Positions 1 to 63,765 of a stretch of DNA of 63,765 nucleotides are shown piece after piece. How positions within the stretch are numbered: the stretch's first letter is position 1; each line of letters begins with the position of its first letter. The notes under the pieces were generated by a model. That model was not told the DNA's origin. It saw nothing but the letters and a program-made list of their open reading frames with translations, and ran no database searches. This stretch comes from an uncultured Alphaproteobacteria bacterium (GTDB lineage: Bacteria > Pseudomonadota > Alphaproteobacteria > HIMB59 > GCA-002718135). Both the position numbers and the translations under genes were made by a program. Location: positions 1 to 63,765 of the forward strand of contig CACMGM010000006.1 in NCBI GenBank assembly GCA_902613275.1. Reading direction: 5' to 3'.

Positions 1-15
1 GTTGCAAACAAGTAA

Positions 16-831
16 ATGAAGTTTAAAGTTCGCGGAATTGATACGTTTGCCTCCACTGGAGGCAGACCTTTTGATAAAAATAAACCTCTTATTATATTTA
101 TACACGGCAGTGGACTAACTCACATGGTCTGGGTTTTACAAACACGTTACTTTGCATTCCGCGGATACACCGTTTTAGCTGTAGATTTACCAGGTCACGG
201 ATTATCTTCTGGTGAAAGTTTAAAAACTATTGAAGAAATGGGAGATTGGGTTGGTGATGTAATTGGAGCAGTTGGATGTAAAGAAGCTTCACTAGTAGGA
301 CATTCTCAAGGATGTCTTGTAACAATGGAATGTGTTGCGCAACACCCAGAAAAAATTAAAACCTTAACTCTTATGGGTGGTGCGTCTGCTATTCCGATGA
401 ACCCAGAATTATTAAAGCTAGCTGAAGAGAGTAATCCTAAGGCTGTTGATCTTATGATGGATTTTGCGCATGGCCCTGCAGGACATTTTGGAGGCCATCC
501 TGTTCCAGGTTTATACCACCTAAATGTTGGTTCTATGATTGTTCAAAATAAAGAAATTAAAGATACTCTAGGTGTCGATTTTAGAGCATGTGATAATTAT
601 AAAAATGGACCTGAGGTTGCTAAGAAATTGGATTTACCTACTCTTTCTATATTAGGTGCACAAGACAGAATGTGCCGTTTAAAAGATGGAAAAATTCTTG
701 CTGATTATATTAAAGGATCGGAAGTAAAGATCATTGAAGATTGTGGCCATATGATGCTCTTAGAAGAAGCAGATCAAACATTAGAAATTCTAAAGAAATT
801 CATAGCTGAACACTATCCTTTACCTAATTAG
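16..831 (+). CDS. alpha/beta hydrolase
   Basis: This 271-residue protein has the alpha/beta-hydrolase layout: an oxyanion-type HG pair at residues 30-31, the nucleophile elbow GHSQG at 95-99 with Ser97, an acid in GAQD at Asp217, and a catalytic His at 245 in CGHMM. The triad is complete and correctly spaced, so an active esterase, lipase or C-C hydrolase is expected. It has no signal peptide and is probably cytoplasmic. The substrate cannot be told from sequence. It is the first gene in the window, so whether it belongs to an upstream operon is unknown. It converges on the next small gene, and no clear terminator lies between them. Confidence 0.85.
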   Translation: MKFKVRGIDTFASTGGRPFDKNKPLIIFIHGSGLTHMVWVLQTRYFAFRGYTVLAVDLPGHGLSSGESLKTIEEMGDWVGDVIGAVGCKEASLVGHSQGCLVTMECVAQHPEKIKTLTLMGGASAIPMNPELLKLAEESNPKAVDLMMDFAHGPAGHFGGHPVPGLYHLNVGSMIVQNKEIKDTLGVDFRACDNYKNGPEVAKKLDLPTLSILGAQDRMCRLKDGKILADYIKGSEVKIIEDCGHMMLLEEADQTLEILKKFIAEHYPLPN

Positions 832-856
832 ATAATTTTAAAAAGTTAATCAAAGA

Positions 857-1039
857 CTACTTATTTTCTTCTTTATCAGGTCTTGTAAGTTCCTCGAGTT
901 TACGCATTTCCTCTTCCATTTTAAGCTTTTCTTGCTCTTCACGTTTCTTTTTGCGCTCTTCAGCTTTCATTTTTAGCTTAAGCTCTTTCTGCATTTTGCG
1001 GTCTCCCGCTTTAGATTTGTGATTAAAGTGAATGCCCAT
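857..1039 (-). CDS. small highly charged coiled-coil-like protein
   Basis: This 60-residue protein starts with a short MGIHFNHKSK segment and continues as an almost uninterrupted run of Lys, Glu, Arg, Met and Leu, which predicts one long charged helix. It has no membrane segment, cysteine or enzymatic motif. I do not recognise a function. The conserved-looking N-terminus and the clean position between two genes argue that it is real. Chance translation of A+T-rich DNA could also give Lys/Glu-rich peptides, so confidence is moderate. Confidence 0.6.
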   Translation of the reverse strand: MGIHFNHKSKAGDRKMQKELKLKMKAEERKKKREEQEKLKMEEEMRKLEELTRPDKEENK

Positions 1040-1094
1040 ATAAACCTGGCAACTATATACTAAATATTATGAAATTTTTCTAGACTCTAATTTG

Positions 1095-1289
1095 CTAATT
1101 TCTAGCTAACCAAACAATTACAACAAAGACAAATATAGCAATTGCTTGAAATAATACTCTTAACCGCATTAGTTTATTACTGTGATTTTTGTTAAGTTTT
1201 CCATTTACTGCCATAGCAATAACACCAACAACAACAACTGCTAGAGTTGCTGCCATAAACAAGACAAGTATTATTTGCATTGTACTCAT
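1095..1289 (-). CDS. HIG1-domain twin-transmembrane protein
   Basis: This 64-residue protein has two hydrophobic helices (about residues 4-27 and 43-62) joined by a basic loop containing NKLMRLRVLFQ. That matches the HIG1 (hypoxia-induced) domain, whose members in mitochondria help assemble or stabilise cytochrome oxidase and respiratory supercomplexes. Alphaproteobacteria carry such short stand-alone versions. A role in the inner membrane near the respiratory chain is therefore likely but inferred. The cytochrome oxidase genes themselves lie about 59 kb away in this window. It runs divergently from the following hydrolase. Confidence 0.75.
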   Translation of the reverse strand: MSTMQIILVLFMAATLAVVVVGVIAMAVNGKLNKNHSNKLMRLRVLFQAIAIFVFVVIVWLARN

Positions 1290-1351
1290 AATAATATCTA
1301 TATAAAACTTTTATTCTATGAAACAAGATAACTTAAATAAAGTGTTTGTTT

Positions 1352-2026
1352 ATGGTTGATATTTTAAAAGGTCCGTCAATTACTAAACACCAAAATCCAA
1401 AAAAATTGATGATCATGCTTCATGGATATGGAGATAACGCTACTAATTTTATTCAAATTGCAAATTTAATTGATCAAGATGACTGGGGGATGAAATATGT
1501 TGCATTAAATGCTCCAGATACAATTCAAGATTATCCTATGGGGCATGAATGGTTTCAATTATATCTCAATGGCAATCATATTTCTAATGTTGGTGCAAAA
1601 GAATATGATGTGGCCAAAAAGAAAATATCTGAGAATGTTGAAAAAATTTATAACTCTATTTCTCTTTTGTTAGAAAATTTAAATTTAAAAACGACCGATT
1701 GTTTTGTTATGGGTTTTTCTCAAGGAGGTATGATGGTTTTTGAACTTGGGCAAATACTTCAAAATAAGTTGGCAGGCTTAGCAATTATATCTTCAAGAAT
1801 TATATCAAAAGAACATAAGCCTAATAATGCATTTTTAAAAACACCAATTTTTATTTCTCATGGTGCTCAAGATGCTGTTTTACCTATTTCCAATTACAAC
1901 GAGTCACTTGAAGTCTTAAAAAAGTATAACTACAATTATGAAAATTATCTTATTAAAAGTGACGATCATACAATGTCACAAGAAACAATAACTTTTTTCC
2001 AAAATTTTATTAAAAAAAATATTTAA
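1352..2026 (+). CDS. phospholipase/carboxylesterase family alpha/beta hydrolase
   Basis: This protein belongs to the small phospholipase/carboxylesterase (acyl-protein thioesterase-like) group of alpha/beta hydrolases. Counting from the ATG at 1352 (224 residues) it has HGYGD at 24-28, GFSQGG at 121-126 with nucleophile Ser123, GAQD with Asp174, and DDHT with His206, so the triad is complete. A TTG two codons upstream could extend it slightly, but the ATG is the better start. There is no signal peptide. The family hydrolyses short carboxylic or thioester bonds in the cytoplasm; the natural substrate is unknown. Confidence 0.85.
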   Translation: MVDILKGPSITKHQNPKKLMIMLHGYGDNATNFIQIANLIDQDDWGMKYVALNAPDTIQDYPMGHEWFQLYLNGNHISNVGAKEYDVAKKKISENVEKIYNSISLLLENLNLKTTDCFVMGFSQGGMMVFELGQILQNKLAGLAIISSRIISKEHKPNNAFLKTPIFISHGAQDAVLPISNYNESLEVLKKYNYNYENYLIKSDDHTMSQETITFFQNFIKKNI

Positions 2027-2090
2027 AGTAATCGAATCTTAATATTATATTACTATCTAAATATTATGACTTGGATGAGTAGAAACTAAA

Positions 2091-2645
2091 ATGAGTAACG
2101 CAGAAAATCCAGCTTTAGTTCTTAATGCTGATTTTCGGCCGCTATCTTACTATCCACTTTCTTTATGTTCATGGCAAGACGCTATCAAAGCTGTTTTTCT
2201 TGAAAGAGTTTCAGTTATAGAAAATTACGAGCACGAAGTTCATTCTCCAAATCTTACTTTTAAGTTGCCAAGTGTAATTGCCTTAAAGGATTATGTAACT
2301 CCACAACGAAGACCTGCCTTCACTCGTTTTAATGTTTTTCTGAGAGATAATTTTACTTGCCAATACTGCACTAATCGTTTTCCAGCTAACGAATTAACAT
2401 TTGATCATTTAGTGCCAAAATGTCTGCATGGAAAAACTACTTGGGAAAATGTTGTCTCAGCATGTACGTCATGTAATTTAAAAAAGGGAAGAAAACTTAT
2501 TCAGAACACTGATATGAAACTTTTTAAAAAACCTCTACGACCATCGTCAATTCAACTTCAAAATAATGGTAGAAATTTTCCACCAAATTTTTTGCATGAG
2601 ACTTGGAGAGATTATTTATACTGGGATACAGAATTAGAAAATTAA
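2091..2645 (+). CDS. HNH endonuclease family protein
   Basis: This 184-residue protein has a central zinc-bound HNH fold: Cys90 and Cys93 (CQYC), the Asp105-His106 pair in TFDHLVPK, Asn120, and Cys125 and Cys128 (CTSC). The N-terminal part (NPALVLNADFRPL) is typical of a widespread bacterial HNH family found in ordinary chromosomal contexts rather than in restriction systems. The expected activity is metal-dependent DNA nicking or cleavage, but its cellular role is not established. Its TAA stop overlaps the stop of the convergent coq7 gene in a shared TTAA. Confidence 0.85.
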   Translation: MSNAENPALVLNADFRPLSYYPLSLCSWQDAIKAVFLERVSVIENYEHEVHSPNLTFKLPSVIALKDYVTPQRRPAFTRFNVFLRDNFTCQYCTNRFPANELTFDHLVPKCLHGKTTWENVVSACTSCNLKKGRKLIQNTDMKLFKKPLRPSSIQLQNNGRNFPPNFLHETWRDYLYWDTELEN

Positions 2646-3211
2646 ATTTTTTTTGAGATAGCAATTGCTGTTTTGCATCCAAGCTCTATTACTTTTGACA
2701 TAATTTTATATCCTGGTGCGTTTTCTGCATCATGTTCTATTCCTATATCGTGATGTTCAAGTTCATCATCTCGAAATTTTGAAATTGTTTTTTTTAAATC
2801 TTTATGATCATCACCTAAAAGATCCAATTGTTCTTGATAATGTTCACCAATAACTTTTTCAACAGCGACTGTACAAGCCATGGCAGCTTTTTCACCCATT
2901 AAGGCAGTGGATGCTCCAAGCGCATATCCAGCAACATTCCACAAAGGAAGCAGAGCAGTCGGTCTAACTCTATGTTCTAATATTAATTCATTAAATTTAT
3001 CAATATGCTCTTGTTCTTGATCAGCCATATGTTGAATAGTTTTGCCAAGCTTTGAGCTTTTCCCAAAAATTGCTATTTGCCCATCATATATTTTAGTTGC
3101 ACCATATTCACCAGCATGATCGACTCTTATGATTTCTTCTAAAATCTCTCTATGAGTAGTTCTATTTGACGAGGATTTTTTTTTATATGTTTTTTTCTTT
3201 TTTAAAGCCAT
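2642..3211 (-). CDS. coq7: demethoxyubiquinone hydroxylase Coq7
   Basis: Coq7 is the carboxylate-bridged di-iron monooxygenase that hydroxylates the demethoxyubiquinone ring late in ubiquinone synthesis. Counting from the ATG at 3211 (189 residues), the predicted ligands are present: Glu35 in HAGEYGA, ExxH at 66-69, Glu118, and ExxH at 150-153. The basic KKKKTYKKK head and the membrane-associating helix around residues 88-106 fit the family. A start eight codons further upstream is possible, but it only lengthens the overlap with dsbB; I prefer 3211. It is the last gene of dedA-dsbB-coq7, and ubiA in this window serves the same pathway. Confidence 0.9.
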   Translation of the reverse strand: MALKKKKTYKKKSSSNRTTHREILEEIIRVDHAGEYGATKIYDGQIAIFGKSSKLGKTIQHMADQEQEHIDKFNELILEHRVRPTALLPLWNVAGYALGASTALMGEKAAMACTVAVEKVIGEHYQEQLDLLGDDHKDLKKTISKFRDDELEHHDIGIEHDAENAPGYKIMSKVIELGCKTAIAISKKI

Positions 3212-3677
3212 AGTATCTAAATAAATAAATAGCATTTAAAATAAAAATAACTAGTAAAACAAGCGTATTAATTGAAGCAGCAGAAATTCCAAAAAAACTC
3301 CAAATAACTTCATCACAATTGATTACCTGTTTTGATAATATCTGTGCTTTAAGGTCTGTAGTATTCTCACTGTTTGTTAACATTGCTGAACAACCTGCTG
3401 GTCCTTTAAGAATTTTATTTTCAACTCCTACGTGCCATATAGAATAAAAAAGCCCGTAAACTGATGCAAACTGTATTACTAAATAAAGCCAAATTTTATT
3501 GAAATTTTTGAATAAAAAAATCAAAATCAAACATATTAAAATTAAATAATATGGATGTCTTTGCTTTAAACACAATTCACATGGCTGAAGATTAAAAAAA
3601 TATTCTGCAATTAATGCTGATAATATCGAGATTAGAGAAATAATAAATAAAAGTGTTGTCCAATTACGAATTATCAT
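3183..3677 (-). CDS. dsbB: disulfide bond formation protein DsbB
   Basis: DsbB is an inner-membrane protein that reoxidises the periplasmic thiol oxidase DsbA and passes electrons to ubiquinone. The 164-residue sequence has four hydrophobic segments, the first-loop CxxC (Cys33 and Cys36 in PCELC) next to the quinone-site Arg40, and the second periplasmic loop pair Cys96 and Cys121. These are the expected redox cysteines. It overlaps the upstream dedA-type gene by 4 bases (ATGA) and the downstream coq7 by about 29 bases, so it is translationally coupled. No dsbA gene is in the window. Confidence 0.9.
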   Translation of the reverse strand: MIIRNWTTLLFIISLISILSALIAEYFFNLQPCELCLKQRHPYYLILICLILIFLFKNFNKIWLYLVIQFASVYGLFYSIWHVGVENKILKGPAGCSAMLTNSENTTDLKAQILSKQVINCDEVIWSFFGISAASINTLVLLVIFILNAIYLFRYYGFKKEKNI

Positions 3678-4258
3678 AAAAATCTAATTATAAACACACT
3701 TCCAATAAGTAAAATAAAAAACACAATAGTTAAAATATTAAAATATTTATCAATAATTAACTTAATTTTTTCACCAAAAAAATAGAGTAGTATTGCTATT
3801 AAATAAAATCTTAATCCTCGACCAATAATAGAAACAATAATAAACAAAAAGATATTTAATCCAAATACACCGCTTGCAATTGTAATAAACTTATAAGGAA
3901 ATGGAGTTATTCCAGCACCAAGAACAATCAATATACCAAATTCTTTGTAATAATTTTCAAAAATATTAAAAGAATTTTCTAAATGATAAAAGTCTACAAT
4001 ATAAATACCTACTGAATTGTAAAAAAAATATCCTATTGCGTATCCTAGTATTCCACCTAGAACTGAAAACAGTGTACACATAAAAGCATAAAATAAAGCC
4101 CTTGCTTTGGAAGCTAATGCCATTGGTATTAACAATATGTCTGGTGGAATTGGAAAAAATGAGCTTTCTGCAAATGATATTAAACTTAAATACCATTTTG
4201 CATTTTTATGTTGTGCTTTTTCTAAGGTCCAATTGTAAGTTCTTTTAAGAAAATTCAT
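3674..4258 (-). CDS. DedA/YqaA family membrane protein (VTT domain)
   Basis: This 194-residue protein matches the YqaA branch of the DedA/SNARE-associated family. The segment around residues 28-45 with SFAESSFFPIPPDILL is the re-entrant loop signature, followed by a Gly-rich helix (GGILGYAIGYFF) and further membrane segments with a conserved Arg near residue 147. DedA proteins help lipid movement across membranes and envelope homeostasis; the exact role of the YqaA group is not settled. It heads the minus-strand operon with dsbB and coq7 and is divergent from the MFS gene. Confidence 0.85.
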   Translation of the reverse strand: MNFLKRTYNWTLEKAQHKNAKWYLSLISFAESSFFPIPPDILLIPMALASKARALFYAFMCTLFSVLGGILGYAIGYFFYNSVGIYIVDFYHLENSFNIFENYYKEFGILIVLGAGITPFPYKFITIASGVFGLNIFLFIIVSIIGRGLRFYLIAILLYFFGEKIKLIIDKYFNILTIVFFILLIGSVFIIRFL

Positions 4259-4334
4259 TTAATTTATTTTTTTTAATAATTTTGATTTATACTATTAATG
4301 ATTTTAAATCTAAATTATCATAAATATTTCTTAA

Positions 4335-5531
4335 ATGGAAAATATAGAGACTAAAGAATTAAAAACCGCATTTTATGCAACCTTTTCACAAGGGTTCTTT
4401 GCTACATTAACCTTCAGTATGTTTATGGTAAATTCACCAATTCTTTTTGATTTGATTGATATGACAAAAACAGAATTTTCTATAGGATTTATTATTTTTG
4501 GTATTTGTAATGTAATTACAAACCAACTAACAACCCGTTTTTTACTCCCAAAAATAGGAAGCACAAATTGTTTAATAATTGCAAGGTTAATGTACGCATT
4601 TATTCCATTTTCTATTTTTTACTTCTCTTCTTATAATTTTTTTATTTTTGTATCTATGTTGTGGGGTATTTCTATTGGCATACAAGCACCAAATATTTTT
4701 ACGCAAGTTGCAATAATAGAAGAGAAAACAAAAAAAATTCTTAATCCTATATTTAAATCATCCTTTAATTTTGGTTTTCTTATTGGGGCAGGAATATCTA
4801 GTTTATGTCTAGGTTTTGAAATTGACCCTGTCTATACAACTTTTATTGTAGGTTTGTTTGTTTTTATATCAACTTTGACTATGCATTTCTATGGATTGAA
4901 TATGAAATATGATGTTGTTAATAAGAATCCAAGATTTTCAATTCCAAATTATAAAATTATCATGTTTGCATCAATTAACATGTGTATTATTGCATTTATG
5001 GGAATAATAATTCAATGGTCACCCTTATGGCTCGTTACTGATCTTTCTGCGCCAATTTTTTTAGTTGGTTCAATAGTTATTTTTTTTAATTTAGGTGAGA
5101 TCATAAGTAATATCTTTGCATCAAAACTGATTACAAAACTTGGTGAAGTAATTGTAGGTCCATGTTTTGCAATGATTGGATCTACAATATTAGTTTTAAG
5201 TATTTTTTCTCAAAATATAATTATTATTTTTATAGCCATAACACTTTTTGGTATGTTAATTTCCAATGTTATGCCCATAGTATTTAGGCAGGCAGTAAAA
5301 AATTCTCAAAATCCTATCCCAGTTACTATTTCTCATGTATCAAGTATTGCTTTTGTCGGAGCTATATTTGGGCCTGCTGTTGTTGGAATTTCAGCTGAAA
5401 CTTTTGGCTTAACGTTTAACATGTATGCATTAGGTATAATAATGTTTTTGATTGCTACACTAATGTTATTAATAATGCGTGAAAATAAAATGGTAGGAGT
5501 AGAGGGAATCGAACCCACACCACCGAAGTGA
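4335..5531 (+). CDS. MFS transporter ending inside tRNA-Leu
   Basis: This 398-residue protein is almost entirely hydrophobic, with about twelve membrane helices in two halves separated near residue 200, as in the major facilitator superfamily. Sequence such as FGICNVITNQLTTR around residues 57-70 lies where the family has its cytoplasmic loop 2-3 motif. It probably exchanges a small molecule across the inner membrane by proton coupling; the substrate is unknown. The reading frame has no stop before the tRNA on the opposite strand, and its last residues (VGVEGIEPTPPK) are encoded by the antisense of tRNA-Leu. The gene may really use this stop, or the natural end was lost; the membrane part is complete either way. 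Confidence 0.8.
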   Translation: MENIETKELKTAFYATFSQGFFATLTFSMFMVNSPILFDLIDMTKTEFSIGFIIFGICNVITNQLTTRFLLPKIGSTNCLIIARLMYAFIPFSIFYFSSYNFFIFVSMLWGISIGIQAPNIFTQVAIIEEKTKKILNPIFKSSFNFGFLIGAGISSLCLGFEIDPVYTTFIVGLFVFISTLTMHFYGLNMKYDVVNKNPRFSIPNYKIIMFASINMCIIAFMGIIIQWSPLWLVTDLSAPIFLVGSIVIFFNLGEIISNIFASKLITKLGEVIVGPCFAMIGSTILVLSIFSQNIIIIFIAITLFGMLISNVMPIVFRQAVKNSQNPIPVTISHVSSIAFVGAIFGPAVVGISAETFGLTFNMYALGIIMFLIATLMLLIMRENKMVGVEGIEPTPPK

Positions 5532-5575
5532 CCGGATTTTGAATCCGGCGCGTCTACCAGTTCCGCCATACTCCC
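5491..5575 (-). tRNA. tRNA-Leu (anticodon CAA)
   Basis: On the minus strand this 85-base segment folds as a class II tRNA. The acceptor stem is GGGAGTA paired with TACTCCT (a G-U closing pair), the anticodon arm is CCGGA/TCCGG with loop TTCAAAA, and the T arm carries GTTCGATTC. A long variable arm follows (CACTTCGGTG region) and CCA is encoded. The anticodon CAA reads the leucine codon UUG. Its 3' end overlaps the end of the MFS reading frame on the plus strand. Confidence 0.95.
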
Positions 5576-5645
5576 TTATTTAAACTTTACTCTGGTTTTA
5601 ATTATTAGTCTATTAGTTTAAATAATTTATTTTTTTTTATTACAA

Positions 5646-6248
5646 TTATCTTTTTAAATTAAATTTTGAAGAAATAGTTGTGTACTCACTATATCCCATT
5701 CTTGCTATATATCGCATTGCAACACTATCAACTCTATTATTCTTAATAAATTTGTTATTTATAAAAATTCCAATTACTTCACCAACAATCATTGTAGAGA
5801 TTTTTTTTGAATTTGATTTTAATTTTATTGTTTTAACTAATTTACACTCTAAATTTACAGGACTATCTTTAACTGACGGAGCTTTAACAAGTCTTGATTT
5901 TTTCTTTTTTAAATTTGACAAAATAAATTCATCTTCATCTGGTTTGAAATCTATGGAAGATATATTCATTTTATTTCGTAAAGTAGAGGTTGCAAAGTTT
6001 ACAACAAATTCTTTTGTGGTCAAAATATTTGATAACGAATCTTTATATTTGCCATGTACTGAACTACCATTTGAACAAAACATCACTTGTGGCGGTTCAT
6101 CAGCTACAGCATTAAAATATGAATAAGGTGCTAAGTTAGCAACTCCATTTTTATTAATAGAGGATATCCATCCAATTGGTCGAGGAAAAACCAGTGACTT
6201 AAATGGATCTATTTTAAAAGGACTTCCCTTTTTTGGTTCATAAAACAT
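5646..6248 (-). CDS. flavin reductase-like FMN-binding protein
   Basis: This 200-residue protein matches the flavin reductase-like (DIM6/NTAB) split-barrel family. The N-terminal block PRPIGWISSINKNG (about residues 23-36) followed by NLAPYSYFNAVADEPPQVMF is diagnostic for FMN binding. Members reduce FMN with NAD(P)H or act as partner reductases for flavin monooxygenases; some have other flavoprotein roles. It is the last gene of galE-galT-sufE-flavin reductase, 8 bases after sufE. No partner oxygenase is visible next to it, so the substrate is unknown. Confidence 0.85.
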   Translation of the reverse strand: MFYEPKKGSPFKIDPFKSLVFPRPIGWISSINKNGVANLAPYSYFNAVADEPPQVMFCSNGSSVHGKYKDSLSNILTTKEFVVNFATSTLRNKMNISSIDFKPDEDEFILSNLKKKKSRLVKAPSVKDSPVNLECKLVKTIKLKSNSKKISTMIVGEVIGIFINNKFIKNNRVDSVAMRYIARMGYSEYTTISSKFNLKR

Positions 6249-6256
6249 TATCTATT

Positions 6257-6670
6257 TTATACATAAGAATTTGCGTACTCTTTTATTTTTTCAAGCATTG
6301 AATAAACACCATTCCTTCTCCCTGGGGTTAAAAGAGTATCAAGTTCTAAAGTATTTAACATGTTAAAGTCAGAATTTTTAATTTCAGATGGATTCCTATC
6401 ACCATAAATATCACATAGAATTGTCACCATACCCTTTGATATAAATGCATCTGAGTCATAATAAAATGAAAGTTTATTTTCTTTTAATTGAGGCACTAAC
6501 CAAACTTGTGCCTGACATCCTGAGACTTTAAAGGACTCATTTCTATATTCTTCAGGAAAATCTTTAGCATTTTTTGCTTGATCAATTAAAAACTTGTACT
6601 TATCCATTCCATCATCGAATAGATCTAGACTCTCTTTGTAGTAATTTATTTTTTCTTCTATTGTTTTCAT
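6257..6670 (-). CDS. sufE: SufE-family sulfur acceptor
   Basis: SufE accepts sulfur from the cysteine desulfurase SufS and hands it to the SufBCD scaffold for iron-sulfur cluster assembly. The 137-residue protein has the conserved active-site loop VSGCQAQVW with acceptor Cys52, and the following block YYDSDAFISKGMVTILCDIYG fits the SufE/CsdE fold. Its start overlaps the stop of galT by 4 bases, so it is coupled to the galactose genes although functionally unrelated. The other suf genes are not in the window. Confidence 0.9.
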   Translation of the reverse strand: MKTIEEKINYYKESLDLFDDGMDKYKFLIDQAKNAKDFPEEYRNESFKVSGCQAQVWLVPQLKENKLSFYYDSDAFISKGMVTILCDIYGDRNPSEIKNSDFNMLNTLELDTLLTPGRRNGVYSMLEKIKEYANSYV

Positions 6671-7716
6671 GACATAAATTTTCTTAATACTTTAGCAGAA
6701 TCTTCTGGCAATACATCCATAATGAATACACCAGCCATTGACTCAGAGCCTGCTAAAACTTTAGGTTTATCTTCGTGTCTTAAAGGTGGATAAAATTCAA
6801 CGTGAAAATGAAACTTTTTATCATCCATTTCAGGGGAAGCATGTAAGCCCATTATATATGGGCATCTTTTATTCAGAAAAGTGTCATACCCTTTCACAAC
6901 CTGTTGAATACATTTAGAAAAATCTTCAGTTTGTTTATCGTTAAATTTCCAAGGGCCTGCAATTTGATTTCTTGGTATTATCCATACCTCGTAAGCATAT
7001 CTTGCAAAAGGTGGTACGGCTGCAATAAAATTTTCATTTTGATACACATAATATTTCTCCTCCAGCTGCTTCATAATTTTAATTAAAAAGTTCTCTTTTT
7101 TAAATGCCCTTATTTCTTTTTCAATTGCAGGAGGAATAAAAGGATAAGCATAAATTTGACCATGTGGATGATGAAGCGTAACACCACATTCTTCCCCTCT
7201 GTTTTCAAAAGGTAGAACATATTTAACATCAGGTTTCTTTTGCAACTCAATATATCTATCAATCCAAACTTTAGTTAATAATTCTATTCGCTCTAAAGGC
7301 ATTTCAGAAATCGTATCAAGATGTGCTGGGGAATAGACAACTACTTCACAATCTCCTTTTGAAGGATTACTTAAAATTTTTTCTAAAAATATATTTTCTC
7401 CTTTGGGATTAAAGCTAGCCCAACGATTTGGAAAGACTGCAACTTCGAAGTTTGAAAATGGTATTTCTGTTGGATAATTTAAATTCGCTCCTGGACAAAG
7501 TGGGCAATATTCTTTTGGCGGAAATGCAGTTCTATTTTTTCTTCCCGCGGAGTAGGTAACCCATTCTTCTCTTGAAGGGTTCCATCTCAAATGAGGCTTA
7601 GGAATTTCTGTTATTTCAAGTTCTTGGCTTGGGGACTCTTTATGTTCTTTATAGCCATAAAGATAAAGTTCTTTTTTATCATTTCTTATAAAAACTCTTT
7701 TATGTATTTGATTCAT
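6667..7716 (-). CDS. galT: galactose-1-phosphate uridylyltransferase GalT
   Basis: GalT exchanges UMP between UDP-glucose and galactose-1-phosphate in the Leloir pathway. The 349-residue protein has the HIT-type active site HPHGQ at 183-187, with His185 as the nucleophile that becomes uridylylated. Cys71 and Cys74 (CPLCPG) are in the position of the structural zinc ligands. The C-terminal half keeps the second HIT-like block GLHASPEMDDKKFHFHVEFYPP. It overlaps galE by 17 bases. Galactokinase and mutarotase are not in the window, so galactose use depends on genes elsewhere. Confidence 0.93.
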   Translation of the reverse strand: MNQIHKRVFIRNDKKELYLYGYKEHKESPSQELEITEIPKPHLRWNPSREEWVTYSAGRKNRTAFPPKEYCPLCPGANLNYPTEIPFSNFEVAVFPNRWASFNPKGENIFLEKILSNPSKGDCEVVVYSPAHLDTISEMPLERIELLTKVWIDRYIELQKKPDVKYVLPFENRGEECGVTLHHPHGQIYAYPFIPPAIEKEIRAFKKENFLIKIMKQLEEKYYVYQNENFIAAVPPFARYAYEVWIIPRNQIAGPWKFNDKQTEDFSKCIQQVVKGYDTFLNKRCPYIMGLHASPEMDDKKFHFHVEFYPPLRHEDKPKVLAGSESMAGVFIMDVLPEDSAKVLRKFMS

Positions 7717-8683
7717 TAATTTTTTCTTCCCATTTAATTGATGAATTTATAATTTCACTTAGATCATTATACTTAGGTTTCCATTTAATATATTTTAATA
7801 TTTTTGATGTTTCTGCAATTAATTTTTCAACATCCCCATCTCTTCTGCCTGAAAATTTATAATTAATTTTTTTCTCTGTAATTTTATTTGCAGTATTTAC
7901 GACATCTAAAACACTAAAACCATTTCCATAACCACAATTAAATAAATTAGACTTTGAACTTTTAAATAAATATTTTGCAACTTCTAAATGAATATCAGCA
8001 AGATCAGAGACATGAATATAATCTCTGATAGCTGTTCCATCCGGTGTATTATAATCATTGCCATATATTTCAATATGATCTCTTTTGCCAACAACAACCT
8101 CAGATAAAATTTTGATTAAATGTGTAGACTTTTGAGATATTTGTCCTGACCTTAATTTTTTATCAGCACCAGCAACGTTAAAGTAACGCAATATTATGAA
8201 TTTATATTCATCATTATGATCAAGTAAAAAATTTTCTGTTTTTATTTTAGATACAGCGTATGGACTTTGAGGGTTTAAATTTGTATTTTCATCTATTAAT
8301 TTATTTTCACTCACTGATCCGTAAGCAGCAGCAGTAGAAGAAAATACAATTTTATTTAATCCGTTTCTTTTACAAGCTTCAAAAAGTTTAATTGAATTTT
8401 CAGTATTATTATCAAAATATTTTTTTGGATATTTTACGGACTCCTCAACTTGAATAAAACCAGCGAAATGCATCAAAACGTCAAACTTATCAGATTTTGT
8501 AAGCTCCGAAATTACTTTTTCATCATTAATATTACACCTTGTAAAAGATGCATTTTTAGGAATCAATCTTTGATTACCTGTAGATAAATCATCAATAATA
8601 TGAACATTGTGACCAGCATCTAGGAGAGAAAGAGCTGCATGACTTCCTATATATCCAGCACCACCAGTTAAAAGAAAATTCAT
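7700..8683 (-). CDS. galE: UDP-glucose 4-epimerase GalE
   Basis: GalE interconverts UDP-glucose and UDP-galactose with bound NAD, for galactose use and for making surface sugars. The 327-residue protein has the Rossmann GGAGYIG at 7-13, the Asp pair at 31-32 that selects NAD, the SST segment at 115-117 and the catalytic Tyr142/Lys146 (YAVSK). The extended-SDR C-terminal block RDYIHVSDLADIHL is also present. It is the first gene of the minus-strand operon with galT and is divergent from the SDR gene at 8820. Confidence 0.93.
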   Translation of the reverse strand: MNFLLTGGAGYIGSHAALSLLDAGHNVHIIDDLSTGNQRLIPKNASFTRCNINDEKVISELTKSDKFDVLMHFAGFIQVEESVKYPKKYFDNNTENSIKLFEACKRNGLNKIVFSSTAAAYGSVSENKLIDENTNLNPQSPYAVSKIKTENFLLDHNDEYKFIILRYFNVAGADKKLRSGQISQKSTHLIKILSEVVVGKRDHIEIYGNDYNTPDGTAIRDYIHVSDLADIHLEVAKYLFKSSKSNLFNCGYGNGFSVLDVVNTANKITEKKINYKFSGRRDGDVEKLIAETSKILKYIKWKPKYNDLSEIINSSIKWEEKINESNT

Positions 8684-8819
8684 ATATGTATCTAATAAAT
8701 TATTATTTATTAATTTAAAATTGATATATTTTGTAAATGACCAATATTATGCCCCTCTTTATTTATTGAATTCAAAATAAAGTCTGTTAATGCTAAAAAA
8801 ACACATATCATACTGATAT
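8684..8819. promoter_or_regulatory. divergent intergenic region galE / SDR operon
   Basis: This 136-base, very A+T-rich gap separates two divergently transcribed operons and must hold both promoters. No clear sigma-70 -35 box or operator palindrome could be picked out with confidence, and the translational start of the SDR has no Shine-Dalgarno-like purine run. Confidence 0.35.
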
Positions 8820-9557
8820 ATGAGATTAGATAAAAAAAATATTATAGTTACTGCAGCTGCACAAGGCATTGGAAGAGCAACCGCTCTTAAATTTGCATAT
8901 GAAGGGGCTAAAGTTTTAGCAACTGACATTAATGAAGATAAGTTAAATGATTTAAAAAATGAAAATTCTAGTATCAATACTAAGAAATTGGATGCAACAA
9001 ACAAAAATGATGTAGAGACGTTTTGTTCTTCTATAGATAAAGTTGATGTTTTATTTCACGCAGTTGGATTTGTCCATCATGGAACAATTCTAGATTGTGA
9101 TGAAAATGAATTTTCACGATCGATGAATGTAAATGTATTTTCTGCATATTTAATGACCTATAATCTTCTTCCAAAAATGTTGAAACAAAAGAAAGGCAGT
9201 ATCGTTATTGTATCATCAGCTGCTTCAAATGTTAAAGGAGCACCAAATAGATTTATATATGGCACAACTAAAGCAGCGTTAAATGGTTTTGTTAAAGCGA
9301 TTGCCATAGATCATGTTAAAGATGGTATTCGTTGCAATGCTATTTTGCCAGGAACAGTTGAAACACCATCCTGGGAGGGCAGAGTTAAAATGGCCAATGA
9401 TCCTGTTAAAGCAAGATCAGACTTTATAGCAAGACAAGCTATGGGAAGATTAGCTCAACCAGAAGAGATAGCATCGCTTGCAACTTATTTAGCTAGTGAT
9501 GAATCAGACTTTGTTACTGGAACATTAAACTTAATTGATGGAGGATGGACTTTATAA
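8820..9557 (+). CDS. SDR-family NAD dehydrogenase, likely 2-keto-3-deoxy-sugar acid dehydrogenase
   Basis: This 245-residue classical short-chain dehydrogenase has the nucleotide motif TAAAQGIG at 11-18, Asp36 at the end of beta-2 (preference for NAD), catalytic Ser133 and YGTTK with Tyr147 and Lys151, and the C-terminal VTGTLNLIDGGWT. The TAAAQGIG variant is known from the DHRS6/BDH2 group, which includes bacterial 2-keto-3-deoxy-L-fuconate (or rhamnonate) 4-dehydrogenases. Its stop overlaps the start of an FAH-family hydrolase, which in turn overlaps a lactate dehydrogenase. That context fits oxidation of a 2-keto-3-deoxy-6-deoxyhexonate. The family assignment is firm; the substrate is inferred. 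Confidence 0.85.
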   Translation: MRLDKKNIIVTAAAQGIGRATALKFAYEGAKVLATDINEDKLNDLKNENSSINTKKLDATNKNDVETFCSSIDKVDVLFHAVGFVHHGTILDCDENEFSRSMNVNVFSAYLMTYNLLPKMLKQKKGSIVIVSSAASNVKGAPNRFIYGTTKAALNGFVKAIAIDHVKDGIRCNAILPGTVETPSWEGRVKMANDPVKARSDFIARQAMGRLAQPEEIASLATYLASDESDFVTGTLNLIDGGWTL

Positions 9558-10405
9558 TGAAAACCTTAAGATACAGAATTGGAAATGAAATTAAACCAGG
9601 AATACTTGATCAAGAAGGAAATATTCGTGATGTTTCATCTCTTATTAATGATTGGGATAATAAAAATGTAACTATCAGCAAGTTGAATGAAGTGAAAAAA
9701 ATTGATCCTACATCTTTACCTCTAGTTGAAAATAGCCAGGGATATGCACCTTGTGTTTCTAAAAAAAGTATTGGAAAATTTATTTGTATTGGTCTTAATT
9801 ACTCTGATCATGCTGAAGAAACAGGTCAGAAAGTTCCTCCTGAGCCAATTATTTTTGCAAAAGCAACAAGTGCTGTTATTGGACCAAATGACGATGTAGA
9901 GATTCCAAAAAAATCAGTAAAATCTGACTGGGAAGTTGAGCTTGGAGTCATTATTGGGAAAGAAGCTAAATATATTTCGGAGAGTGAATCAGAATCTCAT
10001 ATTGCTGGGTACTGTGTTATCAATGATTTAAGTGAAAGGGAATTTCAAATAGAACATTCTGGCCAATGGGTTAAAGGTAAGTCTTGTGACACTTTTGGTC
10101 CAATTGGTCCGTATTTAGTAACTACTGATGAAGTACCAAATCCTCAAAACTTAAAAATGTGGCTTGATGTAAATGGTAAAAGAATGCAAGATGGATCAAC
10201 AAGCACAATGGTTTACGGAGTAAACTTTTTAATAAGTTATTTAAGTCAATTTATGTCATTACAACCTGGCGATATTATTTCTACAGGAACGCCACCTGGT
10301 GTTGGTATGGGAATGAAACCACAGGTATTTTTAAAAGCAGGTGATGTAATGAAACTTGGTATTGAAGGTTTAGGAGAACAAACTCAAAAAACTATTCAGG
10401 CGTAA
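9557..10405 (+). CDS. FAH-family hydrolase, likely 2,4-diketo-3-deoxy-sugar acid hydrolase
   Basis: This is a fumarylacetoacetate hydrolase-family enzyme of 282 residues counted from the ATG at 9557. GLNYSDHA at 79-86, the metal-binding Glu126 and Glu128 (WEVEL), Asp157 (INDLSERE) and the STGTPPGVGMG loop near the end are intact. The family cleaves C-C bonds in diketo acids. In deoxysugar pathways such a protein splits 2,4-diketo-3-deoxy-L-fuconate or -rhamnonate into pyruvate and L-lactate, which matches the flanking SDR and lactate dehydrogenase. The start at 9557 forms TAATG with the SDR stop; an in-frame ATG at 9545 is less likely. Confidence 0.85.
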   Translation: MKTLRYRIGNEIKPGILDQEGNIRDVSSLINDWDNKNVTISKLNEVKKIDPTSLPLVENSQGYAPCVSKKSIGKFICIGLNYSDHAEETGQKVPPEPIIFAKATSAVIGPNDDVEIPKKSVKSDWEVELGVIIGKEAKYISESESESHIAGYCVINDLSEREFQIEHSGQWVKGKSCDTFGPIGPYLVTTDEVPNPQNLKMWLDVNGKRMQDGSTSTMVYGVNFLISYLSQFMSLQPGDIISTGTPPGVGMGMKPQVFLKAGDVMKLGIEGLGEQTQKTIQA

Positions 10406-11559
10406 TGTTCGGCAATATTAATAACTGTCATAATGTTAAAGACTTTAGAAACTTAGCAAAAAAAAGACTACCCAGTCCAATATTCCATTACATCGATGGC
10501 GCTGCTGACGATGAGATAACTTATAAAAGAAATACAGATGCATATGAGCAATGTGATTTGATTCCAAATGTTTTAAGCGGTGTTGATAAAGTTGATATAT
10601 CAACTACAGTAATGGGACAAAAGTTAGATATGCCTTTGTATTGTGCACCAACTGCTCTTCAAAGGTTGTTTCATCATGAAGGTGAAATTGGAGTAGCAAA
10701 AGCTGCTGAAAAATTTGGAACTATGTTTGGAATTTCGTCTTTAGGGACAGCTAGTATTGAAGAAATATCAAATTTAGTAAAAACACCAAAATTATTTCAA
10801 CTATATGTTCATAAAGATAAGGGACTGAACAAAGCTCTTATAGAAAGATGTAAAGAATCAAATTTTGAAGCCATGGCTGTGACCGTAGATACTGCTGTTG
10901 GAGGAAACCGTGAACGAGATTTGTATACAGGTTTTACTATTCCAATGAAATTAAAACTCAATAGTGTTTTAAGTTTTATGCTCCATCCAAAGTGGGCAGT
11001 CGATTATTTTACAAAACCTAAATGGGAACTAAGTAATCTAAAGGATCACATTAATGAAGGCACAACAGTAATGACAACCATAGGAGATTACTTCACAAAA
11101 ATGCTTGATAATTCCATGAGTTGGAAAGATGTAGAAAATATTAATAAAGAGTGGGGACGTCAATTTGCTATTAAAGGTATTATGTCTGTAGACGATGCAA
11201 AAAAAGCTGTTGATGTAGGCGCCTCAGCTATAATGGTTTCAAATCATGGTGGTAGACAATTAGATGGCTCAAGATCACCATTTGATCAACTAGCTGAAAT
11301 TGTTGATGCTGTGGGAGATAAAATAGATGTAATTTGTGAAGGAGGAATAAGAAGAGGTACTCATGTTTTAAAAGCACTGTCACTTGGTGCAAAAGCCTGT
11401 TCAGGTGGAAGAATGTATTTATATGCTTTGGCAGCAGGAGGTCAAAAAGGTGTTGAAAAAAGTTTATCTAATTTACGCAATGAAATTGAACGAGATATGA
11501 AATTAATGGGAGTTTCTAACGTAAATGAACTCACAAGAAAAAATCTAAAATTCAGATAA
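10405..11559 (+). CDS. lldD: FMN-dependent L-lactate / alpha-hydroxyacid dehydrogenase
   Basis: This 384-residue TIM-barrel flavoprotein belongs to the FMN-dependent alpha-hydroxyacid dehydrogenase family (LldD, glycolate oxidase). The active-site block SNHGGRQLDG carries the proton-abstracting His281 and substrate-binding Arg284, and the phosphate-binding GGIRRGTHVLKALSLGAKA follows. It oxidises L-lactate or a close 2-hydroxyacid to the keto acid and feeds electrons to the membrane quinone pool. The start overlaps the preceding stop as TAATG, so it is coupled to the gene pair that would release L-lactate. That strengthens L-lactate as the substrate, although glycolate or mandelate relatives cannot be excluded. 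Confidence 0.88.
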   Translation: MFGNINNCHNVKDFRNLAKKRLPSPIFHYIDGAADDEITYKRNTDAYEQCDLIPNVLSGVDKVDISTTVMGQKLDMPLYCAPTALQRLFHHEGEIGVAKAAEKFGTMFGISSLGTASIEEISNLVKTPKLFQLYVHKDKGLNKALIERCKESNFEAMAVTVDTAVGGNRERDLYTGFTIPMKLKLNSVLSFMLHPKWAVDYFTKPKWELSNLKDHINEGTTVMTTIGDYFTKMLDNSMSWKDVENINKEWGRQFAIKGIMSVDDAKKAVDVGASAIMVSNHGGRQLDGSRSPFDQLAEIVDAVGDKIDVICEGGIRRGTHVLKALSLGAKACSGGRMYLYALAAGGQKGVEKSLSNLRNEIERDMKLMGVSNVNELTRKNLKFR

Positions 11560-11619
11560 ATCAACAACTTTATTAAAAAAAATATTTATTCTAATTCAAT
11601 TTTATTTTACAAATTTTTT

Positions 11620-11940
11620 ATGAATGATGAAATTGATCCAATACTAGTTGGTGAAACTGATGATATCGAAGTTGGAACTGTGGAAAGTTTTGAACATGAC
11701 GATGTTAATTACGCAGTTTATCATTTAGAGCCAGGATTTTTTTGCACACAGGGAAACTGTAATTGTGAGGAGAAAGCACCTTTGAGTGAATCTGAAATTG
11801 AAGGAGAAGAGTTAGAGTGTGTTGGTTGTGGTAATACTTATAGTATTGTTTCTGGTGATTGTATTAGTGATCCTGAATTGGATGGTCTTAAGATTTTTGA
11901 CATCTCTGAAGAGGATGGAAATATTTACTTAAATATCTAA
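11620..11940 (+). CDS. Rieske-fold-like small protein with all-Cys ligand set
   Basis: This 106-residue acidic protein has no signal peptide or membrane helix. Its core reads C47-N-C49, then seventeen residues, then C67-V-G-C70, inside a frame that resembles MocE-type Rieske ferredoxins (YAVYHLEPGFFC before, NTYSIVSGD and NIYLNI after). The canonical Rieske motif is C-x-H, about 15-17 residues, C-x-x-H, so both His positions are Cys here. It may bind a [2Fe-2S] cluster with four Cys, or zinc. Extra Cys42 and Cys81 are present. It follows the lactate dehydrogenase by 60 bases and shares a 4-base stop overlap with the next convergent gene. Function unknown. Confidence 0.75.
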   Translation: MNDEIDPILVGETDDIEVGTVESFEHDDVNYAVYHLEPGFFCTQGNCNCEEKAPLSESEIEGEELECVGCGNTYSIVSGDCISDPELDGLKIFDISEEDGNIYLNI

Positions 11941-12902
11941 CTTATAATCTTAAAATTTATAATATTATTTTTGTTTAAATTTTTACTTTTAGTTAAAAAA
12001 TCAAAAACATTTTCACACGACTCTACAGACATCCTTTTTCTGCATTCCAGAGTTAAAGCAGCATTATGTGGTGTCAACAACGTATTACTTAAAGAAAATA
12101 GTTTATGATTTTTTAATGGTGGTTCTTTTTCAAATACATCAACACCAGCTCCGAAAATTTTTTTATCTTTTAAAGCTTCATATAAAGCATCTTCATTAAT
12201 TATACCACCTCTTGCTGTATTAATTAAAATCATATTAGATTTAAAGTTTTCAAATTGATCAAAAGAAATCAAATTTTTAGTTTCTTCATTTAAAGGTAAA
12301 TGGATACTTATATAATCAGCAATTTTAAAGCCCTCTTCTTTATTGATTGGAATACATTTATGATTTTTTATTTCTTCATCCGAAAGAAATGGATCATGTA
12401 CATAAACCTCCATTTCAAACCCACTACATCTTTTTGCTAAAGCTTTTCCTATTCGACCAAAACCAAGAATTAAAATTTTTTTATTATAGAGTTCAAAGTA
12501 GTTGGGTAGATTACCCTTTTCTTGAAACTTACCTAATTTCACTAATCTATCTGATTCAAAAATATTTTTCGTTAAACAAAGCATCATTGTCATTACATGT
12601 TCAGCTACGCTTGTAGCATTTGCTGTTCCAGTAATGGCCATAGCTATCTTATTATGATTTAAATATTCAGTATCCACATTGTCATATCCAACACCATGTC
12701 TTGCAACAATTTTTAGGTTCTTTGATTGAGAGAGAATATTTTTATTTATTTCTGCTGTTCTTACGACAATACCATCCACATCTCGTAATTTTTCTATTAG
12801 ATGATCTTCATCAATATTATTGGTGACAAAGTATTCAATATTATTTTTATCAAATATCTCATATCCACTTGGATGAATTTCACCAACAATCCCAACTTTC
12901 AT
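11937..12902 (-). CDS. D-isomer-specific 2-hydroxyacid dehydrogenase (SerA-like)
   Basis: This 321-residue NAD-dependent oxidoreductase has the Rossmann motif GFGRIG at 147-152 with Asp170 for NAD, and the catalytic set Arg231 (NTARGG), Glu260 and His279 (TPHNA). It resembles the catalytic core of 3-phosphoglycerate dehydrogenase but lacks the C-terminal ACT regulatory region of long SerA forms. It could be a phosphoglycerate dehydrogenase, but its place next to sugar-catabolic genes suggests reduction or oxidation of a sugar-derived 2-keto/2-hydroxy acid. It is divergent from the iolD-like gene, with 100 bases to that gene's preferred start. Confidence 0.87.
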   Translation of the reverse strand: MKVGIVGEIHPSGYEIFDKNNIEYFVTNNIDEDHLIEKLRDVDGIVVRTAEINKNILSQSKNLKIVARHGVGYDNVDTEYLNHNKIAMAITGTANATSVAEHVMTMMLCLTKNIFESDRLVKLGKFQEKGNLPNYFELYNKKILILGFGRIGKALAKRCSGFEMEVYVHDPFLSDEEIKNHKCIPINKEEGFKIADYISIHLPLNEETKNLISFDQFENFKSNMILINTARGGIINEDALYEALKDKKIFGAGVDVFEKEPPLKNHKLFSLSNTLLTPHNAALTLECRKRMSVESCENVFDFLTKSKNLNKNNIINFKIIS

Positions 12903-12967
12903 GAATAATTCTATATTCTAAAATATTAGAAAAATAAATTGTTTAACTCTTTAAATTATTTTTTTAT

Positions 12968-12973
12968 TATAAT
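12968..12973 (+). promoter_or_regulatory. possible -10 box of the iolD-like gene
   Basis: A perfect TATAAT lies 30 bases upstream of the preferred start at 13003. No matching -35 box is seen at 16-18 bases upstream. The whole region is A+T-rich, so the match could be chance. Confidence 0.3.
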
Positions 12974-13002
12974 AGTATCTTTTTTTTATGGGAAAGGAAC
13001 AC

Positions 13003-14847
13003 ATGAAAACAGTTAAAATGTCATGTTCACATGCATTAATAAAATATTTAACTATGCAAAAAATTTTAATTAATGGAAAAAAAGAACCACTATTTCCAGG
13101 TGCTTTCGGAATTTATGGCCATGGTAATGTTGCTTGTATTGGACAAGCTATGGAAGAATATCAAAATGAACTTCCTGGATACAGAGGTCATCATGAACAA
13201 AATATGGCACTAACAGGTATTGCATATGCTCGTGCCAAAAGAAGACAACAAATATTTGTTGCAACTTCATCTGTTGGACCTGGTTCTACTAATATGGTTA
13301 CAGCTGCTGCAGTTGCTTTAAGTAATAGACTTCCAATTTTACTTTTACCAGGTGATACATTTTCTAGTCGTTTTCCAGATCCTGTTTTACAACAAGTAGA
13401 ACATTTTAATTCTCCTTCAGAAACTCAAAATGATTCATTTAAATCTGTATCAAGATATTTTGATCGAATTACTAGACCTGAACAAATTTTAACATCTTTA
13501 CCGCAAGCAATTAATGTAATGCTTGATCCTGCTGACTGTGGTCCAGCAGTAATTTCTATGTCTCAAGATGTTCAAGGAGAAGCCTATGATTATCCTGAAA
13601 TCTTTTTTGAAGAAAAAATTCATGAAATTAGAAGAATTCATCCTGATCCAAATCAAATACAAAAGGCAGCTGATAAATTAAAAAAATCTAAACAACCAAT
13701 TATTATTTCAGGTGGAGGTGTTTTATATTCAGAAGCAGAAGAGGAAATTTCCGCTTTTGCAAAAAAACATAATATTCCTGTGACAGCAACTGTGATGGGT
13801 ATTGGTTGTATGAATAAAGATGATCCCTATTATATAAGTGCAATTGGATGCTTAGGAGAAGGTTCATCTAATAACCTTGCTACTGATACAGATTTAGCAC
13901 TAGCTGTGGGAACAAAGTTAGGAGACTTTACAACTGGCTCTTGGACTAATTTTGAAAATGAAAATTTTCAACTTGTATCAATAAATACTTCACGATTTGA
14001 TACTACAAAACATCGCGCTACTCCTGTTGTAAGTGATGCAAAAATTGGCCTGCAAGAATTATCAAAAGCATTAGGAGAATGGAAAGCGCCAGATAATTGG
14101 TACCAGCGTTCAATTGAGGAAAGAAATAAATGGGATGAATATGTTGCCAAAGAAAGTGGACCAACAAACCAAGAATTACCATCCTATGCTCATGCTGTAG
14201 GTGCAGTTTATAGAAACTCAGACCCATCAGATATTGTAGTAACTGCAGCCGGAGGGTTAGTTGGTGAAGTCGTTCAAATTTGGAAGCCTAAAGAGCTAAA
14301 TACTTTTGAAACTGAATGGGGATTTAGTTGTATGAGTTATGAAATATCAGGTGCACTTGGAATCAAAATGGCAAAACCCGATCAAGATGTAATTGTATTT
14401 GTAGGAGATGGTTCCTATCTCTTACAAAATAGTGATATCTATAGTTCTGTTTTATATGATAAAAAATTAATTATTGTTGTGTGTGATAATGGTGGTCATA
14501 TGGTTATTAATAGATTGCAACTAGCAAAAGGCGGAAAAGAATATCTTTGTAATCTCAATGCTGCAAGAGCTACAAATGTACAATTTGTTGATTTTGAAGC
14601 TCACGCAAAAAGTATGGGAGCAAATGGTGAAACTGTCAAATCCATTTCAGACTTAGAGACTGCTTTTAAAAGAGCAAAAGAATCAGATAAGACTTATGTT
14701 ATTTCTATGAAAACGGATGGATATGAATGGTTAGAAGGTACAGCTTTTTGGGAAAGTCCAACTCTTGAAGTAGATAATACCGAAGGTAAGAAATCAGCAC
14801 TCAATGAATTTTTAGAAGGTAAAAATAAACAACGTAAAGGCGTATAA
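13003..14847 (+). CDS. iolD: IolD-like 3D-(3,5/4)-trihydroxycyclohexane-1,2-dione hydrolase
   Basis: IolD is a thiamine-diphosphate enzyme that opens the ring of the diketo intermediate of myo-inositol breakdown, giving 5-deoxy-glucuronate. The protein (614 residues from the ATG at 13003) has the N-terminal PYR domain with cofactor-activating Glu65 (GHHEQ), the highly IolD-specific stretch PGDTFSSRFPDPVLQQVEHF, and the PP-domain GDG at 468-470 followed by NGGHMVINRLQ. I chose 13003 because AAAGGA precedes it and MKTVKMSCSHAL matches the family start; an ATG at 12988 lies upstream. The other iol genes are absent nearby, so a related cyclic diketone substrate is possible. Confidence 0.85.
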   Translation: MKTVKMSCSHALIKYLTMQKILINGKKEPLFPGAFGIYGHGNVACIGQAMEEYQNELPGYRGHHEQNMALTGIAYARAKRRQQIFVATSSVGPGSTNMVTAAAVALSNRLPILLLPGDTFSSRFPDPVLQQVEHFNSPSETQNDSFKSVSRYFDRITRPEQILTSLPQAINVMLDPADCGPAVISMSQDVQGEAYDYPEIFFEEKIHEIRRIHPDPNQIQKAADKLKKSKQPIIISGGGVLYSEAEEEISAFAKKHNIPVTATVMGIGCMNKDDPYYISAIGCLGEGSSNNLATDTDLALAVGTKLGDFTTGSWTNFENENFQLVSINTSRFDTTKHRATPVVSDAKIGLQELSKALGEWKAPDNWYQRSIEERNKWDEYVAKESGPTNQELPSYAHAVGAVYRNSDPSDIVVTAAGGLVGEVVQIWKPKELNTFETEWGFSCMSYEISGALGIKMAKPDQDVIVFVGDGSYLLQNSDIYSSVLYDKKLIIVVCDNGGHMVINRLQLAKGGKEYLCNLNAARATNVQFVDFEAHAKSMGANGETVKSISDLETAFKRAKESDKTYVISMKTDGYEWLEGTAFWESPTLEVDNTEGKKSALNEFLEGKNKQRKGV

Positions 14848-14882
14848 TAATAAAATTTTTTTTCTAAAAATTTAAAGTTCGT

Positions 14883-15911
14883 ATGAATAAAAACAAGCCA
14901 ATAATTTTATTAGATCCATATCCAAGAACAATGGACCTACTTTTTTCAAAAGAAAATTTAAACTATCTAAAAAAAAATTTTAAACTTATTACTGCTCCAA
15001 ATAAAAATAAAAATAATTTTTATAAAAAAAATTTACCAAAGGCAGATTACATCTTTGGGCAACCCAATTTACCTTTATCTTTAATTTCTAAATCCACAAA
15101 ACTTAAAGCAATATTTAATTTAGAGAGCAATTTTATGGACAATATGGATTATGATTATTGTTTTAGAAATGGAATACACGTTTTAGCAACATCTCCTGTG
15201 TTTGCTCAACCTGTTGCTGAAATGGCAATTGGCCTTACTTTATCTATAGCCAGAAGTATCCATATTGCTCACTCAGACTTTATTTTAAAAAAAGAAAAAT
15301 ATGGAGGAGCAATTAGTCAGAATAATTTTTTATTAAAAAATAAAACATTCGGTTTAATTGGTTTTGGGGATTTAGCCAAATCACTTACTCCTATACTAAA
15401 AGCATTCTCTAACAATATCATTGCCTATGATCCTTGGATTCCCAATAAAGAAATTGAAAAATTTGATGTTAAGCCAACTAGTTTAAATTCATTACTCAAA
15501 AATGCTGACATCATCTATGTATTAGCTTCCATTACTTCTTCTAATGAATCTATGATTAATAAATCTAAACTTAAATTAATAAAAGATGGATCAGTGTTTG
15601 TCTTAATGAGTAGAGCAGCCATAATAAATTTTGATGATTTTTTTAATTTTTTAAAAAATAGAAATGTGTTTGCTGCCATTGATGTTTTTCCACAAGAACC
15701 ATTTCCTAAAAATCATAAATTAAGAAAACTCAAAAATGTAATTTTTTCTCCGCATAGAGCTGGAGCATTAGACAGTGTATTCAAAGAGATGGGTGAATTA
15801 GTAATTCAAGATTTAAAACTTATTTCAAAAGGCTTGCCTCCTAAATTATGCAAAAAAGCTGAAAGAGAAACTGTTAAATATTTACGTTCAAAACCAGTTG
15901 ATATTAATTAA
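14883..15911 (+). CDS. divergent D-2-hydroxyacid dehydrogenase
   Basis: This 342-residue protein is a D-isomer-specific 2-hydroxyacid dehydrogenase more divergent than the one at 11937. It keeps GLIGFGDLA at 157-165 for NAD(P), Asp183 after beta-2, catalytic Arg244 (MSRAA), Glu272 and His291 (SPHRAG). The N-terminal domain is Lys/Asn-rich and poorly conserved. It lies 35 bases after the iolD-like gene and 20 bases before a sugar ABC ATPase, so it probably acts on an intermediate of the imported sugar or cyclitol. The exact substrate is unknown. Confidence 0.82.
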   Translation: MNKNKPIILLDPYPRTMDLLFSKENLNYLKKNFKLITAPNKNKNNFYKKNLPKADYIFGQPNLPLSLISKSTKLKAIFNLESNFMDNMDYDYCFRNGIHVLATSPVFAQPVAEMAIGLTLSIARSIHIAHSDFILKKEKYGGAISQNNFLLKNKTFGLIGFGDLAKSLTPILKAFSNNIIAYDPWIPNKEIEKFDVKPTSLNSLLKNADIIYVLASITSSNESMINKSKLKLIKDGSVFVLMSRAAIINFDDFFNFLKNRNVFAAIDVFPQEPFPKNHKLRKLKNVIFSPHRAGALDSVFKEMGELVIQDLKLISKGLPPKLCKKAERETVKYLRSKPVDIN

Positions 15912-15931
15912 AAATTATTTAAAAATACACT

Positions 15932-16678
15932 ATGTCAGATAACTTAGTACTGGAAGCTAAATCAGTTTCGAAATTTTTTGGTACTATTACAGCTCTTCAA
16001 AATGTAGATCTTCATTTAAATAAAGGTGAGGTTCTTGGTGTCGTCGGTGATAACGGTGCTGGAAAATCTACATTAATGAAAGTTTTATCAGGATTATATA
16101 AGCCAAGCGAAGGTTCACTTTTTTTTGATAAAGAAAAGGTAACCTTAAATAGTCCCAGAGACTCACAAAATTTGGGCTTAGAAATGGTATATCAAGATTT
16201 AGCGCTAGCTGGGAATCTCCCTATCGGTGATAATATTTTTTTAGGAAGAGAGCCAACAAGAAAAGTTGGTCCCTTCAATTTTTTAGACCATAAAAAAAGA
16301 AAACAGTTAACGGAAGAGCATCTTGCAAAATTAAAAATAAACGTAAAGAGTGCTGATCAAAAGGTTGAAGAATTATCTGGTGGACAAAGACAAGCTGTTG
16401 CAATTGCTAGAGCTACAGCTTTTAATGCAAAAATTGTATTGATGGATGAACCAACGGCAGCACTTGCTGTTAAAGAAGTTGGAAAGGTTCTAGATTTAAT
16501 TTTAAATCTAAAAAAATTGGGTGTTAGTGTAATAGTAATTAGTCACCGAATGGATGATATTTTTACTGTTTGTGATCGCGTAATGGCACTTTTTCAAGGA
16601 ACAAACTTCGCTGAATCAGAATTAAAAAACACTTCAAGAGATGAAGTTATTGGATGGATCATGGGGAAAAAAGATTAA
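15932..16678 (+). CDS. CUT2 sugar ABC transporter ATPase, single domain (FrcA-like)
   Basis: This 248-residue ATPase has Walker A GDNGAGKST at 39-47, the Q-loop near 88, signature LSGGQ at 148-152, Walker B IVLMDEP at 168-174 and switch His205. It powers uptake of a pentose, hexose or cyclitol. CUT2 ATPases such as RbsA usually hold two fused nucleotide-binding domains of about 500 residues; this is the half-length FrcA type, which would work as a homodimer. Its stop overlaps the permease start (TAATG), and the binding protein follows the permease. Confidence 0.9.
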   Translation: MSDNLVLEAKSVSKFFGTITALQNVDLHLNKGEVLGVVGDNGAGKSTLMKVLSGLYKPSEGSLFFDKEKVTLNSPRDSQNLGLEMVYQDLALAGNLPIGDNIFLGREPTRKVGPFNFLDHKKRKQLTEEHLAKLKINVKSADQKVEELSGGQRQAVAIARATAFNAKIVLMDEPTAALAVKEVGKVLDLILNLKKLGVSVIVISHRMDDIFTVCDRVMALFQGTNFAESELKNTSRDEVIGWIMGKKD

Positions 16679-17685
16679 TGGATAAGAATCAAGAATCTTT
16701 ATTTGTCAGACTTATTCCTTTTTTTGAGAGATATGGAATCTTATTACTTATCCTAATAATGATTGCTGTCCTGCATTTGTTGCAACCTGATGTGTTTTTA
16801 TCTTGGAGAAATGTAACAAATATTTTTAAACAAGTTTCTTGGCAGTCTATGTTAGCACTTGGTGTCTTTATGGTCATTGTAACTGCAGGTATAGATCTAT
16901 CAGTCGGTTCAATTATTATGTTATCATTAATGGGACTTGCTATTGCTTCGAAGGCAGGAATGCCTTGGTACGTTGTCATGCTAGTTGCACCGGCAATAGG
17001 ATTTTTGTGTGGTATGTTTAATGGTATTGGCATTACCTTACTTCGAATGCCTCATCCGTTTATTATGACGTTAGGAACGCTGTACATATTTAGAGGAATT
17101 GGAAACCTTATTTCTGGAGGAGTGCCAATAACAGGTTTTGCTGAACAGATAAGAGTTATTGGAAATGGTAAAATTAAACTGGACGTTTTTTTTGGAGAAG
17201 GGGCGAGAGAGTACATTCCCACAAGTTTAATTTTAATGATTGTTATATTCTTTATCTTTTGGGTTTTTTTAAATCATACAAGAATAGGTAAATGGATTTA
17301 TGCGATTGGTGGTAACCCTGGAGCAGCAAGAGCAGCAGGTATAAATGTCGATCGTATTTTAATCGTAGTTTACACGCTTTGCGGTTTCTTGGCTGGTATT
17401 GGAGGTTTAATTTTAGCTGGAAGAACGAATTCTGCTTATCCAAATGCTGGTTTACAATCTGAGCTAGATGCGATTGCAGCAGTTATTATTGGTGGAGCAA
17501 GTTTCTTTGGGGGCAGAGGAACCGTTTTAGGTGTGTTTGCTGGAGTCATGATTATGGGCATACTCCGAAACGGCCTAAATCTAATGAATGTTAGTGTTTT
17601 CTGGCAACAAGTTCTTATTGGCTCAATTATTATTTTGGCCGTTTATATTGATGTTCTAAGAAGACAACTTGCAACCAGAACATAA
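16678..17685 (+). CDS. CUT2 sugar ABC transporter permease
   Basis: This 335-residue protein has around ten hydrophobic helices and the RbsC/FrcC-type motifs of the branched-chain/CUT2 permease family: the GIDLSVGSI segment, the conserved GNPGAARAAGI cytoplasmic loop that contacts the ATPase, and ELDAIAAVIIGGASFFGGRGT. It forms the inner-membrane channel. The start at 16678 forms TAATG with the ATPase stop; the frame also has an ATG at 16654, which I reject because it would overlap the ATPase by 25 bases. Confidence 0.9.
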   Translation: MDKNQESLFVRLIPFFERYGILLLILIMIAVLHLLQPDVFLSWRNVTNIFKQVSWQSMLALGVFMVIVTAGIDLSVGSIIMLSLMGLAIASKAGMPWYVVMLVAPAIGFLCGMFNGIGITLLRMPHPFIMTLGTLYIFRGIGNLISGGVPITGFAEQIRVIGNGKIKLDVFFGEGAREYIPTSLILMIVIFFIFWVFLNHTRIGKWIYAIGGNPGAARAAGINVDRILIVVYTLCGFLAGIGGLILAGRTNSAYPNAGLQSELDAIAAVIIGGASFFGGRGTVLGVFAGVMIMGILRNGLNLMNVSVFWQQVLIGSIIILAVYIDVLRRQLATRT

Positions 17686-17773
17686 TATCAAAAAATTATC
17701 ACTTTCTGACAAACAGTCACTTGATTAGATTTTCTTTTTTGATTAATGTTTAAAAAAAATTTTAGGAGGAAAA

Positions 17774-18691
17774 ATGAAATTTTTTATTTCTATAATTACT
17801 ACTTCTTTATTGTTTTTTTCAGGTAGTCTTTTAGCAGGCTCACATGCAAAAACAATAATGCTAAGTACTAAAGGACCAGGTGCTGGAAATCCATTTTGGG
17901 CTTCAGTTGAAGCTGGCGCTAAAGATGCTGCTGAAGAGTTTGGTGTAAACCTAATTATCCTTTCACCACCGCAAGAAAGTGATGTTATGGCTCAAGTAGC
18001 ACAAATTGAAGACCAAATTGCAAAAGGTGTAGACGGTATTGCGATTGCACCAACTGACCCTAACGCAGTTGCACCAATTCTTGATGATGCAATGGCTTCA
18101 GGTGTTCCAGTTGTATACATTGATACTAATGGAATTAATGAAGGTGTAACTTTCATTGGTACAAACAACATCAATGGTGCTGCTTTAGCTGCTCAATACA
18201 TTTGTGATAATGTTCCAAGTGGTTCTGATGTTGCAATTCTTCAAGGAATGATTACTCAAACTACTGGTCAGCACAGAGCTGAAGGATCTAGTAAAGGTCT
18301 TAAAGCATGTGGTATGAACGTTGTTGCTGAACTTCCAGCTAACTGGGATACTGCACAAGGTATGTCAGTAACGGAAGATATCATCACTGGTAACCCAAAT
18401 CTAAAAGCAATCTTTGCTTCTAATGATAATATGGGTCTAGGTGCTATCCAAGCATTAAAAAATGCTGATATGCTAGATGATGTTGTCGTTGTTGGATTTG
18501 ATGCTAACCCTGATGCTGCTGCAAGTGTAATGGCTGGTGAAATGTCAGCTACTATCGCTCAATTCTCATACAACATGGGATACATGGGTGTAGAAAATGC
18601 ACTTAAATTAGCTAATGGTGAAAGTATTCCTGATAACATCGATACAGGAACCGTTTTAGTTACTACAGAAAACGCTGCTGACTTTATGTAA
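17774..18691 (+). CDS. CUT2 periplasmic sugar-binding protein
   Basis: This 305-residue protein has a Sec signal peptide of about 24 residues (MKFFISIITTSLLFF...LLAGSHA) followed by a type I periplasmic-binding fold of the ribose-binding family: GPGAGNPFWASVEAG at the start, VDGIAIAPTDPNAV and GVPVVYIDTNG in the hinge-side strands, and GFDANPDAAASV. It delivers a sugar or cyclitol to the adjoining ABC importer. A strong AGGAGG lies 7 bases before the ATG, and a hairpin with a T-run follows. Genetic neighbours (iolD-like enzyme, MocA-family oxidoreductase) make an inositol-like ligand plausible but unproven. Confidence 0.9.
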   Translation: MKFFISIITTSLLFFSGSLLAGSHAKTIMLSTKGPGAGNPFWASVEAGAKDAAEEFGVNLIILSPPQESDVMAQVAQIEDQIAKGVDGIAIAPTDPNAVAPILDDAMASGVPVVYIDTNGINEGVTFIGTNNINGAALAAQYICDNVPSGSDVAILQGMITQTTGQHRAEGSSKGLKACGMNVVAELPANWDTAQGMSVTEDIITGNPNLKAIFASNDNMGLGAIQALKNADMLDDVVVVGFDANPDAAASVMAGEMSATIAQFSYNMGYMGVENALKLANGESIPDNIDTGTVLVTTENAADFM

Positions 18692-18712
18692 GTCAAAACA
18701 GTAATTAATTTT

Positions 18713-18742
18713 AAAGGTCGTAATATTTACGGCCTTTTTTTT
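18713..18742 (+). terminator. hairpin plus T-run after binding-protein gene
   Basis: An 11-pair stem (AAAGGTCGTAA with TTACGGCCTTT, one G-T pair) with a 3-base loop is followed by a run of T. It looks like an intrinsic terminator, probably partial, because the oxidoreductase gene starts 40 bases later on the same strand without a clear promoter. Confidence 0.85.
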
Positions 18743-18781
18743 ACTATTCCATTTTTTACAATTGATTTATAGAAAAAAATT

Positions 18782-19930
18782 ATGAAAAATATTGGACTGA
18801 TTGGTTGTGGTAATATTGCGGAAACTTATTTCCGGGCTCAGGAATATTTTAATAACATAAATTTTGTTGCTTGTGCTGATATCAATTTAGACGTCGCTAA
18901 AAAAACAGCTGAGCAATATAAAATTATTCCTTTATCAGTCGATGAAATACTTAATGATAAGAATGTAGATATTATTCTTAATCTAACAATTCCCCAGGCG
19001 CACTATGAAATATCTAAAAGAGCTCTTGAGGCAAATAAACATGTTTATTGTGAAAAACCAATGAGTGTTAAGTTTGATGAGGCAAAAAAATTATTAAACT
19101 TGGCAAAAAAAAATAGTCTATACATTGGGAATGCACCAGATACCTTTTTAGGTGGCGGAGGACAACTAACAAGAAATTTAATTGATAATGATGATATTGG
19201 GCAAATTTTAACAGGTAATTTTATTTTTGCCTTCCCTGGTGTGCAAGATTTTCACCCAAGTCCTGAGTCTTGGTTTCAAGAAGGAGGAGGCCCAGTTATA
19301 GATATGGGCCCATATTTTTTTACGACGTTGGTAAACCTTCTTGGTCCTGTAAAAAATATAAGAGGAAGAGGTGCAAAGTTTTCTGAAAAAAGAGAATATA
19401 AAGCTGGTCCAAAAAAAGGAGAAACTTTTAATGTAGATATTCCAACTTCTTATATGTTTAATATCGAGTTTCAAAATAAAGCTATCATCCAAGGATTTAT
19501 TTCTTTTGATGTTTTAAATCATAAACGTAATCACATGGAACTCTATGGAACAAAGGGATCAATTGTAGTTCCTGACCCAAACATGTTTGGTGGGCCAGTA
19601 TCTATAGCAGGAGAATTTGGATCTGAATGGAAAGATATTAGTGTTGAAGATAAGCCTCTTGGAAAGACAAATATTGTTAATCATAGTGGCAGAAGCAATG
19701 AGGCAGCAGAACAAGCAAATTATAGAGGTATTGGACTTGCTGAAATGATTGATGCGATTGAAAATAATAGAATGCATAGATGTAATGGAGAGTTGGCACT
19801 TCATGTTCTTGATGTAATTGAGTGTGCCATGATTTCATCAATTTATAAAGTAGAAGTAGAACTTAGATCTTCTTGTATGAAGCCAGAGCCAATGCATGAT
19901 GATTTCATTAGGCAAATCCTAAAAAAATAA
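18782..19930 (+). CDS. Gfo/Idh/MocA family oxidoreductase
   Basis: This 382-residue NAD(P)-dependent oxidoreductase has the N-terminal Rossmann motif GLIGCGNIAE at 5-14, the NLTIPQAHYE strand, and the catalytic EKP at 91-93 with Lys92. The C-terminal domain carries GGGPVIDMGPYFFTTLVNLLGPV. The family oxidises or reduces sugars, cyclitols and their derivatives, inositol dehydrogenase being the classic case. It follows a CUT2 importer and an IolD-like gene, so cyclitol oxidation is a reasonable guess. A clear paralogue sits at 40436 behind a CUT1 importer, with EKP at the same residue numbers. About 20 residues at the C-terminus are Met/Pro-rich and less conserved. Confidence 0.88.
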   Translation: MKNIGLIGCGNIAETYFRAQEYFNNINFVACADINLDVAKKTAEQYKIIPLSVDEILNDKNVDIILNLTIPQAHYEISKRALEANKHVYCEKPMSVKFDEAKKLLNLAKKNSLYIGNAPDTFLGGGGQLTRNLIDNDDIGQILTGNFIFAFPGVQDFHPSPESWFQEGGGPVIDMGPYFFTTLVNLLGPVKNIRGRGAKFSEKREYKAGPKKGETFNVDIPTSYMFNIEFQNKAIIQGFISFDVLNHKRNHMELYGTKGSIVVPDPNMFGGPVSIAGEFGSEWKDISVEDKPLGKTNIVNHSGRSNEAAEQANYRGIGLAEMIDAIENNRMHRCNGELALHVLDVIECAMISSIYKVEVELRSSCMKPEPMHDDFIRQILKK

Positions 19931-20015
19931 TATTAAATTAAACTCTTACTTAATTGATGTGATAATTTGCTCCTAAATACTGGATTTTCTGCTTGTTTTA
20001 CGAATTTATTCTTGC

Positions 20016-20028
20016 TAGGGCTTCCCTA
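20016..20028 (+). promoter_or_regulatory. small TAGGG-CTT-CCCTA inverted repeat before binding-protein gene
   Basis: A perfect 5-base inverted repeat with a 3-base spacer lies just before the AGGAGG of the gene at 20044. It could be a small leader hairpin that affects translation, or chance. Confidence 0.3.
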
Positions 20029-20043
20029 AAATAGGAGGAATGC

Positions 20044-21009
20044 ATGAAAAAATTTGCTTCAATTATTCTGGCTTCAGTAGCTCTTTTCGCTACTTCAGCA
20101 AAAGCAGAATATAAATTTAACTTCGTTATGCATAGTGACACTAACAATGCTTTTTGGGCAGCAGTTCATAAAGGATTTAAAGATGCGTGTGCACAAATCG
20201 ATGCAGATTGCCAAATGTTAACACTAACAGGTGATGGTGATCAACAAGAACAACTTCAAAACTTTGAATCATCAATTGCTCAAGGTGTTGATGGTATTGT
20301 AACTACAATTACAAACCCTACACTTTTTGATGCAGCGGTCGATGAAGCTTTAGCGGCTGGTATCCCAGTTATTACAGCTAATACCGATGATCCAGAAGGA
20401 GCTGCAGGCAGTAATAGACTTGCTTATGTAGGACAGGACTTAGAAGCAGCTGGTTATGAACTAACTGCTAAACTTTCTGAAATGTTTCCTGATGGTGATG
20501 TTCACGTTTTAATTGGTGTTGCAGATATGAACCAATCTTGGGCTTATACTAGAGGTAATGGTATAGCTCGATTCATGGACGATTATAAAGCAGCAAATCC
20601 AGATAGAAAGGTAACATACGAAAAAATCGAATCAGGTTTAGATCTTTCAACTGTTGGAAACAGAGTTGCAGCTTACGTGCAGGCTAATCCAAATACAACA
20701 GCATATCTTGATGTTGGATTTTGGGAAGCTGGTGCTGCTCAAGCTGTTAGAAACCTAGGTTATGCACCTGGTGAAATTCTTCTTGCAGGTTTTGACTTAG
20801 TTGATGTAGTTTTCGAAGAAATGGACAAAGGTTATGTTCAACTAACAGTTGACCAACAGCCATACTACCAAGGTTACATGTCAGTTCACCAATTATACTT
20901 AATGAATAAGTATGGTTTAAGTGCACTAGATATCAACACTGGTAAAGCTATGATTGGTCCTTCTGATGTTGAAACAATCAGATCATTCAAAGGAATGTCA
21001 GTTAGATAA
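20044..21009 (+). CDS. CUT2 periplasmic sugar-binding protein (second importer)
   Basis: This 321-residue protein has a signal peptide of about 21 residues ending ATSAKA, then a type I binding-protein fold: NFVMHSDTNNAFWAAVHKGFKDA, GVDGIVTTITNPTLFDAAVDEALAAGIPVITANTDD and LAGFDLVDVVFEEM. It belongs to the ribose-type CUT2 ligand-binding family and serves the permease and ATPase directly downstream. A strong AGGAGG precedes the ATG, and a terminator-like hairpin follows, as at the other three binding-protein genes in the window. It is only distantly similar to the protein at 17774, so a different ligand is expected. Confidence 0.9.
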   Translation: MKKFASIILASVALFATSAKAEYKFNFVMHSDTNNAFWAAVHKGFKDACAQIDADCQMLTLTGDGDQQEQLQNFESSIAQGVDGIVTTITNPTLFDAAVDEALAAGIPVITANTDDPEGAAGSNRLAYVGQDLEAAGYELTAKLSEMFPDGDVHVLIGVADMNQSWAYTRGNGIARFMDDYKAANPDRKVTYEKIESGLDLSTVGNRVAAYVQANPNTTAYLDVGFWEAGAAQAVRNLGYAPGEILLAGFDLVDVVFEEMDKGYVQLTVDQQPYYQGYMSVHQLYLMNKYGLSALDINTGKAMIGPSDVETIRSFKGMSVR

Positions 21010-21016
21010 ATATCTT

Positions 21017-21050
21017 AACCAGGCTCTTTAAATAGAGCCTGGTTTTTTTT
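21017..21050 (+). terminator. hairpin plus T-run between binding protein and permease
   Basis: A perfect 11-base stem (AACCAGGCTCT with AGAGCCTGGTT) with a 6-base loop is followed by T-rich sequence. It stands between the binding-protein and permease genes of one operon, so it is likely a leaky terminator or an mRNA-stabilising end that keeps binding protein in excess. Confidence 0.88.
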
Positions 21051-21063
21051 AAATAAAAAAAAT

Positions 21064-22044
21064 ATGAGTAAAAATTTTAGTCTTAGAAGTTTATTAGTAA
21101 GACCAGAAGTAGCAACTTTTTTAATGTTTCTAGCAATAATGATTGGATTTTATATTGCCAATGAAAGATTTTTAGATGCAAGAAATATAAGAATAGTTAT
21201 GGGTATCACCCCCGAATATATTATTGTTGCTATTGGGATTGCAATATTAATGATCTCAGGTGAATTTGATTTATCTGTAGGCTCAGTCTTTGCATTAGTA
21301 CCTATGACTATTGTACAAATGGTGCATCAAGGGATACCACCTTGGTTTGCTATCTTTCTAGGATTAATGATTGGTATGATAGTTGGTTTTGTTAATGGAT
21401 TTATTACCTTAAGATTTGGAATCCCTTCTTTTATTGCAACTCTTGGAATGCTTTATATTGCTAGAAGTCTTACAACTGTAGCTACTGCAGGATTTCCACC
21501 GCCATTTCCTCATATTTTACCAAATGAATTATTCGTTTATCAATTTGAATTATTTAGAGCTTCCTTGTATTGGGCTCTTTTAGTAGCTGTTGTTCTAGGT
21601 GTTATGCTTCACAGAAGTAATGTTGGTAACTGGATCTATGCAACTGGCGGAGATCAAAATGCAGCATCTTCAATGGGAATAAAGACTGGAAATGTTAAAA
21701 TGTTTTGTTTCATCTTATGTGGTTTTTTAGCTGGCTTTGCTGGGATGATTCAAACATTTAGATTAGAAGCACCACTGCCATCTCAAGGATACTTATTAGA
21801 GCTTGAGTCAATTGCTGCAGCAGTTATTGGCGGTGTCAGTTTATTTGGGGGTATTGGAACAGTTTTTGGTGCCGTCATTGGCGCAATACTAATCAGATTT
21901 TTGGAAAGTGGAATCATTATGGCTAGAATAGATGCGGAATGGTTCAGAGCAGGTTTAGGCTCTTTAATTATCATAGCTGTAGTGTTTAATACTTATATAA
22001 GTAGAAGAGCAACACGAATTGGTCAAAACAAGGCAGAGGATTAA
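21064..22044 (+). CDS. CUT2 sugar ABC transporter permease (second importer)
   Basis: This 326-residue inner-membrane protein has about ten hydrophobic helices and CUT2 permease signatures: SGEFDLSVGSVFAL, the loop GGDQNAASSMGIKTGNVK that docks on the ATPase, and LESIAAAVIGGVSLFGGIGT. It is separated from its binding-protein gene by a hairpin and from its ATPase gene by 2 bases. Together the three genes make one complete importer. The substrate is unknown. Confidence 0.9.
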   Translation: MSKNFSLRSLLVRPEVATFLMFLAIMIGFYIANERFLDARNIRIVMGITPEYIIVAIGIAILMISGEFDLSVGSVFALVPMTIVQMVHQGIPPWFAIFLGLMIGMIVGFVNGFITLRFGIPSFIATLGMLYIARSLTTVATAGFPPPFPHILPNELFVYQFELFRASLYWALLVAVVLGVMLHRSNVGNWIYATGGDQNAASSMGIKTGNVKMFCFILCGFLAGFAGMIQTFRLEAPLPSQGYLLELESIAAAVIGGVSLFGGIGTVFGAVIGAILIRFLESGIIMARIDAEWFRAGLGSLIIIAVVFNTYISRRATRIGQNKAED

Positions 22045-22046
22045 AG

Positions 22047-22784
22047 ATGGAAGATATAATAGTTTGCGAGGGTTTAAACAAATACTATTCTGGAGTCCAT
22101 GCTTTAAAAGATTTAAGCTTGAAGATAAAAAAAGATTCGGTTGTTGGTCTTATTGGAGATAATGGTGCTGGTAAATCAACATTAATTAAAATTTTATCTG
22201 GTGCACATCAACCTGACTCAGGATATATATATTTTGAAGGTAATAAGGTTAAATTTAAATCTACAAAAGAAGCAATGAATCTAGGTATTGAAACAATTTA
22301 TCAGTATTCAGCTTTGATTCCAGAAATGTCTATTGCAAGAAATATTTTTATTGGACGTGAACAGACTCAATATAATGTTGGCTCCTTTGGTTTAATGAAA
22401 ACTAAAACCATGCAGGATGATGCAATGAAAGCATTAACAGATGTAGAACTACATCTTCGATCTCCAGATACTCCAGTCAACCAATTATCAGGAGGTGAAA
22501 GGCAAGGTGTCGTTATTGCAAGAGCAATGTATTTTAAATCAAAAGTTTTAATATTAGATGAACCAACAAACCACCTATCTGTAAAAGAAACAAACAAAGT
22601 ACTAAAGTTCGTGGAAGGATTGAAAAGCCAAGGAGTGACATCAATATTTATTACTCACAACTTAAGTCATGTATACCCAATTGCTGATCATTTATGTGTT
22701 ATGGCTAGGGGTGAAAAAATTGCTGATATGGAAAAAAAAGATACGACAATAGATCATCTAACTGATTTGTTAGTGAATGGATAA
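22047..22784 (+). CDS. CUT2 sugar ABC transporter ATPase, single domain (second importer)
   Basis: This 245-residue ATPase has Walker A GDNGAGKST at 37-45, Q-loop Gln86, signature LSGGE at 147-151, Walker B VLILDEP at 167-173 and switch His204. Like the one at 15932 it is a single nucleotide-binding domain where many CUT2 ATPases are fused doubles. It starts 2 bases after the permease stop and is followed closely by a PhyH dioxygenase gene, so the dioxygenase is likely co-transcribed and linked to the imported compound. Confidence 0.9.
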   Translation: MEDIIVCEGLNKYYSGVHALKDLSLKIKKDSVVGLIGDNGAGKSTLIKILSGAHQPDSGYIYFEGNKVKFKSTKEAMNLGIETIYQYSALIPEMSIARNIFIGREQTQYNVGSFGLMKTKTMQDDAMKALTDVELHLRSPDTPVNQLSGGERQGVVIARAMYFKSKVLILDEPTNHLSVKETNKVLKFVEGLKSQGVTSIFITHNLSHVYPIADHLCVMARGEKIADMEKKDTTIDHLTDLLVNG

Positions 22785-22798
22785 TTTTGGGAGGAATT

Positions 22799-23734
22799 AT
22801 GATTAGTGATGCGCAGATAAAACAATACAATGAAGAAGGTTATACAATAGTTGAGAACGTCTTTAATATGGATGAATTAAATCCAATTTTAAATGAATTT
22901 GAAGAAATTGTTGAGGATTTTGCTAATAAAGCTTTTCAAGCAGGTAAAATTACAAACAAACATGAAGATAAAGATGTATTCAAAAGATTAGCAGCTTTAG
23001 AAAAAGATTTTAAAGGATCGTCCGTATTAATTCATCATAGAGGTGAATTAAAACCCGCACTTGCTAATCTATGGGGATCAAAAAAACTTTTAGATATGGT
23101 TGAAAATTGGGTTGGAAAAGATATTTCAGGACATCCAGTTTGGAATATTAGATCTAAAACACCTCAGACAGCTAGGATGACAGTTCCATGGCATCAAGAT
23201 TCTGCTTATTTAAAAGATGGAGCAGAAAAAACTACTCAACCTGCTGCATGGATTCCATTTCTTGATGTAAATAAACATAATGGATGTATGCAAGTTGTTC
23301 CGGGAGGACATAGACCAGAAAAAGTTTTAAATCACAAACTAGAAAAAAAAGATGGGTCTGTAAAAGACTCTTGGTATTTATTTATTGAAGACAAAGATAT
23401 TCCTGATGAAAAAGTTGTTACTTGTGAAATGAAGGCTGGCTCTGTTCTTTTTCTTCATCAATTAGTTCCACATCGTTCACTTGAAAATATGTCTGATGAT
23501 GTAAGATGGAGTGTAGATCTAAGATTTCAAAATCCAAAAGATGAGGCTGGTTTTCATACAGGGTTAGTTGATCCAATAATTATGAGAAAATCAGATGATG
23601 ACAATTACACTGCTGATTGGAATGCTTGGTTTCAAGGATATGAGGAACAACATACCAAGTTTAGAGGTACTTCAAAAAAAGATGCTTTTGATTCTTCAGT
23701 AGACGGATCTTGGTTAGAACGTTGGGACACTTAA
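22799..23734 (+). CDS. phytanoyl-CoA dioxygenase (PhyH) family protein
   Basis: This 311-residue protein is a non-haem Fe(II)/2-oxoglutarate dioxygenase of the PhyH family. The facial triad is visible as His132 and Asp134 (WHQDS) and His225 (PHRSLEN), with a downstream Arg (around 236-242) to hold 2-oxoglutarate. The family hydroxylates varied substrates: acyl-CoAs, amino acids and small metabolites. I take the ATG at 22799, preceded by GGGAGGA; a TTG four codons upstream is unlikely. It is tied to a CUT2 importer upstream and to a desaturase-like gene 19 bases downstream. The substrate is unknown. Confidence 0.87.
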   Translation: MISDAQIKQYNEEGYTIVENVFNMDELNPILNEFEEIVEDFANKAFQAGKITNKHEDKDVFKRLAALEKDFKGSSVLIHHRGELKPALANLWGSKKLLDMVENWVGKDISGHPVWNIRSKTPQTARMTVPWHQDSAYLKDGAEKTTQPAAWIPFLDVNKHNGCMQVVPGGHRPEKVLNHKLEKKDGSVKDSWYLFIEDKDIPDEKVVTCEMKAGSVLFLHQLVPHRSLENMSDDVRWSVDLRFQNPKDEAGFHTGLVDPIIMRKSDDDNYTADWNAWFQGYEEQHTKFRGTSKKDAFDSSVDGSWLERWDT

Positions 23735-23753
23735 AAAAACTAAAAAACTAAAT

Positions 23754-24737
23754 ATGGAAGTTAATCTTGATGATTGGTACAAACCAAAAATCGATAAAAA
23801 AACTTTAAAAAATTTAAGTAAGAAAAAAGATTTACAAGGGTTACTTCATTTCTTTTTTTACTTTTTATTATTATTTACATCAGGTTATCTAGCATATCTA
23901 ACTTTAGGAACATGGTGGACATATTTATTCTTTTTTATATACGGAACAATTTATGCATTCAGTGTAGCTAACTGGCATGAAACCGTTCACCGAACAGCAT
24001 TCAAAACACGTTGGATAAATGAAATTTTTTATCACATTAGTTCTTTCATGTGTGATTTTGAAGGGTTTCGATGGAGATGGAGCCATACATTTCATCATTC
24101 AAAAACTCTTCAAACTGAAGATGATTATGATCACGAAATACAAGTCTCAAGACCTGTAGAACTGTTAGCTTTCTTTTTAAACTTTATTCCACTAACTGAT
24201 TTACTTTATCCTCATAAACTTATTAAGTACGAAGTTTTAAAACATGCCTTTGGAAAATTTTCTCCAGTCATTGATATAACTGCGCCTAAAGAAAGTAAGA
24301 AAAAAATATTATGGAATTCCAGATTATACGTTTTGTTATGGGTGCTAGTAATTGTTTATTCTTTTTACATTAGTTCCATCTTACCAATTGTATATATCAT
24401 TTTACCAACATATATTGGTAAACCGATCTGGTTTGCTGTTAATGTAACACAACATTTAGCAGCAAAAGTAGATACAAAAGATCATCGTTTAAGTACATAT
24501 TCAGTAAGAATAAATCCTATTTTAAGTTTTTTGTATTGGCATATGGAAAATCATTTAGAACATCATATGTATCCAATGGTACCTTCGTATAATTTAAAGA
24601 AACTTCGTAAAGAAATTGATTCAGAACTTCCAAAACCCTTTAATAGCCTTTTTGATTTTTATAGAAAAGTTTTACCTTCAGTAATAGCTTTAGCTACCAA
24701 TCCAGATAAGTATTATAAAGTAAAATTAAATAACTAA
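23754..24737 (+). CDS. fatty-acid desaturase/hydroxylase-family membrane di-iron protein
   Basis: This 327-residue membrane protein has the three histidine boxes of the desaturase/alkane-hydroxylase superfamily: HETVH at 75-79, HTFHH at 111-115 and HLEHH at 267-271. Four hydrophobic segments lie before, between and after them, so a membrane di-iron centre is expected. Members desaturate acyl chains or hydroxylate lipids, terpenoids or small molecules; MocD of rhizopine catabolism is also placed in this superfamily. Neighbouring genes (PhyH dioxygenase, sugar importer) make a small-molecule hydroxylase possible, but a lipid desaturase is the default reading. An electron-donor partner is not adjacent. 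Confidence 0.85.
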   Translation: MEVNLDDWYKPKIDKKTLKNLSKKKDLQGLLHFFFYFLLLFTSGYLAYLTLGTWWTYLFFFIYGTIYAFSVANWHETVHRTAFKTRWINEIFYHISSFMCDFEGFRWRWSHTFHHSKTLQTEDDYDHEIQVSRPVELLAFFLNFIPLTDLLYPHKLIKYEVLKHAFGKFSPVIDITAPKESKKKILWNSRLYVLLWVLVIVYSFYISSILPIVYIILPTYIGKPIWFAVNVTQHLAAKVDTKDHRLSTYSVRINPILSFLYWHMENHLEHHMYPMVPSYNLKKLRKEIDSELPKPFNSLFDFYRKVLPSVIALATNPDKYYKVKLNN

Positions 24738-24738
24738 A

Positions 24739-25164
24739 TTACCAAGAACCAGAATTCTCCATTGACTTCCATGGCTCCTGTTCCGGAAGTGACTCACCTT
24801 CTTGTAAAATTTCTAAAGAAATCCCATCTGGAGAACGAACAAATGCCATATGTCCATCGCGAGGAGGTCTATTAATAGTGACACCATTGTTCATTAATTT
24901 TTCACAAACTTCATAAATATTTTTTACACTATAAGCGAGGTGACCAAAGTTTCGTCCACCTGTATATTTTTCTGGATCCCAATTATAAGTTAATTCTAAT
25001 AGCCCAGTTTTTTCATCACTGTTTTCAGCCGCTAAAAAAATTAATGTAAAGCGACCTTTTTCGTTGTCAACACGTCGCACCTCTTTTAGACCAAGTTTGT
25101 TACAGTAAAAATCTAAAGACTTTTCAATATTTTCAACTCTAACCATTGTGTGCAAATACTTCAT
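24739..25164 (-). CDS. gloA: glyoxalase I (lactoylglutathione lyase)
   Basis: Glyoxalase I isomerises the methylglyoxal-glutathione hemithioacetal to S-lactoylglutathione. This 141-residue protein has the paired beta-alpha-beta fold and the four metal ligands in the positions of the bacterial enzyme: His5, Glu57, His75 and Glu118. The stretch RSPDGISLEILQ closes the metal site. Detoxifying methylglyoxal suits a cell catabolising many sugars through triose phosphates. The gene is convergent with the desaturase-like gene, with stops 1 base apart, and divergent from the Tat-exported binding-protein gene. Confidence 0.92.
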   Translation of the reverse strand: MKYLHTMVRVENIEKSLDFYCNKLGLKEVRRVDNEKGRFTLIFLAAENSDEKTGLLELTYNWDPEKYTGGRNFGHLAYSVKNIYEVCEKLMNNGVTINRPPRDGHMAFVRSPDGISLEILQEGESLPEQEPWKSMENSGSW

Positions 25165-25224
25165 ATTAATTAATAAATATTAACATAATTTTAAATTTAT
25201 TTTCAATTGTTATTTTGTGAAATA

Positions 25225-25254
25225 TCCCTAATGTTTAATCAATATTAATAGGGA
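25225..25254 (+). promoter_or_regulatory. TCCCTA...TAGGGA inverted repeat covering the ribosome binding site
   Basis: TCCCTA at 25225-25230 pairs with TAGGGA at 25249-25254, the latter being part of the GGGAGGA ribosome-binding site of the gene at 25262. If the 18-base loop closes, it would hide the site, which would give translational control. Confidence 0.3.
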
Positions 25255-25261
25255 GGATTAA

Positions 25262-26794
25262 ATGAAGAAAAAAAATCAATTAAAAGTCTCCAGAAGAACA
25301 GTTATGAAAGGAGCTCTAGCTGCAGGTGCAATGATGTCTGCTGCTTCAATTCCTTCAAAGCTATTCGCAGGAGAATTTAATATTCCTGATCCTTTAAAAC
25401 CACTTCCAACAGATGGTGGTAATTTGAGATGGATAGATACTGGAGATATGAAAGGTGTTTTCTGGAATAAATTATTTCCTGAATATGCTGCTTCAAGAGG
25501 TATAACAATCGAATATGATGGATTACCATGGAAAGAAATTAATAAACTAATTCCACTTGCAGTAAGAAATGGAACTGTTCAAGATGTTTTCCAAATACCT
25601 CTTAATATGGATCCTGGTGTTGCTGTGTCTGAAGGTTGGGTACAACCATGGGATGACTATATTCCAAACTTAGAAGAATGGTTAGCTGGTTTTCCAGGTG
25701 GAGTTTATTTACCGGGAGTCAATCAATTTGGTGGAAAAACATATGGGATTTGTCTAACAGCAAATAAAAGAACTGGAACATGCTTGTTGTATAGTAAAAA
25801 GTATATGACTGAAGCAGGTTATGATCCTGAAGCTGGAAGAATGACATACTCTGAAATAAGAGATGCTGCAAAAAAAATTACTAAAAATGGTAATGGTCAA
25901 TATTATGGATGGATTATCGGTGGTAACCAGGTAAATCGTTGGGAAGATGTTGTTCATACTTTCGGACAAGTTGCTGGAGCTCATGGTGGAAGAGGTGGAT
26001 ATACAAATAGACACATCAGTTTTAAAACTGGAAAATTCCAAATTGCATCTGACCAATATATGGAAGCTGTAGAACTTCTTCTTCAGTTAAAATCTGACGG
26101 AAGTGCATTTCCTGGAGTTATGAGTATGAATGCTCCTCAAGCAAGAGCATTAATGCCTCAAGGTGCAGCTGGAATGATTTTCCAAGGACCTTGGTGTATC
26201 GGAGTTTGGGCAAAAGATGCTCCAAACTGGGAATATGGTATTGCAAGTGAGCCTGTTCCTGATGGAAAAGAAGCTCAACCATTGTACATTGCTGAAGGAG
26301 GTTCAAATACTTTCTGGTTAAGTAAAGATAGTAAAATGGGACCTTTTGCAGGTGATTTAATGCATTTCATGGGCACAGAACAAGGTCAAATTTATTGGGC
26401 ACAAACTGTTGGAGCTGCTGATCCAGCTGTAAACCCTACAGCAGTTGCAAAAGCTGGTTTGACTGGACAATCTGCTAAAGCACTTTCTATGTTTAATGAG
26501 AATTTGCTTGTTGGTCCAAATCCTATAGTTAGAAACAAAGATGTTGGATTAGTTGCAGCAAAAACTCGAATACCTGATCCTTCATTAGCATTGGTTATCC
26601 AAGGTTTATATACTGGTCAAATCAAAGATGTTGAAAAAGCACTTAAAGATTGTAACCAGAGATATGAGGATGAGTTAGACAGAGCTGTTGAAGAAGCAAG
26701 AGCTGAAGGTGCCAATGTTACCAGAGATGATTGGGTATTTCCTAATTGGGATTTATATTCAAACTATGGTGCAGATAAGTATTCTGAACTATAG
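25262..26794 (+). CDS. Tat-exported CUT1 extracellular solute-binding protein
   Basis: This 510-residue protein begins with a twin-arginine signal: SRRTVMK at residues 10-16, a hydrophobic stretch of Ala, Met and Gly, and a cleavage region near KLFAG. The mature part resembles family-1 extracellular solute-binding proteins for oligosaccharides, with LPWKEINKLIPLAVRNG and PQGAAGMIFQGPWCIGVW. At 510 residues it is longer than most of these proteins (about 400-430). A strong GGGAGG precedes the ATG. It heads an operon with two permeases and four sulfatases, so a sulfated sugar or glycoside is a plausible ligand. Ligand identity is inference. Confidence 0.87.
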   Translation: MKKKNQLKVSRRTVMKGALAAGAMMSAASIPSKLFAGEFNIPDPLKPLPTDGGNLRWIDTGDMKGVFWNKLFPEYAASRGITIEYDGLPWKEINKLIPLAVRNGTVQDVFQIPLNMDPGVAVSEGWVQPWDDYIPNLEEWLAGFPGGVYLPGVNQFGGKTYGICLTANKRTGTCLLYSKKYMTEAGYDPEAGRMTYSEIRDAAKKITKNGNGQYYGWIIGGNQVNRWEDVVHTFGQVAGAHGGRGGYTNRHISFKTGKFQIASDQYMEAVELLLQLKSDGSAFPGVMSMNAPQARALMPQGAAGMIFQGPWCIGVWAKDAPNWEYGIASEPVPDGKEAQPLYIAEGGSNTFWLSKDSKMGPFAGDLMHFMGTEQGQIYWAQTVGAADPAVNPTAVAKAGLTGQSAKALSMFNENLLVGPNPIVRNKDVGLVAAKTRIPDPSLALVIQGLYTGQIKDVEKALKDCNQRYEDELDRAVEEARAEGANVTRDDWVFPNWDLYSNYGADKYSEL

Positions 26795-26809
26795 TAATAC
26801 TTTAAATTT

Positions 26810-26838
26810 AAAGGCGAATATCAATATTCGCCTTTTTT
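26810..26838 (+). terminator. perfect hairpin plus T-run between binding protein and permease
   Basis: A 12-base perfect inverted repeat (AAAGGCGAATAT with ATATTCGCCTTT) followed by T's sits 7 bases before the permease start. Because the operon clearly continues, it probably acts as a partial terminator or 3' stabiliser for the binding-protein message. Confidence 0.88.
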
Positions 26839-26844
26839 AATTTT

Positions 26845-27759
26845 ATGAATAGAAAAACATTATTTCAGCAAATTTACGATGCCAGATGGTGTTATATATT
26901 CGTTTTTCCATGTCTTGTAATTACAAGTTTATTTGTTTTATACCCCATAGGAATGTCATGGTATTTTTCTCTTCTTGATTGGACAGGGTTTACCAAGGAT
27001 GCAAAATTTATTGGTTTTCAAAATTATATTGAAGCTGTTAATGATGAGTTTTTTTGGAATGCTTTTTTTAGATCATTTATATTTATGTTTGGAACAGTAC
27101 CTGTAAAAATTATTTTAGGTTTCATAATTGCAGTTTTTTTAAATAATCAAGTTTTAAAACTCGCACCATTTTTTAGAACAATTATTTTTATGCCTGTTGT
27201 TACAGCGATAGCGATAATAGGAATAGTAATGACATTTGTTTTTAGTCCTTTTAATGGACCAGCAAATAAATTTTTAATGGGAATGAATATAACATCTGGG
27301 CCAATAGATTTTTTAGGGGATCCAAATACAGTTTTACCAACTGTAATGGGTGTTTATGTGTGGAAGTGGCTTGGTATTACTATGATGTATTGGCTGGCAG
27401 CTTTACAAACAGTACCACAAGATGTTTATGACGCTGCAAAAATAGATGGTGCCCAAGGATTCAAATTATGGTTCCATATAATACTTCCTATAGTTTTACC
27501 TTTCGCAATTGTTATCGTGCTTGTTGAGGCTGTTGGTGCATTAAATGTATTTCCTTTAATCGAAACAATGACAGCAGGTGGACCTTTTTTTAGTAGTGAG
27601 GTTATGGAGGTTTATATTTTTAGAACTGCATTTGTTACTGACTCAGGAACTATGCCTAGACTTGGTTACGCGTGTGCTGCAGGAGTATTTTGGGGTGTTG
27701 CCGTTCTTTTTATAACTGTACTTCAAGGAATTTGGATAAGAAAAACAAGAAGATTATGA
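26845..27759 (+). CDS. CUT1 sugar ABC transporter permease (MalF/UgpA type)
   Basis: This 304-residue inner-membrane permease has six predicted helices and the EAA loop DAAKIDGAQGFKLWFHIILP, the site that contacts the ATPase. It belongs to the MalF/UgpA side of the CUT1 family, which import di- and oligosaccharides or glycerol-phosphate compounds. Its stop overlaps the start of the partner permease by 4 bases (ATGA). No ATPase gene accompanies the operon. Confidence 0.9.
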   Translation: MNRKTLFQQIYDARWCYIFVFPCLVITSLFVLYPIGMSWYFSLLDWTGFTKDAKFIGFQNYIEAVNDEFFWNAFFRSFIFMFGTVPVKIILGFIIAVFLNNQVLKLAPFFRTIIFMPVVTAIAIIGIVMTFVFSPFNGPANKFLMGMNITSGPIDFLGDPNTVLPTVMGVYVWKWLGITMMYWLAALQTVPQDVYDAAKIDGAQGFKLWFHIILPIVLPFAIVIVLVEAVGALNVFPLIETMTAGGPFFSSEVMEVYIFRTAFVTDSGTMPRLGYACAAGVFWGVAVLFITVLQGIWIRKTRRL

Positions 27760-28607
27760 GCAAATATCTAAATTTTATCGCTGAAAGAAATCAAATTAGA
27801 TATTTAGTAGTATCTGTAATTTTTTTAATCTTTTCTTTTTTTTGGATCTACCCTCTCTTGTGGGTTCTTTCTGCTTCTCTTAAAACTGATTTTGAAATCT
27901 GGGGAGGTCTAGGTTTAATTCCAGAAAAACTTATTTGGGAAAATTTTGAGAGGGCATGGTTTGGTGCAAATATGGGAAGATATTTTTTCAATACGCTCAT
28001 AATTACATTTTTCTCTGTAACTATTGTAGTAATAACCACTGGCATGTTTGGTTACGTTATTGGGAGATACTCATTTCCAGGAAAGAAAATATTAGTTGGA
28101 ATACTAATAAGTACAATTTTTATTCCTCAAGGTTATACAATTATTCCTATATTTGATTTACTCAACAACTTAAATCTATCTAAAAATCTGATTGGACTAA
28201 CACTTGCAACTGCTGGACATACACCTGTAATATACATATTGCTGTTTGCCGGATATTTTTCAAGAATTCCAGTTGAATTAGAGGAAGCAGCTAAGATGGA
28301 TGGAGCTGGTTTTATTAGAATCTTTGTCACTATAATGTTACCACTTACAAAACCAGTAGTTGCAACAGTTTCTATTCTACAAGTGCTTCATGCATGGAAC
28401 GATTTTCTTCTTCCTCTTGTAATAACACTTGCAAATCCTGGAATAAGAACATTATCTGTTGGAGTGTATGCTTTCAAGGGAGAATATTTTGTAGATTGGT
28501 CCGGAATGGCTGCAGCATCTGTAATAACAATTTTACCAATAATAGTTTTATTTTTATTTATGCAAAAATATTTTGTTGAAGGTGTGCAAGGAGCGGTAAA
28601 AGGTTAA
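27756..28607 (+). CDS. CUT1 sugar ABC transporter permease (MalG/UgpE type)
   Basis: This 283-residue permease (start ATG at 27756, overlapping the previous stop) has six helices and the EAA loop EEAAKMDGAGFIRIFVTIMLPL. It is the MalG-side half of the channel with the protein at 26845. The frame stays open upstream to 27672, but that extension lies inside the first permease gene and is Cys/Lys-rich, so it is not used. Its stop abuts the start of the first sulfatase directly, which ties uptake to desulfation. Confidence 0.9.
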   Translation: MSKYLNFIAERNQIRYLVVSVIFLIFSFFWIYPLLWVLSASLKTDFEIWGGLGLIPEKLIWENFERAWFGANMGRYFFNTLIITFFSVTIVVITTGMFGYVIGRYSFPGKKILVGILISTIFIPQGYTIIPIFDLLNNLNLSKNLIGLTLATAGHTPVIYILLFAGYFSRIPVELEEAAKMDGAGFIRIFVTIMLPLTKPVVATVSILQVLHAWNDFLLPLVITLANPGIRTLSVGVYAFKGEYFVDWSGMAAASVITILPIIVLFLFMQKYFVEGVQGAVKG

Positions 28608-30152
28608 ATGGGTAAAAAACCAAATATTTTATTAATTACTTCTGATCAGCAACATCACGATACAATTGGAAACTTTAATTCTAAAATTCAAACACCTAGT
28701 TTGGATAGACTTTGCAATGAAGGAATGAACTTTACTAGAGCATATTGTCCATCACCAGTATGTACTCCTTCAAGAGCAAGTATCATTACAGGACAATACC
28801 CTTCTTCTCATGGTGCATGGACCATTGGTGTTAAGTTAGAGGAAACAGTGGAAACTATTGGAGAGCTTTTATACAAAAATGGATACTCAACAGGCTTAAT
28901 TGGAAAAGCACATTTTCAACCCCTTACTTCAGTTCCAGGTCAAGAATCAATAGAAGGACAACCGACTCTTAGAGATTTAGAATTTTGGAAAAACTTCAAA
29001 GGACCTTGGTATGGTTTTGAACACATAGAACTTGCTCGTAACCATGCAGATGAAAGTCATGTTGGTCAACATTATGCAATTTGGATGGAACAAAACGGTC
29101 TCAGTGATTGGAAAGAGTATTTTCAACCAGTACCTGGTGAAACTTCTAAATACGCTCCTCCTATTGCTCGTGAATATGACTACTGGGCAAGACCTGATAG
29201 AGTTTGGCAGCTGGATGAAAAATATCACTATACAAACTGGACCGCAGAAAGATCAATTGAATTTTTAGATCAACAAAAAGATGACAAACCATTTTTTCTT
29301 TGGACAAGTTTTCAAGATCCTCATCCTCCATATGTATTAAGTGATCCATGGGCATCTATGTATAATCCAAGTGATATGTCACCAGGAACTTTAAAAGAAG
29401 GAGAGCACGATTTAAATCCACCACATTTTGGTAAAACACAAACAGCTAATCCTGATTTTGAAAATTGGCATTCACCATTTAATGCCCATGGATGTATGAG
29501 TCATTTATATCCTATTGAAGAATTAAAAAAAGATATGGCAATTTATTATGGCATGATTAGTTTTATGGATAAAAATATTGGAAAAATAATTAATAAGTTA
29601 GATCAAATTGGTGAGCTTGATAATACAATAATTATTTTTACTACTGATCACGGACACTTTATTGGACAACACGGTTTAATTGCAAAGGGACCTTTTCATT
29701 ATGAGGATATGCTCCGCTTACCCTTTATTGTTAGATGGCCTGGTAAAGTACCTCAAAATTCTTCATCATCATCTTTGTTAAGTTTAGTTGATCTTGCTCC
29801 AACATTTTTAAAGGTTGCAGGAATTGATATTCCAACTCAAATGCAAGGTGTTGATCAAACTGATGTATTTTATGGTAACGAGGAAAGTATACGTTCTCAC
29901 ATATTTGTTGAAAACAGACATAATCCAAAAATGCCACATTTAAAAACTTACATTAATGATAATTACAAAATTTCTATTTATAGAGAGGCAAACTATGGAG
30001 AGCTTTTTGATTTAGAAAATGATCCAAATGAATATAATAATTTATGGGACAATACGAACGCACAAACATTAAAAAAAGAATTATTATTTAAATTTGCGCA
30101 AGCAACACTAAAAGATGAAACATCAAAAATGAAAAGAGTTTCGGGCGCCTAA
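28608..30152 (+). CDS. cytoplasmic sulfatase, CTPSR type (sulfatase 1)
   Basis: This 514-residue alkaline-phosphatase-fold sulfatase has the formylglycine motif CTPSR at 52-56, so Cys52 must be oxidised by a maturation enzyme before it works. Metal site residues are Asp13 (SDQQ) and Asp347-His348 (TTDHG). The N-terminus MGKKPNILLITSDQQ starts straight into the first strand, with no signal peptide, so it should act in the cytoplasm. The Asp-Gln pair in place of Asp-Asp also occurs in choline sulfatases and phosphonate monoester hydrolases, which are alternatives. It follows two permease genes without a gap. It probably removes sulfate from an imported compound. Confidence 0.88.
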   Translation: MGKKPNILLITSDQQHHDTIGNFNSKIQTPSLDRLCNEGMNFTRAYCPSPVCTPSRASIITGQYPSSHGAWTIGVKLEETVETIGELLYKNGYSTGLIGKAHFQPLTSVPGQESIEGQPTLRDLEFWKNFKGPWYGFEHIELARNHADESHVGQHYAIWMEQNGLSDWKEYFQPVPGETSKYAPPIAREYDYWARPDRVWQLDEKYHYTNWTAERSIEFLDQQKDDKPFFLWTSFQDPHPPYVLSDPWASMYNPSDMSPGTLKEGEHDLNPPHFGKTQTANPDFENWHSPFNAHGCMSHLYPIEELKKDMAIYYGMISFMDKNIGKIINKLDQIGELDNTIIIFTTDHGHFIGQHGLIAKGPFHYEDMLRLPFIVRWPGKVPQNSSSSSLLSLVDLAPTFLKVAGIDIPTQMQGVDQTDVFYGNEESIRSHIFVENRHNPKMPHLKTYINDNYKISIYREANYGELFDLENDPNEYNNLWDNTNAQTLKKELLFKFAQATLKDETSKMKRVSGA

Positions 30153-30168
30153 AAATGAAAGGACTAAT

Positions 30169-31668
30169 ATGAGAATTTTATATGTAGATATTGACTCTTT
30201 AAGACCTGATCACCTGGGATGTTATGGTTATCATAGAAATACATCTCCAACGATTGATTCTATTGCTAATGAAGGAGTTAAATTTACAAATTTTTACTCA
30301 ACCGATACCCCATGCTTACCAAGTAGAACTGCTTTTTTTGGGGGAAACTTTGGCTATAAAACAGGAGTAGTTAATCACGGTGGAGAGTTCTCTGATATTG
30401 CTCCTCGAAAAAATATTTGGGATAGAGAATTTAAGGGAGGCCTAAGAGGTGAGTATGCCTTTACTTCACTTGGAAAAGTTTTACGAGATGCAGGTTATTA
30501 CACAGCCAGCATAAGTCCATTTCCAGAAAGACATACGGCTTATCAAGTCTGGTTTGGTTTTACAGAAACTTATGACACAGGAAAAGGTGGATTAGAAAAT
30601 GCCGATGAAGTCTATCCTGTTATAAAAAAATGGTTAGAGAATAATGGAGAAAAAGATAATTGGTTTTTACATGTTAACATGTGGGATCCACACACACCAT
30701 ATGATACACCAAAAGAATTTGGTAATCCTTTTAAAAACGATCCTATAGAAGATTGGGTAACAGAAGAATTGATTAAAAAACAAAGAGATAGTTTTGGACC
30801 ACACAGTGCAAGAGAAGTTCCAGGATTCGATGATGATCTTAGAGGTAAGTATACAATGGGTGTTGGGGAAATAAAAAACATTGCTGACGCTAAAGAACAA
30901 TTAGATGCTTATGATACAGGAATTAATTATGCAGATTTATATTTAAGTAAAGTTATTGAAGATTTAAAAAAAATGAATCTTTGGGATGATACTGCTATTA
31001 TTATATCTGCAGATCACGGTGAAAATCAAGGCGAGTTAAATGTTTGGGGAGATCATCAAACAGCAGATCATATTACTAATAGAGTTCCATTAATTATTAG
31101 ATGGCCAGGAATTACTGACTCAAATAAAGGCAGTACAGTAGAAAATAAATTTTATAATTTAGATTTAACTTCAACAATTTCTCAAATAGTATCTTCAACT
31201 CAACCAGATAGGTGGGATGGAATAAATTTCAGTGATAATCTTAAAGATAATACCTCTAAAAATGGAAGAGATTATTTAGTCATAAGTCATGGTGCGTGGA
31301 GTTGTCAAAGATCAGTGCGCTGGGATAATTGGTTACTCATTAGAACTTATGATACAGGTTTGAAAGATTTTCCAAAATATATGCTATTTGATATTGATAA
31401 AGATCCACACGAATTGCATAATATAGCTGAGCAGCATAAGGATTTAGTCTCTCACGGTATGTTTTTAATCGATGAGTGGATTGAAGAAAATATGTATGAG
31501 GCTGATAGAGGAGATCCACTTCAAGGTGTAATAAGGGAAGGTGGTCCTCATCATGCAAATATATTTTCAAAAGTCTGGAATACATATGTTGAACGTCTCG
31601 AAAAAACAGATAGAAAAAAGCACGCTGATAATCTTAGAAAATATAAAGGAAAACCTTTTAGTAAATAA
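30169..31668 (+). CDS. cytoplasmic sulfatase, CLPSR type (sulfatase 2)
   Basis: This 499-residue sulfatase has CLPSR at 49-53 with formylglycine precursor Cys49, the metal-binding DID at 7-9 and ADHGEN with Asp282-His283. MRILYVDIDSLRPDHLGCYGY opens directly with the active-site strand, so there is no signal peptide. The second half ends in a C-terminal subdomain with the usual sulfatase FDIDKDPHELHN block. AAAGGA lies 10 bases before the ATG. It differs clearly from sulfatases 1 and 3-5, which suggests a different position or linkage specificity rather than a recent duplicate. Confidence 0.88.
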   Translation: MRILYVDIDSLRPDHLGCYGYHRNTSPTIDSIANEGVKFTNFYSTDTPCLPSRTAFFGGNFGYKTGVVNHGGEFSDIAPRKNIWDREFKGGLRGEYAFTSLGKVLRDAGYYTASISPFPERHTAYQVWFGFTETYDTGKGGLENADEVYPVIKKWLENNGEKDNWFLHVNMWDPHTPYDTPKEFGNPFKNDPIEDWVTEELIKKQRDSFGPHSAREVPGFDDDLRGKYTMGVGEIKNIADAKEQLDAYDTGINYADLYLSKVIEDLKKMNLWDDTAIIISADHGENQGELNVWGDHQTADHITNRVPLIIRWPGITDSNKGSTVENKFYNLDLTSTISQIVSSTQPDRWDGINFSDNLKDNTSKNGRDYLVISHGAWSCQRSVRWDNWLLIRTYDTGLKDFPKYMLFDIDKDPHELHNIAEQHKDLVSHGMFLIDEWIEENMYEADRGDPLQGVIREGGPHHANIFSKVWNTYVERLEKTDRKKHADNLRKYKGKPFSK

Positions 31669-31680
31669 ATGTAAATAATA

Positions 31681-33048
31681 ATGAATACTAAATCTAAACC
31701 AAACATCATCGTATTTTTTACTGATCAACAACGTTGGGATACATCTGGTTTACATGGCAACCCATTATCCTTAATGGAAAACTTTGATCACTACGCTGTT
31801 GAAGGTACACACCTTTTTAATTCATTTACTTGCCAACCAGTTTGTGGGCCAGCAAGAGCTTCATTACAGTCAGGGATGTATGCAACGAAAACTGGATGTT
31901 TTAAAAATAGAATACCTTTAAAAAAAAATATTAAAACTCTAGCAAAATATTTATCAAAAGAAGGATATGCCACAGGATACATAGGAAAGTGGCACCTTGG
32001 TTCTTCAGAGCCAGTTAAAAAAGAGGATAGAGGTGGTTATGATTATTGGTTGGGATCAAATCTATTAGAATTTACATCTGATGCTTATGAAACATATGTA
32101 TATGATGGACAAAATAAAAAAGTTTTTCTCCCCGGGTATAGAGTTGATGCAATAACTGATGCCGCAATAAATTTTATAAAACTAAATCAAAAAAAACCAT
32201 TTTTTCTTTTTGTTTCACTTATTGAACCACACCATCAAAATAATACAGATGATTATCCACCACCGATTGGATACCGAGAAAAATATACAGGTAAGTGGTC
32301 GCCACCAGATCTATCATCCTTAGTCGGATCCTCTCCTCGACATTTAGGTGGTTATTATGGAATGGTTAAGAGAATAGATGAAGCTTATGGAAGAATGATT
32401 GATGTTATTAAAAGCTTAAAATTATTTGATGATAGTGCAATTATTTTTACATCTGATCATGGAAATAATTTTAAAACAAGAAATAGAGAATATAAACGTT
32501 CTTGCCATGAAAGTTCAATACGAGTCCCTACATCTTTAATTGGAAATGTTTTTCAACAAGGTGGACGTATAAAAGAACTAACCAACATATTAGATATTCA
32601 TGCAACAATATTAGACCTGGCAAAAGTAAAAAATACATCTCATTGTGATGGTAAATCAGTATTACCTTTAGTAAATAAAACTTCCAAAAAATGGGAAAAT
32701 GAAATTTTTATTCAAATCAGTGAAAGTCAATTAGCTAGAAGTCTGAGAACAGAGAAATGGAAATATTGTATTGCTGATAATGATTCTAGTGGAAATGATA
32801 AATCTTCATCTAACCAATACACTGAAACAAACCTATACGATCTTGATGCTGATCCATATGAATTAAACAATCTAATTGGCATTAGTACGTATGATGAAAT
32901 AACAGCCTCATTAAGAAAAAAGATTAAAAACAAAATTCAAAAAGTTGAAAATATTACATCCAAAATTAAAAAAGCTGAGAATATAAATAATCCTGGTCAA
33001 ATGGGATTAAACCCTGATTCTTTTCATCGATTAAAGAAAAAACTTTAA
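31681..33048 (+). CDS. cytoplasmic sulfatase, CGPAR type (sulfatase 3)
   Basis: This 455-residue sulfatase has CGPAR at 55-59, with Cys55 as formylglycine precursor and Ala in place of the usual Ser, an accepted form of the C-x-P-S/A-R motif. Asp15 (TDQQRWD) and Asp259-His260 (SDHGNN) are metal ligands, and YIGKWHLG near residue 100 is the typical family motif. There is no signal peptide. The last 40 residues are Lys/Asn-rich and probably helical. It is the third gene in a row of four sulfatases on one transcript. Confidence 0.88.
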   Translation: MNTKSKPNIIVFFTDQQRWDTSGLHGNPLSLMENFDHYAVEGTHLFNSFTCQPVCGPARASLQSGMYATKTGCFKNRIPLKKNIKTLAKYLSKEGYATGYIGKWHLGSSEPVKKEDRGGYDYWLGSNLLEFTSDAYETYVYDGQNKKVFLPGYRVDAITDAAINFIKLNQKKPFFLFVSLIEPHHQNNTDDYPPPIGYREKYTGKWSPPDLSSLVGSSPRHLGGYYGMVKRIDEAYGRMIDVIKSLKLFDDSAIIFTSDHGNNFKTRNREYKRSCHESSIRVPTSLIGNVFQQGGRIKELTNILDIHATILDLAKVKNTSHCDGKSVLPLVNKTSKKWENEIFIQISESQLARSLRTEKWKYCIADNDSSGNDKSSSNQYTETNLYDLDADPYELNNLIGISTYDEITASLRKKIKNKIQKVENITSKIKKAENINNPGQMGLNPDSFHRLKKKL

Positions 33049-33078
33049 TAATTATTTATTTCATATTAATCTATTTCT

Positions 33079-34590
33079 ATGAAAACAGTTTTCCTCTTAT
33101 TTGATTCATTAAATAAAAGAATGTTAAACTCCTATGGTGGTAAATATATTGAAACGCCAAATTTTAATCGATTAGCAGAAAAATCAGTTCAGTTTAATAA
33201 TCATTATATTGGTAGTATGCCTTGTATGCCTGCAAGAAGAGACATGCATTCAGGACGATTAAGTTTTTTGCATCGTGCATGGGGACCACTAGAACCATTT
33301 GATAATTCATTTCCAGAAATTTTACGTCTTAATGATACATACACTCATCTTGTCACAGATCATTATCATTATTTTGAGGATGGAGGTGCAACTTATCATA
33401 ATCGATTTAATTCTTGGGATTTTATCAGGGGACAAGAAAGCGACCCATGGAAAGCCATGGTACAACCACCGCTTGAAAAATTAAGAGAAAAATATCATCA
33501 ATCTCAATTAAATTTAACTAATAGAGAAACAGGATACTATCATTATGCAATAAATAGTGAGTTTATTAAAGATGAAAAAGATTTTCCTTCGGTTAAATGC
33601 TTTGAATCTGGTTTAGACTTCATCAATATTAATAAAGATGCTGATAATTGGTTTCTTCAACTAGAAACCTTTGATCCTCATGAACCTTTTTTTGCACCAG
33701 AGCGATTTAGAGAGAAATTAAAAACAAATTATACAGGCCCAAGATTAGATTGGCCTCAGTATGACAGAGTCAAAGAAACAGATGATGAGGTTGCAGAGTT
33801 AAAAGCCAATTACATTGCTTTAGTTGGACTATGTGATTATTTGCTTGGTACTGTTTTAGATTATTTTGATGAAAATAACTTATGGAATGACACTGCATTG
33901 ATCTTAACAACTGATCATGGTTTCATGCTTGGAGAACATGATTGGTGGGCTAAAAACAGAATGCCATTGTATAATGAAATTGCAAATATACCTTTCTATT
34001 TTTATCACCCTGAATACAAACAATATTCGGGAGAGCAAAGAAATGTTGTAACTCAAAACATTGATCTGATGCCAACATTCATGACATTGCACGGCCACAA
34101 TCTTCCTAAAGAAGTTAAAGGCAAGTCATTGCTAAACTTTTTAGATAAAGATAGTGAAAATGAACATTTCGCTTTGTATGGATATTGGGGCGGGGGTATA
34201 AATATTTCTGATGGAAACTATTCATATTTTCATTTTCCAGAAAATTTTGATCAATATGATAGAAGTAGATTTCAATATACATTGATGCCAACAAATATGA
34301 GGCAATTTTTTTCACATGAAGAATTGCAAACTGCTACCATGCATGAACCGTTTAACTTTACTAAGAATATTCCAGTCATGAAAGTTAACAGAATTCTTAG
34401 AAAATCAGATCCACATAAATCACTAGAAGATACTAAATGCGCACTTTATAATTTGAAGGAAGATCCCGGTCAAATACATCCTATTAATGATGAGGATTTA
34501 ATAAACAAATATAAAAATCTTATGCTGAATGAAATTAAAACATATGATCCACCAAAAGAATTATTAAAAAATTATTTTAAAGAAAATTAA
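33079..34590 (+). CDS. cytoplasmic sulfatase, CMPAR type (sulfatase 4)
   Basis: This 503-residue sulfatase has CMPAR at 49-53 with Cys49, Asp279-His280 in TTDHGFMLGEHDWW, and Asp9 in FDSLNKR. Position 10, usually a second acidic or Gln residue, is Ser here. There is no signal peptide. The motif RRDMHSGR just after the active-site helix and the long middle region up to residue 180 set it apart from the other four. A phosphodiesterase-like activity cannot be excluded, since the family shares its chemistry. Its stop touches the start of the 92-residue gene, so the two are coupled. Confidence 0.86.
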   Translation: MKTVFLLFDSLNKRMLNSYGGKYIETPNFNRLAEKSVQFNNHYIGSMPCMPARRDMHSGRLSFLHRAWGPLEPFDNSFPEILRLNDTYTHLVTDHYHYFEDGGATYHNRFNSWDFIRGQESDPWKAMVQPPLEKLREKYHQSQLNLTNRETGYYHYAINSEFIKDEKDFPSVKCFESGLDFININKDADNWFLQLETFDPHEPFFAPERFREKLKTNYTGPRLDWPQYDRVKETDDEVAELKANYIALVGLCDYLLGTVLDYFDENNLWNDTALILTTDHGFMLGEHDWWAKNRMPLYNEIANIPFYFYHPEYKQYSGEQRNVVTQNIDLMPTFMTLHGHNLPKEVKGKSLLNFLDKDSENEHFALYGYWGGGINISDGNYSYFHFPENFDQYDRSRFQYTLMPTNMRQFFSHEELQTATMHEPFNFTKNIPVMKVNRILRKSDPHKSLEDTKCALYNLKEDPGQIHPINDEDLINKYKNLMLNEIKTYDPPKELLKNYFKEN

Positions 34591-34869
34591 ATGCCCAAAA
34601 GACAAAAAGTTTTAGTTCTTTATTTAAAATTTCCAAGTCTAGAAGCTGAAGTTATTTCATGGGCTACTTTTGATGGTACTGGTCAAAAACTCCATATGAC
34701 AGGTGATAGTGACGAGCCTCCTTATCCTACAGGCCTCGACGCCTTATTAGATGGATGGAGATTATTTCAATCAAGTCAAGCCATCCCAGAGCATCCAGGA
34801 GAAGAATTTAGGACCTCATATTTAAAACATGAATTTTTTTTTGAAAAAATAGAACAAGGAGATTTTTAA
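34591..34869 (+). CDS. unknown 92-residue protein in sulfatase operon
   Basis: I do not recognise this protein. It has no signal peptide, membrane segment or Cys. It opens KRQKVLVLYLKFPSLEAEVISW, a predicted beta strand and turn, and then has a Gly/Pro/Asp-rich middle (TGDSDEPPYPTGLD). It ends in a helix-like segment DALLDGWRLFQSS and an aromatic strand KHEFFFEKIEQGDF. The size and all-soluble composition suggest a small binding or regulatory subunit. It is coupled directly to sulfatase 4 (no gap) and lies 1 base before the PhyH gene, so it probably works with one of them. Confidence 0.7.
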   Translation: MPKRQKVLVLYLKFPSLEAEVISWATFDGTGQKLHMTGDSDEPPYPTGLDALLDGWRLFQSSQAIPEHPGEEFRTSYLKHEFFFEKIEQGDF

Positions 34870-34870
34870 G

Positions 34871-35791
34871 ATGGTACAATTATTATCGACCGAGCAAATG
34901 GCAGAGTTTGCTAATAGTGGATGCTTATTTTTTGATGGATTAATAGATAATGAAACTAACAAAGAATTTTTAAACGATATTGGACACACCGATATTGAGA
35001 ATGTTGATAATATGCAAAAGTATTTTCAAAATATTAAAGCCTCTAGCAGCATTCCTAGAATTCCTGCAGGGACACCACTCAAAAATGCTTATCCATATAA
35101 ATCTCCTTTAGAAAAAATTTTCAAAAATGAAGTTGTAGCAGGAGCAATTAATAGTTTAGTTGGATCTGATGCCGTAGTTGATCATCAATTTCTTCATCTA
35201 ACATTTCCAACAAAATACTTTAAAAAAACTAACCAACGTCAGATGTCTCAAGTTAATCATCAAGATAGCACAATTGATCCAAGAACTACTTTCGATATCC
35301 AATTATTTTACTTTCCGACTGCTGTTACTAAAGAAATGGGTGGTACAAGATATATTCCTGGTACACATTTAAGAATAGTAAATGAAATGGGAATCGCAAA
35401 ATATCAAAATATAAAAGGACAAAAAAATATCATATGTAAAGCAGGTACAATAGGAATTTTCCATAATGGATTGTGGCATGGTGCTGGAGTTAATTTTTCA
35501 GATGATATCAGATATATGTTTAAAGTAAGATTACAGCCTACTGAGAAACAGGAACTATTATGGGATCCTGAAAAAAAATATCAACCTTTACCAAACCGAG
35601 CTTTGTATTGGACTGATGAAACTAAGGATCAAACTATCAATGATATTTTAATGAGGTCCTATCCTTGGCAAGAAGCAGATACTAATAGACTTGATAAAAT
35701 AAATGTTGTCAAGTTTTGGAGGTTATTAACTGGTCACAAGAAAATGGATGTCGACTATTGGCTTACAAGAATTGAAAACGAATTATATTAA
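34871..35791 (+). CDS. PhyH-family dioxygenase in sulfatase operon
   Basis: This 306-residue protein fits the PhyH group of Fe(II)/2-oxoglutarate dioxygenases, with His130 and Asp132 (NHQDS), His203 (LWHGAG) and Arg214 (DDIRYM). It is not a close copy of the dioxygenase at 22799. It is the last gene of the transcript that starts at the Tat-exported binding protein, and it shares a TTAA stop overlap with sulfatase 5 on the other strand. An oxygenase in a sulfatase operon could hydroxylate the carbon skeleton or remove an O-alkyl or sulfate group oxidatively; that is inference. Confidence 0.85.
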   Translation: MVQLLSTEQMAEFANSGCLFFDGLIDNETNKEFLNDIGHTDIENVDNMQKYFQNIKASSSIPRIPAGTPLKNAYPYKSPLEKIFKNEVVAGAINSLVGSDAVVDHQFLHLTFPTKYFKKTNQRQMSQVNHQDSTIDPRTTFDIQLFYFPTAVTKEMGGTRYIPGTHLRIVNEMGIAKYQNIKGQKNIICKAGTIGIFHNGLWHGAGVNFSDDIRYMFKVRLQPTEKQELLWDPEKKYQPLPNRALYWTDETKDQTINDILMRSYPWQEADTNRLDKINVVKFWRLLTGHKKMDVDYWLTRIENELY

Positions 35792-37296
35792 TTGAAATCT
35801 CTTTCATCACCTTTTAGTGGAACAACATCACAAGTTTCTTGGTACCATGAAAGCATTTTATCTTTTAGTTTTTTAAGTTCTGATGCATATTGAGGATCCT
35901 CAATAACATTATTAATTTCTCCAGGATCTTCGATTAAATTATAAAACTCATCTTTTTCGTAAGCTCTTTTAATATATTTAAATTTTTTATTTCTGCACAT
36001 TGTTGCTTTAGTATGCATTAAAATTTCATCCTCTTGACCTTGTAAACTAACTCTAGGATAATAAAGACCATGGGGTAATTGAAGACTTTGATTTTCACTT
36101 GCTTGTCTTTCTAATCTAAGTCTACCACCTTCCGTAAATACCTCTTCTCTATGATTATCAGTTTTCTGTTCAATAAAATTTTTAATACTTTTGCCAAAAT
36201 GCCAATATGAGGGTTCGATATTACTGTAATCATATATGGTTCCCGCAATATCAATTAATTCAATCATTGTATCGCTTACACCACTTAATGTATTTTCACT
36301 TTTTGGTGGTTTAATAATAAGAGGAACATTAGTAAGACAGTCTTGAAAAGTATTTTGTGTTTTTTCAACTAAATTATAATCACCTGTAAAGTCACCATGA
36401 TCAGATAAAAAAATTATTAAAGTATCATCATACAAATTATTTTCTTTTAGTTGATTGACCAAAAGTCCAAATTGATAATCTACTCTTGCACACATACCAA
36501 GATATACCGCTCGTAATTCATTCCAACGTTCATCGGTCCAATCTTGCATTCTTTGTCCATCCATAATTCCTTTTAAAAGACTTGGCTTGTCTTCCCAAGT
36601 TTTGTATTGATATCTATTAGGTATTACGCTTCGATCAATTAAAGAGAACCATGGATCCTCTACACAGTAAGGAGGATGCGGATAACCAAGTGGTAGAAAT
36701 AAACAGAATGGTTTATCTTCTTTATAGTCTTTTATAAAATCTAATGCTCCATAAACCATGGACCAATCGTCATCGAAATAAATATCTTTATCTTTTTTAT
36801 CTAATTTTCCTTTGAAGAAACTATAATAATTATCTCCATCTTCAGGTCCTCTCCATGATAAATCTCCCCCATGTGTGCCTGGTTGTTGAGTATAGCCCCA
36901 TTTTTGAAAATCTCTATCAGTTGGTTCAAAATAAATATCACAATGATTACGATAACCTTCTTGTCCTGCTATCAAATCATTTTTTCCACCCCACCAAATA
37001 AAGTAATCTTTATTTTTTAGTTCAGATAAAATACTGGAGTCACCTTGATCTGTATGTAACATATAATGCATTGTTCTATGACCATGTACATGTGGATACC
37101 AACCAGTCATAAATGAGCAACGACTTGGTGTACAAACTGTCGCTTGGCAAAAAGCATTCTTAAATGCAACTGCATCATCATTAATTATATTATCTAAATT
37201 TGGTGTTTTAGCTCCAGAATAACCAAGATATCCTAGCATATCCCCTCTCCATTGGTCAGGATTAAATATAAGTATGTTTGGAGTTTTATTAGTCAT
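35788..37296 (-). CDS. cytoplasmic sulfatase, CTPSR type (sulfatase 5)
   Basis: This 502-residue sulfatase on the minus strand has CTPSR at 55-59 with Cys55, Asp14 (PDQWRGD) and Asp299-His300 (SDHGDF). MTNKTPNILIFNPDQWRGD shows no signal peptide. DQWR is also the opening of phosphonate monoester hydrolases, so the substrate could be a sulfate or a phospho/phosphonate ester. It is divergent from the second CUT1 operon across a 122-base gap and convergent with the PhyH gene, so it is probably controlled with the second importer. Confidence 0.87.
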   Translation of the reverse strand: MTNKTPNILIFNPDQWRGDMLGYLGYSGAKTPNLDNIINDDAVAFKNAFCQATVCTPSRCSFMTGWYPHVHGHRTMHYMLHTDQGDSSILSELKNKDYFIWWGGKNDLIAGQEGYRNHCDIYFEPTDRDFQKWGYTQQPGTHGGDLSWRGPEDGDNYYSFFKGKLDKKDKDIYFDDDWSMVYGALDFIKDYKEDKPFCLFLPLGYPHPPYCVEDPWFSLIDRSVIPNRYQYKTWEDKPSLLKGIMDGQRMQDWTDERWNELRAVYLGMCARVDYQFGLLVNQLKENNLYDDTLIIFLSDHGDFTGDYNLVEKTQNTFQDCLTNVPLIIKPPKSENTLSGVSDTMIELIDIAGTIYDYSNIEPSYWHFGKSIKNFIEQKTDNHREEVFTEGGRLRLERQASENQSLQLPHGLYYPRVSLQGQEDEILMHTKATMCRNKKFKYIKRAYEKDEFYNLIEDPGEINNVIEDPQYASELKKLKDKMLSWYQETCDVVPLKGDERDFN

Positions 37297-37418
37297 TAAT
37301 ATTTATTAATATTACATCATTATAATTTATATTTGTTTAAAATTATCACAATTATTTAGGTTTAATATAAAATCGCTTAATGTTATAAATTAAAGTATAA
37401 AATCTAAGGGAGGATTAA
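37297..37418. promoter_or_regulatory. divergent region sulfatase 5 / second CUT1 operon
   Basis: This 122-base gap is very A+T-rich and must hold promoters for both directions. Several TATAAT- or TATAAA-like boxes occur (37321-37326, 37384-37389), but none has a convincing -35 partner. The plus-strand end carries the GGGAGGATTAAATGAA leader shared with the other CUT1 binding-protein gene. Confidence 0.35.
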
Positions 37419-38669
37419 ATGAAATTATTAATAAAAATTTTTTTTTCATTAACAATCTTGACGTCATTTAGTTCTGTAAATGCAGATACTATAAAATGGC
37501 TTCATTTAGTTGGTGAAGACTCAAAAGAATATCCTAGCATGGTTAGAGCTGCTGAAGAATTCGAAGCTAAAACAGGACACACTGTAGTGATGCAGTATTT
37601 AGAAAACGAATCTTTTAAAGCAAAACTACCAACAATGCTTCAATCAAATGATAGACCAGATATATTTTATAGCTGGAGTGGTGGAGTAATGTATGATCAA
37701 GCTAAAGCTGGTTTCTTGAGAGACATCTCAGATGTTGTACCGGACAGTTATTTAGACACTGTTAGTGCAGCTGCGGCAGATGCATTTACATATGAGGGAC
37801 AAAGAGTAGGTTTACCTTTACAAGTTGCTCAAGTAGCTTGGTGGTATAATAAAGAATTAATAAATCAAGCTGGTGTTGATGTTTCAAATATAAAAGAATG
37901 GGATGATTTAATTAGTGCTGTAAAACAAATTAAAGCAGCTGGCATAACTCCTATTTGTATGGGTGGTAAAGATAAATGGCCAGTTCACTTTCTTTGGACT
38001 CACCTACATATAAGAAATGGTGGAAAAGGATTATTCCTTGAATCATTAAATAATGGTGGTTGGGATAGACCAGAATACATCAAATCAGGTGAGCAAATGC
38101 TTGAACTAGTAGCTTTAGAGCCTTTTCAAAAGGGATTTTTAGCACACACTTGGCCAGATCAAGCTGGGTTTTTTGGGGATGGCAAATGCGCAATGGCTCT
38201 TATGGGTAATTGGATGTATGGATCACAGGCTGCAAATAGTGCAAGTGGAGAAGGTTTAGGTGATGATAACATGGGAATGTTTAATATGCCAATGACTAGT
38301 GGTGGTCTTGGTGACCCTGGAGATACCCTTGGCGGTATCAATGGTTGGTTGTTCTCAAGCAGTGCTCCAGACTCAGCAGTTGAGCTAATCATGCATTATG
38401 TATCGTTAGATATCCAAAAGGAAAATGCATCTCTTGGTGCTTATATCCCTATTGTTAAGGGAGCAGATGTTGCTCTTTCAAACCCTTTCTTACAACAAGT
38501 AGCTAAGAACATTGCTAATTCAGAATATCATCAAATTTTCTACGATCAGTTTTTAGGAGCTGATATTGGAAGAGTTGTTAATGATGTATCAACTGATTTA
38601 GCCGCAGGAATTATTACTCCTGAAGAAGCTACTCAAGCTGTTCAAGAAGCTTGGGAATTTAATCAATAA
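37419..38669 (+). CDS. CUT1 extracellular sugar-binding protein (second CUT1 importer)
   Basis: This 416-residue protein has a Sec signal peptide of about 22 residues ending SSVNA, then the family-1 solute-binding fold: TIKWLHLVGEDSKEYPSMVRAAEEFEAKTG at the N-terminus, FYSWSGGVMYDQAKAGFLRDI and CAMALMGNWMYGSQA in the ligand cleft. The ligand is probably a di- or oligosaccharide or glycoside. It leads an operon with two permeases, a Gfo/Idh/MocA oxidoreductase, a ThuA protein and XylA. A strong GGGAGGA precedes the ATG. A hairpin follows the gene. Confidence 0.9.
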   Translation: MKLLIKIFFSLTILTSFSSVNADTIKWLHLVGEDSKEYPSMVRAAEEFEAKTGHTVVMQYLENESFKAKLPTMLQSNDRPDIFYSWSGGVMYDQAKAGFLRDISDVVPDSYLDTVSAAAADAFTYEGQRVGLPLQVAQVAWWYNKELINQAGVDVSNIKEWDDLISAVKQIKAAGITPICMGGKDKWPVHFLWTHLHIRNGGKGLFLESLNNGGWDRPEYIKSGEQMLELVALEPFQKGFLAHTWPDQAGFFGDGKCAMALMGNWMYGSQAANSASGEGLGDDNMGMFNMPMTSGGLGDPGDTLGGINGWLFSSSAPDSAVELIMHYVSLDIQKENASLGAYIPIVKGADVALSNPFLQQVAKNIANSEYHQIFYDQFLGADIGRVVNDVSTDLAAGIITPEEATQAVQEAWEFNQ

Positions 38670-38679
38670 CATAAATATC

Positions 38680-38704
38680 AGGGCTCTTTTAATTAAAGAG
38701 CCCT
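38680..38704 (+). terminator. hairpin after binding-protein gene, weak T tract
   Basis: A perfect 10-base stem (AGGGCTCTTT with AAAGAGCCCT) with a 5-base loop is followed by AATTATTATT rather than a T-run, so it is a poor terminator. It is more likely a stabilising 3' structure. It sits between binding-protein and permease genes, 10 bases before the permease start. Confidence 0.7.
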
Positions 38705-38714
38705 AATTATTATT

Positions 38715-39614
38715 ATGAGATCACCAAAATTTGATGCACTTCTAAGTAGGTATTATACAATAATTATTTTTTTAATACCTGCTTTAACAATATTTACATT
38801 GTTTGTAGTACTTCCAATAGGTGAAGCAGCGTATTACAGTTTTTTTAGATGGAATGGCTATGGTGCACCTGAAAAATTTGTTGGATTTAAAAATTACGAA
38901 TTTTTATTCAAAAATAGAGTGTTTATTTTATCACTCAAAAATAATTTTTATATAATTGCTATATCATTATTTGTGCAGTTGCCTTTTGCTCTTTTAATTG
39001 CATTAATGATCTCAGACAAATTAAGAGGAGCTGCTTTTTTTAGAACTGTATTTTTTCTTCCATTTATTTTAGCAGAAATAGTTACAGCGTTAATCTGGGC
39101 ATATATTTACGATGGTAATTATGGTTTAGTTGCTGCAATATGGGGATTTTTTGGAGCAGAGGCACCATTTGTACTTGGTGATAAGGATTGGGCATTAGTA
39201 GCAATATTAATTGTTATATTTTGGAAATTTTTTGGAATTCACATGATGATTTATATTGCAGGATTGCAAGCTATTTCAAAAGAAGTTTTAGAGGCAGCTA
39301 AAGTAGATGGAGCAGGCCCAATAACAACTGCCTTTAGAATTAAAATGCCAATGCTTATTCCAACAATTAAGCTTTCAGTTTTTTTATCACTATTAGGTAG
39401 CTTACAGCTTTTTGATATTATTATGCCACTAACAGGAGGAGGGCCTTCAAATGTAACACATTCGATGGTTTCTTATTTATATTACTTTGGTGTGATGCGA
39501 ATGAAAGTTGGATTTGGAAGTGCAGTTGGAGTTGTAATATTTTTAATTTGTTTATTTATTGCAATTGGTTATCAAAGAACATTAATGAGAGATGATAATG
39601 AAAACAAATTTTAG
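38715..39614 (+). CDS. CUT1 sugar ABC transporter permease (MalF type)
   Basis: This 299-residue permease has six membrane helices and the EAA loop EAAKVDGAGPITTAFRIKMPML that contacts an ATPase. It matches the MalF/UgpA side of the CUT1 family, with LQLFDIIMPLTGGGPSNVTHSM in the C-terminal core. It overlaps its partner permease by about 20 bases. As in the first CUT1 operon, no ATPase gene is nearby. Confidence 0.9.
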   Translation: MRSPKFDALLSRYYTIIIFLIPALTIFTLFVVLPIGEAAYYSFFRWNGYGAPEKFVGFKNYEFLFKNRVFILSLKNNFYIIAISLFVQLPFALLIALMISDKLRGAAFFRTVFFLPFILAEIVTALIWAYIYDGNYGLVAAIWGFFGAEAPFVLGDKDWALVAILIVIFWKFFGIHMMIYIAGLQAISKEVLEAAKVDGAGPITTAFRIKMPMLIPTIKLSVFLSLLGSLQLFDIIMPLTGGGPSNVTHSMVSYLYYFGVMRMKVGFGSAVGVVIFLICLFIAIGYQRTLMRDDNENKF

Positions 39615-40422
39615 AACTTATTATTTGTATCTTCTTCTATTTTTTCTAGCAGGAGTAATTATTATTCCATTATATGTTTCAGTAATGGGGGGCTTTAAAC
39701 ACACTGGTGAACTTAGAACAAACTCTTTAGGCTTACCAATAGACTGGAAGTTTGAAAATTATACATCTCTTTTAATAAATTCTGATTTCTGGCTTTTTTT
39801 ATGGAACTCAACAGTATACGCAGTTGGAACTACTTTTTTTGTAGTCTTATTTGCCTCTATGACAGCTTTTGTTTTTGCTCATGTAAAATTTGCAGCAAAT
39901 AAATTTCTTTATAATTATTTTTTACTAGGACTAATGTTTCCATTTGCTACTGCTATTTTACCTTTGTTTTTAAGAGTGCGTGATTTTGGTTTATTGGGTA
40001 CAAGTTGGGCTGTTATAATTCCACAAATTGCATTTGGGCTTGGTTTTTCTATAATTCTTTTTCGAGGATTTTTTAGACAAATGCCAAAAGAGATATTTGA
40101 AGCTGCTGTTTGCGATGGCTGTAGTTATACACAATTTTATTTTAGGTTTACTCTTCCTTTATCAACTCCAATCTTAGCAACAGTTAGCGTTATTACTCTT
40201 ACAGGAAGCTGGAACAATTATCTTTTGCCACTTATAATGATTAATGATGAGTCACTTTACTCATGGCCAATGGGTATAATGGTTTTTAGAGGTGAGTACT
40301 TCACTGATTGGGGTAAAATATTAGCTTATGTTTCCCTAACACTTGTACCAGCAGTAGTTTTCTTTTTTGCACTGCAAAAATATATCGTTGCTGGTTTAAC
40401 GGGTGGAGCGGTTAAAGAATAG
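39592..40422 (+). CDS. CUT1 sugar ABC transporter permease (MalG type)
   Basis: This 276-residue permease has six helices and the EAA loop FEAAVCDGCSYTQFYFRFTLPL, with GSWNNYLLPLIM near the C-terminal core, as in MalG/UgpE proteins. An ATG two codons inside (39598) is an equally good start. It overlaps the preceding permease gene and ends 13 bases before the Gfo/Idh/MocA gene. It completes the channel of the second CUT1 importer. Confidence 0.9.
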   Translation: MIMKTNFRTYYLYLLLFFLAGVIIIPLYVSVMGGFKHTGELRTNSLGLPIDWKFENYTSLLINSDFWLFLWNSTVYAVGTTFFVVLFASMTAFVFAHVKFAANKFLYNYFLLGLMFPFATAILPLFLRVRDFGLLGTSWAVIIPQIAFGLGFSIILFRGFFRQMPKEIFEAAVCDGCSYTQFYFRFTLPLSTPILATVSVITLTGSWNNYLLPLIMINDESLYSWPMGIMVFRGEYFTDWGKILAYVSLTLVPAVVFFFALQKYIVAGLTGGAVKE

Positions 40423-40435
40423 ATTGGAATATATT

Positions 40436-41605
40436 ATGAAGGTAGGTGTAATTGGTTGTGGAAATATAGCAGATATATATTTCCACAATGCAAAAAATTT
40501 TTTTAATAACTTCGAAATTATTGCTTGCGCAGATTTAAACCCTAAAGCATCAAAGAAATATTCTGAAAAATATGGAATAACAAATTTATCCGTTGAAGAA
40601 TTATTGTCTAATGAAGATATTCAATTGGTAATAAATCTTACCATTCCAAATGCACATTTTGAAGTTTCAAAATCAATTTTAAATTCAGGTAAGCATTCTT
40701 ATTCTGAAAAACCTATTTCCATTGAATTTGACGAAGGTAAAGAGTTATTAAATTTAGCTAAATCTAAAAATTTATATGTAGGTAGTGCCCCTGATACTTT
40801 TTTAGGTGCTGGAATACAAAAATCAAAGCAAGTCATTGAGGATGGTACAATAGGGGAAATTGTTTTAGGTAGTATTTCAATGGGTGTAGCGGGACATGAA
40901 ATTTGGCATCCAAACCCCGACTTTTATTACAAATATGGTGGAGGACCAATTTTAGATATGGGACCATATTATTTTTCAGCATTAGTAAATTTATTAGGGC
41001 CCGTCAAAAGTGTCTATAGTCAATCTCGAACTGTTTATTCTCAAAGAGAAATTGGTAGCGGGGAAAGAAAAGGTGAAAAAATAGCGGTTGATATTCCAAC
41101 AACTTTGATCTCTCAAATTGAATTCAGTAATGGAGCTTTAATTGATTCTTTTTTTTCATTTGATGTTTACAAACATAATAAGTCACATATTGAATTATTT
41201 GGAACAAAAGGTGCTATTAATGTTCCTGATCCTAACATGTTTGGAGGAGAAATTAAAATTTGTGATGAAAAGAAATCAGATTGGAAAACTATTAAAACTG
41301 ATGACATGAATCTAGGACGATTAAATACAAATCGAACAGGTGGAGAAAAAAATGACAAAGCAAACGAAGATCCAACATCTGCTAACTTTAGAGGAATTGG
41401 CGTTTGTGAAATGATTGATTCAATTAAAGAAAATAAAGTTAATAGATGTAGTGGTGAGTTAAGTCTACACGTTTTGGAGATAATGCAATCAATTCTAAAA
41501 TCTTCTAAAATTAATGAAAAAGTAAATCTAGAAAGTGTAACAAACATTCCTGAATCTTTTTTAGATACAGAGAATGGAAAATTTTTAAAATTAGGGGGGT
41601 TGTAA
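40436..41605 (+). CDS. Gfo/Idh/MocA family oxidoreductase (paralogue of the 18782 gene)
   Basis: This 389-residue NAD(P)-dependent enzyme has GVIGCGNIAD at 4-13, NLTIPNAHFE, the catalytic EKP at 91-93 with Lys92, and GGGPILDMGPYYFSALVNLLGPV in the C-terminal domain. Aligned by eye it shares much of its length with the gene at 18782, including NVPDPNMFGG and the GIGVCEMIDSI block, so they are paralogues. It probably oxidises or reduces a sugar imported by the neighbouring CUT1 system. I use the ATG at 40436 rather than the in-frame start at 40403, which overlaps the permease. Confidence 0.88.
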   Translation: MKVGVIGCGNIADIYFHNAKNFFNNFEIIACADLNPKASKKYSEKYGITNLSVEELLSNEDIQLVINLTIPNAHFEVSKSILNSGKHSYSEKPISIEFDEGKELLNLAKSKNLYVGSAPDTFLGAGIQKSKQVIEDGTIGEIVLGSISMGVAGHEIWHPNPDFYYKYGGGPILDMGPYYFSALVNLLGPVKSVYSQSRTVYSQREIGSGERKGEKIAVDIPTTLISQIEFSNGALIDSFFSFDVYKHNKSHIELFGTKGAINVPDPNMFGGEIKICDEKKSDWKTIKTDDMNLGRLNTNRTGGEKNDKANEDPTSANFRGIGVCEMIDSIKENKVNRCSGELSLHVLEIMQSILKSSKINEKVNLESVTNIPESFLDTENGKFLKLGGL

Positions 41606-42319
41606 ATGAAAAAAGCTTTAATAGTTTATGGGGGATGGCCTGGACACCAACCAGAAAAATGTAATGAAATTTTAACTGAAATGTTAGAGCCTGATGGTTA
41701 TGAGATAAGATCTGAGTATTCAACCTCTGCTTTTGCTCAAGATTACGTTCATGAAATGGACTTAATTATACCAATAGTAACGATGGCTTTTCATCATTCA
41801 CCTAGTGGTGAAATTAAAAAGAACGAAGTGAATAATGTTGTAAAGGCAGTTATAAATGGTTGCGGTCTTGCTGGGCATCATGGAGGAATGTGTGATGCTT
41901 TTAGACAATCAATTGATTGGCAATTCTTAACTGGTGGACAATGGGTAAGTCATCCAAATGGTATTCATGACTATAAAGTTAATATAACTAAAAAAGATGA
42001 TCCAATAATGGATGGTGTTGAGGATTTTGATTATCATTCTGAACAGTATTACATGCATGTAGATCCTATGAACGAAGTTCTTGCCACTACTACTTTCCAA
42101 GGCCATGAAATTTGGAAATTAGAACAAGAACCTGGAAAACCTGGAGATGATCAATATCAAACTGAATGGATAAAAGGTGTAGAAATGCCAGTTGTATGGA
42201 AAAGAAAAATTGGAAAAGGTAAAATTTTTTACACTTCTCTTGGACATTTTGCAGATGAATTAAACTATCCTGAAATGAGAAAAATTTATCATCGTGGTTT
42301 GCTTTGGGCATCAAGATAG
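41606..42319 (+). CDS. ThuA-domain protein
   Basis: This 237-residue protein matches the ThuA-like family (trehalose utilisation), a class I glutamine-amidotransferase-like fold. It has KALIVYGGWPGHQPEKC at the start, then NGCGLAGHHGGMCDAFR, GGQWVSHP and a C-terminal GKGKIFYTSLGHFADEL. ThuA proteins act with Gfo/Idh oxidoreductases in sugar pathways (ThuAB converts trehalose-type disaccharides to keto forms), but the chemistry of ThuA itself is not firmly established. It starts directly after the Gfo/Idh stop, a pairing that recurs in the family. Confidence 0.87.
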   Translation: MKKALIVYGGWPGHQPEKCNEILTEMLEPDGYEIRSEYSTSAFAQDYVHEMDLIIPIVTMAFHHSPSGEIKKNEVNNVVKAVINGCGLAGHHGGMCDAFRQSIDWQFLTGGQWVSHPNGIHDYKVNITKKDDPIMDGVEDFDYHSEQYYMHVDPMNEVLATTTFQGHEIWKLEQEPGKPGDDQYQTEWIKGVEMPVVWKRKIGKGKIFYTSLGHFADELNYPEMRKIYHRGLLWASR

Positions 42320-42343
42320 AGTAAAATAATTTAGGGAGAAGAT

Positions 42344-43657
42344 ATGACAAATTATTTTAAAAATATTCCTGAAATAAAATTTGAAGGAGAAAATAGTTCG
42401 AACCCATTAGCATTTAAATTCTATGATGAAGATAAAGTTGTTTTAGGAAAAACAATGAAAGAACATTTAAGATTTGCTACTTGTTATTGGCATACATTTA
42501 CTTGGCCTGGCCTTGATCCATTTGGTGGTCAAACATTTGATAGACCTTGGATGCAAGCAGGTGATGAAATGAAAATGGCTGAAATGAAGCTTGACGCAGC
42601 ATTTGAATTTTTTACTAAAATAAAAACACCCTTTTTCTGCTTTCACGATAGAGATATTTCTCCTGAAGGTTCAAATTATGCTGAGACACAAAAAAATTTT
42701 TTTCATACTATAGATTTAATGGAACAAAAAATTAATGACTCAGGAATGAAATTACTGTGGGGAACAGCAAATGCTTTTTCTCATAAAAGATATATGAGTG
42801 GAGCTTCGACCAATCCAGACCCAGAAGTTTTTGCATATAAAGCTGCACAAGTGAAAGATTGTATGGATGCAACGATGAGATTGGGTGGTCAAAACTACGT
42901 TCTTTGGGGTGGAAGAGAAGGATACGAAACTATTCTTAATACTGACATGACTAAGGAGACAGCTAATCTTGAAAGATTTTTAGAATTAGTTGTTAACTAT
43001 AAACACAAGATAGGATTTAAAGGTCAAATTTTATTGGAACCAAAACCTCATGAACCAACTAAACATCAATATGATTTTGACTCTGCTACTTGCTTAGCGT
43101 TTTTACGAAAGGCAGGTTTAGAAAATGAGATTAAATTAAATGTTGAAGTTAATCATGCAACTTTATCTGGTCATAATTTTGAACATGAAATTGCTTATGC
43201 AACTTCAAACAGTGCTTTAGGAAGTATCGATATTAATAGAGGTGATACATTAATAGGTTGGGATACGGATCAATTCCCAAATAATCCTTCTGACTTAATT
43301 ATGTCATTTTATTTTATTTTTAAGAATGGCGGCTTAGGTCAAGGAGGCATGAACTTTGATGCAAAAATAAGAAGACAATCTATCGATGCTGAAGATTTAT
43401 TCCATGCTCATATTGGAGGCATGGATGTTTGTGCAAAAACACTTATTGCTGTTGAAAAACTGATGCATGATAATGTTATTCCTAGGTTTATTGAAGATAG
43501 ATATGAAGACTGGAATAAAAATTTGGGTCAGTTTATTCATAATAAAGATACTGGATTAGATGATATAAATAAAAAAGTAATCGATGATAATATTGAACCA
43601 GAACCTCGTTCAGGAAGACAAGAATATCTGGAAAATATCTTAAATAAATATTTGTAG
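42344..43657 (+). CDS. xylA: xylose isomerase XylA
   Basis: XylA interconverts D-xylose and D-xylulose and also acts on glucose. The 437-residue TIM-barrel protein keeps the catalytic His101 and Asp104 (FHDRDISPEG) and metal ligand Glu232 (LLEPKPHEPTKHQYDFD), at the same numbers as in the classical E. coli enzyme, and the substrate block HTFTWPGLDPFGG near 50-62. AGGGAGAAG precedes the ATG. It ends the CUT1 operon, so a xylose-containing compound is a plausible product of the upstream steps. Xylulokinase is not in the window. Confidence 0.95.
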   Translation: MTNYFKNIPEIKFEGENSSNPLAFKFYDEDKVVLGKTMKEHLRFATCYWHTFTWPGLDPFGGQTFDRPWMQAGDEMKMAEMKLDAAFEFFTKIKTPFFCFHDRDISPEGSNYAETQKNFFHTIDLMEQKINDSGMKLLWGTANAFSHKRYMSGASTNPDPEVFAYKAAQVKDCMDATMRLGGQNYVLWGGREGYETILNTDMTKETANLERFLELVVNYKHKIGFKGQILLEPKPHEPTKHQYDFDSATCLAFLRKAGLENEIKLNVEVNHATLSGHNFEHEIAYATSNSALGSIDINRGDTLIGWDTDQFPNNPSDLIMSFYFIFKNGGLGQGGMNFDAKIRRQSIDAEDLFHAHIGGMDVCAKTLIAVEKLMHDNVIPRFIEDRYEDWNKNLGQFIHNKDTGLDDINKKVIDDNIEPEPRSGRQEYLENILNKYL

Positions 43658-43699
43658 TTACTAGACATAAGTTTCTATACTAATTGATTTATAAATATT

Positions 43700-44629
43700 A
43701 TGAAAATTTATAAATTAGATACATCATCAGATTTTAAAAAATTAGACCTTTGTCTCGCAATAGGTAATTTTGATGGAATACATAAAGGGCATCAAGAAAT
43801 ATTAAATAAAATTAAGGAGATTGCATCAAACAATAATTTATTATCTTCTATAATGAGTTTTAATCCTCATCCTCGTATTTACTTTAATCAAATTAATAAG
43901 CCTTTTAATATTTATACTCAAAGCGATAAAATAAATTTTCTTGAACAATTGGGTTTAGATATATTTATAGATTTTTCTTTTGATAACAATCTATCAATAT
44001 TATCAGCTGATGATTTTGTAACTAAAATTCTTATTGATAAATTAAATATTAAATACTTAGTTTTAGGTAGTGACTTTAAGTTTGGCAAAGACAGAAAAGG
44101 TAATTTTAAAACATTAGAAAAATATGCTGAAAAAAATAATTTTAATATTCATTTAATCGATCCTATTATGCTTGTAGATAAATCTGATAAATATTCATCT
44201 TCAATAATTCGATCACAAATAAAAGATGGTTATATGGAAGATGTTACAGAGTCTTTAGGCAGGCCTTGGCATATGCATGGAACAATAATTGAGGGTGATA
44301 AAAGAGCTAGAGAAATCAATTTTCCGACTGCTAATATGATACCAGATCAACACATACTACCCAAAAGAGGTGTTTATTGTGTAGAAGTACTATTAGAAGG
44401 CAAAAAATACAAAGGTGTCTCAAATTTTGGTTTAAGACCAACAGTCGATGGAAGCAAACTCCTTCTAGAGACACATTTGTTTAATTTTAGTGAAGAAATA
44501 TATGGTAAAGAATTGACTGTTGAATTCCTTACATTTATTAGATCTGAACAAAAATTTAAGAATTTTGAAGAATTAACTAAGCAAATCAACAAAGATATAA
44601 ATAAAGCTAAAGAATATCATCAACTGTAA
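43700..44629 (+). CDS. ribF: bifunctional riboflavin kinase / FAD synthetase RibF
   Basis: RibF phosphorylates riboflavin to FMN and then adenylylates it to FAD. The 309-residue protein has the N-terminal FAD synthetase nucleotide-binding motif GNFDGIHKGHQ at 22-32 with NPHPR further on, and the C-terminal riboflavin kinase block REINFPTANM, PKRGVYCVEV and GVSNFGLRPTV. It marks the return to core genes after the sugar region. Its stop overlaps the ileS start (TAATG), a common ribF-ileS-lspA order. Confidence 0.93.
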   Translation: MKIYKLDTSSDFKKLDLCLAIGNFDGIHKGHQEILNKIKEIASNNNLLSSIMSFNPHPRIYFNQINKPFNIYTQSDKINFLEQLGLDIFIDFSFDNNLSILSADDFVTKILIDKLNIKYLVLGSDFKFGKDRKGNFKTLEKYAEKNNFNIHLIDPIMLVDKSDKYSSSIIRSQIKDGYMEDVTESLGRPWHMHGTIIEGDKRAREINFPTANMIPDQHILPKRGVYCVEVLLEGKKYKGVSNFGLRPTVDGSKLLLETHLFNFSEEIYGKELTVEFLTFIRSEQKFKNFEELTKQINKDINKAKEYHQL

Positions 44630-47403
44630 TGGAATATAAAGATACAATTTTTCTTCCCAAAACATCTTTTGAAATGAGAGCTAACCTTCCAGCAAAGGAA
44701 CCTGCAATAATAGAGGAGTGGGATAAAGAAAATATTTTTAAAAAGCTAAGAGATAAATCTAAAGGTAGAGAAAAATTTGTTCTTCATGATGGTCCACCAT
44801 ACGCAAATGGACATATTCATATGGGCACTGCTCTTAATAAAATTTTAAAAGACGTTATTGTGCGAACACAACAAATGACTGGTAAAGACTCTATCTATGT
44901 TCCTGGTTGGGATTGTCACGGTTTACCAATTGAATGGAAAATAGAAGAAGAATATAGAAAAAAAGGAAAGAACAAGGATGATGTCCCAACTGTTCAATTT
45001 AGAAATGAGTGTAGAGAGTTTGCAGAAAAATGGATCGAGATACAAAAAAAAGAATTTAGACGGCTTGGTGTTGAAGGAGATTGGGAAAATCCATATCTCA
45101 CAATGTCAAATCAAGCAGAAGCACAAATTGTTCGAGAACTTGGAAAATTTTTACTTGATGAAAGTTTGTATAAAGGAGCAAAACCAGTTCTCTGGTCTGT
45201 TGTAGAAAAGACAGCTCTAGCTGACGCTGAAGTTGAATATGAAGATCATACGTCCAACACTATATATGTTAAATTTTTAATTAAAAATTCTACCGATAAG
45301 GATTTAATTGATTCTAATATTGTCATTTGGACAACAACTCCTTGGACTATTCCAGGTAACAGAGCTCTGGCTTATGGAAAAGAATTAGATTATTCACTTA
45401 TTTTTGTTGAAGAATTAGAAGAAAATAGTTTAGTCAAAAAAAATGATAAATTAATATTTGCATCAGAACTTTTAGAAAGTGTAACTAAAGAAATTGGAAT
45501 AAAAAAATTTAGTATAAAAAAGAAGTTTAAAGGAGATAATTTATCTTCTTGTGAATGTGAACATCCATTTAAACAATTGGGATACGATTTTATTGTAAAA
45601 CCATTTCATGGGGATTTTGTAAACTTAGAACAGGGTACAGGAGTTGTACATATAGCTCCTGGACATGGAGATGACGACTATGTTTTAGGGATAGAAAATA
45701 ATGTTGATATCATACAGACAGTTCAAGATGATGGTAAATATAATCAACATGCCGTTGGTTTTGAAGGTGAACATATTTATAAAGTAGATCACAAAATTGC
45801 AGATAAATTAGAAGAATTTTCAAGATTATTATTTAAAGGAACGCTTCGTCATAGCTACCCACATTCATGGAGGTCTAAAGCTCCTCTTATTTATAGAAAT
45901 ACTCCACAATGGTTCATTTCCATGGAAAAAAATAATTTAAGAGACATTGCTCTTAAATCAATTGATGAAACTATTTTCTATCCTCCTCAAGGCCAAACAA
46001 GGCTTAGATCAATGATTGAAACTAGACCAGATTGGTGTGTATCTAGACAAAGAGTTTGGGGTGTACCTTTACCATTATTTGTAAATAAAAAAACGGGTCA
46101 ACCTTTAAGAGATGAAAATATTATCAATAGAATAGCAGACATATATGAAAAAGAAGGAAGCAATACTTGGTTTACCAAAGATCCACAAAGGTTTTTAGGA
46201 GATGAATATTCACTTGAAGATTATGAACAGGTAAAAGATGTAGTTGAAGTATGGTTTGATAGTGGTTCTACACATGCGTTTTGTCTAGAACAAAGAGAAG
46301 ATTTGAAATGGCCTGCATCAATGTACTTAGAAGGAAGTGATCAACACAGAGGATGGTTTCATTCATCTCTTTTAGAGTCTTCTGGCACAAGAGGTAAAGC
46401 GCCTTATGAAAGTGTTCTGACACATGGTTTTGTTGTTGATGGAAAAGGACGTAAAATGTCTAAATCTTTAGGTAATGTTATTTCCCCAGATGATATATTA
46501 AAAAAATATGGAGTAGATATTTTAAGATTGTGGGTTGTCGCATCTGATTATTATGATGATCTGAAGCTTGATAATGCTATCCTCCAATCACAAGCTGAGT
46601 CTTATAGAAGAATAAGAAATACCTTTCGTTTTTTAATTGGCAATTTAAATGATTTTACTAAAGAGGAAGCTATTGATGAGAGTGAGTTTCCAGAGTTAGA
46701 AAAATATCTGCTTCATCGATTGTGGGAAGTTGATCAAGTTGTTCAAAAATGTGTATCAACATTTAATTTTCACCTGATGTTTACAACACTATTAAACTTT
46801 TGCTCAAGTGATCTTTCAGCTTTTTATTTTGATATTAGAAAGGACACTATATACTGTGATAGTAAACAGTCGGTTAAAAGAAGATCTACTAGAACTCTAT
46901 TAAATATAATTTTTAATCATTTAGTAAGATGGTTTGCGCCGTCGATTTCCTTTACCTCTGAAGAAGCTTGGAAAGCTATGGGAAATAAAGAAAGTATACA
47001 CCTACAAGATTTTTTACAATGTAAAAATGAATATGAAGATAATCAATTAAACGAAAAATGGAATTTAATTAAAAATATTAGAAAAGTTGCTACTGGAGCA
47101 ATTGAAAAAATTAGAGAAGAAAAAACTATACGTTCAAGTTTAGAAGCTCATTTGGATATATTTATTTCTAAAGAAAGTTTTGATAAAGTTAATGACGTTA
47201 TGTTTGATGAAATTGCTATTACTTCATCATTTAAAGCGCAAATACTTGATGAAAATAGTCAAGGTTTTTCAATAGACGATATTGAAAATGCGAAGGTACA
47301 AGCTTCAAAAGTTGAGGGTCAAAAATGTCAAAGATGCTGGAAATATGAACTAGAATTAATTAAAAATGAAATTTGCAATCGTTGTTATGATGCAATAAGT
47401 TAA
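44629..47403 (+). CDS. ileS: isoleucyl-tRNA synthetase
   Basis: IleS charges tRNA-Ile and edits mis-activated valine. The 924-residue class Ia synthetase has the HIGH-type motif HIHM at 62-65, the KMSKS loop at 609-613, the CP1 editing domain in between (with TTPWTIPGNRAL), and the C-terminal zinc finger Cys900/903 and Cys916/919. Length and domain order are those of the usual bacterial enzyme. It is coupled to ribF upstream and followed directly by lspA. Confidence 0.96.
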   Translation: MEYKDTIFLPKTSFEMRANLPAKEPAIIEEWDKENIFKKLRDKSKGREKFVLHDGPPYANGHIHMGTALNKILKDVIVRTQQMTGKDSIYVPGWDCHGLPIEWKIEEEYRKKGKNKDDVPTVQFRNECREFAEKWIEIQKKEFRRLGVEGDWENPYLTMSNQAEAQIVRELGKFLLDESLYKGAKPVLWSVVEKTALADAEVEYEDHTSNTIYVKFLIKNSTDKDLIDSNIVIWTTTPWTIPGNRALAYGKELDYSLIFVEELEENSLVKKNDKLIFASELLESVTKEIGIKKFSIKKKFKGDNLSSCECEHPFKQLGYDFIVKPFHGDFVNLEQGTGVVHIAPGHGDDDYVLGIENNVDIIQTVQDDGKYNQHAVGFEGEHIYKVDHKIADKLEEFSRLLFKGTLRHSYPHSWRSKAPLIYRNTPQWFISMEKNNLRDIALKSIDETIFYPPQGQTRLRSMIETRPDWCVSRQRVWGVPLPLFVNKKTGQPLRDENIINRIADIYEKEGSNTWFTKDPQRFLGDEYSLEDYEQVKDVVEVWFDSGSTHAFCLEQREDLKWPASMYLEGSDQHRGWFHSSLLESSGTRGKAPYESVLTHGFVVDGKGRKMSKSLGNVISPDDILKKYGVDILRLWVVASDYYDDLKLDNAILQSQAESYRRIRNTFRFLIGNLNDFTKEEAIDESEFPELEKYLLHRLWEVDQVVQKCVSTFNFHLMFTTLLNFCSSDLSAFYFDIRKDTIYCDSKQSVKRRSTRTLLNIIFNHLVRWFAPSISFTSEEAWKAMGNKESIHLQDFLQCKNEYEDNQLNEKWNLIKNIRKVATGAIEKIREEKTIRSSLEAHLDIFISKESFDKVNDVMFDEIAITSSFKAQILDENSQGFSIDDIENAKVQASKVEGQKCQRCWKYELELIKNEICNRCYDAIS

Positions 47404-47856
47404 GTGATTAAGATAGCTATACTAGTATCATTAATTGTTTTTGATCTACTAACTAAGTATTTAATTCAAGATAACTTGTTTTTAAATCAATCACTAAAAA
47501 TCAATGAATATTTTGATTTAGTTTATGTTCAGAATTTTGGTGTTTCTTTTGGTTTATTTTCTGGTTATATTTCTCATTGGATATTAATACTTATAGCCTT
47601 AATAGTCGTTATATTAATTTTTTATTTATTTATTAAATCAGATAAACAACTTGAAAAACTAGCTTATTTTTTTGTTATAATTGGGGCTTTATCAAATATC
47701 ATTGATAGATTGATAAATAGTTATGTTGTTGATTTTATCTTACTGCATTATGGAAATTTTTATTGGCCCGCATTTAATCTAGCAGATATCTATATTACAA
47801 TTGGAATTATCATGTTAATAATGAGTTTTTTTATAAAATCAAAAACAGTAAAATGA
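47404..47856 (+). CDS. lspA: lipoprotein signal peptidase LspA
   Basis: LspA is the inner-membrane aspartyl protease that removes the signal peptide of prolipoproteins. The 150-residue protein starts with GTG directly after ileS and has four membrane helices and the catalytic Asp110 (VVDFIL) and Asp128 (FNLADI). Asn98 and Asp101 (SNIIDRL) are also conserved. Its stop overlaps the start of the lipoprotein gene downstream. Confidence 0.92.
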   Translation: MIKIAILVSLIVFDLLTKYLIQDNLFLNQSLKINEYFDLVYVQNFGVSFGLFSGYISHWILILIALIVVILIFYLFIKSDKQLEKLAYFFVIIGALSNIIDRLINSYVVDFILLHYGNFYWPAFNLADIYITIGIIMLIMSFFIKSKTVK

Positions 47857-48353
47857 AAAAAGTTATTTTTGTAATAATCATTTCCTCAATTTTTCTATCT
47901 TCTTGTAATACTATAAGAAGTAGTGCCGGTGCAGAAAGAAAAGTAATAGATGAATATAATGTAGTTGAAAATCCTCCATTAGTAATTCCACCAAATTTTA
48001 ATTTACTACCACCTGATCAAATTGAATCAAAAGATATTGATGATACCGATAGTGAGCTTGCAAAGGAAATTCTCTTTGGTCTGGATGAAGAAAGTAATGA
48101 AACATCTTCTGAAAATTCTGTTATCGACAATATTTTAAAAGAAACTGAAGCAGATCAAGTAGATAATAGTATCAGGGAAGATCTTGATGGAAACTCAGAA
48201 GATGAAATAAGCCAAGATAATACAGATGTTGAAAGTGAAAATATAGAAGAATCAAAAAAGAAGAAAAGACTTTTCTTTTTCAACAGTAAAGAAGAAAATG
48301 AAGATGACGAAGAAGGTGAACCTAAAAAGAAAAAAAGATTTTTCTTCTTTTAA
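47853..48353 (+). CDS. DUF3035-like lipoprotein with basic-aromatic repeats
   Basis: This 166-residue lipoprotein has a signal peptide and lipobox ending LSSC with Cys18 as the lipidated residue. Residues 34-53 (DEYNVVENPPLVIPPNFNLL) match the conserved segment of DUF3035/BamF-like alphaproteobacterial lipoproteins, which have been linked to outer-membrane protein assembly. The rest is acidic and probably disordered, except for two nearly identical basic-aromatic blocks, KKKKRLFFF at 135-143 and KKKKRFFFF at the very C-terminus (158-166). It sits between lspA and pgi, overlapping the lspA stop by 4 bases. Confidence 0.75.
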   Translation: MKKVIFVIIISSIFLSSCNTIRSSAGAERKVIDEYNVVENPPLVIPPNFNLLPPDQIESKDIDDTDSELAKEILFGLDEESNETSSENSVIDNILKETEADQVDNSIREDLDGNSEDEISQDNTDVESENIEESKKKKRLFFFNSKEENEDDEEGEPKKKKRFFFF

Positions 48354-48361
48354 TTTAATAA

Positions 48362-49561
48362 ATGGAAATAAAATACTTTAATTCAAATTTTGACAAAATC
48401 ACTCAAAATAAAGATACTGATCAAAGTATAACTAATGTAATAGAAAAACTTCCTTCACTTAATATTATTTCAGATAAAAATTTATTAGAAGAAACCATAA
48501 AAATTTCAAAACAATTTAAAGAGAAAAAGGAAAAAATTATTGTATTTGGTACAGGAGGTTCAAATTTAGGAGCTAGAGCATTAAATAATATTATTTCCAA
48601 TAATAAAATTATCTTAGAATTTTATGATAATGTTGATCCTATTAATTTTGAAAAAAATTTTCAAAATATAAATTTTGAACTAACTGGTTTCCTAGTTATT
48701 TCAAAGTCTGGAACTACACCTGAAACATTATCACAATTTTCATGTCTTTATCAAAAAGCAATAGAAGCTAATAAAGTTGAAGTATTTTTTTCAAATACTT
48801 TAATCATAACTGAATTTAAAGAATCCCCTCTTTTTAAAATTGCAAAAGATAATAATTGTTTACTATTAGAGCATCATAAAGATGTTGGAGGCAGATACTC
48901 TATATTTACCAATGTTGGTATAGTTCCTGCAATCATTTCTGGATTAAATATTAATGAACTTTTTAGTGGAGCATCTGAAGTAATTAATAATATTGATAAT
49001 TATAGACCTTATGATCTTGGAAGATATTTAACTCAAAAAGAAAATGTAAAATTTACTAATAATGTTTTAATGACATATTCTGATTCACTTTATTTTTTTG
49101 GAAAATGGTATCTGCAACTTTGGGCAGAAAGTATTGGAAAAAATAATAAAGGTATTACAGCAATTCATTCAGTAGGGACCACTGATCAACATAGTCAATT
49201 ACAACTGTATCTAGATGGACCTAAAGATAAATATTTCACCTTTATCATTACAGATCATGCAAATAAGGGCATAAAAATTAACAATAATATGTTTGAAAAT
49301 ACCGATATTGACTATTTTAAAGATAAAACAATGGGAGATCTAATGGAAGCTGAACAGCGCGCAACCATTGAAACTTTTAAATTAAATAATTTTAGTTTTA
49401 GAGAAATCTATATTCCTAAAATAGATGAACAAAACTTAGGTAAATTATTATCTTTTAGTATAATAGAAACAATTGCTTCCTGTATGTATTTAGATGTTGA
49501 TCCTTTCGATCAACCTGCTGTTGAACAAGGTAAAAAACTAACTAAAACTTATTTAAGATAA
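48362..49561 (+). CDS. pgi: glucose-6-phosphate isomerase
   Basis: Pgi interconverts glucose-6-phosphate and fructose-6-phosphate. This 399-residue version is shorter than the approximately 550-residue gamma-proteobacterial enzyme, as in many streamlined bacteria. It keeps GTGGSNLG at 63-70, the phosphate loop SKSGTTPETL at 114-123, DVGGRYSIFTNVG and DQHSQLQLYLDGP. The N-terminal domain is reduced. Its stop overlaps the convergent rsmD gene by 9 bases. It joins the sugar pathways of the window to central metabolism. Confidence 0.92.
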   Translation: MEIKYFNSNFDKITQNKDTDQSITNVIEKLPSLNIISDKNLLEETIKISKQFKEKKEKIIVFGTGGSNLGARALNNIISNNKIILEFYDNVDPINFEKNFQNINFELTGFLVISKSGTTPETLSQFSCLYQKAIEANKVEVFFSNTLIITEFKESPLFKIAKDNNCLLLEHHKDVGGRYSIFTNVGIVPAIISGLNINELFSGASEVINNIDNYRPYDLGRYLTQKENVKFTNNVLMTYSDSLYFFGKWYLQLWAESIGKNNKGITAIHSVGTTDQHSQLQLYLDGPKDKYFTFIITDHANKGIKINNNMFENTDIDYFKDKTMGDLMEAEQRATIETFKLNNFSFREIYIPKIDEQNLGKLLSFSIIETIASCMYLDVDPFDQPAVEQGKKLTKTYLR

Positions 49562-50113
49562 TTTAAAAATATAAATTATTGTTTTACCGTAAATCTTTTT
49601 TTGAAGCAGATTTAAATTTTCTGGAATTACAATATTATCTTTCACACCCGTTTCTAAACCAATCACTGTAGTATTTTTAATGTTACTTGATAAATTTTCT
49701 AAAAGATTTGTTAAATTATATTTTGCATATGGTGGATCAATATAAACAACTGAAATATTTTGAAATTCTATTTCTAATTTAGAATGAATAAGGTCTTCTT
49801 CATAAATTTTAAATTGATTATTATTACAAATACTCAAACAATTTTTTTTTAATATTTTAAGAACTTCAATATTATTCTCAAAAAAAATTACTTCACTCAT
49901 GCCTCTAGAAATTGCTTCTAAACCCATTGTGCCAATTCCTGCAAAAAGATCTAAAAAAATTTGATTTTTATATAATTCGATAGAATTTTTGATTGCATAA
50001 CTTTCAATAATTGAAAAAAAAGCTTCTCTTTTTAGAGAAGAAGTTGGTCTTACAAAATCATTAATACTAGCTAATTTTTTTTGTTTAAACTTTCCTCCAG
50101 TAATCCGTATCAT
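49553..50113 (-). CDS. rsmD: 16S rRNA m2G966 methyltransferase RsmD
   Basis: RsmD methylates G966 of 16S rRNA using S-adenosylmethionine. The 186-residue protein has the SAM-binding DLFAGIGTMGLEA at 55-67, and DPPY at 126-129, the catalytic motif of the N2-guanine methyltransferases. The N-terminal MIRITGGKFK and RPTSSLKREAFFSII are family-typical. It is coupled to the pseudouridine synthase upstream by a 4-base overlap (50110-50113). Confidence 0.92.
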   Translation of the reverse strand: MIRITGGKFKQKKLASINDFVRPTSSLKREAFFSIIESYAIKNSIELYKNQIFLDLFAGIGTMGLEAISRGMSEVIFFENNIEVLKILKKNCLSICNNNQFKIYEEDLIHSKLEIEFQNISVVYIDPPYAKYNLTNLLENLSSNIKNTTVIGLETGVKDNIVIPENLNLLQKKIYGKTIIYIFKLS

Positions 50114-50802
50114 TTGCTAATTGAATTTAATTTTTGAAATTGCCCTTCTTTAAGCCTTCCAAGCTTATAAGGGCCATATGCAATTCTTATTAATTTAACA
50201 ATATTCCATGAAAAATAATTACAAATATTTCTAATTTCTCTATTTTTACCTTCTTTAAGTTTAAAAATTAACCAACTATGATTTTTTAATTTCTTTTCAA
50301 AGGCAACTTTAATTTTTTTATAACTAATTTCTTTAATTGTAATGCCTTTATTAATTTTTTGTAAATCAGTATTTTCTACATTGCTATTTATACAAACTCT
50401 ATAGATCCGTTCAATGTTTGAAGATGGATGTTCTAAATATCTAGAATAATCACCATTATTAGTTAGTAAAATCAATCCTTCACTCATATAATCCAATCTT
50501 CCTACACTTATTAATTGACCGACATTTTTTGGTAATAAATCAAAAATTTTTTTTCTACCTAAATTATCTTTTGTACTACAAATATATTTTATTGGTTTGT
50601 ATAACTTCCATACTTCAACTTTATTTGCTTTTTTAACAATTTTATTATTAACCTTAATTATATCTAAATTACTTACTTTATGACTTGGATGAAGACATAC
50701 TTGATTATTAATTTTAATTTTTTTTTCTACAATTAATTTTTCTGCATCTCTTCGTGAACAAATTCCAGCACTTGATAGATATTTTGAAATTCTAATATTC
50801 AC
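50110..50802 (-). CDS. RsuA/RluB/RluE-family rRNA pseudouridine synthase
   Basis: This enzyme isomerises specific uridines of ribosomal RNA to pseudouridine. The 230-residue protein has an N-terminal S4 RNA-binding domain (about 1-55, RISKYLSSAGICSRRDAEKLI) and a catalytic core with Asp104 in GRLDYMSEGLILLTNNG. The KEGKNREIRNICNYF block near residue 190 is the second signature. Whether it is the RluB or RsuA type cannot be told from sequence alone. It is coupled to the C26 peptidase-like gene upstream and to rsmD downstream by 4-base overlaps. Confidence 0.9.
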   Translation of the reverse strand: MNIRISKYLSSAGICSRRDAEKLIVEKKIKINNQVCLHPSHKVSNLDIIKVNNKIVKKANKVEVWKLYKPIKYICSTKDNLGRKKIFDLLPKNVGQLISVGRLDYMSEGLILLTNNGDYSRYLEHPSSNIERIYRVCINSNVENTDLQKINKGITIKEISYKKIKVAFEKKLKNHSWLIFKLKEGKNREIRNICNYFSWNIVKLIRIAYGPYKLGRLKEGQFQKLNSISK

Positions 50803-51497
50803 TTTGCTACATCAATAAAATTTTTGATGATTTTTATATCATATTTTGTAATTAAAAATTCAGGATGCCATTGTAAGCCAATACACCACTTGTGTTTTTT
50901 ATGCTCTATTCCTTCAATAACACTATCATTGGCTGTACATGAAACATTCAAGTCTTTACCAATTTTTTTTACTGATTGATGATGCGCACTATTAACTTTA
51001 ATTTTTTGAGTTCCACATATTTTATGTAGTTGAGTATTTTTTGAAATATTTACAGTGTGACTAGTTTGATTTCTTGGATTTACTTGTTCATGGTTTATTG
51101 GATCTCTTTTTAAATCTTGTACTAATGTTCCACCACATGCTACATTAATAAGTTGTGCACCACCACAAATTCCCAATATAGGTTTGTTATATTTAAAAAA
51201 ATTATTGAAAATATTTATTTCAAAATTTGTTCTTTTTTTTTTAATATTTTTAGATTGAGTGTTACTTGTTTTATATAATTTGGGATTAATATCAAAATCT
51301 CCTCCAGTAATAATTAAACCATCAATTAAATGACAAAAATCATCAATATATTTTTTTTCGTGTAACAGAGGGAAAGGAATAGCATTAAATTTTGTTAAGG
51401 AAGTTAAGTAATTTTCCCTCAATGCATACCATGGAAATTTTGAGTATGTTTTCTTTTTTTCACTATCAAGAGTTATTCCAATAATTGGTTTTTTCAT
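50799..51497 (-). CDS. gamma-glutamyl-gamma-aminobutyrate hydrolase family (peptidase C26)
   Basis: This 232-residue class I amidotransferase-like hydrolase has the nucleophile Cys111 in GICGGAQ, and His211 and Glu213 in WHPEF, so the triad is complete. GLIITGGDFDINP and TSHTVNI fit the PuuD/peptidase C26 group, which hydrolyses gamma-glutamyl bonds, for example in putrescine breakdown or on gamma-glutamyl peptides. No other putrescine genes are nearby. It overlaps the pseudouridine synthase gene and is divergent from tadA. Confidence 0.88.
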   Translation of the reverse strand: MKKPIIGITLDSEKKKTYSKFPWYALRENYLTSLTKFNAIPFPLLHEKKYIDDFCHLIDGLIITGGDFDINPKLYKTSNTQSKNIKKKRTNFEINIFNNFFKYNKPILGICGGAQLINVACGGTLVQDLKRDPINHEQVNPRNQTSHTVNISKNTQLHKICGTQKIKVNSAHHQSVKKIGKDLNVSCTANDSVIEGIEHKKHKWCIGLQWHPEFLITKYDIKIIKNFIDVAK

Positions 51498-51537
51498 TAT
51501 AATTCAATTATAATGTACAACATAAGTGTGTTCCAGA

Positions 51538-51993
51538 ATGAACGTTGATTTTTTTATGAAAGAAGCAATTATTGAAGCAGGAAAAGCTTATAATTTAAAT
51601 GAGGTTCCAGTTGGAGGAATACTTGTTGATAATACAACAAACAAGATTGTAGCCAGAAGTTATAATTCAGTAAATAAAGATAAAAACGCTCTAAAGCATT
51701 GTGAATTAAATCTAATTCAAGAAACTTGCGAAAAACTAAAGTTAAAATATTTAGAGAATATAACATTATTTATTACCTTGGAACCATGCACCATGTGCGC
51801 TAGTGCAATAAGTGAGGTACATATTAAAGATGTATATTTTGGGGCTTATGATGAAAAAAATGGAGGAATTGAAAAACTTCGAGTTGCTTTTCAAAGAAAA
51901 AATATATTTATGCCAACGATTTATGGTGGCATTATGGAAAAAGAATGTAGTAATTTATTAAAAAAATTTTTTAAAAATAAAAGTGATAGATAA
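51538..51993 (+). CDS. tadA: tRNA-specific adenosine deaminase TadA
   Basis: TadA deaminates A34 of tRNA-Arg(ACG) to inosine. Counted from the ATG at 51538 (151 residues), the zinc site is His54 with catalytic Glu56 (HCE in place of the usual HAE), and Cys84 and Cys87 (PCTMC). A GTG four codons upstream is possible but the ATG matches the family start. The stop region overlaps the start of xseA by 11 bases. The cytidine-deaminase fold markers LEPCTMCASAI and VYFGAYDEKNGG are present. Confidence 0.9.
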   Translation: MNVDFFMKEAIIEAGKAYNLNEVPVGGILVDNTTNKIVARSYNSVNKDKNALKHCELNLIQETCEKLKLKYLENITLFITLEPCTMCASAISEVHIKDVYFGAYDEKNGGIEKLRVAFQRKNIFMPTIYGGIMEKECSNLLKKFFKNKSDR

Positions 51994-53314
51994 AATTAAT
52001 ATACCAGAATTTGAAGTTTCAGAATTTAACCAAGCCTTTAAAGAAGTAATTGAGTCCAATTTTAATTATGTAAGAATTAAAGGAGAAATTTCTGAAGTTA
52101 AAACTGCAACAAGAGGTCAAATCTATTTAACACTTAAAGATGAGGATTCTATTTTAAGTGGAGTTATCTGGGATCAGAAAAAAAAATATTTAGATATAAA
52201 TCCAGAAATAGGACTAGAAATAATAGCAACTGGCAGAATTACCACTTGGTCTCGCTATAAAACTACTTACCAAATAGATATTGATAAAATTGAAATTGCA
52301 GGAGAGGGAGCACTTTTAAAACTTATTGAAGAAAGAAAAAAAAGACTTCAAAAAAAAGGCTATTTTGATGAAGATAAAAAAATTCCATTACCTTTTTTGC
52401 CTGAGAGATTAGGTATAATTACCTCTCCCACTGGCTCTGTAGTACATGACATAATTAATAGGGTGAATGATCGTTTTCCAATGCCATTAGATATTTGGCC
52501 TGTTTCTGTTCAGGGTGTTGACGCAGCAGATAGCATTATAAATGCTATCGAAGGTTTCAATAAACTTAAATCTAGTAAGCCAGATATTCTCATTATTGCT
52601 AGAGGTGGAGGTAGTACTGAAGACTTAATGGCATTTAATGATGAAAAACTTGCAACAAGTGTTTTTGAATCAAAGATACCAATTATTTCAGCAATAGGCC
52701 ATGAAACAGATACAACAATTATTGATTTAGTATCTGATTTAAGAGCGTCTACACCAACTGCAGCAGCTGAAAAAGCTACCCCAGTTAGATTTGAATTAAT
52801 AGAAAAAATTAAAAATTTACAACTTAGATTAAACACAAAAGTTAATTCACAAATTCAATCTAAAAAAGAAAATTATGAATATCTAAATAAATTTCTCAAA
52901 TCTCCAAGCTTGATAGTTAATAATTATAAGGAGAAGCTTTTAGACGATTTTAAAAATTTAACATTATCAATTGAAAATAAATTTAGTATATCAAAATTGA
53001 ATCTTATTAACCTGGGAAAATCTATTGTTTCGCCAGATTCATCAATAAACTTAAAACAAACAAAGATTAACAATCTTTCAAAAAATCTTAATTTGAATAT
53101 AACCAATAATTATAAAGATAAGCTTGAAAAATATAAGTCTAATATAAGATTGCTCAATTCCAATTCTATTTCTTCAAATCTTAAAAAAGGATACTCAATT
53201 TTGATGGATAAAAAGAAAATTGTTAAGACAAGTAAAAAAATTACTACTGACGATCAATTATCAGTGAAACTTATTGATGGGATAATTGATATTAAAGTAA
53301 AAAAAATTAACTAA
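51983..53314 (+). CDS. xseA: exodeoxyribonuclease VII large subunit
   Basis: XseA is the catalytic subunit of exonuclease VII, which degrades single-stranded DNA ends to oligonucleotides. This 443-residue protein (GTG start) has an N-terminal OB-fold domain (about 10-105), then the conserved nuclease region with RGGGSTEDL at 207-215, GHETD at 239-243 and DLRASTPTAAAE at 252-263, and a long Lys/Asn-rich helical C-terminal region. The small subunit XseB is not in the window. It converges on the acyltransferase gene with an 8-base overlap. Confidence 0.92.
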   Translation: MIDKINIPEFEVSEFNQAFKEVIESNFNYVRIKGEISEVKTATRGQIYLTLKDEDSILSGVIWDQKKKYLDINPEIGLEIIATGRITTWSRYKTTYQIDIDKIEIAGEGALLKLIEERKKRLQKKGYFDEDKKIPLPFLPERLGIITSPTGSVVHDIINRVNDRFPMPLDIWPVSVQGVDAADSIINAIEGFNKLKSSKPDILIIARGGGSTEDLMAFNDEKLATSVFESKIPIISAIGHETDTTIIDLVSDLRASTPTAAAEKATPVRFELIEKIKNLQLRLNTKVNSQIQSKKENYEYLNKFLKSPSLIVNNYKEKLLDDFKNLTLSIENKFSISKLNLINLGKSIVSPDSSINLKQTKINNLSKNLNLNITNNYKDKLEKYKSNIRLLNSNSISSNLKKGYSILMDKKKIVKTSKKITTDDQLSVKLIDGIIDIKVKKIN

Positions 53315-54170
53315 ATCTTTTATGTTGCCAGAACCATTGAGTTGGTTCTGCTTTAATCCACTCTTCAATCTTATAATGAATTTTTTCCATCATCTGTGTA
53401 TCATTAATTTCTAAATTGTTATGATACAGTGGCTTTAAAAATGTCAGCTCAATATTTCCATTATTAATTCTTTTATTTTGTATTGGAATAATCGGTAAAT
53501 TATATTTTCTAGCTATTTTTAAAAAACCTGTTTGTGTTTTTACTTTTTTATTAAAAAACATTACTTCTTCACCTGAGGAATCTTTTTGATCTATTAATAA
53601 TACAATTGATAAAGAATTATTTATAGCATCAACAATATCTTTAGCACTTTTTTTCCCTTTTGGTGTGTAAAAGCTATTTTTAGACACAAGAGAATTTTGT
53701 CTAATATTTAGTATTATTTTATCAATAAAATTATTATTTATATGCCTATAAATACCACCAATATTGATTCCAATTCTATCTAAACTTGGCACCAAAACTT
53801 CCCAATTAGATTGATGAATACTAATAAAAATTGCTTGTTTGTTATTTTTAATTAAATTTTCAATATTCTCTAATTTGTTATATTTTATTTTATTTTTAGT
53901 AAAAATATCATTAATTCTTAAAAGTTCACAAATAGTTATTCCTAGATTATTCCAACTTTTTTTAATAATATTTTGTATTTCTTCATCTTTAAGGTTTGGA
54001 AAAACTTGCCTACAATTATTAATAGCTGTTTTATTAGCTCGTGAAAATTTACCAAAAGTTCTAAATAAAAAAGATGAAAACTTAATAGATAAATTTAGTG
54101 GTAAAATTTTATATAAAAGATAAAGAAAAATGAATCCAATGTATTGCAAAAAATATATTATTTTTTTCAT
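53307..54170 (-). CDS. lipid A biosynthesis acyltransferase (LpxL/HtrB family)
   Basis: This 287-residue enzyme adds a secondary acyl chain to lipid A. It has an N-terminal membrane anchor and the family H-x4-E motif HQSNWE with His119 and Glu124, then GIYRHINNNFID and LIDQKDSSGEEVMFF. Its start overlaps lpxK by 4 bases, so it belongs to the lipid A operon on the minus strand. Which of the LpxL-type chains it adds is not decided by sequence. Confidence 0.87.
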   Translation of the reverse strand: MKKIIYFLQYIGFIFLYLLYKILPLNLSIKFSSFLFRTFGKFSRANKTAINNCRQVFPNLKDEEIQNIIKKSWNNLGITICELLRINDIFTKNKIKYNKLENIENLIKNNKQAIFISIHQSNWEVLVPSLDRIGINIGGIYRHINNNFIDKIILNIRQNSLVSKNSFYTPKGKKSAKDIVDAINNSLSIVLLIDQKDSSGEEVMFFNKKVKTQTGFLKIARKYNLPIIPIQNKRINNGNIELTFLKPLYHNNLEINDTQMMEKIHYKIEEWIKAEPTQWFWQHKRFS

Positions 54171-55165
54171 ATTGCTAAATCATTAATTTTATTTTCGAGT
54201 ATATTGCTCAAAATCTCTTTGAGTAAATTTTCATCCTCAAATTTTATTTCACCGTTTAGTGTGCTTACTAAAGATCGATATGATTTTGGTATTCTTACAT
54301 AATCTTTTTTTGTAGTGACCAAAACAGATTTTGTAAGATTTGCATTTTCTGCAAGATTTAACATATCATTTTCATCAAATATATGGTGATCAGGGTAGCT
54401 AATTTTTTTTTCTAAAATAGCACCTTGTTCAGTAAGTGAGTTATAAAATTTTTCAGGATAAGCTATCCCTGCAAAGGCTGTCACTTTCTGATTTTTATAT
54501 ATTCTATTATCTGTACTAATTTGAAACTTAGCATGAATAATTGGAACAGTGCTAGGAATTTTATCTTTAATATCTCGGGTAATTTCACCAATTACAATTA
54601 CTAAATTTGCTCTGGAAATACCACTTGATATACTCTCTCTAAGAGGGCCAGATGGGATTACTCTTTTATTTCCAAATCCTTGTTCACCATTAATTACTAT
54701 AATTGAAAAATCTTTTTGAAGAGCTGAATTTTGAAAACCATCATCCATAATAATACAATCGGCACCTTTTTCTTTAGCTAAAATAAATGATCTATTTCTA
54801 TCTTGGCCAATCCAAGTTGGCGCAACTTCAGCTAGTAATAAAGATTCATCCCCAACACTTTTTGCTGAGTGCCATTCTTTGACAAGAACATTAGATGTTT
54901 CAACGCCCCCATATCCTCTTGAAACAAAATGAGGATTATATCCATTAAGTTTTAATAAATTTCCAATTTTTAAAGCAACTGGTGTTTTACCAGCTCCTCC
55001 CACCACTATATTTCCAATACAAATTATTGGAATGCTAGAGAGTGATTTTCTGCTAATAAAATTTCTTATTTTTGTTCCAAATCTAAACAGTAATGAAAGT
55101 GGGTATAAAGAGTTCGATAAATATGTATCGTTTTTTTTATACCAAAATTTAGGAGCTTTAAGCAT
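54167..55165 (-). CDS. lpxK: tetraacyldisaccharide 4'-kinase LpxK
   Basis: LpxK phosphorylates the 4' position of the lipid A disaccharide at the membrane. The 332-residue protein (ATG at 55165) has the P-loop GGAGKT at 56-61, the catalytic MDDGFQN and the KDYVRIP block near the C-terminus. A longer in-frame start at 55243 lies in the middle of the waaA coding region; I prefer 55165, which follows the waaA stop by a single base. It is between waaA and the acyltransferase in a lipid A/Kdo operon. Confidence 0.92.
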   Translation of the reverse strand: MLKAPKFWYKKNDTYLSNSLYPLSLLFRFGTKIRNFISRKSLSSIPIICIGNIVVGGAGKTPVALKIGNLLKLNGYNPHFVSRGYGGVETSNVLVKEWHSAKSVGDESLLLAEVAPTWIGQDRNRSFILAKEKGADCIIMDDGFQNSALQKDFSIIVINGEQGFGNKRVIPSGPLRESISSGISRANLVIVIGEITRDIKDKIPSTVPIIHAKFQISTDNRIYKNQKVTAFAGIAYPEKFYNSLTEQGAILEKKISYPDHHIFDENDMLNLAENANLTKSVLVTTKKDYVRIPKSYRSLVSTLNGEIKFEDENLLKEILSNILENKINDLAI

Positions 55166-55166
55166 T

Positions 55167-56387
55167 TTAATTAATGTACTTTTCAATGCCTTTGAAAAGC
55201 TTTTCTTTTTCAAAAAAGGATCTATTTGAAAATTCAAGCGCACTTGCTTGGATTTTTTTAATTTCTAAATTATTATTTAGTAATTCTTTCATCTTTATAT
55301 TAATATCTTCAAACTTATTTACCATTATACATGAATTTGCTTTTACCATATCTTCATAAATATTAGTCCAATTATCAACATGTTTACCACTAATAATGGC
55401 ACATCCATAACTTGCAGGCTCTATAGGATTATGTCCGCCAATATTTTTTAAAAAAGAACCGCCTAAAATAACTAAATCACTAATTTTAAAATATTGATCT
55501 AATTTTCCAAAACCATCAATTATTACAATATTATTTTCTTCAAATTCTTTTTTAGATTCTAAAGAAATATTAAATCCTTCTTTATTTAATTCTTGCTTAA
55601 TTGTACTTATTCTTTCTGGATGTCTTGGTGCAAGATAAATTTTTAAATTAAATTCACGAATTGTTTTTTTAATACATTTAATTATCTCTTTTTCTTCATT
55701 AGAATGAGTACTTGTAATTAAGATTGTATTTGTTTGATCTTTATTTATTGAAGAATTGTTATTATTCTCAGCTAATTTTAAATTTCCAATATAGTCAATT
55801 TGTAAGTTTGTTAATTCTTGAATTCTTTTTTTGTCATCTTTGCTTTGTGCAAAAATTTTATTAAAACTCTTTAATGAATTTCTGTAGAAATTTTTTGTAC
55901 TTTTCCATTTTTTAAAAGAAGTTGGAGAAATCCTTGCATTTAAATATAAACAATTGATATTTTTAACTCGAATTTTGTTAAGCATATTTGGCCAAATATC
56001 TGACTCTATCCATAGAATCAGATCTGGTTTCCAAAAGTTTAAAAATCTTGAACACCACATAGACACATCAAATGGAATGTACTGATGGATAATTTTATTT
56101 TTGTAAAACTCCTTAATATATTCCCCAGAAGATTTTGTTGTTGTAGTCACTAAGATATCAAATACTTTATGATATCGTTCTATAATTAAATCTGAAGATT
56201 TAAACTCGCCAATACTTGCTGCGTGTATCCATAAAATTTTTTTCTTACTATTTTTTTTTACTGTTGGTTTTCCAAACCTTTCAATAAATCTTAGTCTGTC
56301 CTCTTTTTTTCTATAGATGCGAATAAATATATTAAAAATAATTACTGGTATGAGAAGAGTACTGAGTATTTGATATATTCTAAGCAT
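55167..56387 (-). CDS. waaA: 3-deoxy-D-manno-octulosonic acid transferase WaaA
   Basis: WaaA adds Kdo residues from CMP-Kdo to lipid A. The 406-residue GT30 protein has an N-terminal membrane anchor, RFIERFG near 33-39, the catalytic Glu61 in HAASIGEFKS, and in the C-terminal domain APRHPER and GGHNPIEPASYG, the CMP-Kdo binding motifs. It overlaps the DUF374 gene upstream by 8 bases. With lpxK and the acyltransferase, it shows that the cell makes a Kdo-lipid A outer membrane. Confidence 0.92.
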   Translation of the reverse strand: MLRIYQILSTLLIPVIIFNIFIRIYRKKEDRLRFIERFGKPTVKKNSKKKILWIHAASIGEFKSSDLIIERYHKVFDILVTTTTKSSGEYIKEFYKNKIIHQYIPFDVSMWCSRFLNFWKPDLILWIESDIWPNMLNKIRVKNINCLYLNARISPTSFKKWKSTKNFYRNSLKSFNKIFAQSKDDKKRIQELTNLQIDYIGNLKLAENNNNSSINKDQTNTILITSTHSNEEKEIIKCIKKTIREFNLKIYLAPRHPERISTIKQELNKEGFNISLESKKEFEENNIVIIDGFGKLDQYFKISDLVILGGSFLKNIGGHNPIEPASYGCAIISGKHVDNWTNIYEDMVKANSCIMVNKFEDINIKMKELLNNNLEIKKIQASALEFSNRSFFEKEKLFKGIEKYIN

Positions 56388-57051
56388 TTAGATTTTTTTC
56401 TGCAGATACCATGCAATCATTAATTTTTTCTTCCAAGAAATTCCTATATTTGTCTAAATCATCTTCTTTAGTAGAAGAAGGTATAATAATTGGTTCACCC
56501 CAGACAAATCTACATTTTGAAAATGGATATGTTATTAAAAATGAGTCCCAAGATTTAAGTTTAAGATTCTTATTTGAAGCAAAACCAAGCGGTATAATTG
56601 GGACTTGAGAATGTACTGCAATTTTTATAATTCCTTCTGAGACTTTCTTATTTGGACCTCTTGGTCCATCAGGAGTAATACCGATATAATTGTTATCTTT
56701 TAAAATTTTAAAAACTTTTCTTAATGAAGGTGATTTATTTTTTGACATTATAGAAACATTTTTTAAATTGAAATGACCTGCAATATATGCACCAAAACGA
56801 CCATCACTATGACTAGATGCTAACATATTTAACACAGCTTTACTTTTCCATACATGTCCTATCATCATTAATTGACCATGCCAAAATGCTAAAATAAATG
56901 GTTTATTTTCTCTCCACAATTTTTCTGGTAATTCAGAGTTTATAATCTTTATTTTAGAAGTGTAACATACGAATAAGATATATAGGTAACCTATAAAAGC
57001 TAAAATTTTTTGAGATATAGAAAATTTAAAAATTTTTTTTTTAAAACTCAT
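56380..57051 (-). CDS. DUF374 lysophospholipid-acyltransferase-like protein
   Basis: This 223-residue protein has an N-terminal hydrophobic anchor, FWHGQ with His58, GRFGAYIAG and GITPDGPRGPNK, all typical of DUF374. This is a group related to lysophospholipid and lipid A acyltransferases and often found beside waaA in alphaproteobacteria. An acyl-transfer role in envelope lipid synthesis is likely but not established for the group. It overlaps the ABC exporter gene by 11 bases and the waaA gene by 8. Confidence 0.85.
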   Translation of the reverse strand: MSFKKKIFKFSISQKILAFIGYLYILFVCYTSKIKIINSELPEKLWRENKPFILAFWHGQLMMIGHVWKSKAVLNMLASSHSDGRFGAYIAGHFNLKNVSIMSKNKSPSLRKVFKILKDNNYIGITPDGPRGPNKKVSEGIIKIAVHSQVPIIPLGFASNKNLKLKSWDSFLITYPFSKCRFVWGEPIIIPSSTKEDDLDKYRNFLEEKINDCMVSAEKNLNA

Positions 57052-58789
57052 TTTCCAACTGTTCTCTTAGTTGTAATTTTTTATAAATAGTTGATTTTGA
57101 AATTAACTCTTCATGTGATCCTTGACTTTCAATTTTGCCTTTATCCAAAACGTAGATTATGTCTGCGTCTTCTATTGTGCTTAATCTATGTGCAATTATT
57201 AATTTGGTCTTATTTTTCATAAGATTATTTATTGTTTCATGAATTTTATTTTCAGTTATATTATCAAGAGAGGATGTAGCTTCATCCATTATTAAAAGTG
57301 GCGCATCTTTTATAAGAGCTCGGGCAATAGCAATTCTTTGTCGTTGTCCACCTGATAATTTTATACCGTTTTCTCCGATAACGGTATGTAGTTTTTTATC
57401 TAATTCTTCTGAAAAACTTTTTACTCCTGCATTTTGAGCAACTAAGCTAATCTCATTATCAGTTGCTTCAAGATTTCCATATTTAATATTATTAAATATA
57501 CTCTCGTTAAATAAAATTGTTTCTTGTGTTACTATTGAAACACTATTTCTTACATCTGTCAGATCTAGTTCTTTTATATCTTTAGAATTAATTAAAATAG
57601 AGCCTGAATAATTATCATATAATCGCAAAATTATATTTGCTATTGTTGATTTACCAGATCCAGATAAGCCAACTAATGCAACTTTTTTTCCTTTTGGTAT
57701 TCTTAAACTTATTTTATCAAGCACGGTATTATCGTTATATGCAAATGAAACATCTTTAAAAACAATGTCTCCATCAAGATCTATAGTTTTTTTTTCAGAA
57801 ATATTTTCCATATTTTTTTCGCTAGTATCTAAAAGTTTAAAAATTCTTTCAGCTCCAGCTAGTCCTTCTTGGACACTAATGTTTAGATTACCAAGTGCTT
57901 TTACCGGTTGATAAGCCAGAAGAAGACTTACTAAAAAACTCATAAATTGACCTGTTGTCATACTTTCATTTAAGACAAAAACACCCCCGGCATAAATTGA
58001 AAGTGCTACAGCTAAACTTCCAATAAATTCCATTAAAGGACTTAAGCGATTGCTAATAAAAGCAGATTTTGTAAAATATTTTTGAATGAAACTAATTGTT
58101 TCAAAAGCTCTTTGCTTTTCATAGTTTTCTCTAGAGTATGCTTTTACTTGTCTAATACCTTTAATACTCTCAGCTAATACATTTGAAAAAATCGCTATTT
58201 CGTTTTGGATAGTATAAGTAATTTTTCTTATACTCTTTCCAATTTTTCTTATAGGCCAGATTGCTAGAGGGAATGCAAAAAAAGCAAAAAGAGTTAGGGT
58301 CCAACTTTGGTAAAACATATTACCTAGTAAAAAAATAATTACTAAAACATCTTTTATAATTCCTGTTACAGATTTAACTATTGCAAGTCTTAAGTAGTAA
58401 GTATCATTGATGAGTCTTGAAATTAAATTACCTGACTTAGAGTCATTATAAAATTTCATATTCAAATACATGAGTTTTTCAAACATCTGAGTTTGAAGTT
58501 TTGCAATAATAGAATGTGCAACTTTACTCATTTGATAAGAGTGAGTATATGTTGCTAATCCTTTACAGAGGGTCACTATAATAATTGCAATTGGAATTAA
58601 AAATAACATTTCTTTATTACCTTTGATTAAGACCTCATCAAGTGCAGGTCTTACTAACCAAGCATGTAGACCTGTTGCTCCTGCTGAGATAACCATCATA
58701 AATAAAGCTAATATTATTTTGAGTTTATGACTCATTAAATAATCAAAAACTATTCTTGAAGTAACTGACTGTTTTTTATCTGAAGACAT
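57041..58789 (-). CDS. MsbA-like lipid A export ABC transporter
   Basis: This 582-residue half-transporter has an N-terminal six-helix domain (to about residue 320) and a C-terminal ATPase with Walker A GLSGSGKST at 374-382, signature LSGGQ at 478-482 and Walker B LLIMDEAT near 498-505. It is homodimeric in this family, where MsbA flips the lipid A core from the inner to the outer leaflet of the inner membrane. Its place beside DUF374, waaA and lpxK supports that role; a drug-export function is the alternative. Its start touches the ubiA stop (TAATG). Confidence 0.88.
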   Translation of the reverse strand: MSSDKKQSVTSRIVFDYLMSHKLKIILALFMMVISAGATGLHAWLVRPALDEVLIKGNKEMLFLIPIAIIIVTLCKGLATYTHSYQMSKVAHSIIAKLQTQMFEKLMYLNMKFYNDSKSGNLISRLINDTYYLRLAIVKSVTGIIKDVLVIIFLLGNMFYQSWTLTLFAFFAFPLAIWPIRKIGKSIRKITYTIQNEIAIFSNVLAESIKGIRQVKAYSRENYEKQRAFETISFIQKYFTKSAFISNRLSPLMEFIGSLAVALSIYAGGVFVLNESMTTGQFMSFLVSLLLAYQPVKALGNLNISVQEGLAGAERIFKLLDTSEKNMENISEKKTIDLDGDIVFKDVSFAYNDNTVLDKISLRIPKGKKVALVGLSGSGKSTIANIILRLYDNYSGSILINSKDIKELDLTDVRNSVSIVTQETILFNESIFNNIKYGNLEATDNEISLVAQNAGVKSFSEELDKKLHTVIGENGIKLSGGQRQRIAIARALIKDAPLLIMDEATSSLDNITENKIHETINNLMKNKTKLIIAHRLSTIEDADIIYVLDKGKIESQGSHEELISKSTIYKKLQLREQLENEF

Positions 58790-59652
58790 TAAAAAGTTTG
58801 TAAAAGTAAAAACAACATAATTGCAAAAATATTATTTTGTCTGAAATAATAATTTGAACTTAACGGTGATGTTATATCCCATTTTTGAATTGCTATATAC
58901 GTACAAATTGCGATAGTTACTATAATAATTGAACTTAGTAAAAAATTTGAGGAATTCCATACAAAATAAGACAATATAATTAAGATAATAAGATAGCATG
59001 ATTGAACAAATCTTTTACCATTTTTATCAAAATAAACTGCTGTAGATTTTATTTTATTTAAAATATCATCTGCCTTATCTTGGTAGGCATAAATAGTATC
59101 ATATGCTAATGTCCAAAATACACATACAAAATATAATAAAAGAAAATCAAATGTAATGCGCGTATTAAATTGTATTGAAACGATTAGCACACCCCAACTA
59201 AAAATAATTCCAAGGAATAATTGCGGGAAGAAAGTTATCCTTTTCATAAAAGGATATAAAATAACAAATGGCACACTTAGCAAACCTAATACAATTGATT
59301 TAAAATTAAACTCGAGAAGAATGAAAAAACTAATTACCAATAATATTAATAATAATAATATCGCTTCAGTAATAGAAATCTTTTTTGATGCTAAAGGTCT
59401 AAATTTAGTACGTGTAACTTTTTGATCAAAATCAATATCAATAATGTCATTAATTATACAACCCGCACTTCTCATTAAAAACGAACCAATTAAAAAAAGT
59501 AAATACCAAAATATTAGTTTAGAAGTTTCTGTTTTTAGTAACGCTAAACCAAACCAGCAAGGCCACATTAATAGAAGGAAGCCAATAGGTTTGTTAAGTC
59601 TGATTAACTCGCAGTAATCAAATATTTTTTTTACAACTAAGTTATCCCACAT
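58789..59652 (-). CDS. ubiA: 4-hydroxybenzoate polyprenyltransferase UbiA
   Basis: UbiA attaches a polyprenyl chain to 4-hydroxybenzoate in the membrane, the first committed step of ubiquinone synthesis. The 287-residue protein has about eight helices and the first Asp-rich motif NDxxDxxxD at 68-76, with the second, YAYQDKADD, further on. RSAGCIINDIIDIDF is a UbiA-type signature. It is followed by the exporter gene and is divergent from rsmE with a gap of 35 bases. Together with coq7 it shows ubiquinone-based respiration. Confidence 0.92.
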   Translation of the reverse strand: MWDNLVVKKIFDYCELIRLNKPIGFLLLMWPCWFGLALLKTETSKLIFWYLLFLIGSFLMRSAGCIINDIIDIDFDQKVTRTKFRPLASKKISITEAILLLLILLVISFFILLEFNFKSIVLGLLSVPFVILYPFMKRITFFPQLFLGIIFSWGVLIVSIQFNTRITFDFLLLYFVCVFWTLAYDTIYAYQDKADDILNKIKSTAVYFDKNGKRFVQSCYLIILIILSYFVWNSSNFLLSSIIIVTIAICTYIAIQKWDITSPLSSNYYFRQNNIFAIMLFLLLQTF

Positions 59653-59687
59653 ATATGAATATAATGTTATAATTCTAAACTATTGTA

Positions 59688-60419
59688 ATGAAAATGTCTA
59701 AAACACGATTATTTGTATCAAAAAAATTATCAGCTAATATTTTAATTTATATAAAAAATAAGCAGCACCACTTTCTGAAAAATGTTCTTAGAATCAAAAA
59801 AGAAGATAACATAAATTTATTCGATGGTTTGACAGGTGAATGGCTATCTAAAGTAATTTCTATCAATAGAGATAACATTGTTTTACAAATACAAAACAAA
59901 TTGAGAGATATTCCTCAAGAATCTGATTTATGGCTAATATTTGCTCCAATCAAATCTTATAGAATGAATATCACAATTCAAAAAGCTACCGAGCTTGGCA
60001 TCTCTAGATTTATTCCAATTTTGACAGAATATACAAATCAATCAAAAATAAATTTTAAAAATTTTGAATTAAATATGATTGAAGCATCAGAACAATCTGA
60101 GAGATTGTCAATTCCGACTTTAGAAAAAACAATTAAACTTGATGATTTAGTTGACAATTTTCCATCTGATAGAGGGTTAGTATTTTGTGACGAAGAAAAT
60201 GAAAATTTACCAACTATTTACAATGCATTAATTAATGAAACAAAAAAATACAAAAAATGGTCTGTCATTATCGGACCTGAAGGTGGTTTTTCTGAAAAGG
60301 AACGAAGAACCATCTCTTCTTTATCTTCATGTATAGCCGTCTCTTTAGGAAAAAGAATTTTACGATCAGACACTGCAACTACAGCTGCAATTTTTTCTAT
60401 TCAATCAGTTATTGAATAA
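59688..60419 (+). CDS. rsmE: 16S rRNA m3U1498 methyltransferase RsmE
   Basis: RsmE methylates U1498 of 16S rRNA. The 243-residue SPOUT-family protein has an N-terminal PUA-like domain (HHFLKNVLRIKKED) and the knotted SAM-binding core with IIGPEGGFSEKE and SLGKRILRSDTATTAAI. ATG codons at 59688 and 59694 are both possible starts. It is followed by 97 bases of untranslated sequence before ctaC. Confidence 0.92.
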   Translation: MKMSKTRLFVSKKLSANILIYIKNKQHHFLKNVLRIKKEDNINLFDGLTGEWLSKVISINRDNIVLQIQNKLRDIPQESDLWLIFAPIKSYRMNITIQKATELGISRFIPILTEYTNQSKINFKNFELNMIEASEQSERLSIPTLEKTIKLDDLVDNFPSDRGLVFCDEENENLPTIYNALINETKKYKKWSVIIGPEGGFSEKERRTISSLSSCIAVSLGKRILRSDTATTAAIFSIQSVIE

Positions 60420-60516
60420 ATCATAATGAGCGACAACCTGTCCTAGAATTTTGCCACTAAATCACTGGTTAATTTACTGAATAATTTATTTATTAGTGTA
60501 TACAATACTAATTAAG

Positions 60517-62926
<2,410 letters not shown>

Positions 62927-62931
62927 TAATT

Positions 62932-63765
62932 GTGGAGGTTAAAACCTTATTAGAGGAGGGCTACAGCAATAATATCTTTTTAAGAAAAACTAAAGGTTAT
63001 TACGAGCTCATGAAGCCAAGAGTAATGTCTCTAGTTATTTTTACTGCCTTCACTGGAATGCTTTTGGCACCAGACCAGATTCCCATTTTAAATTATTTGA
63101 TTATTATTGTTGCAGTTGCTTTAGGAGCAGGTTCTTCAGCTGCAATCAATATGTGGTTTGATGAAGATATAGATAGAACTATGGAAAGGACTAAACTGAG
63201 GCCAATTCCTCTGGGAATTGTCTCAAAAAATGAAGCTTTAGTTCTTGGAATTCTCACTGGAACAGTATCATTAATTTTAATGCAATGGTTTTCTAATTCA
63301 CTTGCTACAAGCTTATTACTTTTTACAATTTTGTTTTATATATTTATTTATACCTTTTGGTTAAAAAGAACCACATCGCTTAACATTGTAATAGGTGGAG
63401 CAGCTGGAGCTATTCCACCAATAATTGGATGGACATCCGTTACTCCCGAGATTAGTCTTTTGCCATTAAGTATGTTTCTAATTATTTTTTTTTGGACCCC
63501 ACCACATTTCTGGGCTTTATCAGTTTATAGATTTAATGATTATGCAAAAGCTAAAGTTCCTATGTTACCAAATGTTAGCAGTATAGATGAAACAAAAAAA
63601 CAAATTATTTATTACTCAGTAATTTTGATAGCTTCAAGCTATCTTCCTTATATTGATAGGGGGGTAGGTTTAATATATTTTGTAATAGCAACAATTCTAA
63701 ATTTTTTTTTACTTAACAACGCAATTAAGTTAAAAAAATCTAAAGAAAAAAAATCAATTCCAAAT
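62932..63765 (+). CDS. ctaB: protoheme IX farnesyltransferase CtaB, cut by window end
   Basis: CtaB adds a farnesyl group to haem b to make haem O, the precursor of haem A for the oxidase. The frame opens with GTG at 62932 and stays open for 278 codons to the last base of the window, so the C-terminus is missing. The Asp-rich motif N73-D77-D81 in NMWFDEDIDR, followed by RTKLRPIPLG, and many hydrophobic helices are diagnostic of the UbiA-superfamily haem O synthase. WTPPHFWALS further on is the second conserved motif. It starts 5 bases after ctaD. Confidence 0.93.
   Translation, partial: MEVKTLLEEGYSNNIFLRKTKGYYELMKPRVMSLVIFTAFTGMLLAPDQIPILNYLIIIVAVALGAGSSAAINMWFDEDIDRTMERTKLRPIPLGIVSKNEALVLGILTGTVSLILMQWFSNSLATSLLLFTILFYIFIYTFWLKRTTSLNIVIGGAAGAIPPIIGWTSVTPEISLLPLSMFLIIFFWTPPHFWALSVYRFNDYAKAKVPMLPNVSSIDETKKQIIYYSVILIASSYLPYIDRGVGLIYFVIATILNFFLLNNAIKLKKSKEKKSIPN

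Follow-up and report, generated by a model that had tools for sequence, protein, structure and literature searches.

Five sulfatase-family genes without signal peptides and two CUT1 importers in a conserved but modular island of marine AEGEAN-169 alphaproteobacteria

What would a marine bacterium do with five different sulfatases that carry no export signal and lie between two sugar-type importers, and how would these enzymes be activated? The question is raised by a locus in the window, the whole 63,765-nt stretch of DNA analysed here (contig CACMGM010000006.1, assembly GCA_902613275.1), which derives from an uncultured member of the Alphaproteobacteria (HIMB59; GCA-002718135). Sulfated sugars represent a large, slowly used marine carbon pool, and the original prediction for this locus was that small sulfated compounds are imported and then desulfated in the cytoplasm.

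Gene content of the locus

The genes of the block and its flanks, with coordinates and strand, are:
22787..23734, +, PhyH-family oxygenase, left flank (PF05721, 106 bits; flank retained in many loci)
23754..24737, +, fatty-acid-desaturase-like protein, left flank (PF00487; flank comparison)
25262..26794, +, CUT1 binding protein 1 (PF01547; Tat-type leader, read from the sequence)
26845..27759, +, CUT1 permease 1a (54% identical to the Devosia permease of L092/L094, which matches PF00528 in L094)
27672..28607, +, CUT1 permease 1b (59% identical to a Devosia permease; probable start near 27756)
28608..30152, +, sulfatase S1 (CTPSR; PF00884, 191 bits; best solved match 9ihk, named Sulfatase_S1_30A)
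30169..31668, +, sulfatase S2 (CLPSR; PF00884, 138 bits; best solved match 7oz8, named choline-sulfatase)
31681..33048, +, sulfatase S3 (CGPAR; PF00884, 163 bits; best solved match 5g2v, N-acetylglucosamine-6-sulfatase)
33079..34590, +, sulfatase S4 (CMPAR; PF00884, 101 bits; best solved match 4upk, named phosphonate monoester hydrolase; 80 loci)
34591..34869, +, 92-aa uncharacterised protein (no Pfam match; 590 homologs; model pLDDT 83)
34871..35791, +, PhyH-family oxygenase within the block (PF05721, 47 bits)
35788..37296, -, sulfatase S5 (CTPSR; PF00884, 114 bits; best solved match 4uph, named sulfatase (sulfuric ester hydrolase) protein)
37419..38669, +, CUT1 binding protein 2 (PF01547, 122 bits; Sec-type leader, read from the sequence)
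38715..39614, +, CUT1 permease 2a (by position and sequence reading; conserved in loci)
39592..40422, +, CUT1 permease 2b (by position and sequence reading; conserved in loci)
40403..41605, +, Gfo/Idh/MocA oxidoreductase, right flank module (PF01408)
41606..42319, +, ThuA-family protein (PF06283, 139.5 bits)
42344..43657, +, xylose isomerase XylA, right flank (TIGR02630, 657 bits, cut-off 533)

All five sulfatases of the original prediction are present as open reading frames, with PF00884 matches of 100.6-191.4 bits (5/5, cut-off 25) and the predicted C-x-P-[SA]-R motif in each (5/5). On fold and signature, that is PF00884 membership together with C-x-P-x-R in each of S1-S5, the proteins are assigned as putative S1-type sulfatases, an assignment that makes no claim of formylglycine dependence. 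For S5 the named sulfatases 4uph, 4upi and 4upl rank ahead of 2w8s, which is named as a phosphonate monoester hydrolase. The absence of signal peptides is a direct observation: peak N-terminal hydropathy, taken as the highest 12-residue value near the N terminus, is 0.31-0.89 for the sulfatases versus 1.59-2.52 for three of the window's binding proteins. Nor was any ATG, GTG or TTG start missed upstream, because the listed frames open at the first such codon after a stop.

The gene anatomy likewise bears out two flanking CUT1 importers, with both binding proteins matching PF01547 and each accompanied by two permeases, so that the SBP_bac_1 plus two-permease composition is found in both sets, the permeases of the second being assigned by sequence reading only. 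Binding protein 1 carries the twin-arginine leader SRRTVMK expected of a Tat-exported protein, and permease 1b directly abuts S1 (stop at 28607, start at 28608). For permease 1b and for the Gfo/Idh protein, the true start probably lies downstream of the GTG codon given in the frame list. Among the window proteins scanned, a subset of the reading frames, none was recognised as a glycoside hydrolase, in line with the earlier claim. Reading of the block's frames also revealed no CUT1 ATPase; a MalK-type ATPase, own or shared, may be encoded elsewhere in the genome. The PhyH oxygenase and the 92-aa frame inside the block went unremarked in the original prediction, and no PDB fold matched the model of the 92-aa protein at E<=0.001.

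Conservation and related loci

Within the marine AEGEAN-169 group (genus AG-337-I02), the block forms a conserved, though modular, island. We compared 80 S4 loci, 53 from the family and 27 from outside it; in 29 of the 80, S1-S2-S3-S4 are followed by a reversed S5. Within 6 kb of S4, 40/53 family loci and 12/27 others encode a CUT1-type permease, while none was detected within this distance in 13/53 and 15/27, respectively, some of these contigs being short. The CxPxR motif is kept in all 175 sulfatase orthologs (175/175), and median dN/dS values of 0.031-0.063 reveal strong purifying selection on the sulfatases. PF00884 matches were found in 78/100 family genomes, with one to eight per carrier, and in the nearest genome all eight PF00884 proteins read are Cys-type (8/8).

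In related alphaproteobacteria, the S4 type also lies beside transport genes. In Amaricoccus (L083) the order is SBP-permease-permease-ATPase-S4, with the ATPase and S4 genes overlapping by 4 bases, and in L080 the gene directly after S4 encodes a TauE/SafE exporter. Devosia algicola (L094) and D. rhodophyticola (L092) carry a binding protein followed by permease-permease-ATPase-sulfatase-canonical FGE-CLC-S4, where the binding protein is 44%, the permeases 54 and 59%, and the S4-type protein 52-53% identical to those of the window. The S4-type protein of L094 was read as having no signal peptide, as in the window; the Devosia cluster differs by its ATPase, its canonical FGE and its CLC channel, and it holds two sulfatase genes. 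A CUT1 ATPase gene thus adjoins in both L094 and L083.

Maturation enzymes

The original prediction had named the lack of any maturation enzyme as a possible refutation, and this check went against it: neither a canonical formylglycine-generating enzyme (FGE) nor an over-cut-off anaerobic sulfatase-maturing enzyme (anSME) was found in 100 relatives. The searches covered 100 family genomes (58-96% complete), so the status of the window organism is judged from its relatives. FGE-type PF03781 proteins occur in 15/100 family genomes, and in 0/15 of these is the cysteine pair of the GGSxxCxxxYCxRxR motif, which is catalytic, present. A dedicated profile built from 28 canonical FGEs retrieved only the same 15 cysteine-less family proteins. 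No anSME scored above cut-off (0/100); weak TIGR03942 matches in 37/100 family genomes, the best at 75 bits (G045) against a cut-off of 349, were read as other radical-SAM proteins. A radical-SAM maturase of the SPASM type (PF13186) was also rejected as a candidate, since it matches in 29/100 family genomes but not in G007, G009, G013, G016, G017 or G021, which hold six to eight PF00884 proteins each.

Across the class, PF03781 occurs in 73/82 sulfatase genomes versus 80/205 genomes without a sulfatase, an association owed largely to family members that lack the cysteine pair. Outside the family, a canonical FGE was found in 16/51 sulfatase-bearing genomes whose PF03781 matches were read (15 flagged by a strict motif script, plus L145/G142, which it missed), the 51 being those of the 73 with stronger matches, read with a few exceptions, and the other 22 having weaker, unread matches only. 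We had considered that FGE absence might be peculiar to the AEGEAN-169 clade; this idea is weakened because the class association consists mostly of cysteine-pair-less proteins, as the 16/51 count indicates. Among the 27 non-family genomes with an S4 ortholog, PF03781 is present in 23 and absent from four, with a canonical FGE in 11 among the matches read. The C-x-[PA]-x-R motif is present in 22 of the 28 S1-type loci that were read across the class (L128, also flagged, was excluded as a wrong reading frame). For 16 of these 22, no canonical FGE turned up among the PF03781 matches read for the genome, four of the 16 being in genomes with weak, unread matches only; the genomes of the remaining 6 have one.

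Discussion

We consider it reasonably probable that the locus is a modular scavenging island in which CUT1 importers take up small sulfated solutes, the five sulfatases desulfate them in the cytoplasm and the freed sugar is used. The importers and their binding proteins would bring in such solutes, probably sulfated sugars or polyols, five different cytoplasmic sulfatases would strip the sulfate, the sugar would enter sugar pathways encoded nearby, and sulfate would leave through proteins presumably encoded elsewhere. We infer that the substrates are sulfate esters shared by the sulfatases and the importers. Related alphaproteobacteria hold the S4 type within a CUT1 operon or beside TauE/SafE, which supports this reading. 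The predicted import and cytoplasmic desulfation is partly supported: the conserved CUT1 linkage speaks for it, the lack of a known maturase in relatives against it. Counted against the explanation were the relatives' missing canonical FGE and over-cut-off anSME, the S4 loci with no CUT1 permease detected within 6 kb, the 4upk match and the unseen ATPase of the block.

Known systems offer partial likenesses. BetC choline-sulfatase is a non-exported, Cys-type S1 sulfatase with an imported small sulfate ester as substrate; the window proteins score at most 197 bits with the choline-sulfatase model TIGR03417, below its equivalog cut-off of 433. Polysaccharide utilisation loci carry exported S1-type sulfatases, several of them clustered, whereas in the window block the sulfatases lack signal peptides and lie with ABC importers, and the proteins scanned included no recognised glycoside hydrolase. 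In the portion of PMC6189696 available, the choline-sulfatase gene occurs, in some genetic settings, mainly with ABC-type betaine-binding and ATP-binding proteins, and E. meliloti, unlike the relatives of the window, has a putative FGE. According to excerpts of PMC11366302, Ca. Indicimonas of AEGEAN169 has a mean of five sulfatases per genome (2-8), termed not enriched, and a fucosidase of family GH29 in 20% of the representatives; the number is similar to the window's five, although placement of the window in Ca. Indicimonas is not assumed. The text of PMC11366302 contains no mention of formylglycine or maturation, and its available parts do not mention a cytoplasmic location or importer linkage of the sulfatases. 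Searching the literature for sulfatases that are cytoplasmic or intracellular and linked to transporters, and for phosphonate monoester hydrolase with formylglycine and cytoplasm, returned no papers.

As for activation, there would have to be a third maturation route unless S1-S5 act unmodified or on other esters; a route beyond FGE and anSME seems somewhat more likely than none. We suggest, tentatively, that a third maturation enzyme, such as has reportedly been suspected in E. coli since 2007, may form formylglycine in AEGEAN-169 and probably also in other alphaproteobacteria whose Cys-type sulfatases are cytoplasmic. The CxPxR proline, invariant in 175/175 orthologs, is a maturase-recognition residue and argues against a rather unlikely alternative, that the sulfatases are slow multiple-turnover hydrolases with a plain unmodified cysteine, FGE being dispensable for an oligotroph that grows slowly and accumulates substrate in its cytoplasm. 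This alternative would fit relatives without a canonical FGE or over-cut-off anSME, and excerpts of PMC6189696 state that the caryophylli phosphonate monoester hydrolase likewise retains activity unmodified, but the same excerpts expect formylglycine to raise activity 5 to 2500-fold, an FGE is encoded in the homologous Devosia cluster, and the accessible part of PMC8484680 holds formylglycine to be needed by all S1 enzymes investigated.

Less likely still, S1-S5 might be members of the alkaline-phosphatase superfamily that hydrolyse phosphonate monoesters or phosphodiesters and serve phosphorus scavenging, and not sulfatases. The best solved match of S4 (4upk) and a further match of S5 (2w8s) are named as phosphonate monoester hydrolases, and PMC11366302, as far as excerpted, reports phosphonate use potential for AEGEAN169 clades. 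However, S1 and S3 match carbohydrate sulfatases best, the partner importers are of the CUT1 sugar type, no phosphonate-lyase gene was found among the proteins scanned, and TauE/SafE follows S4 in L080. The phosphonate monoester hydrolase/PehA family shares the superfamily and the sulfatase signature with the window proteins; their best score with the PehA model NF045661 (phosphoric/sulfuric ester hydrolase) is 187 bits against an equivalog cut-off of 900. That a normal FGE was missed through incomplete assemblies or divergence is very improbable: the genomes are indeed incomplete and stand in for the window organism, but the chance of missing it in all 32 S1-type carriers, if each had one, is ~1e-23 (with misses independent and set by completeness), and the canonical profile yielded cysteine-less proteins alone. 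Hardly credible is the block PhyH oxygenase, with the 92-aa protein, as a new formylglycine-generating enzyme, since, although its relatives (E<=1e-30) in 46/100 family genomes all fall in PF00884-bearing ones (46/46, four of them matching at 52-56% identity only; Fisher p 1.6e-7), it is absent at this threshold from 32 of the 78 PF00884-bearing genomes, 7 of which have >=4 PF00884 matches, and is therefore rejected as a general maturase, and L045 and L046 keep S1-S5 with neither PhyH nor the 92-aa frame at the locus.

If import followed by cytoplasmic desulfation holds, a small-genome oligotroph would use sulfated fragments without sharing the products. With one to eight PF00884 matches per carrier and neither a canonical FGE nor an over-cut-off anSME among the relatives, AEGEAN-169 offers a direct test of how such sulfatases are activated and of whether a third formylglycine system exists, its small genomes leaving few candidate genes.

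The sulfatase block and its relatives

The original prediction described five sulfatases lacking signal peptides beside two CUT1 importers, and reading the open reading frames of the window bore out all five genes:

28608-30152, plus strand, sulfatase S1
30169-31668, plus strand, sulfatase S2
31681-33048, plus strand, sulfatase S3
33079-34590, plus strand, sulfatase S4
34591-34869, conserved 92-aa protein
34871-35791, PhyH oxygenase
35788-37296, minus strand, sulfatase S5

Each sulfatase frame opens at its earliest possible start codon, all five products match PF00884 above the cut-off and carry the predicted C-x-P-[SA]-R motif, and the N termini form the first strand of the sulfatase fold. 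Their leading residues have no hydrophobic stretch of the kind that three binding proteins encoded in the window carry. Binding protein 1 has the twin-arginine leader expected of the proposed Tat-exported protein, and both CUT1 binding proteins match PF01547. The PhyH and 92-aa proteins between S4 and S5 were absent from the prediction.

The nearest genome (G001; 25% of sampled 31-mers common to it and the window) has the same five-sulfatase block and three further PF00884 matches, with C-x-P-x-R in 8/8 of its PF00884 proteins. A search of named genomes with S4 gave the best 80 of 310 loci, 47 of which bear AG- isolate names, AG-337-I02 itself included; we take these to be single-cell genomes. 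Genus AG-337-I02 is the AEGEAN-169 marine group, order HIMB59, according to an excerpt of PMC8692485. Three contigs labelled Flavobacteriales or Euryarchaeota (L055, L061 and L073), with S4 78-91% identical to that of the window, are probably mis-binned.

Neither known maturase is found in the family

Among 100 genomes of the family (AEGEAN-169 relatives of the window), 78 have PF00884 matches and 15 match PF03781, the formylglycine-generating enzyme (FGE) type. All 15 PF03781 proteins were read; none has the FGE cysteine pair, and their motif is RGGSxxYAxDHWHxGGGAR. A profile of 28 canonical FGEs matched just these 15 proteins in the family genomes, with E no better than 6e-16, and the other known maturase, anSME (TIGR03942), exceeded its cut-off in 0/100, with weak matches in 37. 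Genus-wide, PF03781 is matched in 17/102 genomes (proteins of 231-250 aa, E no better than 6e-38), of which the cysteine-pair reading covered all but G417 and G423. A gene common to the 32 S1-type genomes, which were chosen by E-value and frame length, would be missed in all of them with a chance of ~1e-23, assuming independent misses at a rate set by genome completeness; 30 of the 32 have no PF03781 match at all. The maturase check made on the prediction thus came out negative in these 100 genomes: the relatives of the window have conserved Cys-type sulfatases and neither a canonical FGE nor an anSME above cut-off.

The 231-250 aa PF03781 protein without the cysteine pair is encoded at AEGEAN-169 loci L009-L016 and L183-L189, and at several AEGEAN-169 loci its neighbours are a 504-aa protein and a sulfatase with the motif CSPSR.

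PhyH is linked to the sulfatase pathway: a relative (E<=1e-30) occurs in 46 of the 100 family genomes, in 42 at 84% identity or more, and all 46 have a PF00884 match (Fisher p 1.6e-7). It is ruled out as a general maturase by 32 further PF00884 carriers that lack such a relative. The 92-aa protein, whose gene adjoins PhyH in the window, has 590 relatives, the named ones spanning marine Alphaproteobacteria to Streptomyces; it matched no Pfam family, and its model had no PDB match at E<=0.001. This family is very conserved, with at least 60% identity across 59 aligned proteins, Streptomyces among them.

In a sample of the wider class, S1-like matches (E<=1e-20) occur in 84/289 genomes, two of them family members, and PF03781 (E<=1e-10) in 153/289; outside the family it is present in 73/82 sulfatase genomes versus 80/205 others. 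Because PF03781 is broad, the canonical cysteine pair being present in just 16 of the 51 genomes read (those of the 73 with stronger matches), a canonical FGE seems to be missing from several of these sulfatase-bearing alphaproteobacteria (Cys-type) as well, anSME being left aside here. Sulfatases without FGE in the family are less special than first impressions suggested. Five genomes of 88-96% completeness (G165, G206, G222, G156 and G277) with at least three S1-like matches and no PF03781 at E<=1e-10 are possible further cases.

Import and desulfation in other genomes

Among the best 80 of 310 S4 loci, the S4 match has a CUT1-type permease no more than 6 kb away at 40/53 family loci and 12/27 others, family being assigned by identity rather than label. 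The Amaricoccus macauensis locus (L083) runs from a binding protein through two permeases (both assigned by sequence only) and an ATPase to S4, with the ATPase and S4 genes overlapping by 4 bases. A TauE/SafE exporter directly follows S4 at L080 and lies ~2.4 kb from it at L082. Two Devosia species, D. rhodophyticola (L092) and D. algicola (L094), share a layout in which a CUT1 set with 44-59% identity to set 1 of the window precedes, in turn, genes for an ATPase, another sulfatase, a canonical FGE, a CLC channel (scanned in L094) and S4. These linkages support, independently of the genome of the window, the predicted import of small sulfated solutes whole and their desulfation in the cytoplasm. 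The S1-type sulfatase reads as two overlapping ORFs in D. algicola (L094 5387-6920) and is one 510-aa ORF in D. rhodophyticola (L092).

A modular and selected island

At 29 of the best 80 of 310 loci, S1 to S4 keep their order and are followed by S5 on the opposite strand; 27 of the 29 also have the 92-aa ORF and PhyH. The island is a modular cassette site, since its flanks recur (left, PhyH0, at 22787-23734 in the window, and a desaturase; right, Gfo/Idh, ThuA and XylA) while the filling varies, from S4 alone (L051) or S4 and S5 (L047) to the block with an extra CUT1 set inserted after S4 (L038-L044 and L066). Selection on S1-S5 is strong: CxPxR is kept in 175/175 orthologs (29+29+32+52+33 for S1-S5, at least 60% identical, from the 53 family loci among the best 80 of 310), and median dN/dS against the window is 0.031, 0.040, 0.037, 0.038 and 0.063, respectively.

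Candidate substrates

Sugar genes elsewhere in the window include:

9545, 2,4-diketo-rhamnonate-hydrolase-like protein (391 bits, cut-off 500)
10405, L-lactate-dehydrogenase-like protein (match below cut-off)
12988, IolD (match above curated cut-off)

With these, sugar-type CUT2 importer genes and XylA in the window, deoxyhexose, inositol and pentose sulfates are all plausible substrates. IolD adjoins the CUT2 importer and a Gfo/Idh oxidoreductase in a probable inositol utilisation locus (12988-19930). At 8820-11559, SDR, diketo-deoxy-rhamnonate-hydrolase-like and FMN L-lactate-dehydrogenase-like genes stand in a row, probably encoding the last steps of a non-phosphorylating route for L-fucose or L-rhamnose.

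Relation to earlier work

The literature leaves room for sulfatases that work without the known maturases: the E. coli machinery maturing Cys-type sulfatases is described as unidentified, with a third system proposed in 2007 (cited in a section of PMC6189696) and still suspected (PMC8379841, in part), and the choline sulfatase of E. meliloti retains turnover when unmodified (PMC6189696). In contrast, according to a passage of PMC8484680, formylglycine is required by every S1 sulfatase investigated to date. An average near five sulfatases per genome has already been reported for Ca. Indicimonas in a portion of PMC11366302, the text of which mentions neither formylglycine nor maturation; that of Getz et al. 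(PMC10308909) does not mention sulfatase, and the passages considered of PMC13063451 do not treat the clade of the window. The parts of the block are of known kinds; what is new is that a small marine genome, with neither known maturase in its relatives, combines five signal-less sulfatases with importers.
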